Below are positions 1 to 64,000 of a stretch of 64,000 nt of DNA, piece by piece (within the stretch, counting starts at the first letter, position 1; every line of letters begins with the position of its first letter). The notes beneath the pieces are model-generated. The model was not told the origin of the DNA. It made no database searches and was given only the letters and a program-made list of their open reading frames with translations. This stretch comes from Drechmeria coniospora. Taxonomy: Eukaryota; Ascomycota; Sordariomycetes; Hypocreales; Ophiocordycipitaceae. The position numbers and the translations under genes are program-made. The stretch spans positions 5,367,222 through 5,431,221 of the forward strand of contig NC_054390.1 of NCBI RefSeq assembly GCF_001625195.1. Reading direction: 5' to 3'.

Positions 1-2
1 CT

Positions 3-3000
3 TTGTGCTCCTCGGCATTACCGCCCGCTCCATCGGACGAACGGCGAGGACCACCCATCAGCTACTTCAGCCTCCCTCGTAGCTCCTATAATGGTTCCGA
101 TGCGCATCCAACCCCCAGCTTCAGACCTGCTCAACCGCAGCAGGTCGATTGGCACACCTTTCAAGGAGACTACATCATGGAACCCGACGGGCACTACACC
201 ACAAGGCCCGGCTACTATTCGGCTGGAGATGCGACGGCGCCGAGGGACGGCCACCATGCACATGCTTCCCAGCCGAGACGACCATCGGCTGATACGACGG
301 AGCGTCGCAGAAAGTTGGCACACGACCGATCTCCACTTCAGAAGCTCGAGCTGACGCTCGACAGCATGACGAAGGAAGAGAAGCGGGCCCGTGTCCAGGC
401 TGCCGAGCAAAGGGCGAGACAGAGAATCGCCGCAAAGGCCGAGCCTCTTCCTCGTTCCCAGCCGCCGACAGCTCGCGACCAGCACCAGGCGGGGAAGAAA
501 CGAGCAGACACACCACCAGGCCTGCAGCACCAGCGACCGCGCGAAAAACGGCCCGAGGAACAGCAGGAGCACTCGGGCAGGTACCGTGTAGAGCCGCAGC
601 ACGGAGGGGCATCATCATCCCGAGCGCTAGCTGATGCAAACTCGGGAATCCCCAAGAGAAATCTAAGCTTCCGCGAGCGTGCTGCTCGAACGGAAGCCAC
701 GTCTCCGAGGAACGAGACGCAATCTTCGTCGGCGATCGACAATGGCCCCATCGTCCCTCGTAAGGAGACCAACAAGTTGCGAAAGCAGCCTACCGCAGAC
801 CCTCGTCATCAGCAGACGAGTGCAGATGGGGGGGCACTTCGACACTCGAAACGGGACCCAGTTGACTCATCTCGAATACCTGCAAAGGCCATTCCGTTGT
901 CGGTGCGAAACAAACAATTCCCTGCTGTACCGACATCGCCGATAGCAGACCCTCATCTTGTCCATGTCCAGGGCGCGAACCTGGCGGGCGGCCCATCTTG
1001 GGCACCCCAACCTACTAAAATGCGACGTCGCGCCACGGAGCCCGGTGAACACGTACCCAAGTCCCCGGATGACAAGGCCGTAGCAAGGCAAGTCATCGAC
1101 CCGACGCAGGCGCCTCGGGTGATCCGGGATGTCGGGGCATCAAGGCGATTCGCATCGCATGACAGTCTTTCCGAATCCTCCGATCATGGCTCGCACATTG
1201 CGTACCGGAAGATGCCCGGTGCAGGGCTGTATAAACCTCCGCAGTGGCTGGATGAGTGGAAAAGAGGCACAACTGGAACCTTGGCCGGCGCGCTGTTGGA
1301 GCTGGACCATACCCAGCTATCCACGATTGATAAGGACAAGCCGTGGTGGGAGGTGGACGGCCGAGCACGGAGCAACAGTTACACTTCTCGCCAACGCAAG
1401 GCCGAGGCCTTTGACGGAGAGTACGATGACAGCAGCGGTGAGTAGCTCCGCAACGTTGGCCGACCCTTACTAACCGTCCCAGCACCGACCCGATTCAAGC
1501 CGGCTCTACACCTCAGTTGTGGCCCTCTCTTGAGATACTGCGGCATTCGGCGCGAGCGAGTTCCGGCGAGAACGCGCGGGCTAGTGGATCGTGAGATCTG
1601 GCGCGGCAGCATCATGATTATCACATCGGACGCCGAGTCATCCTACGACATTGCGCCCATCGTCCGCCTCTTCGTGCAAGAGATTGAACTACTGCCGCCA
1701 CCACCTGAGCAGGTGGACGGGGAACTTCCGCCCGAATATGTCGACCCCGTTGCTGGCCACCCGAAGCTCGGCCGCACCGGCGAGACGCTGTACGTGCGGC
1801 CCGTGGAGCTTCTAGAGGAGGCAAAGGACCTGTCGCGGGATGAGAGCGACACCGGCCTCTTCGAGAGTTCAATGAGCCCACCCGACATCCCTTCCGCCGT
1901 TGGCGTCACGGACCCTCCAGGGTCGTTTGGTCATCGGAAGAAGGCAATCGACGTTGACGGCGAAAAGGTGCAAAAATACAAGGACGTAAGGGGTTTCCGG
2001 CTTCACGCCGAGCGAGGTTGCACCTTTTGGCGATTCAACATCGAGGTCGAGCTGCGGGACAAGCAGCAGCGCATCGCCTACCGCGTCAATCGGGGTCCCT
2101 GCATGGGTTTCTGGGTACCGCCTCGGGGGGAGGCCATGAACGTCATGTTCCACGCCTGCAACGGCTTTAGCTTGGGCGCCGAGCCTGACAACCTCAGCGG
2201 ACCGGACCCCCTATGGCGAGACGTTCTCAACAGTCACCAGACGAAACCTTTCCACGCCATGGTCGGTGGCGGTGATCAGATCTACAACGACTGCGTCGCC
2301 GACGAGTGCGCGCTGTTTGGCCAGTGGCTCGACATTCAGGACCTCACGCAGAAGCGCGATGCCGCCTTCAGCGCCGAAATGCAAGACGAGATGGAGGCAT
2401 TTTTCCTCCAACGCTACTGCATGTGGTTCTCCCAGGGCTTGTTCGGGCTCGCAAACTCGCAGATCCCCATGGTAAACATGCACGGCGGCCATGACATCTT
2501 TCAAGGCTACGGCAGCTATCCCCACCATGACATGATGTCGCCCGTCTTCCGGGGACTGGGCGCCGTGGCCTTCAAGTACTACATGCTGTTCCAGCACCAG
2601 AGCTTGGTGAGCGAAACAGAGGGCTCGGAGCCCAGCTGGATCCTGGGCAGCCAACCCGGACCGTACATCAACGAGCTGAGCCGCAGCGTATTCGTGTCCA
2701 TGGGCGGTAAAATGGCGCTTCTCGCCGTAGACTGCCGCACGGAGAGGACGGAGAAAGAGGTGATTGCCGACAGGACGTGGGATGACGTGATGAACCGCAT
2801 GTATGCCGAGGTCAAGCGTGGCGAGGTTGAGCATCTGCTCGTGCTGCTTGGCGTTCCCATGGCGTATCCCCGGCTGGCAAGACCGGAGAAAGCGTGAGTG
2901 CCGCGCCCTCAGCCCGCAATGGATGGAGGGGCCGAGCTGACGTGACTAGATCGACGTCGAAATTCATGAGCTCCGTCAAGGCGGCCGTCTTTGGAAAGCC

Positions 3001-4443
3001 CCCGAATGATACCAACGACAGGGTTGACGTTCAGCACGACCTCAACGATCACTGGACGGGCAAGAACCACATGGACGAGCGGAACATTGTCATGGAAGAC
3101 TTGCAAGACCTTGCCATTGACAAGTCGGTTCGAATCACAATCCTCAGGCAAGTACTGCACGAAACGACGTTCTGATCGTCGCTGACAAGTGCAGTGGCGA
3201 CGTCCACCTGGCCGCCCTTGGCCAGTTTTATTCGAACCCGAAGATGGGGTTGGCAAAGCACAAGGACCCGCGATACATGCTCAACATCATCTCGTCGGCC
3301 ATGTCGGACATGCCGCCGTCCGACGCGACGGCGGATGCGCTCAACAAGCGGAACAAGGTCTACCATTTCGACAAGAAGACGGACGAGAGCATGGTTCCGC
3401 TGTTCCAAGACGGAGTGGACGGCAAGAGCAGAAGCAACAAGCACCTCCTTCCACATCGCAGCTGGTGCTCCATCCGTGCCTGGTCACCTGGGTCGACGCC
3501 GTCGCCGTCGCCGGCGCAGTCGGTGCACGAGCGTAAGCCCAGTCCTCCACCGACAGGAGGCGGCCTTCTCCGCAGATTCTCATCGAAGAAGCAGTCCAAA
3601 GGGGACCGCGTCGACGGAGGAAGAGAAACCGTTCGTGGGGATCGCCCTCCCGTGTCCGGCGGCATGGGTCTGCTCCGCCGTTTCTCGCGACGGAAGTCTG
3701 CCGACGACGAGGGGCCGAAAGAGCTCATGAGAACGAAGTCACTTGGCAGCGGCGAGGGCGCCCAAAGGGACACCATTGGGCTCGGACGGCGAGGCAGCGA
3801 GGGCCGCCGGGCTGATGGAGGTATTGCCGGTCGATGGCCGGAGGAGAGGGACGAAGAGGAGTACGCGGGACGTCCTTCACACGCCCTGGTGGCAGCGCAC
3901 CTCTCCGACTCTCGCGGCGGCCTCGTGCAGGACGAATACGCCGAAGGGGACGAGTCCTACTTTACCGCTCGCCCGACGCGCAGGTCACAAACTATGGGAA
4001 GCGAGAGCGCTGCGGCCGCGGAAGCAGACGACCCCATGCGGCGACCATTCCACAGGACGCCCACAGGGCTGTCGACGAAGCAGCTGCGAAAGGTGGAGCA
4101 GTTCCAAGTCGACCTCGAGGGCGGATTGGACATTACGTTGAACGTCGAGGTGAATGCGAAGGACCCGGCGGGAATCACGGTGCCGTATCGGCTGCTCGTG
4201 CCCCGGCTGCTGTACGAGTACGAGCGGGCGGAGGAGGAAGAGGAGGAGCAGGAGGAGGAGGTGGAGGAGGCGGCATCCAAGATGGGAACAGCGTCCAAGA
4301 CGGGACCGGCGTCGGATCTGCAGCGGGAGCCCAGCGGGTTCCAAAAATTGTTTAGTCCCAAGAAGAAGGCGGCCAAGTTCACACGGGTGCAGGAGGATTA
4401 CGCTACGAGCGTCGAGGACGAGGAGGAAGTCCGGCGGACATAG
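3..4443 (+). CDS. PhoD-like phosphatase domain protein, 5' end outside the window
   Basis: Four visible exons: 3-1437, 1483-2893, 2950-3147 and 3195-4443, giving 1430 residues with no start in view. Residues up to about 500 are low-complexity, basic, Ser/Pro-rich and probably disordered. The catalytic half shows PhoD-family metal motifs: GGGDQIYNDC, MHGGHDIFQGYGSY and SGDVHLAALGQF, with conserved tracts such as GCTFWRFNIEVEL around them. The C-terminal 300 residues are again charged, with an acidic run of Glu near codons at 4225-4275. Introns 1 and 2 are GT-AG (45 and 56 bp, with CTAAC and CTGAC branch points). Intron 3 (3148-3194) has a GC donor; only that junction gives the conserved ILSGDVHL. 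The fungal family is annotated as PhoD-like phosphatase; substrate and location are unknown to me. The 45-bp first intron carries an in-frame TAG, so retention would truncate the protein before the phosphatase domain. Confidence 0.88.
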
Positions 4444-5378
4444 CATCATGCATCGGGGCTAGGCGAGTTGCGTGAAGCTGTCAAGGTCGGCACGTCTGTC
4501 GTTGCGGACGTTGGCGTTGGGGCCAAGGCGAGTTCACGCCACCTTGAACGCTCCGAGTCTGAGTGATTCTTGTGCAATTGGGAAAGGAGACAGGACGAGT
4601 TGAAAACCACGAGGCAAGGATGGCCGGAGAGGGTCGGGCGTCGGCAATAGTATGATTGAACTTCTCCACATGACAGGTGTTGATACGAAGAAAGCCAGAC
4701 AAGTTAGAGCTGTTATTGAGTACATGGAGGAGTACTGGGTTGCAGGTGTACGTTTGCTAGTTGCCGATACGCTTCGTTACTCGGTACATGTACCATGATG
4801 TCACCGCAGGTACCCCGATAACTGCCACTGAAGGAGATATTAGTCCGGATTGCACTGTACTTACGGAGTAATACTGCGTACGGAGAGTACTTGTACAGAG
4901 GTAGCTCCAGGTGGGTACCCACCAGCATGTGTGGGCCAAACGATACGCCCGAAATGACCATCATCGGCTACAGCAGCGGCCAAGCATTCCGGCCATGGAC
5001 GTGGGCGGCATTCATTGGCCATGAAGCACTCCCGGCCTCCACCTCGCAGCCACTCCATCCCCCCTCCGAAAGCTTCAACACTCATTCATCATGTCCATCC
5101 ACCTTACTTTTGTCGTCGGCATCGCCAGATATTAACAGACATCTCGGCTTGTACCTGTCGTCTGTCGTCACGCCTCCCGCCAATCCATCGTCGGCCCTTC
5201 TTGTCCCTACCGCGTACTCTTCCGTTGCGTTGTCGGTTCTTTCCCTGCCTGCCACTTCTCGTCCAATTCCAGCCTTCCGTCCGTCAACCTCTCTGTCGTC
5301 CAGTCTCGAGTCGTCCGTCTCGACCTTGCGTCGACGATCCCTCTATCCCGGCGAGGAGGGTATGGCGGTGGGCACATC
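4444..5378. other. Intergenic spacer with small GTAC-word patch and pyrimidine-rich leader
   Basis: The stretch 4720-4925 carries repeated GTAC, TACGGAG and TACTCGGTAC words typical of the AT-rich islands elsewhere in the window. From about 5030 to 5370 the top strand is C/T-rich, as expected for the promoter and 5' leader of the downstream metallophosphoesterase gene. I see no convincing gene in it. Confidence 0.5.
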
Positions 5379-7499
5379 ATGGCTCGCCAACCAGTGTCTA
5401 TGACCGGCAAGCTACCCGCCATGGCCCTGCGACGTGCTCGGCTTCTCTGGGCCTGGGCAAGCGGCCCGGGCAGGCAGCTCGTCATGGTCGGGGCGCTGAC
5501 CATGCTGCACCAAGTGCGTCGAAACCTGACGGCCCGGCGGATATTCAGCGTCCCGCACGCGCTCGTCCTGTTGTGGATGGTCATCTTGCTCTGGGGCGAG
5601 CGCTGGGTGTTCGAGAGCAAGGTCGAGGACTGCAGGTGGCAGAACTGGGAGAAATGGGTAGGCCGTGGGAACGTCGCGCTTCGGCGGCGGGACCTGCCCC
5701 GTCCCCTCCTCGCAACGATGGTTGGCTGACCCTGGTTTGCCGCGCAGCCGAAAGGGACGAGGCCTCACCACCTGATATTCGTGGCCGATCCGCAGCTCAT
5801 CGACCCTCACTCGTACCCAAGCCGTCCCTGGCCGCTGGGACCGCTGACGATGCTCATCACCGACAACTACCTGCGCCGCAGCTACAACGCGCTCCAGCGG
5901 GAGCTGAAACCGGACAGCCTCTTCTTCCTCGGCGACCTCTTCGACGGCGGCCGAGAGTGGAAGACGCGCAAGGGCCGTTTCGTCGATCCGAAATGGGGCA
6001 ACTCGCGGACCAAGGAAGAGCAGAAGCTGGTGGAGAAGTGGCACCGCAAGTACGGCGACGACTATTGGATGCGCGAGTACCAGCGATTCGGCGACATCTT
6101 CTTCAACAAGTGGTACCTCGGCGGGGCCGCGCCGGGCCCGTGGCAGAAGGGGAGGAAGCTGGTGGCCAGCCTGCCGGGCAACCACGATTTGGGCTTCGGA
6201 GCCCAGGTTCAGATCCCCGTCCGCGACCGCTTCAGCGCCTTCTTCGGCGACGGCAACCGGGTCGACATAGTGGGAAACCACACGATTGTCTCGGTCGACA
6301 CGGTATCGATGAGCGCCGGCACGTCGGCCCAGAAGGCCATGCACAACCTGCAGCCCATCCACGGGCCTGTCGACGAGTTCTTGGAGGGCGTGCAGGCGAC
6401 GAAGAGGAAGATGGTGCAGGATGAGCTGCGGACGTGGCACGATGTCGACCGAGACTACTTGCTCTTCGGTCACAAGGTCGAAGAGCTGGCCTCGGCGAGC
6501 ACCGAACGAGTCCTGCGAGACCCCGGCCCCAGGGCGGCCGACTTTCCGACCATTCTCCTCACCCACGTACCGCTCTACCGCTCGCCCGGAACGCCCTGCG
6601 GTCCGCTCCGCGAGCATTGGCCGCCGACCAAGGCGGCCAAGGGGCAGTCGAACGACCCGGCTCCGGACCACCGCAACGCCATCACCGTGTCGGCCGGCTA
6701 CCAGTACCAGAACGTGCTGAGCGAGGAGGACTCGAAAAGGCTCGTCAAGAGCGTCGGCAACGTCGTCCACGTCTTCTCCGGCGACGACCACGACTACTGC
6801 GAGCTGACGCACTCGAGCTCCAAGGACAACGTGCGGGAGATTACGGTCAAGAGCTTCAGCATGGCCATGGGCGTCCCGACGCCGGGATTCGTCATGGTGA
6901 GCCTCCACAACCCGGTCGACGCGGACGGGAGGCCGATGCCCGGGTCGCCGGAGAAGACGCTGCAGACGCACCTCTGTCTCCTCCCGAACCAGACGCGAAC
7001 GTTCCTCCAGTACGCGACCTACGCCATCCTCTCCCTCGTCCTCCTTTCCATATGGGCCTTCCTCATCCCCATCCTGCGGCTGCAGCCGTTCGCGCTCGAA
7101 GCGGAGAAGCACAGGCCGCTGGGGCTCCCGATGTTCAAGGACAAGGACAAAGCCAAGTCGGAGCCGCCGGACCACTCAGCACACGTCGACCTCCCGTTGC
7201 GCATGTACGCCGTCGCAACCTCGGCCGTCCGGAGCTCGTCGGCGGGACCAACCGAAGGAGCACGGTGGTCGTCGAAGAAGAGCCGGCAAACCAGGCGATG
7301 GGGCTGGGGGGGCGGGGTCGAAGGTCCGCGCATCAATCTCGACGACGCCTTTTCGTACGATAGCAGCAGCGACAAGGCGTGGCGGAGGCGACGCGGCCGG
7401 CGGACGCTTCGGGCCCTCGGCAGGGAGCTGTGGACGACCGCCTGGAGGGTCGCCTGGATGTCGGTCCTGATTTGGGCCTACCTCGCGAAGCAGGGTTGA
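5379..7499 (+). CDS. Cdc1/Ted1 (PGAP5-like) metallophosphoesterase
   Basis: Two exons, 5379-5657 and 5748-7499, separated by a 90-bp GT-AG intron with a GGCTGAC branch site; product 676 residues. An N-terminal transmembrane segment lies in codons around 5545-5600 (hydrophobic run LVLLWMVILLW). The calcineurin-like phosphoesterase domain follows: VADPQLID, LGDLFDGGR, GNHDLGF, LTHVPLYR and FSGDDHDYCE supply the metal ligands in the usual order. A second membrane segment follows (AILSLVLLSIWAFLIPIL), and a third hydrophobic stretch ends the protein. This is the architecture of yeast Cdc1/Ted1 and mammalian PGAP5, ER/Golgi enzymes that remove ethanolamine phosphate from GPI-anchor mannose, permitting export of GPI proteins. 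Whether this copy is the Cdc1 or the Ted1 orthologue is not resolved. ATG 5379 is the first Met in frame; Met codons at 5400 and 5421 are alternatives. Confidence 0.9.
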
Positions 7500-8036
7500 G
7501 CGCGAGCGATGGACATGTACGAAACGATAGAGGAGCCATCGACGACAAGCGCGCACGAAGGGGAGAGAGGGAGGGGGGGGGAGGGGCTGGCCATGGGGCA
7601 CCGTTGCTTTTGTATAACGTTCACCTGTACTCGTACTTGCTAGAGATTTGTTCGACGGCGAAACCGAAGGAGCGCTCGAGGGAGGGATCGCGTGGAGTGT
7701 TGCTTGCGCTAACTATCGCTTAGCATGGCGGTACATTGCATTTCGATGGTGGAGGCTGCATAGAATCAGTCTTGAAGTGAGTAATATAGTATGTATTATC
7801 AGGGGCATGCCATGTTGCACCTGTCGCGATCCTCCGTTACTCAACCGTACGCCGTATTATTTGACATCCCAGTCGCTGTGGCATCCCATCGTTTGCCGTC
7901 GCGCGAGCCGATGCATTTTGACGCCCCCTAAAACAAATGGCTCGAAAAAGAGCAAAGCAGAAACAGCGATATCCGCGCCAGCCCGTGTCATGCTGTGTTG
8001 TCGTCCTTGTCCCTCACTCGACTTGGTGCTTCAGCT

Positions 8037-8112
8037 TCAGCGACCGGTCCTCCTCGTGACGCCGATTCTCTCGTCGCGCATGGCCCTCGCGGAATCGGCA
8101 GCATTTTCTCGG

Positions 8113-8144
<32 letters not shown>

Positions 8145-8258
8145 AGCAACTAGACGGGCTTGCTGCTGGGCGAGGAGGGCTTCGCTGGCGCGACGATCTT
8201 CGTAGCCGGCAACGTCTTCGGCGGTGATGGTGAGGGTCGTGGGTGGACGCCGGAGCAT
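8037..8258 (-). CDS. CDC26: Anaphase-promoting complex subunit CDC26 (APC12)
   Basis: Single-exon, 73-residue protein. It begins MLRRPPTTLTITAEDVAGYE, the N-terminal CDC26 signature (MLRR-P-T followed by an acidic helix) that in other species binds the TPR groove of APC6/Cut9. It ends with DERIGVTRR, matching the family's conserved short tail (NDRIG in animals). The middle is an Arg/Ala/Gln helix containing ten consecutive Gln, which is the only unusual part. CDC26 stabilises the APC/C ubiquitin ligase TPR scaffold. The gene lies tail-to-tail with the Cdc1/Ted1-like gene (about 540 bp apart). It is small enough to be missed by gene finders. Assignment rests on the two end motifs and length; confidence is good but not absolute. 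Confidence 0.82.
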
Positions 8259-10317
8259 TTTATTTATCTATTTATTTCAGTCTTTGGTTATGGAAAGTCT
8301 AAGGTTGAGGTTGGAGTTGATTGCCGCGCAACGTGTTGGGGGCCTCGATGGTTTGGTTATGTGGTGATGCTGAACTTGAGAACCGATTTGCTGGATATGG
8401 CGACGACGGAGAGGTAGGCACGTACACTTACAGTACGTATCAAGTACAAGTGTTCTGGCTGCGTGGTGCGGGAGAGTGCTTACATGTACTTACGGAGTAC
8501 GGAGTACTTACAACTAGGTTGGGTGTTCCGGCTTATTTCTTGTACTCCTCCGTATCCGTGTACATAGTAATAATTAATATTCGGAGTACAGCGGGGGGGC
8601 ACACAGTGGCTATCACGCAACAAGTCACTTTCCCGAGTGCCAACGTCGCACAGGTACATGAGGGGCGATACAGCTGTATTTCCATCTACTCCACAGTATC
8701 CGTACTGTACAAGTTCAACTACTGAAGGACTCCGGACGGGTTCAGCGCATGCGCAAGTAACCGTGCCAGTGTCATGCACTGTACTGTAGTCCGTAGGTGC
8801 GTAAGTACAGTACCCAACAGTGCAGCAGCACTATTGTACTTACCATGGACTCCGTAATCACTGTACCTAGTAGTGAGATATTATCTTGTAGGTGTTAATA
8901 AGCACTAATGCATTGCGTATTTGGAGTCGAAACGCTACAGCTACATAGTACCGAGTGGTAACTTGTAGTACATACCTACTTGTACGGAGGACTCTTGAGG
9001 ATTGTATTAGTGCTTAGATGTATTAATATAAGTACTGTACTGCAAACACCCGGTACATGTATCACACTTACTAGGTACCTACCTACCTCATGTTATACAG
9101 TACATGCATTAGTGGTACCCAGTATTAGTGGTAGGAAATATTGGACAATGTGCCCATTGTCTTCCACGTGGAATAGGATCAGAGCAAGATGGCTTCCGCC
9201 ACTGAAGAATCAATCTGCCGAGAAAGTGTGCAGGACAATACAATACGCACGCACGGGGTGCTCAGGGATACATGCACATGTATGTGTGCGCGGAGAAGAA
9301 TACGCGACACGACTTCATGACACGACGCCGTGGAGCAAAGCGCCCGCAGGATGAAACTCATTTGGCTTGCTTACTGGCGGGGAGGCGACATTCCATGTGA
9401 TACGTGCGAGCTGTCTGTCAGGACAGGCAAGATCTGCTTGTCCATGTATCACTACACAAAGCTACCAGCCACCGCCTAGCAGCTTCCAAGCCAACTGGAC
9501 AATTCCACCCGCTTTCCAACGGTTTCCAAACATTTCCGACGGTTTCCAAGTCACAGGTACGTACCTCTGGCGAAACAGGCAGGCGCTGGCGCCACGACGC
9601 CTTGCCAGTCGCTGTTTCCTCCCTCCCCTCACCTTCTCGAGGGCCTGCCAATGGGATTGGTGGAAAGTTGTCTCCGCTTCGCACCAGGGACGGAGGAGTT
9701 GCATCGGTGAAGCACTATGACGTCGACGATGCGTTGCATACGTTGTGCTCGCTGCGATGCGCAACTGACACCGTTTAAGCACACTTACACATCGCCTTCC
9801 AGATGACTACATTAAGATGCTTGTGCCCGGCACTTGCGACGCTGAAATACTCCATGCCGTTCAGAGTGCAATTGTTCCTGATCTCAAGCACAGGAACCAC
9901 ATACATTCATATTGCATCATCACATCACGGGAACCACCTTTCTCTCGGTCGCTCCTTCTCAAGCACTTTCACCAACACCGACACGACACGTAGGTGTTTC
10001 TCACCTGCCTATACGTGCACGCACACATAACATATATTTACCCTCATACTCTCCAAAAACCTCCATACTCTCCCATATGGTATTATACATTCTCACACAT
10101 AACACGCACTCATCGCGTATTCCCATACGTACATCTACATCTCACATCTACATCTCACATCTACATCTCACATCTACGTCTCACATCTACATCTCATATC
10201 AACATCTCTCATATCAACACACCTCACTTCTACACCTCACATCTACACCTCACATCTGCACATACACCTCACTTTTACGCAAACGACAAAGTCGACACAC
10301 ACACACTCGGAGCAACA
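8259..10317. repeat. AT-rich GTAC-word island plus gene-poor spacer
   Basis: Positions about 8400-9130 are packed with GTAC-centred short words, for example TACGGAGTAC at 8491-8500, immediately followed by GGAGTAC, and numerous GTACATGTAC, TACAGTAC and ACTTGTAC variants on both strands. The remaining part (9130-10120) has open frames on both strands but none with coding-like codon use or a recognisable product. 9880-10317 is likely promoter/leader of the next gene. Confidence 0.6.
10130..10275. repeat. Tandem CACATCTACATCT minisatellite in a 5' leader
   Basis: About twelve-base units of the type CACATCTACATCT are repeated imperfectly, changing gradually to CTCACATCTACAC and CACTTCTACAC towards the 3' end. 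The array stops about 45 bp before the ATG of the ORF at 10318. The top strand is nearly free of G here, so the transcript leader would be an unstructured C/A/U tract. Confidence 0.75.
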
Positions 10318-11073
10318 ATGCCCAAAAGCACAAGCAGGAGAACGCGCGGCGCCGTCGAGCGCAACAGCGTCATCAAGGCAACGAATGCGAAAATGCTCCA
10401 ATCAAAAGCCTCAAAGATGCTCGCCCAGTACGAGGAGGTGAATCGCATCTTCGACGCCCAATTCCCCCAGATGGCCGAGGAGCTGTCTCGGCGCCGGCGT
10501 AGCACCCAGACGTGCTCGCCTCCCTACTGCTGTTCGAGCCCGAGCTCCGACAACTCAAGCTCCAACCAACCGTCATCTCCCTCATCCTCCGGTGACCTAC
10601 CACCACCGTCAACGTGGGGCGAGGCCCCCTCCTCGAGCATGGCGCCGGACCACTTCCTCCCCGTGTTTTGCCCCTGGCCCGACGGCGTCGGCGACGGCAC
10701 GCTGCCGCCCATGACCGGGACCATGCTCCCCATGGCTCTGGATGCGAGCGACTACCTCTTCATGTCCGACATGGAGGGCCCGGCTTCCGAAACCTTTGAT
10801 CAATGGCTGACCACCGACGGCATGGTGCTGGAAGATGATGTGCTCTGGCAAGACTTTCCGCCCTCCTGCGACGCCTGGTGGCAGCTGAGCGCGGCCCCGT
10901 GCGAGTCGGTCGATGTCGTCGAGCTTCGGGAGCAGGCCGAGTCGATGGTCGGCTGCGGGCGCGGAAAACGCATCGATCACATCGTCACGGACCTCGGCCG
11001 GCTCGGCTGCCGGCTTAGGGACCATGCAAAGGAGCAGATGATCGCTGCCGGAGGGCGTGTCGCTGCGTGTTAG
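10318..11073 (+). CDS. Hypothetical protein, 251 residues
   Basis: Single exon starting at the first ATG after the CAT-repeat leader. Third codon positions are strongly GC-biased, which supports real coding. The N-terminus is basic (MPKSTSRRTRGAVERNSVIK) and is followed by a helical segment with spaced hydrophobics (residues about 20-60), then a Ser/Pro-rich linker, then a Met/Asp/Trp-rich acidic region (residues about 130-205, with WLTTDGMVLEDDVLWQDFPP). A final helix is rich in Arg and Leu. A basic N-terminus plus acidic/hydrophobic centre resembles transcriptional regulators with an activation domain, but I recognise no DNA-binding fold, so no function is assigned. I know of no homologue; it could be lineage-specific. 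Confidence 0.65.
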   Translation: MPKSTSRRTRGAVERNSVIKATNAKMLQSKASKMLAQYEEVNRIFDAQFPQMAEELSRRRRSTQTCSPPYCCSSPSSDNSSSNQPSSPSSSGDLPPPSTWGEAPSSSMAPDHFLPVFCPWPDGVGDGTLPPMTGTMLPMALDASDYLFMSDMEGPASETFDQWLTTDGMVLEDDVLWQDFPPSCDAWWQLSAAPCESVDVVELREQAESMVGCGRGKRIDHIVTDLGRLGCRLRDHAKEQMIAAGGRVAAC

Positions 11074-11184
11074 GGAATGTCCAATGCAATACGATGTAAC
11101 AAAAACTGTTCAATGTTCCCATTATAAAAACTTATGCTTCTCGTCACCCACCTCCTCCTATCCTGTCGGACTCTGCCCAGACCT

Positions 11185-11285
11185 CGCAGATGCACCCATG
11201 GCAGATGCATGCACGCCAGATGGACTCATGGCAGATGCACCCACGAGAGACGCACCCGCGGTCGATGCACCCACGGCATACTTTG
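11185..11285. repeat. Degenerate tandem repeat GCAGATGCACCCACG-type
   Basis: Successive units around GATGCACCCAYG (variants at 11186, 11198, 11234, 11258 and neighbours) run through roughly 100 bp. The array is open in more than one frame (Ala-Asp-Ala-Pro-Thr on top, Cys-Ile-Cys-His on bottom), a property of the repeat rather than proof of a gene. Confidence 0.5.
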
Positions 11286-11602
11286 ATGTTGCACCACGTC
11301 TGTCGCCAAGCACTCTTTGACTGCCCTGCTGCATGTCCCTCCATCCTTACTGGGTCCCCCGCAGAGTCTGGAATGCCATCGCCGCCGAGGATTGGAGTCC
11401 CATGACCGCCGAAGCTGATGTCTCGAAACTGCCCCGACATAACGACGACAATGGTTCTAAGAAGAAAAATGACGGGGAAGAAAAAAACGACGACGACGAA
11501 GGCAACTGGAGAACTCGCGATCTAGAACGGACCGGAGTGGCCGCTAGCTGTCGTGCCACTGGTCGGGCGAGCGCTCGACAGCTCGTTCGCCCCAGAGTCC
11601 GT

Positions 11603-11821
11603 CTAGGTCGACTTGATGACTTGTTCGATGCGGTCGTCGACGCGAATATAGAACTCGTCGGACTTGGGCAATTCGGAAAGCAAGGAGGCCGTCGTGGTCA
11701 TGGCCAGGTTGCCGCTGCTGAGTTGCACGCCCATGGCGTGTTTGGGTATAGGACGCGCCTGGGCGGTGCCGCTACAGCAAAGGGCTGCGAGGAGGCCGAC
11801 TGTCGAAAACGTCGTCTTCAT
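11603..11821 (-). CDS. Small secreted protein candidate
   Basis: A 72-codon ORF with ATG at 11821 and TAG at 11603. It begins with a classic signal peptide: MKTT, then a Leu/Ala/Cys hydrophobic core, then SGTAQA as a likely cleavage site after residue 22. The mature peptide would be about 50 residues, without cysteines, and ends in a charged amphipathic helix (DEFYIRVDDRIEQVIKST). Codon third positions are GC-rich, like those of neighbouring genes, supporting real coding. I recognise no family. It sits beside a long AT-rich island, the type of neighbourhood where secreted, fast-evolving fungal proteins often lie. It could be one exon of a longer gene, but an in-frame stop follows immediately and no obvious donor precedes it. 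Confidence 0.55.
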   Translation of the reverse strand: MKTTFSTVGLLAALCCSGTAQARPIPKHAMGVQLSSGNLAMTTTASLLSELPKSDEFYIRVDDRIEQVIKST

Positions 11822-11849
11822 CTTGTCGAATCGTCTGTAGGTGGATGCT

Positions 11850-13200
11850 TGCCGCTTGCAAACTGGGAGTTGGGAGCTGCGCTGGGGGTTTTCCTGCTTT
11901 TGGAAGTTTGAGAACAGGAAGAATGGCTCGGTATAGTGAACCGTTCCAGGAACTTGTATCTATCTACGGAGTACCTCGCTCTCGTTGTCGACGGAGAAAG
12001 AGACGACGAGGACGAGACTCGAGTCAGGCACCGGAGTAGTGGAAGTACTCTCTCGTACGTACAAGTAGCAGGGTGAAGACCGGTTTGCGAAACAGCGCAC
12101 AACTGTCCATCAATCCATGCCAGCATCTGGCTAACTGTCCCATGACAACCAACACGCACCAGGCAGGCGGGCTCTGTTGGTTCCGTTGCTTCATCTCCCA
12201 TGACGACTAACGTCGCCGCCCGCCCCGGCTGGTAGAGCGAGGGATCATGACTCTACTGACAGGGGGATATGCCGACTTGAGCGCCTTGTTGTTGGTCGTT
12301 GGGTTAGCTTGCGATCCCAAGTGGAAACGGGAACAAGTCAGGGCCATTCAAAGTTCCCCCAAGTTACCCTAGATTCCCGCTAAACGTGGTAGGGGTAGGT
12401 CCTTGATGCAAACACGATGCACTACGGGTACAGGAACCCCACAGCATGGGTCTGCATTTGGCAGGTAATTACTACTTACTGTAATACTTGCGACGATGTA
12501 CTTTACGGAGTACATAGACTGAAGTACTATATGTGCATTGACTTACAGTACAGTACATGTAAACATACACACGTACTGTACACATACAGAACGGAGAACG
12601 GGGTACATGTACAAGTTCTTGGTCTATACGGAGTACGGGCGCTGGACGGGCGACACGTTCTTGAGAACAGCACACCTGCAAACTGCGGTACACAAATAAG
12701 TACTGTAAAGAGTGCGGAGTACATGTACGGAGTACAAGTACTTAAAAGCCATAGTATTTAGCACCTAAGTACATGTGCAAGTACACCTGCAGACAAGTAC
12801 TGTACTTTTACTCCGTATACGAACTGTAATATTTACATGCCATGTCCTACTTACAGTAAGTAGTTGGTCATGTACAGTACACTTAAGCTAACTACTAGTA
12901 CTAACATGTACGGTACGGAGTACAGTACAGCACGGAGTACAGCACCTGAAGCACCAAGGAATACAGTATTTCATGCAGTTGCTTGCACGCCCACTGGGTC
13001 ACCCTAGTATTTCTGACATGCCCATTCGGTTGAACTTACAAGTACAGTACTGTACAGACCGGAGTCCTTGCAACCAGGTGCATGCATGTACGAGTACGGA
13101 GTAATACAGCACAGCTATTTTCATACAGTCCTGTATTAATACTACGCTTCTGCATGTACGGAGTACTACTACATTACTTGCAGCAATGGTACCTGTGCGA
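11850..13200. repeat. AT-rich GTAC-word island
   Basis: The core 12470-13180 is one of the densest islands: TACGGAGTAC occurs at 12504-12513, 12627-12636, 12726-12735, 12914-12923 and 13157-13166, with many GTACATGTAC and CAGTACAG words between. No ORF here has coding-like composition. 13200-13860 is more balanced in composition but also lacks a supportable gene. Confidence 0.65.
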
Positions 13201-13864
13201 TTACTCCAGTAATTACCACGCTCCTGTTGGTTGAGGCGCAGTTTAGCAGTAAGCACGGCGGCCTTGCCACTTCAAGGCACACCGACGAGGATACGATGCG
13301 TATTCTTAGACGGGTGCAGAATTCTACAAGTCCAGGATGCAACCGATAGAGCCTCAAACGACCAGCGTCTTGTTGTCCTGGACAACTCGAAACGTAGGAG
13401 TGCACCATGTCCGTCCCGTGCTGCATCTCTCGTCGTTGCCGTCGGCAAAACTGGCAGCAATGCCTCGGCGCTCCTTCACCACCCAGGTTGGCACTCGGAT
13501 CCATGCGAGCACTGGCATGTGCAATGCAATTACTGCTGCTGGTGCCTGGCCGTCTAAAAGCCCTCCCTTGTGGTGTATACAGGTGTGCAGGCCTGCAGGT
13601 ATCCATCCCATCGGTGAGGCCGGCAAGGGAGAGTCGTTCCATCTTCCCTGCCCGTACATGCATGCAAATAGCTCCGGCACTCGCCTGCACCCATCCTCGG
13701 ATTGAACTTGATTAACCGTTCATGCTTCCAAGGTGGCCAACGCTCGATATTCATCGAATGCTTGCATGGCTATTGGCACACCGTGCGTCGCACCCCATGC
13801 GTCATCAAGCATCGTACCAGGATCCGTGTGTCAAGGAGAAACTCAAATCCCCTCGCTCGCTCGC

Positions 13865-16108
13865 TCAGATGACGCTCCCGTGCATGTACGCCGCCTCCCA
13901 TCGCAGAAAATCATCCAGGTCGTTCATCATGTTGCAACCCATCGGTATCACCTCCGCCGCGCGCTCCGGCACACCCACACCCTCGCCATCCACCGTCTCA
14001 CCGCCGACCACCAGCGGTCTCGGCCGCGCCCTGTGGCCGGCGGACCCCTTGCGCGCCGACGACTTCGGCGGCCCTTCCATCGTCCAGCGCCGCCGCCCGT
14101 CGCCGCGGAAAATCGAGAGTGCATCCAAGGCATCCGGCATGGACCCGAAGTGGACGACGTCGTCGTAGCCGTGCCGCCGCGCTCGGCTCTCGCTCTGGAC
14201 CGGGATCGGCAGCTCGGTATCCGACTGCACCGTCGACGGCGAAGACGAAGAGGCGCTTTGGGACGAGTTGCGCGCCGACGAGACGGCGCCCGACACGAGC
14301 TCGCCGTGGGATTCGAAGCCAAAGGTGTCGAACCAGGCCACCATTTCATCCGCCATCCTGTTCTGGTCGTCCTCGTACATGCCCGACACCAAATCTCCAG
14401 CGCCTCCGAGGATGGCCATCTGGAAGGCCGTCCAGTCCACCGTCTCGTCCACTTCCGCCTCGGCCTGCTCTCTCGTCACCCCCCGCTTGTGGCAAACGAT
14501 GTGCCCGTGTCTGAACGACCGGTTGGCCGACGATAGAGCCGTGCCCCTCAAGAAGACGGCCTCGTCGTTGTCGGATGAATCGCCGTCCAGGATGCCGGTC
14601 GTCTGGCCTTCGTTCGACCCTGTGATTTCGGGTATCGTCGGCAGTCGAGCCATCTGCGCTCGTGACCCCTGTCGCCCGGCATACCTTGGAGGGATGACTG
14701 GAAAGGCAAAATCGGCGAGCGTCATGCGCTCATCCGATTCCTTCTCCCCCCTCCTCCACCCATCCTCCCTTGACCCCCGCTGCTGAAGAGAATGGTCGGC
14801 ACGGAAAACGCGATGTTCCGTCAGAGCGGCCGGAGCCTGCTCCTCGTGCTCGCTCGTCCTCGGTAGAGGTCGCTCAGGAGATGCCTGCTCAGGAGATGCC
14901 TGCTCCTTAGGCTCCCCAGCCCCCGGCGGCGTGTGCTCCGACGATGCCTCGATGCTCGACACGAGGCTTTCCAGGTGAAAGGGTTCCAAGGGTGTGTCTG
15001 ACTGGTCCGTTCCGACGCTCTGGCACGAGCCGTTGGACGAGCGGCATTCCAACCGAAGAGTCGTTTCCGACTGGGCCTGCTCACGCTCACGCGCTCGCCT
15101 CATCTCGTCCATCCGAGCCGGCGTCAGCATCTCGTCCGCCACTATGCGCCTGAACCTCTGGCCCTGAATGAGGTTGCTGACGCTCTCCGACATGGCCAGC
15201 CGAGCGGCCTTGGCCTGCAGCTTGGCCGCTCGGGGGCTCGATTGCTTGCCTGCCATTTTTTGCTTCCGCTTCCTCGACTTGGAGACGGACGACTTGCGAG
15301 TCGGCACCGTTCTCGGGGACGGCACCCCTTTGCAGCTCCCGCTCGAAGGGGGCGTGCCCGCCACGGGCGCAGGGGCGGCCGGTTCCAGCAACCGCACGTC
15401 TCTCGACGTCAGTTGCACGTCGTTGAGAGCGTTGCCAACGGCCTCGAATGCTCGTTCCGTCTCCTGGATCAGTTGACGGATGTTGGCGGATAGCTCCTCC
15501 TCTTCCTCGCTTGTCCGTCCCTGTTTGCCGACCATGTTGCCGTGCCCGCACGTCTTGACCAAGTCGACATCGGAAAACGTCGGAGGAGAGCGAGGGGGGG
15601 AGCGAAGGGGAGAGCTAGGGGGAGATCGACGAGGAGGTGTTTGCTCTTCCAAGCTGGTGCCTGTGGCGCAGAAAGGAAGAGCAGGTCGTGCGAGTCGTTG
15701 ATGCGAGTGTTCTTGTTCCTTCTGGTCCATTTGGGCGGGGCCTTCGATGCTCGGGAGGCGACGGCAAGTTTCGCGAGGCAAGCATCTCGCCAGAGGTTGG
15801 CAGCCCTCTTGGCATTCCGCCGAGTCGGAGGGTGAGCTGTGCAAGCTAGGAGGGATGGGGGGGAGGGGGTTCACGATTCGACGCATCTCGTGACCGGTCC
15901 GGACCATGACGGGTGGATTCGCGGCACGGCGGATGAGCGAGGGGATCCAGGAGAGCGTCCTCGACGACTTGAACGAGGACGCGTCGTCCGACGGCCGTGG
16001 TTGCTTGCAGCATGGGTCGGCGTCCAAGGACTTGGATGGGCAGTGCCGGCGCTTGATGGCGAAGCGCGCGTTCGGCATGTAGGATGTGCGCTTCTCCGTC
16101 AACATCAT
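13865..16108 (-). CDS. Large, mostly disordered conserved-type protein of unknown function
   Basis: One uninterrupted 747-codon frame, ATG at 16108 (a second Met follows at once) and TGA at 13865, with GC-rich third positions throughout. Residues 60-200 are Pro/Ser-rich (LPPIPPSLHSSPSDS; repeated SPP-RSPP). A predicted helical segment with an acidic start occurs near residues 205-245 (EEEEELSANIRQLIQETERAF). A basic patch KSRKRKQKMAGKQ (near residue 285) looks like a nuclear localisation signal, followed by a helix (AARLAMSESVSNLIQGQRFRRIVADEML). The C-terminal 200 residues contain a compact segment (VDWTAFQMAILGGAGDLVSGMYEDDQNRMADEMVAWFDTFGF) that looks folded, here given only for description. 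A tandem EQASP-EQASP duplication lies at 14875-14905. I recognise no domain; nuclear function is inference from the basic patch only. Confidence 0.72.
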   Translation of the reverse strand: MMLTEKRTSYMPNARFAIKRRHCPSKSLDADPCCKQPRPSDDASSFKSSRTLSWIPSLIRRAANPPVMVRTGHEMRRIVNPLPPIPPSLHSSPSDSAECQEGCQPLARCLPRETCRRLPSIEGPAQMDQKEQEHSHQRLARPALPFCATGTSLEEQTPPRRSPPSSPLRSPPRSPPTFSDVDLVKTCGHGNMVGKQGRTSEEEEELSANIRQLIQETERAFEAVGNALNDVQLTSRDVRLLEPAAPAPVAGTPPSSGSCKGVPSPRTVPTRKSSVSKSRKRKQKMAGKQSSPRAAKLQAKAARLAMSESVSNLIQGQRFRRIVADEMLTPARMDEMRRAREREQAQSETTLRLECRSSNGSCQSVGTDQSDTPLEPFHLESLVSSIEASSEHTPPGAGEPKEQASPEQASPERPLPRTSEHEEQAPAALTEHRVFRADHSLQQRGSREDGWRRGEKESDERMTLADFAFPVIPPRYAGRQGSRAQMARLPTIPEITGSNEGQTTGILDGDSSDNDEAVFLRGTALSSANRSFRHGHIVCHKRGVTREQAEAEVDETVDWTAFQMAILGGAGDLVSGMYEDDQNRMADEMVAWFDTFGFESHGELVSGAVSSARNSSQSASSSSPSTVQSDTELPIPVQSESRARRHGYDDVVHFGSMPDALDALSIFRGDGRRRWTMEGPPKSSARKGSAGHRARPRPLVVGGETVDGEGVGVPERAAEVIPMGCNMMNDLDDFLRWEAAYMHGSVI

Positions 16109-19100
16109 GGCGGCTGTAAGTAAAGGGCGACGAGGACTGGACCGGCCGAGAAAGTTGGGAGATGGTGTAGGAGCTCAAATAGAGGTCACAGAAAGGCGCC
16201 ACAGCAAGAACAAAGCGAGCTGTGAAGGGTACAGTTCCGGAAGAGGAGGCAGGTCAAGAGAACAAGAGGACCGCATGGGAGTTGAAGGAATGTGCCTGTG
16301 AAAGCACGCAACCTGCGACACCAACCGGCAGCAACGAATGATCGGTAGGGTTAATATAGAATCTGCTGGCCCGTGTCCGAGGCCAGAGAATTTGGATTGT
16401 GCTCGACCTGCAAGACTGCGGTGCGGACCTTGGCTTCGGTCTGCCCTTGGATCTTGGCCCCAGGCAGCATGGGTGTCGAGAAGCGGTACGGCGCCGAGTG
16501 ATAGCCCAGGCGACGACTAAGCTCATGCTTATGGCCCCAGCTCACCCCCCTCTCGATCGATAGCTATTTCGAACGGATGGCGGGCATGAGGAGGAAGCGG
16601 TGGCCGTCGTCTGCATCGAGCCTCGCACCCTTGTCCCCAGGCGGCATTGAGTGCAATCGGGCGCAGGGATTGGCAAGGTCCCCCCTCTACGCTTTCTTCC
16701 GCTCGCCATGGCCAGCTGGCACACACATGTACATGCATACCATGGACTTGACTTGCAAGAGCCGCCGCGTTGGCCGCGTGGCTGCGTTGGCCGTCTTTGT
16801 TGGTTGGCCGCTTCGAGTCTGCCACAGTCTGCCACCAAACACCCACTCGTCGGATAGAGGCCCGAGAAGCAGATTTGACGAGCCCGGCTGGTGACCGACC
16901 CGTGTCTCTCCACAAGACGACGGTGCATGATTGCCGTCGACGGACATTCGACGGCACGGGTTGCGACCAATGGCAGGACGTAGTGTCCGGCTCGTGTGAC
17001 GGCGAGCCAGCTTGATCCAGATCCGCCCGTGGTAGGAATAGAACAGCACCAACGCGCTCCGCACTCGTAGGCTACGTGGAAAACGAGAAGCAGCGCGGAA
17101 AAGAGAGAAACGACGGAGAGACACGAGAAGGCAGGCAGCCGAATTCCCAGCTCAAGGTTGGAGCAAACGAATGACTGCGCACGGCAAGCGGGCTGATTGG
17201 TTAGCGAGCCATGACGATTCGTGGCAATCTTGCCTATCTTGCCTACCAACCGAAAAGACGATGCGCTGGGTGGAGTCAAAGGCAAAGTCGACTTTTGAAG
17301 TCATATCGACGGGATGGACGAGGGGCGGATGAGGGGAGGGAGCTGGCGAGCCAACACGCCCACCGACGTGATGTGATGGTGGGAGGCATGGATCCCAGAT
17401 TCATGACCAGATGACTGGACGGCGATGGTTGGCCGAATACCGCCGCCTGCCCACCTTTCTCTCCCACCTTCCCGCCCACATTTCCCGCCTTCCCTCCCAC
17501 TTTGGTTCGCGCTTGCCGAAGTTGGCGGCCAAGTTTGGCAGCTGCCTGGGACACAGCAAACAGTTTAAGTCAAATCCAAACCGTTGCTGCCTCTTTGGTG
17601 GCGCCGCTTGCCGATGGAGTTTTTCCTTTGTGCAGGTGCGGAGGACGGAGAAGATGACTACTTACACCGGCAGGCGACGCACTCGTAAAATTCAGGTGCT
17701 GTAGTATGAATGTACAGTATGAAGTGATTCTCCGTATTCCGCACTTTACAGTACTCCGTACTAATCTGTACTTACTGTACAGTGCCAGTACTGTATACCG
17801 GGACCCCCCCCCCCCCCCCCAAATACATCGCAGTTGGCGTATTGATAATTCATTGCGCACTCCGTACTCCGCGCTCCGTATTGCAAGCCCAAGCCCAAGT
17901 ACATCGGCATTGTTGGACAATGTGCATGCATGCACGAGTCAATATTCCATAAACGTGCACGACGTACTGTGCAGCAATCATATCCAGCCCTCGAGGAGAC
18001 CTTGCCCATTTCGTCTGATGTGGGAGCAAAGTCTTGGAGCCTAGAGACAAGGTCTCCAACTCGATGCACACGCCGCCCCGTGGCCCCCTCTTCCGTGCCA
18101 CGATGGGTAACAGCGAGGTAACAGCGAGGAGAACAGCGATCGAGTTGGCACGAGTGTTTGCTCACACGCTTCGAAAGCTCGTCAGCCAGCCTGCCATTGG
18201 GGTCGAAATAGCGAGCTCGAGCGCACGGCCGCGAGATCGAGGCAAAGTACCCTCAGCGGCCTGGCGGCCTTTTGCAGCACCAAACCCCAACCGCCATCTC
18301 AACACTCTCGCACTGCGTAACGAAGGCACAGGGGTGAATTTGCGGTAGACTCCCCCATAACGAACGTTGGGAGACGTCGAAGTGATGGACATAATGAACG
18401 ACGGCTCATACGCTTCTCGCATGGACAAACAAGTTGTTTGTGAACGGTACACCGTTTGGCAGTCACCGTCACCAAGCCGTACACCGCCTACTTGGTCATG
18501 CGCATGCAAGTTCATGCACGTCCTGGCGTCAGTGGACAAAGAACAAGACAGCACACAGCACAGCACAGCACAGCACAGCACAGCACCGTGCCCTATCGTC
18601 CAGAGACACCGCAGCACGGCACAGCATAGCACAGTTCTGTGGTCCAGAGACACCGCAGCACACACCGCCCAAGGATTACTTCTGCTTCGTCTACTGCTAT
18701 GCCGCCTGTGTTCGTGAACAATGTTGACTGCCGCGTCGGGCCTCGCTTTGAACAGTTCGCGACGTCGCTGAATGGGCAGGGCAGCTTTGCGATTTCTATT
18801 TTTAAACCATCAGTAAAACACTGTCCTGAATGGAGTGGCTAAAAATGCCTCTCCTCCTTGGACCTCCTCCTGGGACCAGCTCGACACAGAAGATGAAGCG
18901 AGTGAGGCTCACCAACGACAGAATACATGCACTTGTAGCATTCGAATCAAGTTTGCACATCGTGGCCATCCTACATCATCACCGACCACCTTGTCGGCTG
19001 ATGCACGTGCTGGCGCGAGGAACAAGGAGTATGGCAGTCTACTTCATCTTGGTAGTCTGGGCATCTGCCCAAGCCGAGCCGTCCCCGTCGAAGAAATGCT

Positions 19101-19600
19101 GCATGCAAGCGTACGGGCGGCGTGGCTCGTTGGCATGATCCCGGACGACCGTACTCCTCATTGTTGGCCTGTATTCGTAGCACAGAGCTGGGCAGGCAAG
19201 TATATTAATCATGAATAATACCCACAGTTCTAATGAAAACAGAAGCAATAATACGTATACTTGTGACCCAAGGCAACCCCCAAATTCGTCCGATCCCCTC
19301 GCAGCGGATGCCGACATCGTATTACCGCCCCGTCAGCCCGTCGTTCTGGGCATTATATTATGCATGACCTTTTTTCGGTCCAACATCCCTTGCGACCCAG
19401 ACTACGAGCCTTGGTACTCGTACACTTAGGTACACGTACACGCACACAGTTCTCGTACATGCATGGCCGGCGTCCATGCCGGGGCTCAGGCCCGTCGGTA
19501 ACCGTCATCAGCTTCTGCTCACCTCTTGCTGCTGCAGCTCTCAGCCTCAGACCTGTCGCTTTCTTGCTTGTGTACTTGTGACAAGGCGACTTCCCCACCC
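16109..19600. other. Gene-poor spacer
   Basis: Several frames are open on both strands (for example 16542-17285 on the bottom strand), but none shows coding codon bias, a domain or a plausible splice chain. 17690-17900 is a small GTAC-word patch with a 17-C homopolymer at 17804-17820. 18550-18660 holds a CAGCA tandem array. Nothing else is supportable. Confidence 0.5.
18548..18668. repeat. CAGCA tandem array with a duplicated flanking segment
   Basis: Units of ACAGC run about eight times from 18548, and the segment TCCAGAGACACCGCAGCAC then appears twice (about 18599-18617 and 18641-18660), separated by a second short CAGCA stretch. This looks like slippage plus a local duplication. Confidence 0.65.
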
Positions 19601-19740
19601 CTGCCACTTCACTTGCCCCTCTTGGCCCCCTCATCTGCCCTCGAAATGTCCCTTCTCTCCTTCATGGTTCGTCATTTCAACATTGCGTCATCGGCTGCGG
19701 CCGTTGTTGGCAATCTGTCGTCTGCATCTCTCGCACCTTT

Positions 19741-20124
19741 TCCGTCATTTGTCTCGTCGGCGGCGGTCTCGTCGTCTCATACTTGGCGCACAGCTCGAGA
19801 CGCAGCGGCGGCGTGGCCACCACCCGGGGCTCGACGTCCATCCTGCTCGGCGTGCTCGGCCTCAAAAACGACGATGCCGCCTGTCTCGGGAACTGGAAGG
19901 GTCGCTCGCTAATGAGCGTCTGCCGGTCGTCCTGCCCCGTCTCCTCCGTCCCATCCCGCGACCTGCAGCAGCTGGTGAACCACTCCGCCACCGCCCGGGC
20001 CGCTCCTCTCGGAAACGACGCCAATTGTCGGCAGCAACTTCGTTCTGGACCAGCTTTTTCCGTCACCTCGTCGTCCAGTCGGAACTTGTCGGAACGAAAC
20101 ATGGTCGCTGTTGTCCGCCAGTAG
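19741..20124 (+). other. Probable coding stretch, gene structure unresolved
   Basis: The top-strand frame ending at TAG 20122-20124 has strongly GC-biased third positions (for instance ATC CTG CTC GGC GTG CTC) over about 380 bp. It starts with a hydrophobic run (SVICLVGGGLVVSYL) that could be a membrane segment, followed by SILLGVLGLKNDDAACLGNW and several Cys residues. There is no ATG near the beginning of the open stretch, so an upstream exon is needed; ATG codons at 19646 and 19664 lie in another frame and would need an intron I cannot place. I assign no function. The region could also be a decayed gene. Confidence 0.35.
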
Positions 20125-20739
20125 TGCTTCCGGGGGGTGGATCGCGGTTGCTGGTGTCGTCCAGTTATGCGGTGAATCGTGATTGTCGACGCCAACGTCC
20201 CGTACGACGGTTCCGCAGATCAGCCAGATCGCAAATCGTGCTCGTGTAACGAATGAATGAGCTTGGCAACAGCTCGCGCGATCGAGCGCAGGCACGGAGC
20301 CTTTTAAACCTCGCCCAGCATCGACGCCTACCCAGCTGCCCGATGCTCCCTCCGCCAGCTCAACCCCCGCGCCAGCTCAACCCCCCCCGCCACGGCCGCA
20401 TTCCAGTCGTTGCAGAGGTCTCACGTAGCCACACGGTGCCGCGGAGACCCCTGCCATGGCCGTGAGCGGAACGTGTCCTGCGTATATGGGAGTGGCTGGC
20501 AGCACGACCTTGACCGTCGAGCGAGAGCCTGCCGGTGGCGCCGCAGGAACCGCGCACGCTAGGGCACAATGCTTCCAAGATCCAATCCATTCCAACATGA
20601 GCACCCGTCAGCCGGGTTCCGTCCTTCTCTCCTCCGATCCAGAACAAGGCATCGTACATGTGGCAAGAGCAAGCTTTTTTTTTGTCAAAGAAAACTAGGA
20701 CCGAATCAGAACCACGCTCGTCTCCGGCCGTTACCCCTC

Positions 20740-21742
20740 TCATTCCTCCCCCTCGGCGCTCTCATCATCCTCGTGCTTCAGAAAGGGAACGAATCGAAAG
20801 TCCAAAAAGCTTCTCGTACCACCTTCCATGTCCACCATGAACTGAAGGCTCAGCACTCCCTGCCCGTCGCCGCGAAGGCTGACCTTGCTCGAGATGCGCA
20901 TCGCCTCCGTCGAATTCTTGATAAAGTCAAACCGGTACGTCTGCGACCAACGATCGGCGACGGTGAAGATCTCCAGCAAGTCCCTTCCACGCGCAAAGTC
21001 CACGCCGGAGCTACCGAGGTCGCTCGTGCCAGCAAGAGTCAGATAGGGCGACGTCTTGACCGCCGTGATCGTAAGCCTCTCCGGTGACGTCGGCAGGATT
21101 TCCGCGAGCGAGTCCAGCAGAGACCTGGACGGCATGATGATCTTGAACATGAGATCGGAACGGTCAAATGGAATGTCCTCAGGCACCTCGGGTAGATACG
21201 TCGTCAAGCCAGCCGTAGTTTTCACGCCAGACTCTTCAATCGTTATCTTGAACGGATCCCCTTCCTCGGAATACACGAGCGTGCAGGTCCCCGATATGCC
21301 CAGCATCTGATTGCTAAAGGCATCGGGACGATAGTTGCGCAGGTTGCCACGGTACGGGTCCTGCTCGGCCTTTTGCGCCCGCGTCGCCACGTCGACGGCA
21401 CCGAATATCTGAAGGACTTCGAGCAGCGATTCGAGAGGCATTTGAAAGTTGGGCAGGGCCGACCCTTCGCCATACTCACTCGGGGGAAGTCGAACCGAGT
21501 AGGCGGTGAAGAGTGCCTTGTCCAGAAAAGCAACGCCTGCCGTCGTCAGCGTCACAACCCATCCTTCGGCCGAGGGCGTGCGTACCCTGCATCACTCGTG
21601 CATGGTCCGTCGCGAAACGAATGCCATCTTCCGTGATCTGGACGTGAACTCTGGGCGCAAAGTTGATGCATCGAAGGAGCTGGTACAGCGGCCTCGTAGA
21701 CGTGGCCACTGCCCGGAAGATGGGCTGTCTCTCCGACGCCAT
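20740..21742 (-). CDS. RAD1: DNA damage checkpoint clamp subunit Rad1
   Basis: Two exons, 21742-21586 and 21536-20740, around a 49-bp GT-AG intron; product 317 residues. The splice joins DHARVMQ to GVAFLDKALFTAY, reproducing the continuous PCNA-like fold of Rad1 (S. pombe Rad1, S. cerevisiae Rad17, Ustilago Rec1). Family hallmarks seen are YQLLRCINFAPRVHVQITEDG in the first half, the LESLLEVLQIFG helix, and the second-domain segments SRSLLDSLAEI and YLTLAG. The protein is part of the Rad9-Hus1-Rad1 ring loaded at damaged DNA, which activates ATR/Mec1 signalling. ATG 21742 (MASERQPIF) is chosen because the longer frame only has a GTG upstream. The acidic tail HEDDESAEGEE is variable. It is on the same strand as OST5, 157 bp downstream of that gene's stop. 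Confidence 0.92.
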
Positions 21743-21899
21743 CTCAAACGCAACGGACTTTTCGTGCTCGTATAGGGGCACGGATGCGAAACAAAAAACA
21801 AATTACTCGACAGGTAACGGTGGATCAAACGGCGCTCTTCTTTCGACTCAGCTAATAATGTACAATGGACCGGCCCGACGCTTCTCGGCAGGCTCAATC

Positions 21900-22257
21900 T
21901 CAGACGTAGACTCCGACGGCGCAGAACATGTATACGACTCCTATACTGTGCGTGCCCATGTTAGCCTTGACCGTTCATCGGGGACGAGAATGAGCGAGGG
22001 TGCGTACCCAAACGCGGCGCAGGCTGGGATGCCGATAACGACAAGGTTGGCCAGAGACCGATCTGTGCGAAGGTCAGTGTCGGTACGACGGCCGGCTGCG
22101 AAGCCCTGGAGCACGTACTGAGCGCAAAGACGCCTGTAGCGATGAGACCCGAAAGCAGAAGCACGAAGGCAACGAGAAACTGCGTGTTCTTCCCGATGAC
22201 AGGGAGGAACGGGCTGCCAGCAGAAGCTTGCCAGACCTCGAGCAGGGAGGAATCCAT
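21900..22257 (-). CDS. OST5: Oligosaccharyltransferase subunit Ost5
   Basis: Three small exons, 22257-22119, 22062-22008 and 21945-21900, with introns of 56 and 62 bp (the second with a GGCTAACAT branch site); product 79 residues. The joined protein has the Ost5 layout: a short lumenal or cytosolic N-terminus (MDSSLLEVWQASAGSPFLP), a first membrane helix (FLVAFVLLLSGLIATGVFAL), a short turn containing NRSLANL, and a second membrane helix ending GVVYMFCAVGVYV at the stop. The terminal GVYV matches other fungal Ost5 proteins. Ost5 pairs with Ost1 and Stt3 in the ER complex that transfers the lipid-linked glycan to Asn. No single frame covers it, so simple ORF calling would miss two of the exons. 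Confidence 0.88.
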
Positions 22258-22783
22258 GTGCTAAATTTCAAAAAAAGCTAACTGCCTCGACAGCTTGATT
22301 CCGAACTGATTGACTTTTCCTTTGCAGAGATCGACGGTATGGCGGTGAAAATGTGTACTGATGTGAAATGATGTAGGTCGACCGAAGCTGGAGCTGCATT
22401 GGTTCCTGGCGGACATCGTGGCCCATTAGCTAATGCGGCTTAGCGCGCAAATGCCCCCAATTGCCTGCACTAGTGATAATATTTCTCGTACCTGGCGGCC
22501 GCAAGGGCATAACGTAAGCAGTGCACGTGCTGGAAAGGGGAAACAAAAGGGAAGTGCAAGTGGTGCTACAGCTGGTTTGTTAAACTGATTGATCTTTTTT
22601 TACTGCCTGCCAATCCATCATCTTGCTCTTCAGCACCCCTGTAGCGAATATCGCAACTCCACTTGTGACGCCTCACCCAGTTGCGATTCCCATTCATACA
22701 GTTCAGCTTCAACCGCCCGCTAACATGGATGAAGGAAAGGATGACAGTACGGCACACCCTTACTCAAGCATTCGTGCAGCTGG
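22258..22783. promoter_or_regulatory. Divergent promoter region between OST5 and GCN5
   Basis: About 525 bp separate the start codons of OST5 (bottom strand) and GCN5 (top strand), and nothing in it looks coding. It should contain both promoters. I see no clear TATA box; a pyrimidine-rich stretch (22590-22660) precedes the GCN5 start. Confidence 0.6.
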
Positions 22784-24040
22784 ATGAATAACAAGTTTCC
22801 AGCATCAAAGCGCAAAGCATCCGAGGATCCTTCGTCGCCTTCGGCATCGAAACGCATCAAGCATGACGACTCGACCGAACCGAACGATGACGTGACGCAG
22901 ATGATGAAACCGATCCCCTTTCCGGAAAAGGTACAGTTGCCCTCCGCTCTCCTCGGATGGTAGTGCCGTCTTGGCTAACCGGCGTAGCCTGCTGTGATCG
23001 AAGAGCGCAATGGTGAGATCGAGTTCCGCGTCGTCAACAATGACAATGAGCGCGAATCCCTCATCATTCTCACCGGCCTCAAATGCATCTTCCAGAAGCA
23101 GCTTCCCAAGATGCCCAAGGACTACATCGCCCGGCTCGTCTACGACCGCACGCATCTTTCCATCGCCATCGTCAAGAAACCTCTCGAGGTTGTCGGCGGC
23201 ATCACATATCGACCGTTCAAGGGTCGCCAGTTCGCCGAGATTGTCTTTTGCGCCATCAGCTCCGATCAGCAAGTCAAAGGGTACGGCGCACACATGATGT
23301 CCCATCTGAAGGACTATGTCAAGGCGAGCAGCGATGTGATGCACTTTCTCACCTACGCGGACAACTACGCCATCGGCTATTTTAAGAAGCAGGGGTTCAC
23401 CAAGGAGATCACCCTGGACAAGAAGGTCTGGATGGGATATATTAAAGATTACGAGGGAGGCACCATCATGCAGTGCACCATGCTGCCTCGCATACGCTAC
23501 CTCGAGGTCGGGCGCATGCTGCTCAAGCAGAAGGAGTGCGTGCTGGCCAAGATTCGTGCCTATTCCAAGTCGCACATCGTTCACTCGCCGCCCAAGGAGT
23601 GGAAGAACGGCGTCAAGGCTCTCAACCCGCTCGACATTCCGGCGATCCGAGAATCAGGCTGGTCGCCGGACATGGACGAGCTCGCCCGACAGCCGCGACA
23701 CGGACCGAATTACAACCAACTCCTGCACCTGCTCAACGACTTGCAGAACCACAACTCGGCGTGGCCCTTTCTCGTTCCCGTCAACAGAGACGACGTGGCC
23801 GACTACTACGACGTCATCAAGGAGCCCATGGACCTCAGCACCATGGAGTCCAAGCTGGAGGCGGATCAGTACGCGACGCCCGAGGACTTTACTAGAGACG
23901 CCAAGCTCATCTTCGACAACTGCCGCCAGTACAACAATGAAAACACGCCATATGCCAAGTCGGCCAACAAGCTGGAAAAGTACATGTGGCAGCAGATCAA
24001 GGCCGTTCCCGAGTGGTCACACCTCGAGCCGGAGAAGTAG
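22784..24040 (+). CDS. GCN5: Histone acetyltransferase Gcn5
   Basis: Exons 22784-22930 and 22988-24040, intron 57 bp (GTACAG donor, GGCTAAC branch); product 399 residues. The N-terminal 49 residues are basic and Ser-rich with a KRKASED/SKRIK nuclear-localisation-like stretch. The GNAT domain spans about residues 55-215, with the general-base Glu in FAEIVF (Glu133) and the acetyl-CoA loop QVKGYGA (144-150). The bromodomain fills the C-terminus, with [18 protein letters not shown] and the acetyl-lysine-binding Asn in CRQYNNEN. This is the catalytic subunit of SAGA/ADA complexes acetylating histone H3. Length and domain order match fungal orthologues, and all key residues are present. Confidence 0.97.
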
Positions 24041-25093
24041 GGCTTTACCCCAGCGTTGTGGTGTGTCAACCGCAGTCCTTCCTTCACCCCCAGCGTTCTA
24101 GCCAGTTCCCGTCCAGGGCCGGTGACGCGCCTGAGGGTGTCACGGCAGAGGAAAACAGACGACAGCGTGTGACTTGTAGTGCTTTGTACGCTTCTTCCTC
24201 GGCTCCAACGAGCAAACCGGGTGTCCGAGATGCGAGAGGTTGTTTTTTAGACGGTGCAGCGGAGACTTTGCAGGAAACATGGACGAATAGCGTGGTGCCT
24301 GGGCATTCTTTTCATTGGCGTTGAAGGCAACGTGGCCGACCTTGATGGGGACCTGAGACTGCGTTTTGCTGGCATCGGAACAGTTGCCAAGTATTCTGTA
24401 CTCATTGGGGGGCGCGGTCACCGGAAACGGCTCAGTTGGAAAATCTTTGTTTGTGATACCAATAGTGAATACAAGGCAAAGCATTGGTTCCTTGATCATA
24501 AAAGGCATATATTGGCTTTGCGTTGCCCGCCTTCAAAGCTACCTTTTTCAAAAAAAAAAAGAAGCACAACCGGCTGGCAAATTGTAAGACACTTGCATAC
24601 CATGCGTCCTTGCATGACCGCCGATGTTCCCCCTCTCCTCCTTCCGTTCAATATCAGATGCACGAGAAAGTGTGACGTTGGGCCAACAAGGACTCCTCAA
24701 ACCGCGCACTATACCGCCGGCCCTTGCACGTCTTTCCTCGTCCACTTGCGTTTTTTTCTCTTTTTTTTTCTCTTTTTTTTTCATTCTTAAGATATTGGGG
24801 CGAATAGCGGCGGGTCCAACGCCGAATAACCAGGAGAACGCCGTACCAGCGCCCGAAACATCCACCGAGTTGGTTTCGGGTCGAAAAGGACGAGAGATCA
24901 TTCCAGTCAAATTGCTTTCGTTGGAGGGAGTTCTTGAGATGGAGTCAAAACACCTTCCGGCAGATCTTTTAAATGTGAAATGCCCAACTCGGGATCCGAG
25001 GCGGCAACGCTGCAGGGATGTCTATGGTTAACAATAAAAAAGCAATCGTAAGGCTTCATGAAGTCACCAAAACCGAGTAGCAAAGGTAACGTG
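24041..25093. other. Convergent 3' intergenic region
   Basis: This lies between the stop codons of GCN5 (+) and the next bottom-strand gene. It includes an A10 run near 24550 and a T-rich block at 24750-24783 (three runs of eight or so T). Such tracts fit 3' processing signals for both genes. No gene is supportable. Confidence 0.5.
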
Positions 25094-26302
25094 TCATGCC
25101 TCTGTGATGGGTGAAGGGGCGGAGGCGTCTCCGACCGGCAAGCGGAGATCTGAGTAGGTTCGCCTGGGCCAAGCGTCTGTACGGCGAGAAAACATGTTGG
25201 ATGAAGTCGATCCGTCGGGAGGTGGGCTGTTGTCGAAGTTGACGGCCTCGAGCGTGCGTCGAAGAAGAGGTTGGAGCAATTCGGGAATCTCGGACCACTG
25301 GCCAGCACGGGCAGCGCTAAGTATGCTGTTCGGGATTACGTCTGCAGGGAAACTGGACGAGCCAGAGGTAGCTCCCTCGAGTGGATTCTCTGCTGTTCCC
25401 GTCATTTGCTCCGTGAGCATGGAAAGCTCGCCCGTTTCGAAAACTTGCTTGAACCATTGCTCCCACTCTTCGTCCATGACGGCCGACGTCTCGCCGGCTT
25501 CACGTCGCGCAGCCTGCACGAGGAGCCGCTCGTTGAGTTCGATGCCGATACTCTCGAGCACATCCTCGTCGCTTCCGTCGTTGTCGCCGTCGTCGTCATC
25601 GTCGTCATCGTCGCCGTCTTCGTTGCCGATTGCGTCGTCATCTTCGTCTTCGCCTTCGCCTTCGCCATCGTCATCGTCATCGACGTCGTCGTCATCGTCG
25701 TCGTCGTCGTCGTCGTCATCCAGCTCGCCGAGGCCGTGGATGGTCGTTGCCGGACTTACACTCTGGCCCAGTCTCATGGCGAGTTGGTCCACATCGGCTG
25801 GCTCGGTCCCATCCAGGAACCCTTCGTCGGTGGTGTCATGGATGGTGATGCCTTGCTCCTTTTCATATTTCTCCTTGGCCCACTTTGTGCCCTCCCACCT
25901 GGTGAGGCTGTTGATCTCATGGCAGGTAAGTCCAAGGTTGTTGAAGGCGCGAATGAGACGGCGATGCCACGGCCAACGAGTGAGCCGGATCCGGTGGGTT
26001 TTGTGGTTGTAGTCGAGGCCGGGGTACTTGGCCTCCTGGGTGTCGAGGTGACCGTAGAAAGCGTGCGTCTCCTGACGGACCTCGGGGATGAGGTAGCGCT
26101 GGAGAAGGGCGTTGAAGTTTTGGGGATCGCTGGACTTGAGCTTCGGGAACATGTGCTCGTACACGATATCTTCAACGGGGCGACCCTTCATCTTGACGAC
26201 AGCGGTCGGATGGCCAGCCTCGCGGGAAAGCGGTGCGAATCCCCGGACCAAAGCCGGCGGGAGTGGGGGTGGGAGGGTTGATGAACCAGGCGAGAGGACC
26301 GA
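25094..26302 (-). CDS. Conserved fungal protein with long poly-Asp tract, 5' end unresolved
   Basis: Open frame ending at TGA 25094 and running back to a stop at 26303-26305. There is no ATG between that stop and the conserved start of the protein (RGFAPLSREAG), and TAG at 26303-26305 could itself be an intron acceptor, so a short upstream exon is likely. The first internal ATG is at 26191 (MKGRPVEDIVY). A folded N-terminal domain of about 110 residues is rich in aromatic and basic motifs (HAFYGHLDTQEAKYPGLDYN, TRWPWHRRLIRAF, LTRWEGTKWAKEKYEKEQG). It is followed by an Asp-dominated stretch of about 60 residues encoded by GAC repeats (25557-25725), then a Ser/Pro-rich tail. I believe orthologues occur across ascomycetes but know no function; the acidic tract could bind histones or other basic proteins (speculation). 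Confidence 0.75.
   Translation of the reverse strand, partial: SVLSPGSSTLPPPLPPALVRGFAPLSREAGHPTAVVKMKGRPVEDIVYEHMFPKLKSSDPQNFNALLQRYLIPEVRQETHAFYGHLDTQEAKYPGLDYNHKTHRIRLTRWPWHRRLIRAFNNLGLTCHEINSLTRWEGTKWAKEKYEKEQGITIHDTTDEGFLDGTEPADVDQLAMRLGQSVSPATTIHGLGELDDDDDDDDDDDDVDDDDDGEGEGEDEDDDAIGNEDGDDDDDDDDGDNDGSDEDVLESIGIELNERLLVQAARREAGETSAVMDEEWEQWFKQVFETGELSMLTEQMTGTAENPLEGATSGSSSFPADVIPNSILSAARAGQWSEIPELLQPLLRRTLEAVNFDNSPPPDGSTSSNMFSRRTDAWPRRTYSDLRLPVGDASAPSPITEA
25557..25725. repeat. GAC/GTC trinucleotide repeat inside a coding exon
   Basis: Top-strand GTC/GTCATC triplets encode runs of Asp (with a Gly-Glu-Gly-Glu interruption) on the bottom strand. This is a coding microsatellite prone to length change between strains. 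Confidence 0.8.
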
Positions 26303-28435
26303 CTACACGGTCGGAGAGGGGAGGCAGGTGTTTCGGTTGGACGGCTGTCGTCTCTCGAGGCCACGTTCATATGGCTGAAAAAGTAGCTTGCTGAGGCGTA
26401 TGTCACCGCGGGAGGGAGGGAGGGGGCGAGCGTTGGGGGGAGGCACGCGGAGCCGGACAGTCAGCCTGTGATGGCGGTTTTGGCCCGTCGGCAGCAGCAA
26501 ACAGCCCGCACGCCTGGTCGGTTGATTGTGCACAGCGTGGCGGGAGGCCCGAGAATGGGCCAAAAGATGGGTGAAAAGTGCAGTGGTGGACGAGAGAGGA
26601 CGACGATGCTCAGGCCGAATGATTGCCGGTTGGGACAGGGGGAGTCGATCGGTCGGCTGAACGGTTGGAGGTGGAAGGAATGGAAGGGCATAGAAACAGC
26701 GTGCAACTACTGATGCAATTAGTACTGTTGGATGCTTAGTGATGGTGGTGGAGGTGGCATGGATCGGGAAAAGAGGCGCCGTTTGTTGATGACGGCCCTG
26801 GATGGTGCCTTGGGTGCCTTGCGCTGCCGCCTGGAGGGTGTTTGCCGTCGCACCTGAGTGGCCAGGCGGTTGCCTGTTGTCCCCTTGGGGCGAGGGATAT
26901 GTAGGGGAGGGGGGCCCGATGACGGGTGGGGGCCGATGGAAGCACCCACCATCCCACTCTTAGCACGGATACCTACTGTAAGTAAGTAAGTACGCCTACA
27001 ATCAGGTGTTGGGTACGGAGAAGTACAAGTATGACTTGCCACCCCAGGTCACCATTCGTCATCATTGGTATGCACATGTACTCAAGCATAACGTACAGTA
27101 TACTTAGTACCACAAGTACTAATGTACCTATACTAGGTACCAAGCACCGAGAACTCCGTACTAACAATACTGTAAGTACAGTTCTTGCACTCCTTACGTT
27201 GTACATCAGTAGCGGTGACGTGCAGTACTGTACGGAGTATTAATTACTGTGCCCCCAACAGTTGCACACACATGGATTTACTCCGAGTACTGCACCTACA
27301 GTAAGTACTAGGTACCAGCAATACAAGGATAAGTACTTGCAAGTTCTGTCACCACCTTTACTTTGCAGTAGTGACGGTATGACTACAGTGCTCGTGCTCG
27401 TACAAGGAGTACATTTACTTGTCCTTACGCGTTAGTAGGCTGCAAGTATTAATACTCCATATTCCGTACGTGCACACTACCTTCGTACCTTAGTACCGTT
27501 ACCTGTATTGGTACGGAGCACTAAGGCACCTGTATCGCAAAGCATAATTACAGTACATGTATTCCGTACTTGGCTGCAGTTATACCTGGAAGCCCAACTC
27601 GCATTCGCCGTTTCCCCAACATGTTCTTTACTACTAGGTGTACCTGACCTCTGCGCAGCGCAAGTATACTGTAGGTGGAAGCAACTAGAAATTTTATTCG
27701 TCGCCCCGCGGCGTGTCAGTCACTACAAACTGCGAGTACTTGTGCCGTACGATTAGGCACACGGCAGCAGTTGTGCGAGAGCTCACGATCCCTTTCGGTC
27801 TCCCGCGAGCACCATGCGTGACAGCAAAGATTGATGCTAGATGAACAAGACAAGTTTCGAGATGCGTCACTCATGCATGACTGACCACGTGTCCATAGTC
27901 CCGCAAATCCGATCACAGATGGATGGCCTTCAAGCACCGAAGCAAAACCCTTGCCACGAATCAAGCGAGGTGTCTTGTCAACATCGCATCGCCCCCTCCC
28001 GCCGCAGGCCGGCGGCAAATCTGGCCAGAAACTCTTGCATGCTTCATCTACCACACGAAAACCCATCGCATTTTGGAGTAATGGGTGTCTGCTCTTGATG
28101 CCAACAGCGAGGTCGCACCACTCACCCGCTCACATGGTGTCGTCGAGGAGAACAAGTAACAAGTTGCAGGAGCTGCATGGAGAAACCTTGATCTATATGT
28201 ATGCGTCGTGAGAAAAGAGGAGCTCCTGCTTCTACCCTCCCACCGAGCCTGTCATGTCAGGCTGAAATCACCAAGCTGCAAACACGTTCATCTGAGCATG
28301 GCCAAGTCAAAGTACGTTGGCGCCACAATTCCTGCATGGCAGCAAGCGGTGGAACCAAATGGCGCACCGGGGCCGGCTTATGGATGGCACAGTGCACCGT
28401 CAATGGACACGCCTCCCGCTGTGCCAACATGATGG
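26303..28435. repeat. Spacer with AT-rich GTAC-word island
   Basis: 26303-26950 is GC-rich leader-like sequence with no supportable gene. The core 26960-27560 is a GTAC-word island (TACTGTAAGTAAGTAAGTAC at 26970 onwards, GTACGGAGTATTAATTACTG near 27230, many TACTAGGTAC variants). 27560-28435 contains short open frames without codon bias or recognised products. Confidence 0.55.
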
Positions 28436-30297
28436 CTAGCTGTACGCCGGCTCGGCGTATCGTCGACCGGCCGCCCCGACAGTTGCCGTTGCCATGCCTT
28501 CCTCGGGGGATCGTCTCCCCCACTTTCGTCTGTCGTCCCGCCGGGCCCTGTCGCGCGCATCCCACGCCGGGTGGTCCCCTTGCCGGTCGAGGCTGCTCGT
28601 TCGCCTGTGGGCCTCGGGCCGCCGGAAGGAGGGACGGTCCCGTCGGCCTCCGGAATCCCTGTCGTCTTGTCGAGCCCGGTCTGAATCTCGAGGACGGCCC
28701 CTTTGGAAACGTTCCCGGTCCCGTTCATCTCGTACCCTTCGACGCCTCCGGACATCTTCCTCGACGGGACCATCAGAGCTGTTCGAGTCATCGTCGGAGT
28801 AACTCCGATTCAGGCGCGACGGTTGGGCCGGCTGGAACTGGTCGCGGCTCTTGCGCACGCGTTCCGCTTCATTGTTCGCGTTTTGCCGCAAGCCGGACCG
28901 TGGTCGGTCGGCGGTCATGCCGCCGGGCAGCATGCTGGACACCGTCTCGGTCAGCTTGTTGCGCAGCGAGCCCAGCGGGCTCGGCCCGTTTCTTCGTTTC
29001 GCTTCATCGGGGTGCATGTCGGAACGGTGGGAGCGAAAGGAGGATGGCCCGCCGGCGGGGGCGGGCGGCGGCGGGGGCGCTGTCGGCGGGACGAATCGAC
29101 GGACGGACGAAGGCGGCGGCGGCGGAGACGGCGGATGATGCCTTTGCCTCATTTTATGGCTCGTGGGCTGCGGCGCAACGTCCGAGTCGGACGAGTCGGA
29201 GTGGTGCCTCGGGTGGCTGTGCCGTCGCGGAGCGGCTGGCCTCTTGAAGCCGGGATCGAGATAGGCGGACGAGTAGGAGTGGTAGAGGGGTTCCGTGTTG
29301 GCCTTGGGCGAGGCATAGTCGGAGAAGCTCTTGCGTCTTGCGTGCTCCTCGGCCGTCTCGTCCCGAGGGGGGGATGGACCAGGTCGGCGGGTGCCCGCAT
29401 GACGTGTCGAAGGATGGGCCGGCACATGAGCAAACGGCATCGGCCGGGAAAAATGATCCGACTTGGGCGCTCTGGATCGCGGCGACGGCGGTCGAAAGGG
29501 GTTCAAATGTACGTAGGCGAATGGGGGGGGCGACGTATGATTGGCGGCAGGCGACGACGGCTTGGGTGAGGGCGGCGCGTCCTCGGCCGAGGAGGCAGCT
29601 TCGCTCTTCAGCCTGTCGGCGCAGGATTTGTGCCAGCGATCGACCTCGGTGTCGGGCCGCGAAGGGAAGACGTCGACCGGAAGGTGGGAGGGAAAGGGCT
29701 CGCCCGTGTCGGGGTGCTTCAGTGCCCAGTTTCGGACGGCATACTGCAGGAAGGGCACATGCTCCTCGGGCCCGAGCAGAATCTCGAGGGACTCCCAGCG
29801 GGAGAAGCCCCGAAAGGTCAAGGCAGGGATCGAGGGAGCGGCAAAGTCATCCGTCGTCGGCTGAAGCGAGTGTTGGCAACCGGTCACCTGCCAGATGTAG
29901 GAGAGGGACGAGTGCGGCATGTCGACGAAGAGGGCTGTTGTTGCACCCCAATGTTAGCGCGGTAGAGGGGAGCGAGTGTCTGCACGGCTTCGGTCGACGT
30001 ACAGTCGTAGTCGCCGCCGACAGCCCGGTAAAAAGCGGCCAGCTTGCTCGGTGTCAACTGCGCATCTTGCTTGTCGCCGATCTCGACGATCTGCGGCGAG
30101 GCCCAAGGTCAGCCAGACGCTGCGGCTCGGACGGTGTCTCGGACGAGGGAGGACGAGGCAGAACAGAGGAGACGTACGATATGACGGGCGATGGCCCTGA
30201 GAAGGGCATCGAGCTGCTTGGTCGGCGCATTGTTCCTCTCGAACATGTACACGTACTCGACGGCCGAGGCGGGCGTTTCGTCCGACCGCGTTGACAT
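28436..30297 (-). CDS. DUF7514-like fungal protein with disordered Arg/Ser-rich tail
   Basis: Three exons, 30297-30178, 30090-30003 and 29934-28436 (introns 87 and 68 bp, both GTACGT donors); product 568 residues. The splice chain yields one continuous N-terminal domain: residues 1-40 start MSTRSDETPAS, exon 2 adds QLTPSKLAAFYRAVGGDYD (EF-hand-like in outline), and exon 3 adds GCQHSLQPTTDDF and FRGFSRWESLEILLGPEEH. I know this block as the fungal DUF7514 family (named from memory). After about residue 165 the protein is disordered: Pro-rich, then Ser/Asp, then an RD/RE-rich tail (VRDERDRERFQRGRP) resembling RNA-associated low-complexity domains. Function unknown. Confidence 0.87.
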
Positions 30298-32262
30298 GAT
30301 GACGGAGCAACGCTGAGCTCACCGATCGAGCGAAAGGAGCCGCAGGTGCTGCTGGTGAGCAGGCGAGCAGGGGCAGGGCGGGGAGATGCGAAGGATAGGG
30401 CATCCGGATGAATCAGCGGTGGCAGCAAGGCGTCTGGACATGCCATACATGATGGATGGAACCGCGACCTGGACCTGGAGCTGAACCTGGAGCCGGACAG
30501 GAGAGGCGGAAGGGGAGAGAGTTACGGTGTGAGGCCCGGCGAGCCAACGCCTCGCCGATACGAGGGCCGCAGGCCGGATTCTTTTCGTGTGGGGTGAGAT
30601 TCGGCCACGGAAGAGGTAGGGAGGGAGGGTGATGATTGATGATTGACTGACGTGCTTGCCTCCGGCGCCCAGATCCCGTGCGTCTTGGAGGCCTGGTCGG
30701 AGCGAGCCATGCACGGGGGTTGGCCGCGAGGCAGGGATTTGGAGGGGTCGCAGGTGCCAGCAGATGAATGATCCAATGACCCCCCAACGGCCAAAGGGGG
30801 GGGGGGTTTCCAGCAACCCCTCGTGGGCTGACACGTCCAGGATCCATGCTCCGTTCGTTGCCTTTGTCGGTGAAGCACACAGACGATGTCTAGTCCGAAT
30901 GCACAAACAAAGGGCGAGGCGCCTCCAGGTACGCTACAGCTGATTTGTCCACATACAAGTATCTGTCCATGCTGCGCGGCCAGGAGTCGGTCGCTCCGCG
31001 CAGCCGAGAGGCTAGGCTGGCAGGGACACGGTCGCGTTGCTTGCATCATGTGCGGTGCAGCTGCACTCCTGCTCGGACGCCCTCATGCCGGCCACACCGC
31101 AGTTGGATGCTTGGTTCGTCGACAAGCTGGTGAGGCAAGACATGCTGGAGGTGGCTGAGCCAGCATATGCAGGCGTCATTCACCTGCAGACCAAGAAGCT
31201 GTAGGTGCACGGAGTAGATGCAAATGGAAAGGAGAGGAAAGGCCCAACAGGTCAACAGGCACCAGGCTGCCACCGCTTTTCAGATCACAGTTTGCCAGTG
31301 ATGGTCGTAATCCATGCGGCAGATGATGGGCGAAATGCCCATCCATAGGCGCAGTTTCAAGCGATGGTTGATTATTACCATTGGTTTCCGCGGTAGAGTT
31401 ACCTTTTACACCTACTACTTACTGTAGGTACTGGTGTCGTAGTAGTACAGTGACTCGACAAAAATGGCGATTCAGCTTTGGTGGTGCTACTCGTACAGAT
31501 TGAATCGACCTTTTTGCCACCCTACTGTACTTACTCTACCTACCGCTACCCTAGGCTGTAACTACCGCTACAGTACTGTAGTGCACTGCACGCCTACACT
31601 TAAGTACTTGTACTGTACTAGCTGCTGTAACTACCTAGGTAGTGGCTAGGCAGGCAGGCACTGAAGAAAGACAGAAATTATTAGTAAGTACCCCGTACTC
31701 CAGGCAGCTATTACAAGTACAGTACGGAGTACTCCGTATTAATACAAGTAATAATCGCAACAATGTACGGAGTACGGAGCTCAATGACTTACTTACTTAC
31801 TCACTTACTATTACCTACTTGCCAACTTACCTACATACTTACTTGACCCTTACTTAGTACGTACTTGCTTACCTGAAAGCCAGTCCATCTTCTTCGCCGG
31901 AGCGGGAGCGAATTACTCCGAGGCCCACTGAACGTGCTGACTGGACGCTGAACGAACCTCACACGTCGCATTCCCGGCTAAAAAAAAGACCCATCGTGGT
32001 TCCATCCGGGTCGCGTGTCGTTTGATGGAGCTTTCCCATGTCGCCTTTGGATAGCCGACGAGTTTCCAACATCATCACCGTTCTGCAGCGCACGGTGGGC
32101 AGCTCCCGACCCAACACACCCCTTCTCGTTCGTGGATAAAGGAAGTTCCCTGGCTCGACGCTGACGATTGGGTGCAACGATATGCTGTAGGAACCCGCCG
32201 TCGTCACCCCCTCCTTCCCGAAACCCACCTGCTACTGTCCACTGCCCGTCTCCGTCGCAACC
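30298..32262. repeat. Divergent intergenic region with GTAC-word island
   Basis: 30298-31250 is GC-rich with a G-run at about 30796-30805; open frames on the bottom strand lack coding bias. 31380-31880 is a GTAC-word island (TACGGAGTACTCCGTATTAA near 31724, TGTACGGAGTACGGAGC near 31763) followed by ACTT/TTAC tandem words (31785-31860). 31990-32262 is presumably the promoter of the MPDU1 homologue. Confidence 0.6.
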
Positions 32263-33174
32263 ATGGACGCGCTCCGTCCACTCGTTCAGCCGATCACGCG
32301 CAACCTCCCGGCGCCGTTGCGCAACCTCGGCGTCTCCATCATCGGCGAGCACTGCTACCAGACGCTGCTTCTGGACGTGCACCTCGACGACGTCGAGTGC
32401 CTCAAGCTGGGCATCAGCAAGGGTCTCGGCATCGGCATCATCGCCGCCTCCTCCGTCGTCAAGGTGCCCCAGATCCTCAAGCTCGTCCATTCGCAGTCGG
32501 CCGAGGGCATCTCTTTCCTCGCCTATCTTCTCGAGACGAGCGCGTACCTCATCACGCTCGCCTACAACGTCCGCAACGGGTTCCCCTTTAGCACCTTTGG
32601 CGAGACGGTCCTCATCCTCGGCCAGAACGTCATCATCTCCGTCCTCGTCCTCAACTACACGGGGAGGTCCAGCGTCGCCGCCGTCCTGCTGGCCGTGCTG
32701 TTCGGAAGCGCCGCCGTCCTTTTCTCCCAGAGCTTCCTGGACATGCGGACGCTGAGCTTCCTGCAGGCCGGCGCCGGCCTCCTCGGCGTCGCGAGCAAGC
32801 TGCCCCAGATCCTAGCCATCTACCAGCAGGGCGGCACGGGCCAGCTGAGCGCCTTTGCGGTAGGGACCCCCGGACCCCTCATGTTGGGCGCGGCTCTTGG
32901 ATGCTGATGCGACGTCCAGGTCTTCAACTACCTCGCCGGCTCCCTCTCGCGCATCTTCACCACCCTCCAGGAGGTCGACGATAAGCTCATCCTCTACGGC
33001 TTCATCTCGGGCTTCGTCCTCAACGCCGTCCTCGCCATGCAGATGGTCTATTACTGGAACATACCCTCCACCCAGGCCCCTGGCAAGGTCCGAGAGTCGG
33101 CCGTGCAGGAGAAGGCGAAAGGTTCGGCGACGTCCATGTCGACGAAGAGCCCGACCACGCGACGCCGCGGTTAA
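32263..33174 (+). CDS. MPDU1/Lec35 homologue, PQ-loop membrane protein
   Basis: Exons 32263-32859 and 32920-33174 around a 60-bp intron; product 283 residues. The joined protein has about seven hydrophobic segments and two PQ-loop motifs, VVKVPQILKLVHSQSAEGIS and ASKLPQILAIY, in the tandem repeat arrangement of the MPDU1 (SL15/Lec35) family. In animals that protein is needed for use of dolichol-phosphate mannose and dolichol-phosphate glucose in N-glycan precursor, GPI and O-mannose synthesis at the ER; its biochemical activity is still debated. The C-terminus is a short basic, Ser/Thr-rich tail (TKSPTTRRRG). The splice joins LSAFA to VFNYLAGSLSRIFTT, restoring the second repeat. The start ATG has a good context (GCAACCATGG). 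Confidence 0.92.
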
Positions 33175-33517
33175 GGCCAAGGACGGGAAGACTGGTCGTG
33201 TATCATTGCAGAGTATCTTTATGTACAAGTTGCCACCTCTTGCCATGCCTGACCGAAGGGAAACGGAAGGCGACCGAGGAGCCAAGTGATTCGCCCTTCC
33301 GCTGCGTTGGTGACAGCTTTGCCTTTCCGCTGCAAGCCGAGTGCTATCCATTCCCAAAGCACCCAAATAATCGTCCAGATGCCCGGCCGGCTCCGTGTAC
33401 CGGTGCCGCATCTGTCCGTCCGCGACGCCAATATCCAAACGCCAAACGTTGTACAACCCACGAGAAAAGAAGAAAAGAACAAGTCGAAGAAGCCAACTTT
33501 TGCACGGGGCAGGGTGC

Positions 33518-34303
33518 CTAGCAGACGGGCACGTCCGCCTTGGGCCAGCCGGGGCGGTCCATGCCGAGGGTGCGGCCGGCGCAATGCAGGCAACGCTTCC
33601 CTTCGCCGAGGTTGCTCACGGAGCAGCTGAAGCAGACGTGTTTGCCACAGGCGCCACAGAGGGTGCTTTGGGCGTCGACGTCGTCGACATCCATCGCGTC
33701 GCCATTCGAGCCATCTCGCAAGCTGGCTCCGCAGTCCTCGCAGCCCGTCGGGGTTGTGGCCGGCGTCGTCACCGTCGGCCGCCCGGCGCCGGGGGTCGAG
33801 GGGGTCGAGGTCGGCGTTGAGCCGATGTCCCAGAAGCGGTGCAAGGACTGCTGCTGTCGGAAGTTGCCCGCCAAGGGAGCGCCCTGGGGCATCGTCTCCT
33901 GCACCGGGACGGAGGCCAAGGCGGGAGGCGGCGAGCCGGGGCGAATCGGGAGCGGCAGGTGCTGCTGAAGTTGCTGCGCCGGTGGCCGTTGCTGTTGATG
34001 CTGGGCCGAGAAAAGGAGCTGGAGAGTATGCTCTGCGGGGAGGGAAGGCTGTGAGTGCGCATTCTCGCCTCGGCGGATCCAAGCCTCGGCGAACATACCA
34101 TGAACCTCGTCGTCCGAGGGCCTGCCGTCGCGGAAGCGCTTGAAGGTGCGGCTGGGGAGGTGGGCCGGCGGGATGTCGAAGACGGCGGTGCGAGGCGAGA
34201 CGTCCATGGTGAACTGCTCGACGTTTGGCGGCGGCGGCGAGCCGTACGCCGGCGAGGGCGACAAGCCCAGTTCGGAGACGGATCGCTTGCGCTTGAGGAT
34301 CAT
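33518..34303 (-). CDS. Small zinc-ribbon-type protein of unknown function
   Basis: Exons 34303-34099 and 34032-33518; product 239 residues. The 66-bp intron (34033-34098) has GTATGT and GCAG ends but is a multiple of three with no in-frame stop, so it looks like coding sequence. Removing it joins DEVH to EHTLQLLFSAQHQ, which reads as one helix. ATG 34303 (MILKRKRSVSELG) is preferred: the longer frame has only TTG upstream, and a basic KRKR start fits a nuclear signal. The centre is Gln/Pro-rich. The C-terminus carries CxxC pairs (CEDCGASL, CGACGKHVCFSC, CLHC) arranged like a two-site zinc ribbon or FYVE-like knuckle. I believe it is conserved in ascomycetes as an uncharacterised protein. A nuclear role is inferred only from the basic start. 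It is convergent with the MPDU1 homologue (343 bp between stops). Confidence 0.8.
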   Translation of the reverse strand: MILKRKRSVSELGLSPSPAYGSPPPPNVEQFTMDVSPRTAVFDIPPAHLPSRTFKRFRDGRPSDDEVHGMFAEAWIRRGENAHSQPSLPAEHTLQLLFSAQHQQQRPPAQQLQQHLPLPIRPGSPPPALASVPVQETMPQGAPLAGNFRQQQSLHRFWDIGSTPTSTPSTPGAGRPTVTTPATTPTGCEDCGASLRDGSNGDAMDVDDVDAQSTLCGACGKHVCFSCSVSNLGEGKRCLHCAGRTLGMDRPGWPKADVPVC

Positions 34304-35579
34304 GACGAAGTGTTGGAGGTCAATGGGCGGATAGCTTTCGCGTCCGGAACGCGGCTTCGGGGACAATGGGCTCGGCAAGGTGCATGTGCGTTGCGATGGA
34401 CAGCCTGTGGTGGAGAGGAGAGAAGGTGATGGATCAATGAGGATGGGATGGAAGCTGGAAACACCCTGACGGCCACAAGGAAGGCCCTCGGAGCTCTGCG
34501 CTTGTGTAAGTACTTAAGTATGTGCTCGTACTGGAAATCCAACACCAACGATGCTTGTCCCGGTGGGTCAACAAGGCGGCCGCTGGGTGGCTGGACGTGA
34601 GTCGCGAAGGGACGCGCCGGGCGAGGGATAGCGCGTAAATTGGCTTCTGCCCTGAGGCACGGGCCCGCACGACGTTACAAGTACAGTACGGAGTACTGTA
34701 GTCTGTACTTACAGGACCCTGCAAGTAATACAGTACAGCGGAGGAAGTACTTAGTTGCACCGTATTAATTACTGTGCATGCAAGTAGGCACTGTACGGAG
34801 TACGGAGTACAGACTCACAGACTTGCTTCAGCACAGTACTTGTGGGTGGAAATACGGAGTAAGTACTTACTTGCATGTACCCGTGGATGTCCATATCCGT
34901 ATAGGCACGGAGTAGCACAACTACCCCGTACTTGATACCTGAACATTGGCTCACTTACTTACGAGGCATACGGCACTCACTATCTTGCAGCTACATGTAC
35001 TCGTACATCCACTGACGGCTTTGTACAGTCCTTGTTCTGCACAGAGCAGTAAGTACTAGATACCTAGCAATAGTCATTGTACACCGTACTTGGCACTCAC
35101 TTTGAAGTACTAGTGCTGGTATTGTGCTGCAGTATGAGAGTGTCTCATACAAGAATAAGATACGTAGTAGTATCTCATAGTAGAATAAGACAGTATCTCA
35201 TAGTAGAATAGGTGCAATATTAAACAAGTGGTGTACAGCACAAGTCTTGCCGCCACCGTTCTCGGTTGGCTCTGCGCCGTAACCTCCACCAATTCCCTTC
35301 GTCCTGCTCCAGACCAATCGTCGGCCGCCGGTTGGGCAGACACGTCTCTTTAACTTTTTGCCTTCCGCCTGTCGGCCTGTCCAGACGCAAACCACGAAGC
35401 CGTTTACGACGATCGAGCATGTGCGAGGAACGAGAGACGCCGGATTGTCGTGCCTGTTCGCCGAGCAGACGCTGCGTCTGGCATACCTGACTCGACAGGT
35501 CCATCCATCGGTGTTGCACAAAATACCTTCGAACACGACGAGGCAAGACGTGTATACATGCATCCATCCATTCTTCCCT
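34304..35579. repeat. AT-rich GTAC-word island
   Basis: 34670-35110 is dense in TACGGAGTAC, GTACTGTA and ACTTACTT words (for example near 34688 and the tandem TACGGAGTACGGAGTAC near 34796). 35140-35215 holds four tandem copies of a TAGTAGAATAAGA/TATCTCATAGTA unit. 35220-35579 is probably the 3' flank of the oxidoreductase gene. Confidence 0.6.
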
Positions 35580-36783
35580 TCAGATCGGTTTCGGGCGGAT
35601 GACAAACTTCCCCGTGCCCCCCCTCCCCGTCCTGACGGCCTCGCACCCCGTCCGCACCGCTTCCAAGTCGTCGAGGTCGACGCCCCTCACCACCGGTTTC
35701 ACCTTGCCAACCGCCAGAATTTCGCCCGCCTTCTCCAGGTCCTCGCGAATCTGCACGCCTCCGGAGACGAACTCGTACTTGATGTTCGTCCCGCGAAGCT
35801 TCCACCGGTACCACAGCTGGCACAGGTCTAGCAGCAGGCCCAGCAAGCGTGGGAACCTGTCGGCGCCCATGATCTCCCGCATCACCGCCTTGGACGGCAC
35901 GCTCGCGATGGACATGAGGATTCCCGTGTCCGGCTTGAGAAGTGGTATCCCGGCGTCCATGGTCGCGAATGTCGTGTTGTACATGAAGTCGACGCTGCCC
36001 CTCGGCACGAGCTCGTCCAACTTTTGCGTCTTGTAGTCGATGACGAGATCCACAATGCCCGGAAGCAGCCGTTCCACCAGCGGCACCTTTGCCGTCGATA
36101 CCGTCGTGATGATCCGGCTCGCGCCAAAGACCTTCTTGGCCATCTGCACGGCCACCGATCCCGTGGCGCCCAAGCCGGCGGGGACAAACACCGTCTTGCC
36201 CTCGAGGCTCTCGAGACCGCCCAGCTGGAGGCCGCGGCGGATGGTCTGCAGTGCCGTCGTGATAGAGCCGGCCGCCGCTGCCGCCTCCTCGAACGACACC
36301 GATGCCGGCTTCGGCAGAAGGAATCGCTCCTCCGCCACGGCGTATTCCGACGCGAAACCGGGCGGCACGGCCATCCGGAACATGGGCTTGTCCACGCACA
36401 GGCCGTAGACCTCGGAGCCGACATTGAGCGACTTCACTTCGGAGCCGACGGCGACGACGACGCCGGCGCCCTCGAGGCCTATCTTGAAGGGGAACCTGCC
36501 ATCGGCGGTTAGAGGCTGGAGCCCGGAACTGGCCGACCGACCACCCGCAAGGAGGGATCCGGGGGGGGGGGGGGGGACCGACGTACTCTTTCGCGATGAA
36601 TCCCGACATGATGCCCGCCAGTGCCTGCAGCTCTCCTGGGCTGACCGAGGCCGCGCGCACACGAATCAGCACCTGGGTCGGCATCGTTATCTGCGCCGTG
36701 GCCATCTCTTGAACCTCGTAGCCAGCGGGCGTGCATCGCTTCGGTGCGACGAGGGACCGCATCGTCTGCGGTGTGTGTGCCAT
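35580..36783 (-). CDS. MDR-family NAD(P)H oxidoreductase (quinone-oxidoreductase-like)
   Basis: Exons 36783-36587 and 36495-35580, intron 91 bp; product 370 residues. The N-terminal GroES-like domain runs through VLIRVRAASVSPGEL and, after splicing, FIAKEFPFKIGLEGAGVVVAVG. The Rossmann domain has the nucleotide loop GLGATGSVAVQMAKKVFGA and a downstream LVIDYKTQKLDELV. The Cys-rich structural zinc loop of classical alcohol dehydrogenases is absent and no catalytic zinc Cys is visible, so it is a zinc-free MDR member such as a quinone/enone reductase. Substrate is unknown; no biosynthetic cluster surrounds it. ATG 36783 (MAHTPQTMRSL) is first in frame; Met at 36762 is a reasonable alternative. 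The intron contains a 16-G homopolymer (36561-36576, top strand), i.e. C16 in the transcript. Confidence 0.87.
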
Positions 36784-38083
36784 GGCGTGACGTGCATGCA
36801 AGGTCGTGCTGTCCACACGTCCGTCAACCTTCCATTGCCATCCCAAGATGGAACATGGGGAGTGGGCTACGTCACGAATTTATACGACCAAGTAATTCCT
36901 CATTCGTCCCTCGTGTCTCGAGCTGGAGCCTGGCGGCGGCGGACATCGGCGCCGGTGGGGCCGATCGGGGGGTCCGCCCAGCGCCGTCGACGCGCTCTTG
37001 GCCGTCCGTCCTGAATATTACCGCCTATTCTTCCTGGCTGTGTACATGTAATAATACGTGCAAGTACGCAAGTACGGAATACGGAGTACAGCATCTGCGG
37101 AATCGCATCTCGAGTACGGAGTAATACTCTGTACTTGCGTACCATTCCCCCAGGCTAGCGACACGGGCATGTCAAAGTCCACCCACGCCGGCGGAGTTTC
37201 CTCCATGTACTCCGGAGCTCAGGCGGAGAATACCCTGTCGAAGAACACGAGCACGAGTGCGTGTATGCATGGTTACGGCGGCCTTGGTGACGGGTGGCAC
37301 AAACCATCATCACGGCGAACAAACTGTGATTTTCGCCATTCCTGCCATCACCACCTATATCTATCTCCAGGCTTAACTTGCGTCCATCCCGGCACTCTGG
37401 CGTCTCTGTGCAATACAGACATCCATGAGCTAGGGCACGCACGCACGCCGGACATGTCGACGAAGAAGGAATTAAAGGGCAGCTCGCAGGACCAACTTCA
37501 TCTCTTGGCTCGCTCTTCTACTGTACGTACGAAGCTCGAGCGTGCCGTCACAAAGGTAAGCCGCCCCCCCCCCCCCCCTTTCCTACACCCCCTTATGCGT
37601 CCCAACTCTTTTTCCCCTGCTAGACCAAAACAAGCAACAACGCACCGAGGGAGATTTCGCTGGGAAGCTGCCCATTCCCGACAGGCAGGCGCTAGGACGG
37701 GCTGCATTCCGCGACAATCGCTACTCTTCGGCGCCGGACGCCTCGTGCTATCCAATCGAGAAACAAAGAAAGATGGTGACAAAGAATCATATGCTAGCTA
37801 GGGTACAGGCCGCTCCGATTTTCCGGATGGCGGCGGATGATGGATGGACAAAGAAACGCCAATAAATATGCTCAGGCTTATCGGCTGGTGTTTGTGGCCG
37901 CGGCGTGGTGGAAGAAAAATAGACAGATGGAAAGGTATAAGCGTCGTCGACGTGATGGCGCTTCATTAATTCGTCGGCATCATCGACGTAGGATGAGCCG
38001 TGTGTCGGTTCGAGGGGAGGAGAATGCGCGTCGGGTCGTGGAGGGTCAGTCCCGGGCCGGCGGCTGGGTGGCATCGCGTTGCG
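36784..38083. other. Spacer between MDR gene and PNG1
   Basis: Holds the MDR promoter (36784 onwards), a small GTAC-word patch at 37040-37145, a 15-C homopolymer at 37564-37578 and the presumed 3' region of PNG1. No supportable gene; short frames lack codon bias. Confidence 0.5.
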
Positions 38084-39533
38084 TCATGGTTGCTCGCGAG
38101 GGCCCCCGGGCGGTCGAAATTGCCCGTGGCGGGCCTGCTGCTGCGCCAGCATCCACTCGGCGGAGCCCGTCTGTCGTCCGGGCTGCTCCGCCGGCAGCTT
38201 CACGTCCTGGCTGGGCGAGGGAACCGCGCGGCGGCGGGCGTGCGACGAGGCGGAGGAGGCGCCGGGAACGAGGTCGGTGACGGCTTGGGCGATGGAGGCC
38301 ACAACGTAGCCCCGCAGCTCCTTGTCCTCCTGCTGATCCTCCTTTTCGAGTCGGAAGCGCGCGTCCTTGCTCATGTCGGCTCGGCGCAGGTTCTTGACCT
38401 CCTGCATGATGTAGAGCATCACCTCCTCGGGGCAGCGGTGACGCTCGTTGGCCTGCTCGCTCTTGCGAACGTATCGTCGGGTCACGTCGGTGGCGCCGTC
38501 GATGGAGAAGGCGACGCAGTACGACATCTTCTTGCCCCAGCCTTCCGTGTACAGCCGGGGATTGTCCCAGGCTTCCTCGCAGGCGTCGACGTGGACCCAT
38601 CGCTTCTGATGGTCCGAGTAGACCTCGGTCCAGACGTGATCTTCGGCGTTCCAAATCCAACGGACTCGGCCGCCGACGGCACGGCACAGCATGCCGAAGC
38701 AGTTGGCCCACTCGCCCACCCGGCCGCGGCGCGTCTGGAGCAGTCGCCAGACGTCTCCGTATCGCGGGAACCGTTCGTGGGCGCCGCAGTTCTGGGCCGA
38801 GCACCGGTAGAGCTCGACGCGGAGCGCACCGCACGCGCTCTCCTCGGGCGTCGGGGCCGTCATGCCTTGGGCGATGGTGGGCGACAGGCAGACCGGGCAG
38901 GGTGGGTTGTTCACCCAGGTAAAGAACGATCGCTTGAACCATCTGGAAAGGGGGTTAGACGGCAGGGAGCGCGTCGGGGCGGAAGGAGAGCACGTACCGT
39001 AGGAGAGCTCGGATCACGCAGTCCTGGTACCCCCACTCGGGCTTGCGGCCGTCGCCCATGCTCTCGGCCTCGGCCTGCATCACTTGGCTCTCTTCCTCCG
39101 CTTCTCCGTAGATGCGATCGAGGGGGATGGTCTGGAGAGCCTCGTCGAGTAGACCAGGGTTTTCGTACTTTGTCGGCGTCAACGACAGACTGATGAGGAG
39201 GTTGCGGAATTTTTGCGAATCACGATCGGCCGCGTCGGGTGCCGTCGGGATCTTGGGGAGGTGCCTGATGCACGAGTACGAAGGAGGCGTGGCATGTCCT
39301 TGTGAGGGGGTGGCCGGCCCTTGGCCTCTTGCGCAGGCACCGAGCGCTCGCTCGCCCGCATCGGGAGACTGGTGCCCGGGCGTGTGGTGTCGAGAGCAGG
39401 AGCGCAAGTCGTTCATGCGCTTATCTCGCAGGAGACCCTCGAAGCGAATGCGCAGGTCGTGCGCCCACTCTTCGCCATAGTCTTCCGACCGGGACGAGGG
39501 CTCCGGGCTGAACGGGGTGCCTCGACCCGCCAT
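38084..39533 (-). CDS. PNG1: PNG1, peptide N-glycanase-like protein with replaced catalytic Cys
   Basis: Exons 39533-38998 and 38942-38084 (intron 55 bp, GTACGT donor, TCTAACC branch); product 464 residues. The transglutaminase-like core is well conserved: [20 protein letters not shown], zinc ligands CPVC (194-197) and Cys226/Cys231, then [20 protein letters not shown] and [18 protein letters not shown]. The His (281) and Asp (298) of the triad are present, but the Cys expected directly after GEW is Ala258, so deglycosylating activity is not expected. Filamentous ascomycete PNG1 proteins, Neurospora included, are known to share this loss while keeping a growth or polarity role. In yeast the enzyme deglycosylates misfolded ERAD glycoproteins in the cytosol with Rad23. 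The C-terminus is a variable Gln/Pro tail. ATG 39533 (MAGRGTPFS) is chosen over non-ATG extensions. Confidence 0.93.
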
Positions 39534-39696
39534 GGTGAGTGAGGTCGGGGGTGGAGGAGGCCGCACAATCCAACTTGATGGTCGGCGCGCGGGCGAATGG
39601 TGACGTGATTGGCGTGGAATGGATCGAGGGTGAGGGAAAAAGAGAGTATCGAAGGTGAGTGGACGGGCAAGTTTGTCAGGAGAATAGATGTCGAGG

Positions 39697-39770
39697 GAAG
39701 GAGGGGGAGGAGGAAGAGGAGGAGGAGGAGGAGGAGGAAGAGGAGGAGGAGGAGGAGAAGGAGGAGCCGG
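39697..39770. repeat. GGA/GAA polypurine tract upstream of PNG1
   Basis: The top strand is essentially unbroken purine (GGA and GAA triplets) for about 70 bp, about 165 bp upstream of the PNG1 start, and a GTC array follows at about 39909-39930. In the PNG1 sense strand this is a TCC polypyrimidine tract, likely in the promoter or 5' leader; mirror symmetry could allow triplex DNA. Confidence 0.7.
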
Positions 39771-42700
39771 CGGCAGGCGTCGTAGCCGTCTTGTCGAGCG
39801 TCGTCAGCCGGGTGACGGAGGATGGTAGGCACTTGGTTTGGTGAGGCGGTCACGACAGAGGGGAGCGGAGCGGAGGCGAGAGGAGAGGAGGGATCATAGA
39901 TCGGAGGCCGTCGTCGTCGTCGTCGTCGTGTGGAGGGGGGTCCCCGTCGTTCAATCTCGTCTTTGGACGTCGCGGGAGACAAAGTGGAACGGATGAGAGA
40001 GAGGTCTGCTTGTGAGGATGAGGTTGAAAGCGGCGAGCCCGTGGTAGGAAAACACTCGACGTGGCGGTTGAGACGGACGGCAGGAGGCGGATGATGAATA
40101 CCAAGGTAGCAAGCAGGTGAGGGGACGGAGAATGGCGTGGACCGTGGGCGCACACTGCGGCGGGTTCGAGGCAGTTTGAGAGTAGGTGTACTTACGTACG
40201 AGATCGCATGTACCCAGTACTACGGTACATGTACATGTAGTAAGTATGGCAAGTTGGTACATGTAGTACTTACGTACCCCGACGCCCAAGCACGCCCAAG
40301 TGTACAGTAGTCGGGGTACATGTACTGTACATGGATTGGTGGTGCAATGTTCGTGTGTAGAGTGTCGGTAGAGGCCGCGGCATGTACATGTACATGCGCG
40401 ACCATGTGCAGCATTACTTCTAGCGCATCGAGTTGCGTGGCGACTGGACCTCGTGTGCCGTCGCAGCGCTGCGTGCGTGTGCTGGAGAGTGGATCCAAGG
40501 CCTGGGCCGGACCAGCCGCAGGGGAAGGCGTTAGCGGGCAAGCTGTCGTCAGTTCGCTTGTCGCCTTGGCTAGGACTCGTCGATGGCGGTCTGCATACGC
40601 GTCAGCCTTTGGCAGGCCGGCCAATCAGAACGGGCCACAGTGGGGTGGACTGGGTGATGGCGGCCTCGAAAAAAACGGATGGCATTGGCAGGGTACCGCT
40701 ACTTCGGGTCTCGTCACTGCCAGGGTTGCTGCTAATAGTAGGTACGGAGCATTTAACCTGGCACCAAGTACTGGTACCCAGTTCCAGACAACTCAACGCG
40801 CAATCTGTGTTGCCTCGTGCGCCGCAGGATTCCGGGGTGTATTACTTGGTAGGACTGCCTACTCCATACTATTCCTACTATCAATCACTTGTGTTCATTA
40901 GTACACCTACCACGGCACAGCATGGACCGGACCATGTCGCTCGCTCCCAAGTGCAGAGCGCATGTCGACTGCTCATCCTGCTGCGTCGTTCCGATGCCAT
41001 GATGGCCTGCCCATTCTACCGTCCATCTGTTGCTTTTCGTGTTTCATTATAGCCTCGCGCTACAGGCAGGCTGTCGGCCTAGATCTGCCTAGATCTTGAA
41101 AGGCGATTCGAGATTCGACATGCGAGATTCGCGAGGGAGTGTTACTGTACTTTTCGCCTGCTCGCACACGCACAATGTCCTCGCAATGCATACCTGGGTA
41201 CGGAAGCGGGAGGGCACGGCCACCTGGACTCCCGCAAGTCACAGCAGGGATGTGCATTGGGATAGGTACGGATACGATCGTGGTACCTAGGCTCACGACT
41301 ACTTGTGCTGGTCGGGAAGGTAACTATTGGCAGGGAGTAAGTACGTGTACAGTACAGTACGTGCTCGTTGATGCCCAGGTAAGCGTCTCGCAGCCTGCGG
41401 ACGAACCGCTCCAAGCGGCGGCATCCCTACTATTATGGCACCAACCATGACCTAGTACGGGACGCATTTTTCGTGGGAGTGTGCGTGCATCATCGTAGCA
41501 GTATTCATTGCCAGAGAGCGACGGAGAACAGACGTAAGCATACAACAGGAGTTTGCGAACGAGCCCTCGCAGGAGGTACTTTGTTCATGTACTTGAACTA
41601 GCTGGTACAATCTCGGGCTCCACCTTCGACGGTTGCTTCAAGGGGTGATGACGACGCACTAGGCCGTCGATGCCGGCGTACATGTACAGTACACCCAGGG
41701 AGTAGTTTGTATGGAGTCCGGAGTGCTCCGTACATGTACAAGAATTGTATCCTGAACGAGAATAAATAGCTTAAGACAAGTACAGCAGCCTGCAGGTGTC
41801 CACGTAGCAATGTAGGGAGTAATACCGCCAGAGGTCAATGAGATTGCTATAGCCTCTAGTATAATACGCGCAGAGTACCTACTTCAAGTACTGTACTTGA
41901 TCCGTATCTACCGTACTACAGTAGGTACATAGGTATGAGTCGACGAGTACGATTAGTACGTGCGCAAGTATCCGTACTAATAACTTACGTGTTCGGCTTC
42001 CAGCACACCAGCCATGATTGGTGCGAGTGTGTTCGCAGTCGGCCTGCATCTTGAAGAAAATGACTGAATGGGACAAGGAGTATCCGGTCTTCTTTTCACG
42101 CTTGGGAATTCGGATTCTTTGGTTGACATTCGAGGCATTGCCCTGGGGGTGCTGATCCGTCGGCTAGACGCTGTTCCGATTAATCCGCCCGAGGACGGAC
42201 GGCTGCGAGTCATCGATGCATGTCCGCGCGGCAGTCCCTTGTCTCATCAAGGGCAAGCAGACAGCCAAGTACCTACTAGGTACCTATTACTTAGTAGGCA
42301 GTAGGCAAGCAGAGAGCCGGGTACAGGTACAGTACAGGAATAATTGTGTGAGTACGGAGTACATGTACAGTAATTACAGAGTAGGTGCAGGCCACATTGC
42401 TGGGAACGTGCGTGCGAGGTCCACGAACACGTAAGCGCACGACCTGGTAATTACTCCGTACTTACGGAGTACTTATTACATCTACGCTACTCCGTACCTA
42501 GTACATTAAGAACATACAAATATACTGGTACAAGTAATACTCCCTTCAACATGTAAGTATCTTGTACTTCAGTAGCAGCAAAGAGAACTGGGTGGTACGT
42601 ACTCTGTATCCTCCGTGTACAATACTTGTACTTACTGCATATACGTATACTTACTGCTGTACTTGCTTGTAAACACATTACCGTGCTAGCACTCTGGATA

Positions 42701-45575
42701 GTATGTACACTTCAGTGCTGGTGCGGAGAATATGTATTAATACTTTACATGCTACTAGGTAGGTAGTACACAAGAGTACAGAGTACAACGTACACCTAAT
42801 TACCTACAGTAAGTACTTGTATTACTGGCGGCACGTACGGAGTACTTGCTCCATGTACTCATACTCGTGAAATGGATCCAAATCTTCGGGACAGGCGTCA
42901 ACATGGCAAAGGCATTCTCGCCCCCACAAGCTTTGCTCTTGGCAGATTTCGAAGATCAAAAATCCATCCTACATCCATCCTACATGTGCTCATTGAATGT
43001 CAGACGCTTTTGGGAGGGAGACGGCAATGTCGGCTCCCGTGCCTTGCTCCATCTGTGAGGGCCCAGTGTCAGCTGCTGCGGCCTGTGGCTTGCTCGTTGA
43101 TGTGTGGCGCAAGCCGCAAGCGCCGCCTCAGCCTCCTCCTCGTCTTGCCGACAGAAACCATCAACAAACGGTCATCGCCAATGCCGAATGAAGCCTTGCT
43201 TGGCACGCTTCCATTCTCGAAACTCCCCATCAAGATGACCAGACTGATCATTGCTGGTCTTGGCTTGCCGGCAGTGACAGGTACTTTCCTCCAACTCTCG
43301 GCGGCGTCGCTAGAAGGGGACGGAAGCCAAGTTTTCCCCCGCCGCCGATTCGCCACGGAAATTACATTCAAGCCTCCTCGACCAGCATGGCGAACGAGTC
43401 CCCCTGCCGTCTGCATCGGTGGGATCACAGCATCACGGCAAGGGAAAGTTTCGTTCCGACTTCCGAGCAGTGACACGCGGCAACCGGCAACCGGCAACTT
43501 CAACACGAGGCAGCACGGCACGACAGAAGGCTGCATGCAGGCACCTACTCGCTCCGACATGTCATGGCCACTTGGAGAGCCGCATAGCGTACCTTTTCCA
43601 TGCAACCTAGTCACGATGTTGCTTGTGGACGTATCTACAGGTCATATGCTTGCACTATTACTCCGTGGGCCAAGTATGGAGCGACGCCCAATCGTCCCCT
43701 TTCGCTGCTCGGTCCATCGAGTGACATTCATTGATCGTCAACTGAAACCCGAATCCCTCGACGCTCTCTCTCTGTGTGTGTGTTTCTTGCTCATCCTGCC
43801 TGCTTACTCATGTCGACTGCACAGACTCCCACGGGATGCTTCGTCCAATGAAGCGGCCGCAATGCCGCCACGACCAGCCGAGATGTTGGCGATCGGGCAC
43901 GTTATGCCTCCGGGACGCGTCATCGGGTGCCCCCATCACAACTTGCCTGACACGAACGACCATGATTCAGTGGCACAACCATCTCCCAGCAACTCGTACA
44001 GCCAGACGCAACGACTGGTGAAGTGAATGCATGCTGCCTTTCTCATGTACCCATCGTTGACCGAATGCGAGAGTCTGTCAGGTCGGCTCATGCGAGTCCT
44101 GTCTTGACATTCTTTCACTTCCCGAAGCTCCAACGCATGCTTGCGATGCTTGGGCGTATACGGAGTATCCTGTGCATGTATCTCGCACATGCCGCTTGTC
44201 TCGCTTGCAGCATGAGAGAGGACGGGATCGTATTCTCTCCGATGGAGTCCCGTCCGCTGTCGCCTGGGCGCTGACACCCCCCGCCTGTGTCTCGGGAATC
44301 GGGTTGAACCGAACGAGAAATACAAAGGTCCTCTTGTCGCGTTGAAATCTTCCTTGCCCTGTGGATCTGCCGCTGGCTGGCAGCACCAATTGACACAACT
44401 CGGCTTCTAGACCCAACCCTACCTTGGCCCCGAAGACGAGACGATCGTGCGGACGGCTTGGCCCCGGCTGACATCCGATGCAAGTGCTGGTCGTCGTGGG
44501 CGTGCTAGCCTGCACGCTGCTACACCTCAAAGTCATCCGCCTCCTGTAGCACGAGACGAAGGAACCGTCCAGCATTCTAACAGTATTGGTTGCCTGTGGC
44601 GGGAAATCCACTGCGCAAGAGTAGCCTCAGCTGGCGACTGTCTCTTCCGGATATTCGGCCATCGCAGCATATCACCTGAGCCTCGCCCATGATCGCACAC
44701 ATTCTCCTCCATGGCACGCCATCGCCGGCACTTTCTTTTTCTTCTGTACGCATGAAAGTCCTGGGTTCCACCACGAAAACCTTGCTCAACGGCGTGGATG
44801 GGGGTCATCGCCGTGAGGGCGACGGGAAGAGGGGGGGCCGCGCAATCCAGTGCGCACCATCTCGGCCGGCCCAATCTATTTGCACAGGTGATTGGTGTTG
44901 GCCCCTTGGAAGCTCTCGAGCAGTCGTCGCGAACGGAGAGTATGGACGGTAGCAGCTGGCGAATTGAGTTTGTGCAGCTCAGCTGCTTTCGCGTCTGTCC
45001 TGCAGGCATGATTGGGGGGAACAGCCGCGCATAACACCAGAGCTTTGCGTATGTCTCGTCTGGATGGTGTTGTTTCTCTCACAAGCCATCCATTGCCTGC
45101 ATCGTTGGAGTATTGAATATTCCTCGGTGGTAGAATTCGAGCTCCAGCCATCCACAAGTCCGTGAACTTGGTGCGTCCGCTAGACAGAGCCGCAACTCTG
45201 CTTGACTTGCACATTGCTGTTGCAGTGTATCGTCCACTCACGTCGAGACGCATCTCTGATGTGCCTCATAACGCCCTCAAACAGGCGAGGGAAAAATCGG
45301 GTTTCCAAATCATTCAAGCCGATATACTGAGTGCCCGCCTAGACGGGGCAGGATGATGATATCAAAGTACAACAAAATTGTATGAAACCATCGCGCGTCT
45401 GGGCCTCGCCCCCGATGCCATGCGTCATCGGAAGGCCTCGTGTCACCCACAGACGATGATATTGCCCTCCGAGTCATATGCCTTGAGAAAGAGGTCAGGG
45501 AAATGACCATCAACGCTCCTCTCGTGCTCTTCGCCACGGCGTAGCCGCCTCTGTCTGTCGCATCCCTCACTCTTT
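39771..45575. repeat. Six-kilobase gene desert with GTAC-word islands
   Basis: Dense GTAC-word sequence occupies about 40185-40410 and 41860-42860 (for example GTACGGAGTACATGTACAG near 42355, and TTACTCCGTACTTACGGAG near 42463), with scattered motifs at 40735-40900 and 41330-41730. Between the islands composition is more balanced, but no frame except the weak ORF at 42872 is longer than noise. I find no transposon remnants such as terminal repeats, reverse transcriptase or transposase. Confidence 0.6.
42872..44026 (+). CDS. Doubtful orphan ORF, 384 codons
   Basis: An ATG-initiated frame open for 1155 bp. Length alone is the argument for it. Codon third positions are not clearly GC-biased, amino-acid composition (Arg, Pro, Ser, Leu) resembles random translation, frames on the other strand are also open over part of it, and no domain, signal peptide or repeated motif is visible. 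It begins at the edge of a GTAC-word island. I list it so it can be tested; I lean towards it being spurious. Confidence 0.18.
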   Translation: MDPNLRDRRQHGKGILAPTSFALGRFRRSKIHPTSILHVLIECQTLLGGRRQCRLPCLAPSVRAQCQLLRPVACSLMCGASRKRRLSLLLVLPTETINKRSSPMPNEALLGTLPFSKLPIKMTRLIIAGLGLPAVTGTFLQLSAASLEGDGSQVFPRRRFATEITFKPPRPAWRTSPPAVCIGGITASRQGKVSFRLPSSDTRQPATGNFNTRQHGTTEGCMQAPTRSDMSWPLGEPHSVPFPCNLVTMLLVDVSTGHMLALLLRGPSMERRPIVPFRCSVHRVTFIDRQLKPESLDALSLCVCFLLILPAYSCRLHRLPRDASSNEAAAMPPRPAEMLAIGHVMPPGRVIGCPHHNLPDTNDHDSVAQPSPSNSYSQTQRLVK

Positions 45576-48244
45576 CTATCTCTCCCACTCGTTGCCAGCA
45601 AAGTATCGCTCGGGCATCTCCACATCCCACGTTGGCCTCTCCACGAGTGCCACCTCGAGCGGCTGGTCTCCCGAGCTAAGAGGCACGACGCCAAGAATCG
45701 GACGGTATTTGTACGTTATCCACCACTTCTTGCGCTCACCCACCGTCAGCTCCGACTCGGCATCGCCTTTGTTGCCGCCGTTGCGGAGCTGGGAAAGCTC
45801 GCCGTTCGCGTCAACCATCTCATCGTCGCTGTCGCTCTCGTCCGCGACCGGCCGTTCCCCGACGTCCAGCTCTTCAAACTCCTCACCCTCCCCGTGCCTT
45901 TGAATCTTGTGCGGTGCCAGGCTCTCCCGCTTCATTTTGCCTCCCGCTCCCGTCGTCGGCCCGGTCCTCTTCCGTTTCGTGCCGTGCACCATCTGCAGCT
46001 CTGCCGGGCTCTCGGCATCCGGCACGTGTTTGGGAAGATCTTGTGCCATGTCCAGCATCAGGAAGAACGACACACCGTACACCCACAGCCTTGCGCCTTG
46101 CCACAGAACCCCCTTGGGCAGGTCCAGCAGGTCCTGCACGGGCGCCGGTAGGCACTTGCGTGGATTGCGCCGGGACCATGCCGTGAGCGAGCCTTGACGG
46201 GGGTGGAAGGCAAGAACGTTCCAGGCCGAGGTGATGACCGCCAGGACGTAGTCGTTTGCCGCGTCCCTCCATTCGTCTTTGTCGGCCCCATGAGATCCGG
46301 GTACATCGTCCGAGAATGACAGGACAACCGGGGAGGCGGCCAATTTGGGAAGCAGCTTCGCGTTTGGATTCCGGACCCACTGCTCGCCGGCGTCGACGGC
46401 TTCGGCGTCGTCCGCATCGGATGAGTCGTCATCCGACGAGGCCGCATCATCGGCGGCCTCCAACTCCTTCCCGCGCAGCGCCTCCTCGTGGCCACGCACT
46501 GTCCAGGTGTCGATGAAGCCGGCGAGATCGGCGACTGCCAACATCTTGGAGTCGGTGCTAAACGCAACCTGGGTGATGCTCCTGTCATAGCCGCCAAGGC
46601 CGCCATTGAGGATGTATCGGGGGATATTGCGGCGCAGACGAGGCAGCCGCTGAAGCTTGGCTTCCATCACCAATGTGTCCTCGTCTCCGCCAATGTCGAT
46701 GCGCGCCACGAGAACGCGAGAGCCTTCCCGAACCAAACACAACCACTTGGCGTCGGGCGAGAGCTCGACGCGCGTTGCGCCGAGACGGGTGAGCTTCTCC
46801 GGCAGCTCGATGCTGCGAATCGCGACGTCCGAAGGCTTCACGGGGTCTTGGTGCTGGAGACGGAAAGCCTTGACGTCGGTTGCCGTGGACAGGACCAGGA
46901 GGGTGCCGTCTTCGTTGACCGCCGCCGATGCAATGTTCGAGTCCCCCTTGATGACGACGGTCTTGAGCAGCTTGCGGTTGTCGTTGATGTCAGCTCCTTC
47001 GGCGCCGGACTCGAAGAGCTCCGTGGCAGGCTTGCGCAGTGCCCAAATGTGGACCTCTCTGTCCCACCAGCTCACGACGAACCTAGCCTTCGAGGCGCTC
47101 ATCATCGGTGGCTGCTGCGGCAGACTGTTGATCATCCTGTGGTGTTCGCGTCCCATCTCCTTGAGAGGAACGACCATGAGGTTGGCGTCAGGTCCTGCAT
47201 GACACGTCAGCGGTGCACCGATGGGTAGGAGCAGTGGACGGTTGTCGGACCTCCTGATACGACGACGCTGACGCGTCCGTTTTCGAAACAAGCCATTGCC
47301 TTGACATCATGCTCGTGGTAGCGTCTCCCCCAGACGTTGGCCCAACGCTGCCCGACAGCGGGGTTTTCCCTGTAAAGACAGGTTCTCCTGTCCATGCCAC
47401 CGCTCATGATGGTCGTTCCGTCAGCGCTCGTCGCGAGACTGAGAACATCCTGCTTGTGACTTTGTATCCTCTGATTCTGCGTGTACGTCTTGCCGTCCCA
47501 GATGCAAACCTGTCCCGTCGAGTCGCCCGAGACGATGTTGCCGTTGGGCAGGCATCGGACGCACCAGACGATGATGTCCTTGGAGCCGCTCATCAAGTCG
47601 GAGCCGAGCGTCATTCTCCGAATCATGTGGCCCTTTGTGATGTCGTATGCTCGGATGGTGCTGTCTGAGCAGCCGACGATGACGACCTTGCGCGACTGAA
47701 AGGTGATGCTCACAATCTGCGCCTTCTTCGTAGGGGACCGGACGAGCACCCGTTGGAAGCGGAGATCATCGTCCTCGACCGAGTACATGATCAACTCGCC
47801 ATCCATCGTGCCGGCGATCAGCTTGTTTGAACCTTCAGCTGGACCGGCCGGCTGGGCGCCGATGCACCAGATGTCGCCGTGCTGGCCGCTCGCGTGCCGC
47901 CTCGGCTTCCCCTTCGCCAGGTCCCATTCCGTGACGGTCGATGTGTAGCCGATGCTGAAGAGGCGTGACTTTCCGATGACGACCCGTCCGTCGCCGAGGT
48001 CTTGGTCAGGCTCGTTGATCCAGACGAGGCCGTCGATGCTGCGGTCCTTGCCGCCGCGAATGACCGTTTCTTGGTGCCATGTTCCGTTGGAGGGATTCCA
48101 TATCTCAATGTCTCCGTTGGCCCTGCCGATGGCCAAGCGAGCGATGGCCGCATGCTTGGCAGATCTGGGATTGCTATGGGAAAAGGCAACGGCGTTGATG
48201 GCCGAAGGCTTGTAGGGAACGAAGCGGCAACGGTGGATGTCCAT
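45576..48244 (-). CDS. UTP4: U3 snoRNP / t-UTP subunit Utp4 (Cirhin)
   Basis: Exons 48244-47251 and 47194-45576, intron 56 bp; product 870 residues. It opens MDIHRCRFVPYKPSAINAVA, the characteristic Utp4 start, and continues with WD-type repeats (RLAIGRANGDIEIWNPSNGTW, DIWCIGAQP, NGNIVSGDSTGQVCIWDGKT, HKQDVLSLATSADGTTIMSG). The splice restores VVVSGGPDANLMVVPLKEMG. A second set of beta-propeller repeats follows, then an acidic insert (DDAASSDDDSSDADDAEA) and a C-terminal basic patch (GTKRKRTGPTTG). Utp4 belongs to the t-UTP/UtpA complex that binds nascent pre-rRNA in the nucleolus and is required for 18S processing. The donor is GTCCGA, weaker than others in this window, but frame and family continuity make it compelling. 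Length is typical for fungal Utp4. Confidence 0.93.
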
Positions 48245-48980
48245 GGTGCCTGTGCGTCTGGTTGAAGACGGTCTTCGGCGTGGCGTGCCGCAAGTCGTCG
48301 CACTGCACCGTTGCAAAGGTGCCTAGTATTGGCCCCGTACCGATAAACGCTGCCGGGATCGAGGCTGCGCTTTCGGTTGCGCTGTGCGTGGCTTTGGGCG
48401 GACGGGACGGAGGGGAGCAGGCGGTGGAGGGGGTTTATTCTTGCAGGCCGCCGAGAAAAAAAGTTGGCAGCCTCGTCTAGATTTTTTTCTTCATGATGGC
48501 GCTGGCGAATTAAGCTGCGGTCAGTAGGTAGTTTGCCCCTCCACCCCACTACAAATGCCTTTGCAGCTAAGTGCCTGTACTGCCAACCAGCCAGAGCCTT
48601 GCCTTGGCCTTGACTTACAGTACAGTACTTGTCTTGTTGCGTGGTCGTTCGCCGGCGCGGGTTGCATTCAAGCAAGTACTTAATTACCTTACTTACGTTT
48701 ACCTGTACAGTAGCCTCTCAGGAAACATCTCACCTACTATCCGCCGTCACCTTGGTCGCCCTCGATCTTTTTCTTTCCTTCCCTTTGCCGTCCGAAGCAA
48801 CTTCACAGCGCACAACACGTCCTCCGGCACGGGAGCCTGATTGATTAATTATTGGAGAGACCCGTTCCGGCCACCTCTCGGCGAGTGTCTTGTGCTTCTG
48901 CTTGTGTTCGTGCTGCTGCCAATTCTTGGCCTTGACTCATCGCTGCAACGCCCGGCTACGTTGCGGGCTTGCCCTGCGCC
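48245..48980. promoter_or_regulatory. Divergent promoter between UTP4 and NPT1
   Basis: 736 bp separate the two start codons. 48560-48720 includes a few GTAC words (TACAGTACAGTACTTG). The 200 bp before NPT1 are C/T-rich on the top strand (TTTTTCTTTCCTTCCC near 48768), typical of a fungal leader. No coding feature is supported. Confidence 0.6.
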
Positions 48981-50501
48981 ATGGACTTCAACAGCTCGTC
49001 ACCCTTGCCGGAGGGAGTCATCTCCTTCCTCGACACCGACCTGTACAAGCTGACCATGCAATGTGCCGTTTATCAATTCTTCCGAAACGTGCCCGTGTCG
49101 TACGCCTTCACAAACCGAACGCCTGAAAAGAGACTCTCCAGAGCTGCCTTCCGGTGGCTGGACGAGCAGATCCAGAGTGAGAGCTACCGTCGTGCATGCT
49201 TGTCGGGCCTGCCTACGACGAAGCTGACGAGCATTTTCACGCAGAACTTGGCAACATATCTCTCTCCGTCGACGAATTCAAGTTCCTGCAGACACACTGC
49301 CACTACCTCACGCCCGAGTACCTCGAGTACCTGAAGGAGTTTCGCCTTCGGCCACGAGAACAAGTCAAGGCGACATTTACACCCATCGGCCATGACACGG
49401 GCGCCGACTCGGATCTGGGCGACTTCCATGTCGACATTCGGGGGACTTGGTCCGGCACCATTCTCTACGAGATTCCCATCCTGGCTCTCACGTCCGAGGC
49501 ATACTTTCGCTTCATAGACACGGACTGGAACTACAATGGACAGGAGGAGCAAGCCTTTGCAAAGGGAATGAAGCTGTTGGAGGCCGGCTGCGTTACCTCG
49601 GAGTTTGGAACGCGGAGACGACGCGATTACCACACCCAAGCTTTGGTGTTCAGGGGTCTCGTCAGGGCATCCAAGGAAGCCGCCGCCAAGGGCTTCCCTG
49701 GGAAATTGTCGGGCACCAGCAACGTCCACCTGGCCATGCGCTTCGGCATCCCCCCGGTGGGGACCGTGGCGCACGAGTGGTTCATGGGTACGGCAGCCAT
49801 CATCGACGACTACAAGACGGCCACCGAAGAGGCCTTGCGCCATTGGGTGAGCTGTTTTGGCTCCAACCTGGCCATCGCCCTGACGGATACGTTTGGCACC
49901 CGAGAATTCCTCCGCGCGTTCAGTCTACCAATACGCCCCCTCAAGGGCAGCGTCACGGCGGAAACGTTTCAAAAACCGGATGGGAGCATGATGACGTATG
50001 CCGAGATGTTTACCGGCGTCCGACAAGATTCCGGGGACCCGGAAGAATATGCAAAGCTGATGAAGGCATACTATGACAAGGAGGGTATCAAGAGCAAGAA
50101 AGTCATCGTCTTCTCCGACTCCCTCAACATTGAGCGCTGTCTCGAATACAAAAAGATCTCGGACGAGCTTGGCTTCCAACCCACCTTTGGCGTTGGCACC
50201 TACTTGACGAATGATTTCATCAACCTCAAGACGGGCAAAAAGTCGACGCCGCTGAACATTGTCATCAAACTCAGCTCCGCCGCCGGCCGGCCGGCTATCA
50301 AAATTAGGCAAGCCAAGTCCACCGGCTTGAGATGCACCAAACGCTTGCTGACAGAATCCTAGTGATAATGCGGGCAAGAATACGGGAGACAAGAGCTTGG
50401 TTGAGAAGGTGAAGCGCGAGCTTGGCTACGAAGAGCGTGAGTGGAAAGAGGGAGACGAAAGTGCGAGATGGGGCAAGGATGAGGCTCAACCAATGGCATG
50501 A
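48981..50501 (+). CDS. NPT1: Nicotinate phosphoribosyltransferase
   Basis: Exons 48981-49176, 49245-50307 and 50363-50501; product 465 residues. NPT1 makes nicotinate mononucleotide from nicotinate and PRPP in the NAD+ salvage (Preiss-Handler) pathway. Diagnostic segments are [20 protein letters not shown] at the N-terminus, [80 protein letters not shown] and [11 protein letters not shown]. Intron 1 is GT-AG (68 bp, with a GCTGAC branch) and joins DEQIQ to KLGNISLSV. Intron 2 (50308-50362) has a GC donor; it joins RPAIKI to [10 protein letters not shown], the conserved C-terminal continuation, whereas reading through gives an unrelated 18-residue end. It is transcribed divergently from UTP4. 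Confidence 0.95.
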
Positions 50502-51126
50502 GATGACCACCGGGCGATTGTTCGATATTGGTCTCGCTCCCGTTTGCAAGCGTTAGAGGCATCTCGCATAGAGTGGGTAGAGGGAGCATTGAATGCAATT
50601 CCATGGCCGACATGGTCCTTGATCTAGTCCACACTGACATCCAGGCTCATGGCACAGGTCAATGGCTCGCTAGGTTTCTCGGCTTACATCTGGAGAAACC
50701 AGTGCTCCTTGGGACCGTACACGAGATGGCACGATCGACAGCTGGCCGAGTGAAAAGAGTACACGGCTCAAGAGGGGGCGCAGGAGCCAAAGACAAGTCC
50801 CTATCGAAAGGCCCTTTCCTTCGCAAATGGCAACGTTGTGATGGGCAAGGTGTGCTGCTCATAGAAACCACGATCATCGCTTACGGAATTAGAACAAGGG
50901 AAGCCACAGCTTTCTTGTCGGGCAGGAGCTGCGTCCTGGCCCACCCCATCTCCCCTCGCTCAAAGAGACAGAAATGATGGCATCTTCCTCCTTTCCTCCT
51001 CCACCAAGACCTGCCCCTAGGCAACAGCTAGCTTTCTGTGTTTTGGCTCTTTTTGGACCGCTTTTTGGAACGCCATCTTGAAACGCATTTTACGACAATC
51101 ATCACCACGGCCGTCGATGCTTCAGC

Positions 51127-54094
51127 ATGTCGCCCCTTCCTGACGCCGAACTGAATCCGTGCCAGTCTGCTAGGTTTTCTGGCATCAACCGTCGATATTT
51201 TGTGATTCCGGGACTCGTCTTTCTTGCCGTCCTCGTTTTCGGTTCTGCCAGGTTGATCACGTCAGAAACATCTCTTTCGGAGCAACGCAGCCACGACAAG
51301 CGCCAGTTTCAACTCGGCGGCATGCTCGGCGGCTATGTTCGTCAGGTGAGCGAGCAGCATTGATCAAAGTGTATGTAAAAGACTCGCGCTGATTCATCGC
51401 AAAGCCAGCCAAGCAAACACTCTCCCAGGAGACCACGGGAGTTCAGTCGTCGATACTATCCGCCACAGCTAGTCGGCAACCGGACCCTCTGTCAAGCCGA
51501 TCGGGAACATGGCGTGAGAGTCATGCGACGCCTCAAAACTCCATGCAGCCGTTCCTTTCAGGGGTCGCGACCGAACCTGAGCCGACCTCCATGGGCGACA
51601 TTACGGGCACTGACCAGGGCCTGGGCTCGTCAAAAGCATTGCTTGAGGCCTTGACCGAAGCGTTGAGAAAGGCGATCGGCACACCCGGCCAACTCACCGA
51701 AGCAGCTGCGGCGAATCCCATCAGCATATACGCATCCGGCAGGTTCAGATCTGCCGCAGACGGGCTGTCTCTGGCCGCGGCTGCCCGGACATTGCATCAT
51801 GCGGCGTCACCTTTCCGGCCAGCTGGCCACGAAGCAAGCCTACGCGGCGCCGACACCCAGTCCGAAGCGACGACAGCATCCCGTCCGAACTTGGCACATG
51901 AAAAACCTGAAATCGATCTCTTTATTGGACTTCTCGGCGGTCTGGGCGAGCTCGCATCTATGCAGCATGGTTCCCGCGGTCAGACTGATGCTCCCTCGGG
52001 TCCCAAGAGCGTCTCGGAAGCACCCAGCAAGGGAGTGCTCTCCATGTTGAGCCCTCTATCCAACTTCGTTGCCCAGGTTGCTGGAGTGGATGCTGGGGCA
52101 GCAGCAAAACTCGCCGATGTGGTCCTGAACGCTCTACCTGTCGACGCATCCGCCGTGGCCGCAAGCCTCCCCCAGGTCACGGGTCAGGCATCTGTCAAAA
52201 TGGACCAGCTGCTTCCCCTGATTCTTCCCGCTGTTGCGAGCGTCTTGGGTCAAGAAATTGCCGGCCACACGGCGGCAGTTTCCAACGATGTGATGGGAAC
52301 CATGGATCAGGTGGTCTCGCAAGGCATGTCCGTCATGAACCAGATGACGAGCTCGCTGAAATCTACGACGGACGCGCGACTTCAGGCGATTCTCGATCAG
52401 GTTGCCGTGGTCGTGTACGCTGCGGCCAATTGCTTGAACAAGCCTATTTGCGCCGTCAGTCATACCATTCAGGGTGTTGCCGTTGAGGCTGTCATGCCGT
52501 GCTCTGCCGCCTGCACCGACCCTGTATCGGCCAACATCGTCACACTGAATCCTGGCATGACGCCAGCGGCGGGCTCGGTTACCCTGCAATCACCATCCGG
52601 GACCCTTGCTCCCCTCATTGGTGCTCCGGCGTACGACTTATCAAGCCGGCCAGCCGGTGACGCCACTCCTACCCAAATGCCGAGCATCGCGAACCCTCCA
52701 CCTCCGGCAAATGCCCCTTTAGTCACCGGAGTTGATTCTAGCCTCGGCGCTCAAGAATCTCCGTCTCCACCAGGTAGGAGCCAAGGTACTTTGGGCGAGG
52801 TTTTACTAACATGATGACAGCAGCCATCCCTTCGGTCGCCGTCGTGACGGGAACAATGGCTGCGCAGCCGACTAGCTGCCCCCCCGCGGAGCCTCCCAAC
52901 TGTCCGACCTGTCCGGCCTGCGACGACTGCCAGTGCAAGGCGTGCCCCGGTCCGAGCCAAACGATGGACCAGCAGGCTGGGCTCTGCCCGGGACGCGGTT
53001 TCAATTGTGCCGAATGCCTCAACGGGTGGTTTTGCCCTCCTCAGGAAACTCCTGCACAGGTCGTGCCGTGCGGGCTAGGATGGCCCTGCTACCATTGCGC
53101 ATCCGGATGGTTCTGCGTCCCCGGGTCTCCCCAGGCCCCTGCCTCCACGCCGAGTCCTGCTTCTCCAACCGGGGGCACAAACGCACCGGGATCGTCGGGA
53201 GGTGCGAGCACGAACGTTGGTCCCGCAGACACGTCCGCACAGGGTCGAGGCGGCGCGGCTGGTGGTTGGAGCCACGTTGGATGCTTCCAGGACGCTATCA
53301 ACCGAACGCTTGTCGGGTCGAAGCCGCTCGACTACCTTCGAGGGGACATGTCTACTTTGACATGCGTCGAGCATTGCACGGCGAAAGGATATCCCTTTGC
53401 CGGCACAGAGTGCGGCAAGGAGTGTTGGTGCGGCGTCGCGATCCGCGATGATGCCGTCCGACTTCCAGATGGCTCATGCGACATGCCTTGTCAGGGCAGT
53501 GTCGACCAATGTTGCGGAGGCGATTGGGCCATATCGGTTTACATGAGGGCAAACCAGGCGGATCAATCGGAGGTGGCACCACGGCCACAAGTGCAAACGT
53601 TGCCGACCGCGACCGCACCGTTGCCGCCAACGCCGAGCCAGGAAATCAAGTCGCAGGAACAGCAGGTTCCCGACGGCCAGCTGTCAACTACAACAACGGC
53701 ACCATCCGCACCATCCGCACCATCGGCGACGAGCAAGGCACCCACTTCCTCGATTGGACCATTTCCCGAACCTCAGCTACCCATTCCAGCATCGACTCCC
53801 CCTGCTTCATTCGCTTCAAGCCAAACGCCCAACCCCTTGGTGCCACCACCTTTGAACGACGGGTCTACGTGTGCGGAGCCGCCAGTGCCCGTCACCGAGC
53901 AGCCTGCTCCGGCACCAGCTTCGTCTCCCGCTTCCAACCAGGCGCCCACGTATGCCGAGCCGCAAGTGCCGGTCACCCAACCACCGGCTCCTGCTCCGCC
54001 TCCCACACCGGCTGCAGTTTCAGCCCCAGCCCCAGTCCCAGGTCCTGCACCGGCTCCTGCACCAGCTCCTGCACCAGCTCCTGCTCCGGCCCCT

Positions 54095-54129
<35 letters not shown>

Positions 54130-54718
54130 TGCACCAGCTCCTGCACCGGTTCCTCCTCCGGCCCCAGCTCCTGCTCCTGCTCCGGCTCCTTCTCCAGCCC
54201 CTGCTCCGGTCCCTGCTCCGGCCCCTGCTCCCGCTCCTGCTCCTGCTCCTGCTCCATCCCCTGCTCCTGCTCCCGCTCCCGCACCAGCTCCCGCACCGGC
54301 CCCTGCTCCGGCCCCTGCTCCGGCTCCGGCTCCGGCTCCTGCACCGGCTCCTGCTCCGGCTCCGGCTCCAGCCCCGGTTCCTGCTCCAGCCCCGGCTCCT
54401 GCTCCGGCCCCCGCTCCAGCTCCAGCTCCAGTGCCAGCTCCAGCAACGGCTCCTGTCCCGGCTCCCGCGCCAGCCCCTGCACCAGCTCCTTCACCGGCTT
54501 CGGCACCCTCTCCTGCTTCGATGCAAGCACCCAAGTATGGGAACCCGCCGCTATCCCATTTTCCGTCGCCCGCCACAGCGCCGGCGGTGCCAGCAGCACC
54601 AGAAGCACCGGTAGCGTCAGAAGCGCCGGTGGCACCAGCAGCAGAACCGAGCACGGCACAGCCAGAAGCGTATGGGCCGTTGGCTCAGTTGCTCATCAAC
54701 GAACGACTAGGCCGCTAG
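51127..54718 (+). CDS. WSC-domain membrane/cell-wall protein with long Ala-Pro tract
   Basis: Exons 51127-51345, 51405-52773 and 52821-54718 (introns 59 and 47 bp, the latter with a TTTTACTAAC branch); product 1161 residues. A single hydrophobic segment (YFVIPGLVFLAVLVFG, about residues 24-40) after a short polar N-terminus suggests a signal-anchor, with the rest extracellular. Residues about 90-520 are Ala/Ser/Thr-rich helical sequence without cysteine until late (PICAVS, MPCSAAC). Residues about 548-630 are Cys-rich with a repeated C-x2-C-x2-GWFC pattern (AECLNGWFCPP and YHCASGWFCVPG). A WSC domain follows at about 677-770 (SHVGCFQD, TCVEHCTAKGYPFAGTECG, ECWCG, CCGGDWAISVY), a carbohydrate-binding module. 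About 170 residues are then nearly pure Ala-Pro (about 928-1096), followed by a short tail. No C-terminal membrane helix or GPI signal is visible. Function unknown; cell-wall or adhesion role is inference. Confidence 0.85.
54014..54520. repeat. Coding Ala-Pro repeat (GCTCCG/GCTCCT hexanucleotide)
   Basis: Six-base units GCTCCN, with occasional GTCCCN (Val-Pro) and TCTCCN (Ser-Pro), repeat for about 500 bp, producing a rigid polyproline-type stalk. The opposite strand is also open throughout (Gly-Ala), which is a by-product of the repeat. Confidence 0.9.
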
Positions 54719-57117
54719 AGAAGCGGAGACACCCGGGTGTGATTTTGCCGGCGAGGGCACAAGCGGACGTCAAAGTGCCGGCACCGGCGCGAATTATTAC
54801 GCACAGGAGGTTTTGTTTTGAAGCATTCACGTTGTGGAAGAACAACAATCTTAGTTTATGGATGGGCAGTCTTTGGCACTTTTGGGGCTCGTTTGCAAGT
54901 CACAATATATGGGCATGACGGTTGTAAGATCAGTGAATAGTATGGAGTGAATGGTACCCTTTGTCACCAAGACGGCTCCGATGATGAGGGAGGGTCGTGG
55001 CTGGAAGGCATCGCTGGTCGTATTCCATGAACCTGAGCACGATGGTGCCCATGTGTGTGGCGGCACAGAGCGGAACGACGAAGCAAAAATCTCGCTTGCA
55101 CAAATACAAGCGTACGCAGCAACAAGCATTACAGTACGTGTACAACTACGGAGTAATTCTGCATGGCTCGATGTCGCTTGCCAGCTGGACATGACAGGAT
55201 TTGCGAATGGTGGATCCGATAATTTGGCTGGTGCGTGATTGCGTGGTTCAGGTCTCGGCTGCGCATGCGGAGTAGTATTGATTGCCAATTGCCAAGGGCT
55301 CATGGTTGAATTCGAGGCTGCGAGGGCCGCGCCGATGCAATCTTGTCATTGACGAATGCCTCGTTGGTCCATTCGCGCGGGCCAAGGGCCTCGGCCTGGC
55401 CATCACATGGGGCGGATGAGACGGACGAAAACGGCCTTTTGACGAGATGGCCTGACGGAGGCGCTCGTAGTGGTCGAGTTGCTCAAGGGAAGCTCCATTG
55501 ATCCGAATCGTGTCCGCCGGGGTGTCGTCTTGGCAAGGGGGGTCGGGGGGTCGGGGGGTCGGACGGACGAACGGAGCGAGGCAGACGAAGCAAGAATGCG
55601 TGGCGGTTCAGAGCGTGTGACGGCGCTGGGCGGTCCGTCCCTGTTGACTTGGGTGTTCAGGTACTAACTAGCTTGAGGTACCTAGAGAGTACTAGTGCGA
55701 AGAGAGTGTCGACATGACGCCTGCATGTTCACTTGCGAGCATAGTGTACGGCTGGATTGCTAACAAGTACCTGTAGTAGGTGCATGCAAGTACCTATACA
55801 GAGTCCATGGAGGTGTTACTCCGTACTCCGTACATGTGGTTGCGGTAAGTACAGGCAATACAGCACATGTCGTTATTATTGTGCAAGAGTACAAGTAATA
55901 GTGTAAGTACTCTGTGGTTTCTGGTAGTAATAGTAAGCAAGTACCTACCTAGTACCTACTAGGTAATACAGTAGTACTGTGCGGAGGATTGGATCAGGGC
56001 ACTCGGTACGTGTACTGTACGCTTGCACCTAGGTACACAGCATACTGACATTAGGCAGAACTCGTCCAGGATAACGTAACGCTGTAACTGACTGGGCGAC
56101 AATAGTACGCTGTCGGCACAGATTGCGATGATTACCTATGCAAGTGCTGTACATGCCATTCTGTACCTACAAGCAGGTGTACTTGTAGGTGTACACGAAA
56201 AGGTACTTCAGCTCCCCGTCTGTACGGAGTACGTGCATGTCATGAATAAATAATATAGCACGGCTACTCCGTACATGTGCTGGACATGCATGTGCTGTCA
56301 TTATTTTACAGAGTACTTACATGTGGTTGGAGTGAGTACGTGCACCAACATGTAATTAAGTATTATTACTTACTTTACTCAGTACAACGACCTAACAATA
56401 CAGGTAGTTACAGTACACGTACAGTGCGGAGTATGGGGTAGTACGTACTTCCACCACCTGCCGGGTCCGCCCGCTATTTCTCCAGGGTTCCTCGTTATTC
56501 CTCCCCGCCCCAACCAGGGCACCTCTTCGTCGTAATATCGGTCGCATCTCCGAGTCGATCATCTCACACCCGTGCTCGCACCGCCCGTGTACATATGCAT
56601 GTACTATGATGATAGGGTACGAGTACTGTACACTCGAGCACCGTACTGTACTTGCTTGCCTTTTGGCTAGCACGGCCGGACGTCCCAGCGGTACCTGCCG
56701 CCCGCACCCCTTCGACGCGAAGAACCGGATGGCATGATCGTTATTACTGGCAACGGCTGGAGTCGTGGGCCGATTCGCGGAATCTTGCATCCTGCTGTGG
56801 CATGGAATAGTCGCAGTGGAATGTGCCCGTCATGGGAAATGGTACAGCATGCGGCACACGTACAAGCACACACAAGTGTGTCGACAGCTTGACCCCCCCA
56901 ACGGCCGTCTTGCCACAACCGTTCCAGTTCTACGCAGAGATGCTTACCGCCGAGTGTACAGCCCGAATCCATTGCAGCCAAGCACTACTCGCTAGGTATC
57001 TTCCGATGGTGTTCATGCTGTGCCATTGCAGCGTGCAACGGCAAAAGAGTACTGGGTAGTCCGTGACTACGGGGTATGCATGGCGGTCACCCGTACCGTA
57101 ATACGGCGTGGCAATCT
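54719..57117. repeat. Spacer with AT-rich GTAC-word island
   Basis: 54719-55660 is mixed sequence with no supportable gene. 55665-56460 is a GTAC-word island (TTACTCCGTACTCCGTACATG near 55816, TACCTACTAGGTAATACAGTAGTACTG near 55950 shown here only in part, TGTACGGAGTACGTG near 56221). 56460-57117 has short frames without codon bias. Confidence 0.55.
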
Positions 57118-58277
57118 TCACCTTTCATACCATTCTCCTACGTCCAGAAACGTTAGCATCCCGTTACGCCCCGCAGTCGCCGTCATTCTCGACCAGCCGA
57201 ATCGACATACAATGCATCTCCAAAGCGGCTGCTTGAGGACACCGCCGATGGTTGCGTTCCAGCCTCCCAGCGGCAGCGGCGACGTTACGATTGGATAGGG
57301 GTGGCCCCCGCAGCGGCGAACCGTACGCAGATCCTCCACGGCGAAATGGACAAAGTATAGATCGCTGGGTACGTGGTGAAGTAGCAGGCGGACGGCTGTC
57401 GAGAGGAAGGGTTAGCCAAGGCAAAAGATGATGGCCTCTGCACTGCGCCGGACGTACGTACTTTTGAGTTGGAATATGTTGCAGTACGCGTGGCCGCCCG
57501 ACACTGGACGGTCAAGTTTGGGATCGAAAATCAACATAAAGTCGCGCAGCCGTCGGATGGGAATCTCCTTTTCTCCGTAGAGCCTTGCCACGTCCAACGA
57601 GTGCTCGACGTGGCTGGCCATGGCGATGCCATAGGACGACGTGACCGATTCGCGTCTTCTCTCCCCAAGGTCTGCGATGAATCTACCCAGAGCGCCGGCA
57701 TCCCGGCCAAGTTGGATATGCAAGCTCAGCCCGTCAAATCTTGTTTCGTTGTTGGTTATTCTGCAATGCATTTCGCGCGAACGCTTGCCGCATGGATGAT
57801 ACCCGCACCCTGCGTTCGCCTTGCTTTTGCCACTAACGCATGCCGCCACGGGCACGCAGTTCTGCACATAGTCGCAATCGAGGCCACGGTCGCGCCCCCA
57901 GATCCTGACCATGTCCTTGCAGGAAGCGGTTTCTGTCGGAGACGTTTGCGTCAGCCCATGGATTCGCCAGATGCGACCTCGTGGTTCGTACCGGTTACCG
58001 CATCGCTGTAGTTGGCTGGCCACGGCTTCCTGAGTTGCGCTCGCAGGTCAGGAACGCATTCGAAGAGTTTCTTGGTGAAGCCGTTTTCCTTAATCCTGGC
58101 CTTTTCACCCTCCCACGCTCCACTGCCGTTCACGAGGGAGCCATTCGAGTGCACTGGTAGCGCGCCGTATGCTCGTACCAGAAAAGGAGCCCATAGGGCG
58201 AATTGATGCATGTTGAAACCTGCATGTCCAGTATTAGCTAGTAGCCATCGAGGCTATGCATGATAGCGTAACCTACC
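57118..58277 (-). CDS. Cys-containing secreted-type protein, family uncertain, 5' part missing or unresolved
   Basis: Exons 57395-57118, 57932-57462 and 58211-57992 are joined by GT-AG introns of 66 and 59 bp; they give 322 residues from the ATG at 58211. A further exon ending at 58277 is likely, because 58220-58276 is a good intron (GTAGGT donor, AGCTAAT branch, CAG acceptor) that keeps frame into SGFNMHQFALWAPFLV. I cannot find its start. Exon 2 has a Cys cluster (SCKDMVRIWGRD, CDYVQNCVPVAACV, CGYHPCGKRSREMHC) and an ordered-looking segment with AMASHVEHSLDVARLYG and FMLIFDP. Exon 3 contains LLLHHVPSDLYFVHFAVEDL and a final Cys pair. The Cys-rich part reminds me weakly of C-terminal regions of enterotoxin-A-like secreted proteins expanded in some Hypocreales, but no ADP-ribosyltransferase domain is visible here and the upstream sequence is a repeat island. 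If it belongs there, this would be a truncated copy. Treat the family as unproven. Confidence 0.55.
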
Positions 58278-60128
58278 GCTGCCAACAAGTCGACCCAGAT
58301 ATACACTCGCTGCCTTTTCCTTTTTTCTTTTGTTTTTCAAGGAGGAGATGCCACCCTTGCTTGGCTCGTTCGAATGGAGTCCACAGATGTGCGGCGTTTG
58401 GGGCAGAATCTTGCCAATATATACTAGAATCCTACGATTCTTCGACCAAGTAATATGCTGTTATGAAGGTAATTAGGTGCGCATCGATATCCCATTCATA
58501 CGCACGAACAGTATTCCATGGAGAAATGTACATACATGTACACCTGCATATACAGTACAGTAGTTGTAAGTACTGTAGTTGTACTCCGTAAATGGTTGTA
58601 AAAATGAACGGGGTATTATTTCATTATACCTTGCATTCTTGGACCGAGAACCAAGCAACCCGTAATACGCTCCGCATCCAAGGGCCCCCGCTGCTAGATT
58701 GTGCAAGTATGCAACTAATGCCGTGTGCACCCACAGTACTAAGTAAGTATATGTACGGAGTAGGTGTAAGAGGATTGCAAATACGGATAGATACACACTA
58801 CTCAGCACTCGCTCGTACATGAATACACTCTCACAACTCTTCGTACCCTCAAGTAGATCGGAGACGATGGCGAAACAAGTGAATCGATTCTTGAATACTC
58901 CTTTATGCGGCCCGCCATAGACGCTGTGCTGTGTCTGGGCCTCTAGCCTCTCAGAAAGTAAATAATATAAAGAGCAAATCTACTTACTGGGAAGGTAATG
59001 GAAAGTGGAAGCCGTGTGGTTTGTATCGGAATCCTATTGCGAATGCGGACTGTACAGCTACTCCGTACTCTGTACTATTGGCACTATTCTGATGTACTTC
59101 AGTATTTGTACAAGTACATGCAGGTGTAACTATACTTACTGTACTCCGTACTTGGACTTGGTATGCACTGCGGGAATATTACCTGTTCCTTCGAATACGA
59201 CGTTGCGCCCGAGATTGGTGTACGTAAAGTAAGTGCAGGTACAGTACGGAGGATTTTGCAGTATTTCGCTGTACACCTACACGTACATGTAATTACTTGT
59301 AGGTGCATCTGTACGTTCTTACTGATACAGTGCTCCTACATGTAATATTCCCCATGTGCTATCGACAATACTCCGTACCGAGTCGAATATGCCCAGTCGA
59401 GGCTGGGGCAATATGAATGAAAACTACAGGTAATACTTACACCTACATGCAGGCTTCTCATGCTGTACGCGGCACAGGAAATGTACAACTGCTAGTAATA
59501 CCACTGATTCCTTCAGGTGTTGCACGAGGAATAGCACGAATACTTCTACTCCGTCGAGATACCGCACCTACTTGCACTACTGTGCTTGGGAACAACGCAA
59601 TGCAAGCTTGGTGCATACCTAGTCCAAAGCTGTGAGTGCCAGAGAGAGGGTCAAGGGATGCAAAAGCGTGACAGTAAATGCTCCGTACGGAGTAGATAGG
59701 ACGGGGTTTTTAGCTCCCGGTGCTGGGAGATGATGTGACGATTCATCACAACATGTACTTACAGTACATTACCAGTGATGAGCATGGATACAGGCACTCG
59801 GTGCATGCATGTGAATAAGGAGAATATCAATGCCCGAGTGAAGCTACTTGCTCACCAATCGTACTAGTACTGGTGCGATGCATGTGAAGGGAACCATGCC
59901 GTCGTGCGTCCATTCGTGCACAGTTCGAATATTTACTGTCCATCTACGCACTTACTTGGTTGTCCATGCATTAGTTGTACATGTAGAATCTACTCCGTAT
60001 TCATTGACACACACTATGTATACTGATCAATACAAAATACATGGTCATTTCCCTTCTTGAACATGGTAGAAATAACAGACGTCGTAGTGCTCTCGTGCAC
60101 TACATCATCTCCGCTCAACGAGATGTCG
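58278..60128. repeat. AT-rich GTAC-word island and carboxypeptidase 3' flank
   Basis: 58520-58800 and 59040-59480 are rich in GTAC words (ACTCCGTAC near 59060, TACTGTACTCCGTACTTGG near 59138, TACAGTACGGAGGA near 59240, CCGTACGGAGTAGATAGG near 59682). No gene with coding bias is present. 59950-60128 is probably the 3' flank of the carboxypeptidase gene. Confidence 0.6.
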
Positions 60129-62053
60129 TCATCTCAATCTTGGCCGCGTAGCCAGAGGCCAATCCTCGGCTTTGTTGTACAGAACCCCGTTGATAAGAAC
60201 GCCGCCTCCATGGAAAGCCAGATCCCAGGCATCATCGTCGCAGGAATGGAGGTTGCGGACGGAGCACTTTGGTTCGGATGCGGCCGGCAGCGTGTGACTT
60301 GTGGTTGATTGCAGGCCGCCTCTCGTGGCGAAGGAATGCAAATCGACAGTCTCCCCCGTCGAGATGGATTTGCCCGCCATGATGCGCGAGAAGATGCTGA
60401 ATGCCGTTTCGGGCTGGTAGGAGGCTACGGCGTGGCCGGACTGGAATACGCGACTGAAGGAGAGGTTGCCATACTGGCGAACCTCGCCGCCGGTGTAGGT
60501 GGTGTTGGTGGCAATGGGAGCGTAGCCTGCTGCCGGAAACATGGCGGCATACTCACCCCCTGCCGTCTGAGCAATCTTCAGCGAAACGGCCTCACCTCCC
60601 ACCCAGTTGCACATGAAGTCTCTGTCTCCATACATGAGCCCTATCCGAATGCCGCTGTTGAGGAGCTTCGCCAGCCGATCTATGTTACCACCCCGAGCTC
60701 TGTCGCCTCGTTTGTAGTAGAAGTTGTCGTAAACGGCGTTGCTTGTCAAGGTAAAGTTCACGGGCGACCCAATCGCCGCCAGAACATCGGCTTGGTTGAG
60801 GTATTCGAGGAAGTGGAGCGATGGAAACGGACTATAGAATCGCTCTGCTATGTCGTACCAACTTCGTCCATATTTGCGGCGAAACGCCCTGAGTATCTCG
60901 GCATAGCTCTGATACCCTTGCGTGCAAATATCATCGGCCTCGGTCTCGTTCGTTGCTCTTCCGGCCTCGCTCTGCCTGGCACTGGCGGCACATTGAGCGA
61001 GAATCTGCTGGCTGCCGCCGACGGCCGTAAAGTTCCGCAGGAGGGACTCGGTCACTTCGCCGGAGAGTGGCTCGATGCCGTACGTATTGTTGTTGAGGAA
61101 ACGAAGGTAGGCGGGGATTTCAGTCGCCATGTCGATGATCCCACTCACAATCCCTACCGATGCGAGGCGTATCTCGACCGGTAAAGGCCCGTCCGCATGG
61201 CCAGCTAGGCGTTTTCGATTCTGATTCTGGGCCTGCCACGTCTCGGCAAATATCGGGGCGAAAATGCCGCCGTAGCTTTCGGCAAAAAGGCTAACCTCCA
61301 GAGTCGACGCATTCAGGGGGAGTTTGAGCTCGGGCAAGGTGGTTAGGAAGGCTTGAATGACGTGCCAAACCGCCAGGGCCGCCTCCTGGCTGGTGCCGGC
61401 TGTGTTGTTGACATTCCCACTGCTGAAAGTGCCATTGACCAAATCCCAAGAGGGTACCGTGTCCGGGTTGTAGATGGGCGGCGTCACTGTCGAGGCTTTC
61501 ATCCTGTACAGGGTACCGTCCGTGGGTACGTCGTAGGAAAAGCCGGTCTGGACGGGCTGTCGGAATGGATGGGGTTAGTCGAGGGGGTTGGAACATGCCA
61601 GCGGTGAGCGCATCGGCGTACCTGATCGATGAAGAGCATGTTGGAAGCCCGGTCCCAGCCCCATTCTCGGGCAACGGTCTCGTACTCGTCGAGCCCTCTC
61701 TCGACAACCTCGCAAGGCCCGTTGCCGGTGAAGAAGCCGTACATGGAGCTGGCGCCGGGCCCGCCGTTGATCCATACCGTCAGGTTATCGGTTGCGTTGC
61801 GAGCTTCGACGAAGTAGAAGAATATATTGGTAGGATACTCATTGGGCACGCTAACCCACCCCGTGTATTGCTTCTGCGCATCGGAAGCGGTGTTGCAGAC
61901 TCCACGAGGTTCCTTGAACGACACGGTGACGTTGCCCGGGTAGGTCTTGACGGTCAGGTTACGAGCATTCTCGTATCGGTGGATAAACTGGGCGTGAGAA
62001 AAGCGGGAGGACGTGAGCAGCAGCGCAGCGAGCATGAGACGCATGGCGGCCAT
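60129..62053 (-). CDS. Secreted serine carboxypeptidase (peptidase family S10)
   Basis: Exons 62053-61622 and 61556-60129, intron 65 bp (branch CGACTAACC); product 619 residues. A signal peptide spans residues 1 to about 21 (MAAMRLMLAALLLTSSRFSHA). The S10 hydrolase fold follows: LTVWINGGPGASSMYGFF gives the oxyanion hole, the nucleophile Ser238 lies in FAESYGGIFAP, the catalytic Asp is in GLMYGDRDFMCNW and the His in VFQSGHAVASYQP. The splice joins NMLFIDQ to PVQTGFSYD, a signature S10 junction. Many NxT/NxS sites indicate a glycosylated extracellular enzyme releasing C-terminal residues from peptides. About 80 residues beyond the His form a variable tail containing Cys pairs (EPKCSVRNLHSCDDD). 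ATG 62053 or the one at 62044 could serve as start. No protease cluster is nearby. Confidence 0.94.
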
Positions 62054-64000
62054 GCGCGATGGAGCTTTTGTGGCGCAAACGGGTCAGGTTGAGTGGCTCG
62101 AGAGGTAAGCGGTGGCGAAGGTCGATGAGCATATACTGTAGGTACTCACGCACGAGGTGTAAAGGAACGAAGACAGTTTTGCTGCTGCTCGAGTGCACAG
62201 TAGAGTGCTGGCATTACGGTACTTATATGGACCAAGGACGAGGCTCGGGAATGATGAGTTCCAAGGAGTGGACTGTGTGCTTTGAGCCACCACTCAGGAT
62301 ATGCCATGTGCCTGCGCTGGCAGCACATGATGTCGTACTTGCTTGGAAATGCATGCAAGTACGTTGGCAGTAATTACAAGAACTCCGTAGATACAGCACA
62401 TGATCTCGTACTTGGAAATACTTACATGTACTGTACGTTAGCAGTACAAGCACTCCGTAGATGCATGTGCACCTGTTTGGGTTCATACGTACTTGTATTA
62501 ACTGAATTTGCCGAGGAGTCTTCTATTTACATGTACTTGAACGGATACGAATTTTCATATTTGACGCGCCTTTTTGGTGTGCCATAATATGTACTGTAAC
62601 ATTAATATAAGTATTGCTATTGTAAACCTAGCGTAGTCTGCAGGTGCGCAAATGCTTACGTTTCCTTGTATTACCTGTACGGTGTCAAGTTCCAAGTACC
62701 TGGAAGCTGGCACAACAAAGAACAAGAAATACAACTATAGACTGGCATTTTAACTGGCCCCGCCCCCAACCAACTTAACAGTCAGTCTATTACGGAGTAT
62801 ATATAGGGATACCTTCTAATACTCTATCCTATCTACTGTACATAAGTACTAAAGCAATACTTACAACTACTTAGTTTAATTACAATGCATAGTGCGGAGT
62901 AATTTCTCCGTACTTACTCCGTAGTTGTACATGCAACTACAACTACAGGGCCTCTACTCCGTACTGCGCAAGGACAAGTACGGCTAATACTTGTGCCCTG
63001 TCCATGTACTTACTGAACTTGCCTACAGTATACAGTACTCTACAAGTAGTAATACATGTACGTTCTGCGTGTACTTGTGCTAGGTAACTACTTGTGCTCG
63101 TTGTACTTACACCATGAGCTGGGTGTTTCCTGCGATATACGGATGGTACTTATAATAAGTCATTCCGTTACAAAGGAATAAGCAAGCAATAATACAATTG
63201 AGAAAATTTTGGATGGATGTTGGGGCAACGGGCATGTAAATACTTACATCCACAGTACAGCGCCAAGTACGTTACGGCTCGTATTTTGTCAAAGCGCTGT
63301 CCGGACTCTTGGACGATGGCTCCATCAGGACAGTCGAGAACATGCAAGACCAAGTCTTTCATGAGCGGACGGCAATAGGCGAATGCTGCTCCGGCATTCG
63401 CAGGTCTGCCGCGTACCGGTCACGGGAGCAAACCGGCGGCGGCAAAGCCGGACACGAAGCGATGAATTGTCGGTGAAGATGGCGACGATGAACGGTGACG
63501 CAACGCGAGCAGTACCATGATGACACATGCATTTCCCTTTACTTACACGTACGGTGCTATTCCTGTCCAGGATGCCACGCAACGTCCGAGACTCTACCAC
63601 GTGCACGACGCACACGAGCAAGAGTGTCTCTTGTCGTTGCTTACGTCGACGTGAACGTGCCGCAGTGGCAGGCAAGGGATGCGGTGCAGGTTACTTCGTG
63701 ACAATTACTGCGACAAATCCAGCACTAACCAACTTGGCAAGTGGACTGTTGCGGCGGGGAGCCGAATGTTTCGGCTACAAATGGCTCTAGGCAGAGCGAC
63801 ACAAGTACAGTAAGTAAGTAGTCACAGTCTAAATGGCATGTCCGGCCGGTAAGTGTACAAGTACATGCACATGTAAGTAAGTATGCCCCGTCATTGTGAC
63901 GAGAGGTCGTCGTCGTTGCCGTTGACGTCGCCACGGCTCCGTACTCGTGCATGGACTGCACTGCAGCGCACCAACTACCGAGCTCGCAGCGTGCTTCAGT
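62054..64000. repeat. Carboxypeptidase promoter and AT-rich GTAC-word island
   Basis: 62330-63160 is a GTAC-word island (TATTACGGAGTATATATAGG near 62788, TTTCTCCGTACTTACTCCG near 62905, CTACTCCGTACTGCG near 62953). 63160-63700 is more balanced and has short bottom-strand frames (63168-63362 and 63325-63675) that could be exons of a gene running off the window, but I cannot build a consistent chain. 63800-63890 returns to GTAC words. Confidence 0.5.

Follow-up and report, generated by a model that had tools for sequence, protein, structure and literature searches.

Short TA-X-TA words crowd the intergenic spacers of Drechmeria coniospora and may form a protein-binding lexicon

Word islands of the window

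The stretch of DNA analyzed here (the window; 64,000 nucleotides) is part of chromosome II of Drechmeria coniospora, a nematode-killing fungus with a genome of 32.8 Mb and 8,281 genes. Its intergenic DNA contains blocks of approximately 38-57% GC, amid flanks of mostly 55-70% GC, in which short words with a central GTAC are concentrated. Eleven of these blocks, together approximately 7.1 kb, were named in a first-pass annotation. They proved to be as rich in GTAC words as it described, and further islands are found at about 4.75, 37.0, 41.3-41.7, 56.5 and 61.5 kb. The features are as follows (islands are given without strand).

8400-9100: word island; two overlapping copies of TACGGAGTAC, at 8491 and 8498 (7 bp apart)
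12400-13200: densest word island; TACGGAGTAC at 12504, 12627, 12726, 12914 and 13157
12603-12612, plus strand: example of GTACATGTAC, with the word TA-CATG-TA, read in the sequence
13043-13054, plus strand: example of TACAGTACTGTA, TA-CAG-TA and TA-CTG-TA chained via a common TA, read in the sequence
17700-17900: word island; GTACTCCGTA at 17751
27000-27600: GTAC-rich word island (28 GTAC in bins 27001-27750), without exact TACGGAGTAC or GTACTCCGTA
31400-31900: word island; TACGGAGTAC at 31723 and 31766, GTACTCCGTA at 31729
34600-35100: word island; TACGGAGTAC at 34687, 34794 and 34801
37001-37250: additional island, unlisted in the annotation; 8 GTAC, TACGGAGTAC at 37080
40200-40400: word island
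41900-42900: word island; TACGGAGTAC at 42353, 42463 and 42836
55700-56500: word island; GTACTCCGTA at 55823, TACGGAGTAC at 56223
58500-59500: word island; GTACTCCGTA at 58581 and 59141
60132-61574, minus strand: DCS_04575, Peptidase_S10 carboxypeptidase, a flanking gene given for context only
62300-63100: word island

GTAC occurs 503 times in the window, against 184 expected under a dinucleotide model, and 253 times in the 11 named blocks, against 97 expected from the blocks' own dinucleotides. In the same blocks, longer words exceed expectation by far more: TACGGAGTAC (16 observed, 0.03 expected), GTACTCCGTA (5, 0.02), GTACATGTAC (6, 0.10), TACAGTACTGTA (2, 0.02), ACTTGTAC (3, 0.65) and GTACAAGT (8, 0.53). 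Other 4-base palindromes raised there are CATG (75 against 28) and TGCA (71 against 35), and GATC, ACGT, AGCT and CTAG show no rise. Across the 32.8-Mb genome, TACGGAGTA has 16,386 exact copies and its reversed word 196; the corresponding counts are 11,348 and 62 for TACGGAGTAC, and 8,489 and 21 for GTACGGAGTAC. The proposed enrichment of GTAC and the named words in spacers is thus upheld by k-mer counts far above dinucleotide expectation, and the crowding of words is real and genome-wide.

Vocabulary and distribution

The words were characterized in a sample of 314 kb, composed of the window and 25 stretches of 10 kb; gene-based counts were made on the 21 loci above 45% GC (264 kb), leaving out five AT-rich loci, with genes predicted by a hexamer HMM of our own, for which the sample served as training set; of the predicted genes, at least that at 9998-11054 seems doubtful. 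The common skeleton is TA-X-TA rather than GTAC as such, and few X are favored, namely CGGAG, CAG, CATG, CAAG, AG, CC, AT, CACC and CAAC. With CGGAG as X, observed/expected reaches 50 over a trinucleotide model; for many other X among those listed with at least 12 copies it is 0.5-1.6. Both-strand counts score palindromic words twice, so that 148 for CATG denotes 74 places and 160 for AT denotes 80. The annotation's view of a vocabulary rather than one repeat unit therefore holds. The annotation described the words as self-complementary, but the lead word, TAC-GGA-GTA, is an imperfect palindrome. Outside the listed words, GTAC is still 2.9-fold over the dinucleotide and 1.17-fold over the trinucleotide model; its abundance is mainly, if perhaps not entirely, a side effect of the TA-X-TA words.

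GTAC pairs are most frequent at spacings of 5, 6 and 7 (110, 115 and 164, compared with approximately 60 for larger distances) and drop in number at 8-10 (31, 39 and 48), and no longer period was seen; the words accordingly lack a fixed period, as had been stated, but follow a loose short-range rule. Different words occupy the same islands (CGGAG against CAG, rho 0.50), which is unlike separate regulons. No longer consensus around the word was found for four of five words, information dropping to a low level within 2-3 bases; for TACCTAGTA (n=59), up to 0.54 bits remain at 3-4 bases outside the word. Chaining through a common TA (127/440 against 218/876, p 0.13) is not above local expectation, which speaks against autocatalytic chain growth by this route.

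The words are scarce in predicted coding and near-gene sequence. In the 264 kb, 203 of 204 copies of TACGGAGTA lie outside predicted coding sequence. The claim that the words avoid genes is correct as regards enrichment outside genes, but coding GTAC (668 on both strands, against 314 under the dinucleotide or 723 under the trinucleotide model) is near its own background, and avoidance as such is not shown. In a profile by nearest gene end, the density of TACGGAGTA starts at 0.8 and 0.7/kb in the two 150-bp bins nearest to a 5′ end, reaches 2.6-2.7/kb between 450 and 750 bp and is 1.6/kb farther out; from a 3′ end it is 0.3-1.2/kb within 750 bp and 3.3/kb beyond. Within 750 bp the word is therefore denser on the 5′ side, and convergent spacers and DNA more than 750 bp from 3′ ends also hold copies. 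GTAC reaches 18.0/kb in 16 divergent, 16.0/kb in 28 tandem and 9.2/kb in 12 convergent spacers, whereas TACGGAGTA differs little among them (1.54, 1.56 and 1.24/kb, respectively), is absent from 29 of the 56 spacers, and occurs about equally on the two strands of tandem spacers (29 against 28).

Apparent decay of the words and possible explanations of their abundance

Copies with one mismatch are nearly as numerous as exact copies (N1/N0 approximately 0.96), and a transition is the most frequent mismatch at all nine positions of TACGGAGTA, with counts uneven across positions (chi-square 47). For four words taken together, ts/tv reaches 2.49 at the TA positions, against a background of 0.83, and the CGGAG core gives 2.33 (background 0.50). 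At the adjoining G/C it is 0.33, with a background of 0.50, and 300 control 9-mers gave 0.58. The X positions of three pooled words, at which changes yield other words and a transition is often not the top change, were dropped. In five additional, unpooled words, transitions lead at 17 of 20 TA positions. Since the predominance of transitions within the words does not extend to the adjoining base, TA appears to mark the end of the copied unit. The deletion derivative GTACGGATAC has 504 copies, against 311 for three sister words combined, and forms lacking any one base total 31 in the sample, against 12.7 expected, whereas forms with one inserted base are at expectation (4 against 3.7). Noncoding copies with two mismatches (539) exceed the dinucleotide expectation of 314 but are close to that of the trinucleotide model, which includes the words' own bias (544); given this dependence on the model, continuous formation of copies and one ancient burst would both fit. 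The abundance of one-mismatch copies and the confinement of the transition bias to the words suggest that exact units are formed in one piece and decay afterwards. Transition-dominated mismatches further suggest that the copies are off mutation-selection equilibrium, most of them either decaying after selection weakened or being replaced by newly written exact units.

We favor, at a rough probability of 0.45, the explanation that the spacers are filled with a conserved lexicon of protein-recognized TA-X-TA words under weak selection per copy, the islands being the middle portions of the spacers. TACGGAGTA, often as GTACGGAGTAC, would be a candidate binding element common to distant Pezizomycotina, read in D. 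coniospora by a putative SomA-type or C6 factor; its copies, about two per gene, would each be weakly selected and turn over, and the lexicon may keep gene-free spacers open or regulated. The lead 11-mer GTACGGAGTAC is identical to the reverse complement of GTACTCCGTAC, the motif that a ChIP-seq study of Aspergillus fumigatus SomA reports in 119 of 476 peaks; in the same study, mutation of the agd3 site, a one-base variant of the motif, abolished the EMSA signal (PMC7667024). It also includes the 9-bp core of the predicted target of the Starship Tardis, CTACGGAGTA, which in Af293 ranks beyond the 99.99th k-mer percentile, and which overlaps JASPAR UN0291.2 and is proposed as a transcription factor site (PMC12153272); the lead word overlaps a predicted C6 zinc-cluster motif. 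The suggestion of protein-binding sites thereby gains independent support. Also consistent with it are the near-absence from coding sequence (203 noncoding copies to 1), the density on the 5′ side, the excess of GTAC in divergent and tandem over convergent spacers, the lack of strand preference, and the uneven mismatch counts, which are expected of a recognized site. Against a protein-binding lexicon stand a copy number for 8,281 genes that is far beyond a regulon, the small variation of TACGGAGTA by spacer type, and the many spacers that lack it. The N1/N0 ratio and the uniform lead of transitions appear to conflict with a point-mutation/selection equilibrium. The SomA motif was derived by MEME on peaks, with no background correction evident in the part of the report available (PMC7667024); the A. 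fumigatus genome has a near-identical common word anyway. LisH matches in D. coniospora number only three, and a SomA-type reader there is putative.

Ranked below this, but a serious contender, is the writing of exact TA-X-TA units in one step at TA sites of open spacers (TA to TA-X-TA, +4 to +7 bp) followed by neutral decay, in the manner of excision footprints left by TA-targeting cut-and-paste elements or by a domesticated TA-cutting enzyme. The transition bias that ends at TA and the deletion derivatives fit such a step, as does the form of the words: the Tc1/mariner element Sleeping Beauty leaves TAC(A/T)GTA (PMC3432063), identical to TACAGTA/TACTGTA here (X being CAG/CTG), and TAC[A/T]GTA outnumbers TAC[C/G]GTA by 309 to 31 in the 314 kb. 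Mariner-type elements of D. coniospora have been counted at 23 and 20 (PMC4859500). Separately, locus L042 has one 20-bp inverted-repeat pair, on one side of its DDE_3 match only. No donor was seen, however, among at least six matches genome-wide to DDE_3, the sole family sought at that scale; no inverted repeat or matching element end flanks a DDE_3 match out to approximately 1.5 kb in both directions, and across the 264 kb just one of the exact TA-flanked inverted repeats is as long as 14 bases. Moreover, a simple symmetric overhang would not yield CGGAG/CTCCG, an identical word in Aspergillus would demand an identical writer, and chaining, the uneven mismatches and the insertion forms also count against it. 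In its most far-reaching form, which is less likely than not, this model has a TA-cutting transposase, recombinase or repair reaction write exact TA-X-TA units of 6-9 bp into open intergenic DNA again and again; micro-elements, nearly neutral and decaying, would thereby have accumulated by the tens of thousands, their words serving transcription factors as binding sites and giant transposons as insertion targets. A mutational attractor of replication or repair, such as slippage or template switching at short inverted repeats favoring TAC...GTA, is improbable: the inverted-repeat skeleton TAC-N1..3-GTA, the spacing peak and the raised CATG and TGCA agree with it, but only certain X are strongly enriched, four palindromes are not raised, and the five AT-rich loci show most words unenriched. 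Spacings of 10 and 14 (48 and 70) show no clear ladder, which argues against simple slippage. Thus, of the earlier proposal of a spreading micro-element or attractor, the decay signature is in favor and the failure of the DDE_3 and inverted-repeat searches to find a donor is against. Spacer composition, or microsatellite or RIP residue, acting without a special process is scarcely credible; the lower GC of the islands suits it, but the genome-wide counts contradict it and TACGGAGTA lies 210-fold above dinucleotide expectation in the 264 kb. TACGGAGTA holds no CpA/TpG on either strand, so that RIP can neither create it nor remove it directly. In the AT-rich loci, among which L017 and L024 look clearly RIP-like, TACGGAGTA is unenriched (0 against 0.65 expected); a RIP product is not supported.

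As the annotation had proposed, the islands are unlike microsatellites, minisatellites or degraded transposons. No fixed-period tandem array was found, the tandem rows in the named islands being a weak ACTT row (31787-31872) and two two-copy rows of 15 and 23 bp. A MITE or dispersed repeat is not supported, given the missing longer consensus for four of five words and a genome search in which island 12401-13220, the one tested, matched only itself, by a method that skips very common words. In a self-comparison of the 314 kb, the best 40 of 150 matches all lie within or between AT-rich loci.

Known systems and significance

The highly iterated palindrome HIP1 and the uptake words DUS/USS of bacteria are single short words hugely over-represented genome-wide, in coding sequence too; D. 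coniospora has a comparable excess, but of many words and almost solely outside coding sequence. We know of no element that matches the CGGAG, AG or CC words. GTACGGAGTACGGAGTAC occurs in six IMG/VR stretches, which were not used as a fungal comparison because L039 carries phage genes, L034 and L035 have sequence in common, and a search with one L034 protein gave matches in its own cluster alone. The Tc1/mariner footprints (PMC3432063) have the TA-X-TA form as well, but the DDE_3 and inverted-repeat searches found no donor here. The SomA motif resembles the lead word in its identical 11-mer; in D. coniospora the lead word is denser on the 5′ than on the 3′ side of genes within 750 bp. The SomA motif was reported from ChIP peaks (PMC7667024), whereas the exact 11-mers here number 8,489 within a wider, putatively bound lexicon. 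The Tardis direct repeat shares the 9-bp core, genome-wide over-representation and a function left open; it was studied as a transposon target in a Eurotiomycete, and no lexicon, distribution or decay analysis was found in the accessible part of that paper (PMC12153272).

If the words are binding sites, the spacers of D. coniospora would hold about two copies of one conserved element per gene, and motif discovery, as for the SomA motif, would therefore need a background that allows for thousands of copies. If they are micro-insertions, a new route for the spread of regulatory words would be at hand. On either reading, the published question of what the over-represented Tardis word is can now be tested in another class of fungi.

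A vocabulary of TA-anchored words

The window is part of chromosome II of Drechmeria coniospora, a nematode endoparasite. Its published genome (PMC4792172) comprises three chromosomes (12.5, 10.2 and 9.8 Mb) with 8,281 genes and a GC content of 55%, and it bears marks of active RIP. One protein was assigned by identity:

60132-61574, minus strand, carboxypeptidase identical to DCS_04575 of Drechmeria coniospora

The window contains no tRNA and nothing that reaches the Rfam gathering score. An open frame with a WSC domain (PF01822; 52778-54715) contains a long 12/18/36/60-bp minisatellite (54021-54517), and within another, perhaps not a gene (9994-11073), the 13-bp unit ACATCTACATCTC is tandemly repeated in degenerate form (10131-10257).

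GTAC occurs 503 times in the window and 253 times in the 11 intergenic word islands of the first-pass annotation, against 184 and 97 expected from a dinucleotide model, and in the same counts TACGGAGTAC occurs 18 times against 0.03. Genome-wide, TACGGAGTAC, TACGGAGTA and the 11-mer GTACGGAGTAC have 11,348, 16,386 and 8,489 copies, compared with 62, 196 and 21 for the same letters read backward. The first-pass annotation had proposed a k-mer count as a refutation; the count made here placed both GTAC and TACGGAGTAC far above dinucleotide expectation, and the refutation is not borne out. The over-representation is real, large and genome-wide.

Across 138 kb predicted to be noncoding, many over-represented strings share the skeleton TA-X-TA, where X takes a few favoured forms (see table). 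CAGAG and CTCCA are a single change away from CGGAG and CTCCG.

Enrichment of X in TA-X-TA (138 kb noncoding), relative to a trinucleotide model into which the bias of the words themselves already enters; rows shown have at least 12 copies and no TA within X
X; copies; fold
CGGAG; 203; 50
CACC; 52; 12.7
CAAC; 43; 9.8
AT (palindromic, counted twice); 160; 8.3
CAGAG; 24; 8.2
CATG (palindromic, counted twice); 148; 8.1
CTCCA; 12; 6.2
CAAG; 95; 5.6
CAG; 284; 5.3
AG; 342; 4.3
CC; 237; 3.9
A; 325; 3.5
CGCC, CGGA, AGTG, CAGG, GA; -; 2-3
Remaining X; -; 0.5-1.9

The earlier description of a vocabulary of palindromes was right in spirit, but the words are anchored by TA, and the lead word, with X = CGGAG, is an imperfect inverted repeat. 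GTAC arises from the mostly G or C bases adjoining the TAs (0.72 on average in TACGGAGTA) and from words that overlap at a common TA. This does not account for all of it, since it remains in excess outside the listed words (1,022 vs 351 by the dinucleotide or 872 by the trinucleotide model). Sequence information is low within 2-3 bases beyond four of five words; the fifth, TACCTAGTA (59 copies), retains more. Poly-C and poly-G runs are likewise strongly over-represented in the noncoding spacers of the 21 loci (CCCCCCCC, counted 184 times, is 83-fold above trinucleotide expectation), and CCCC shows a weak negative correlation with TA-X-TA words in 300-bp bins.

Position relative to genes

In the 21 gene-bearing loci (264 kb), predicted coding and noncoding copies number 1 and 203 for TACGGAGTA, 4 and 284 for TACAGTA, and 2 and 95 for TACAAGTA. 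The avoidance of genes noted previously is better described as an enrichment outside them: GTAC in coding sequence is not under dinucleotide expectation and is near trinucleotide expectation. Few words lie close to gene ends, and their density climbs with distance: assigned to the nearest end, TACGGAGTA reaches 2.6-2.7/kb at 450-750 bp from 5′ ends, and 0.3-1.2/kb within 750 bp of 3′ ends with 3.3/kb farther out. GTAC density is 18.0/kb in divergent (n=16), 16.0 in tandem (n=28) and 9.2 in convergent (n=12) spacers. That of TACGGAGTA, held by 27 of the 56 spacers, varies little (1.54, 1.56 and 1.24/kb), and in tandem spacers it favours neither strand (29 vs 28). Different words occupy common 300-bp bins: CGGAG and CAG co-occur (rank correlation 0.50, or 0.39 with GC removed) more strongly than some pairs such as CGGAG and CACC (0.09). 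TACGGAGTA is absent from five AT-rich loci (50 kb), where their own composition predicts 0.65 copies and the noncoding density found elsewhere about 70; most other words there are near expectation, the highest being TACACCTA (3.1-fold), TAAGTA (1.4) and TACAACTA (1.3).

Apparent ageing of the copies and possible origin of the words

The one island searched as a dispersed repeat is single copy in the genome, and no fixed-period array accounts for the islands, in agreement with the initial view that they are unlike a microsatellite or minisatellite. Local arrays occur elsewhere: a long row of tandem copies, mostly 63-81% identical and offset by multiples of ~111 bp, occupies positions 1-5750 of C2:200001-210000, in a 41% GC stretch, and at 2394-2465 of the sampled locus L026 five TA-CCTAGTACTGTA strings are spaced 16-23 bp apart, with an inverted copy at 2901, 430-505 bp off.

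Genome-wide, one-mismatch copies of TACGGAGTA number 21,453 (backward control 5,825), an excess of ~15,600 that almost matches the exact copies. For the 11-mer, exact, one- and two-mismatch copies number 8,489, 15,363 and 23,777 (control 21, 665 and 9,013). The two-mismatch ladder depends too strongly on the background model to separate steady birth from an old burst. A transition is the most frequent mismatch at 9/9 positions of TACGGAGTA. In four pooled words, the transition/transversion ratio is 2.49 at TA positions (background 0.83; transition top at 16/16) and 0.33 at adjoining G/C (background 0.50; 2/8); it is 2.33 in the CGGAG core (background 0.50) and 0.58 in 300 ordinary two-TA 9-mers. 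If point mutation and selection were in equilibrium, counts would be expected to be independent of mutation rates. Because transitions dominate the mismatches, we read the copies as initially exact units in decay and the flanking G/C as context outside the unit. The form GTACGGATAC, one base shorter by deletion, occurs 504 times, vs 311 for three sister words combined, some of whose copies lie in a tandem array. One-base insertion forms show no excess, which counts against simple neutral decay. So does the uneven distribution of TACGGAGTA mismatches, with 10 at position 7 but 52 at the next (chi-square 47), a pattern suggestive of some recognition or of partial units.

A micro-insertion activity that leaves TA-X-TA units is a serious rival, with perhaps one chance in three, because it would account for where the units end, for their pattern of decay and for the many forms of X. 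One of the strongest word families is also identical to TAC(A/T)GTA, the footprint of Sleeping Beauty (PMC3432063). Against it, no donor was found around the DDE_3 matches of the genome (at least 6) or among inverted repeats in 264 kb, where exact TA-flanked repeats of 12 bases number 14, mostly made of the words themselves (AT-flanked, 2), and one only reaches 14 bases.

The lead word has known counterparts in Aspergillus fumigatus. There, ChIP-seq of the regulator SomA yielded the motif GTACTCCGTAC, found in 119 of 476 peaks, and mutation of the agd3 site abolishes the gel shift (PMC7667024); binding to the motif is also reported at the meaB promoter (PMC10900910). The direct-repeat consensus of the giant transposon Starship Tardis, CTACGGAGTA, exceeds the 99.99th percentile of k-mers in Af293 and overlaps a predicted C6 zinc-cluster motif, its nature being left open by the authors (PMC12153272). 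Anecdotally, GTACTCCGTAC also lies within a Coccidioides diagnostic primer (PMC8486383). Among IMG/VR contigs, L034 and L035 share sequence and repeat GTACTCCGTAC/GTACTCAGTAC in a 7-bp register, and a search with one protein matched its own cluster only; L039, a phage contig (terminase, portal, capsid), carries GTACTCCGTACTCCGTAC and six CGGAGTAC. Text searches gave no match to longer forms of the word, the lexicon is unmentioned in passages of the D. coniospora genome papers (PMC4792172, PMC4859500), and titles and abstract openings among the matches listed for the word, its variants and the topic do not describe it, which leaves its absence unproven. The likeliest account, at a probability of roughly 0.45, is that the words form a conserved protein-binding lexicon in which each copy is weakly selected and turnover is rapid.
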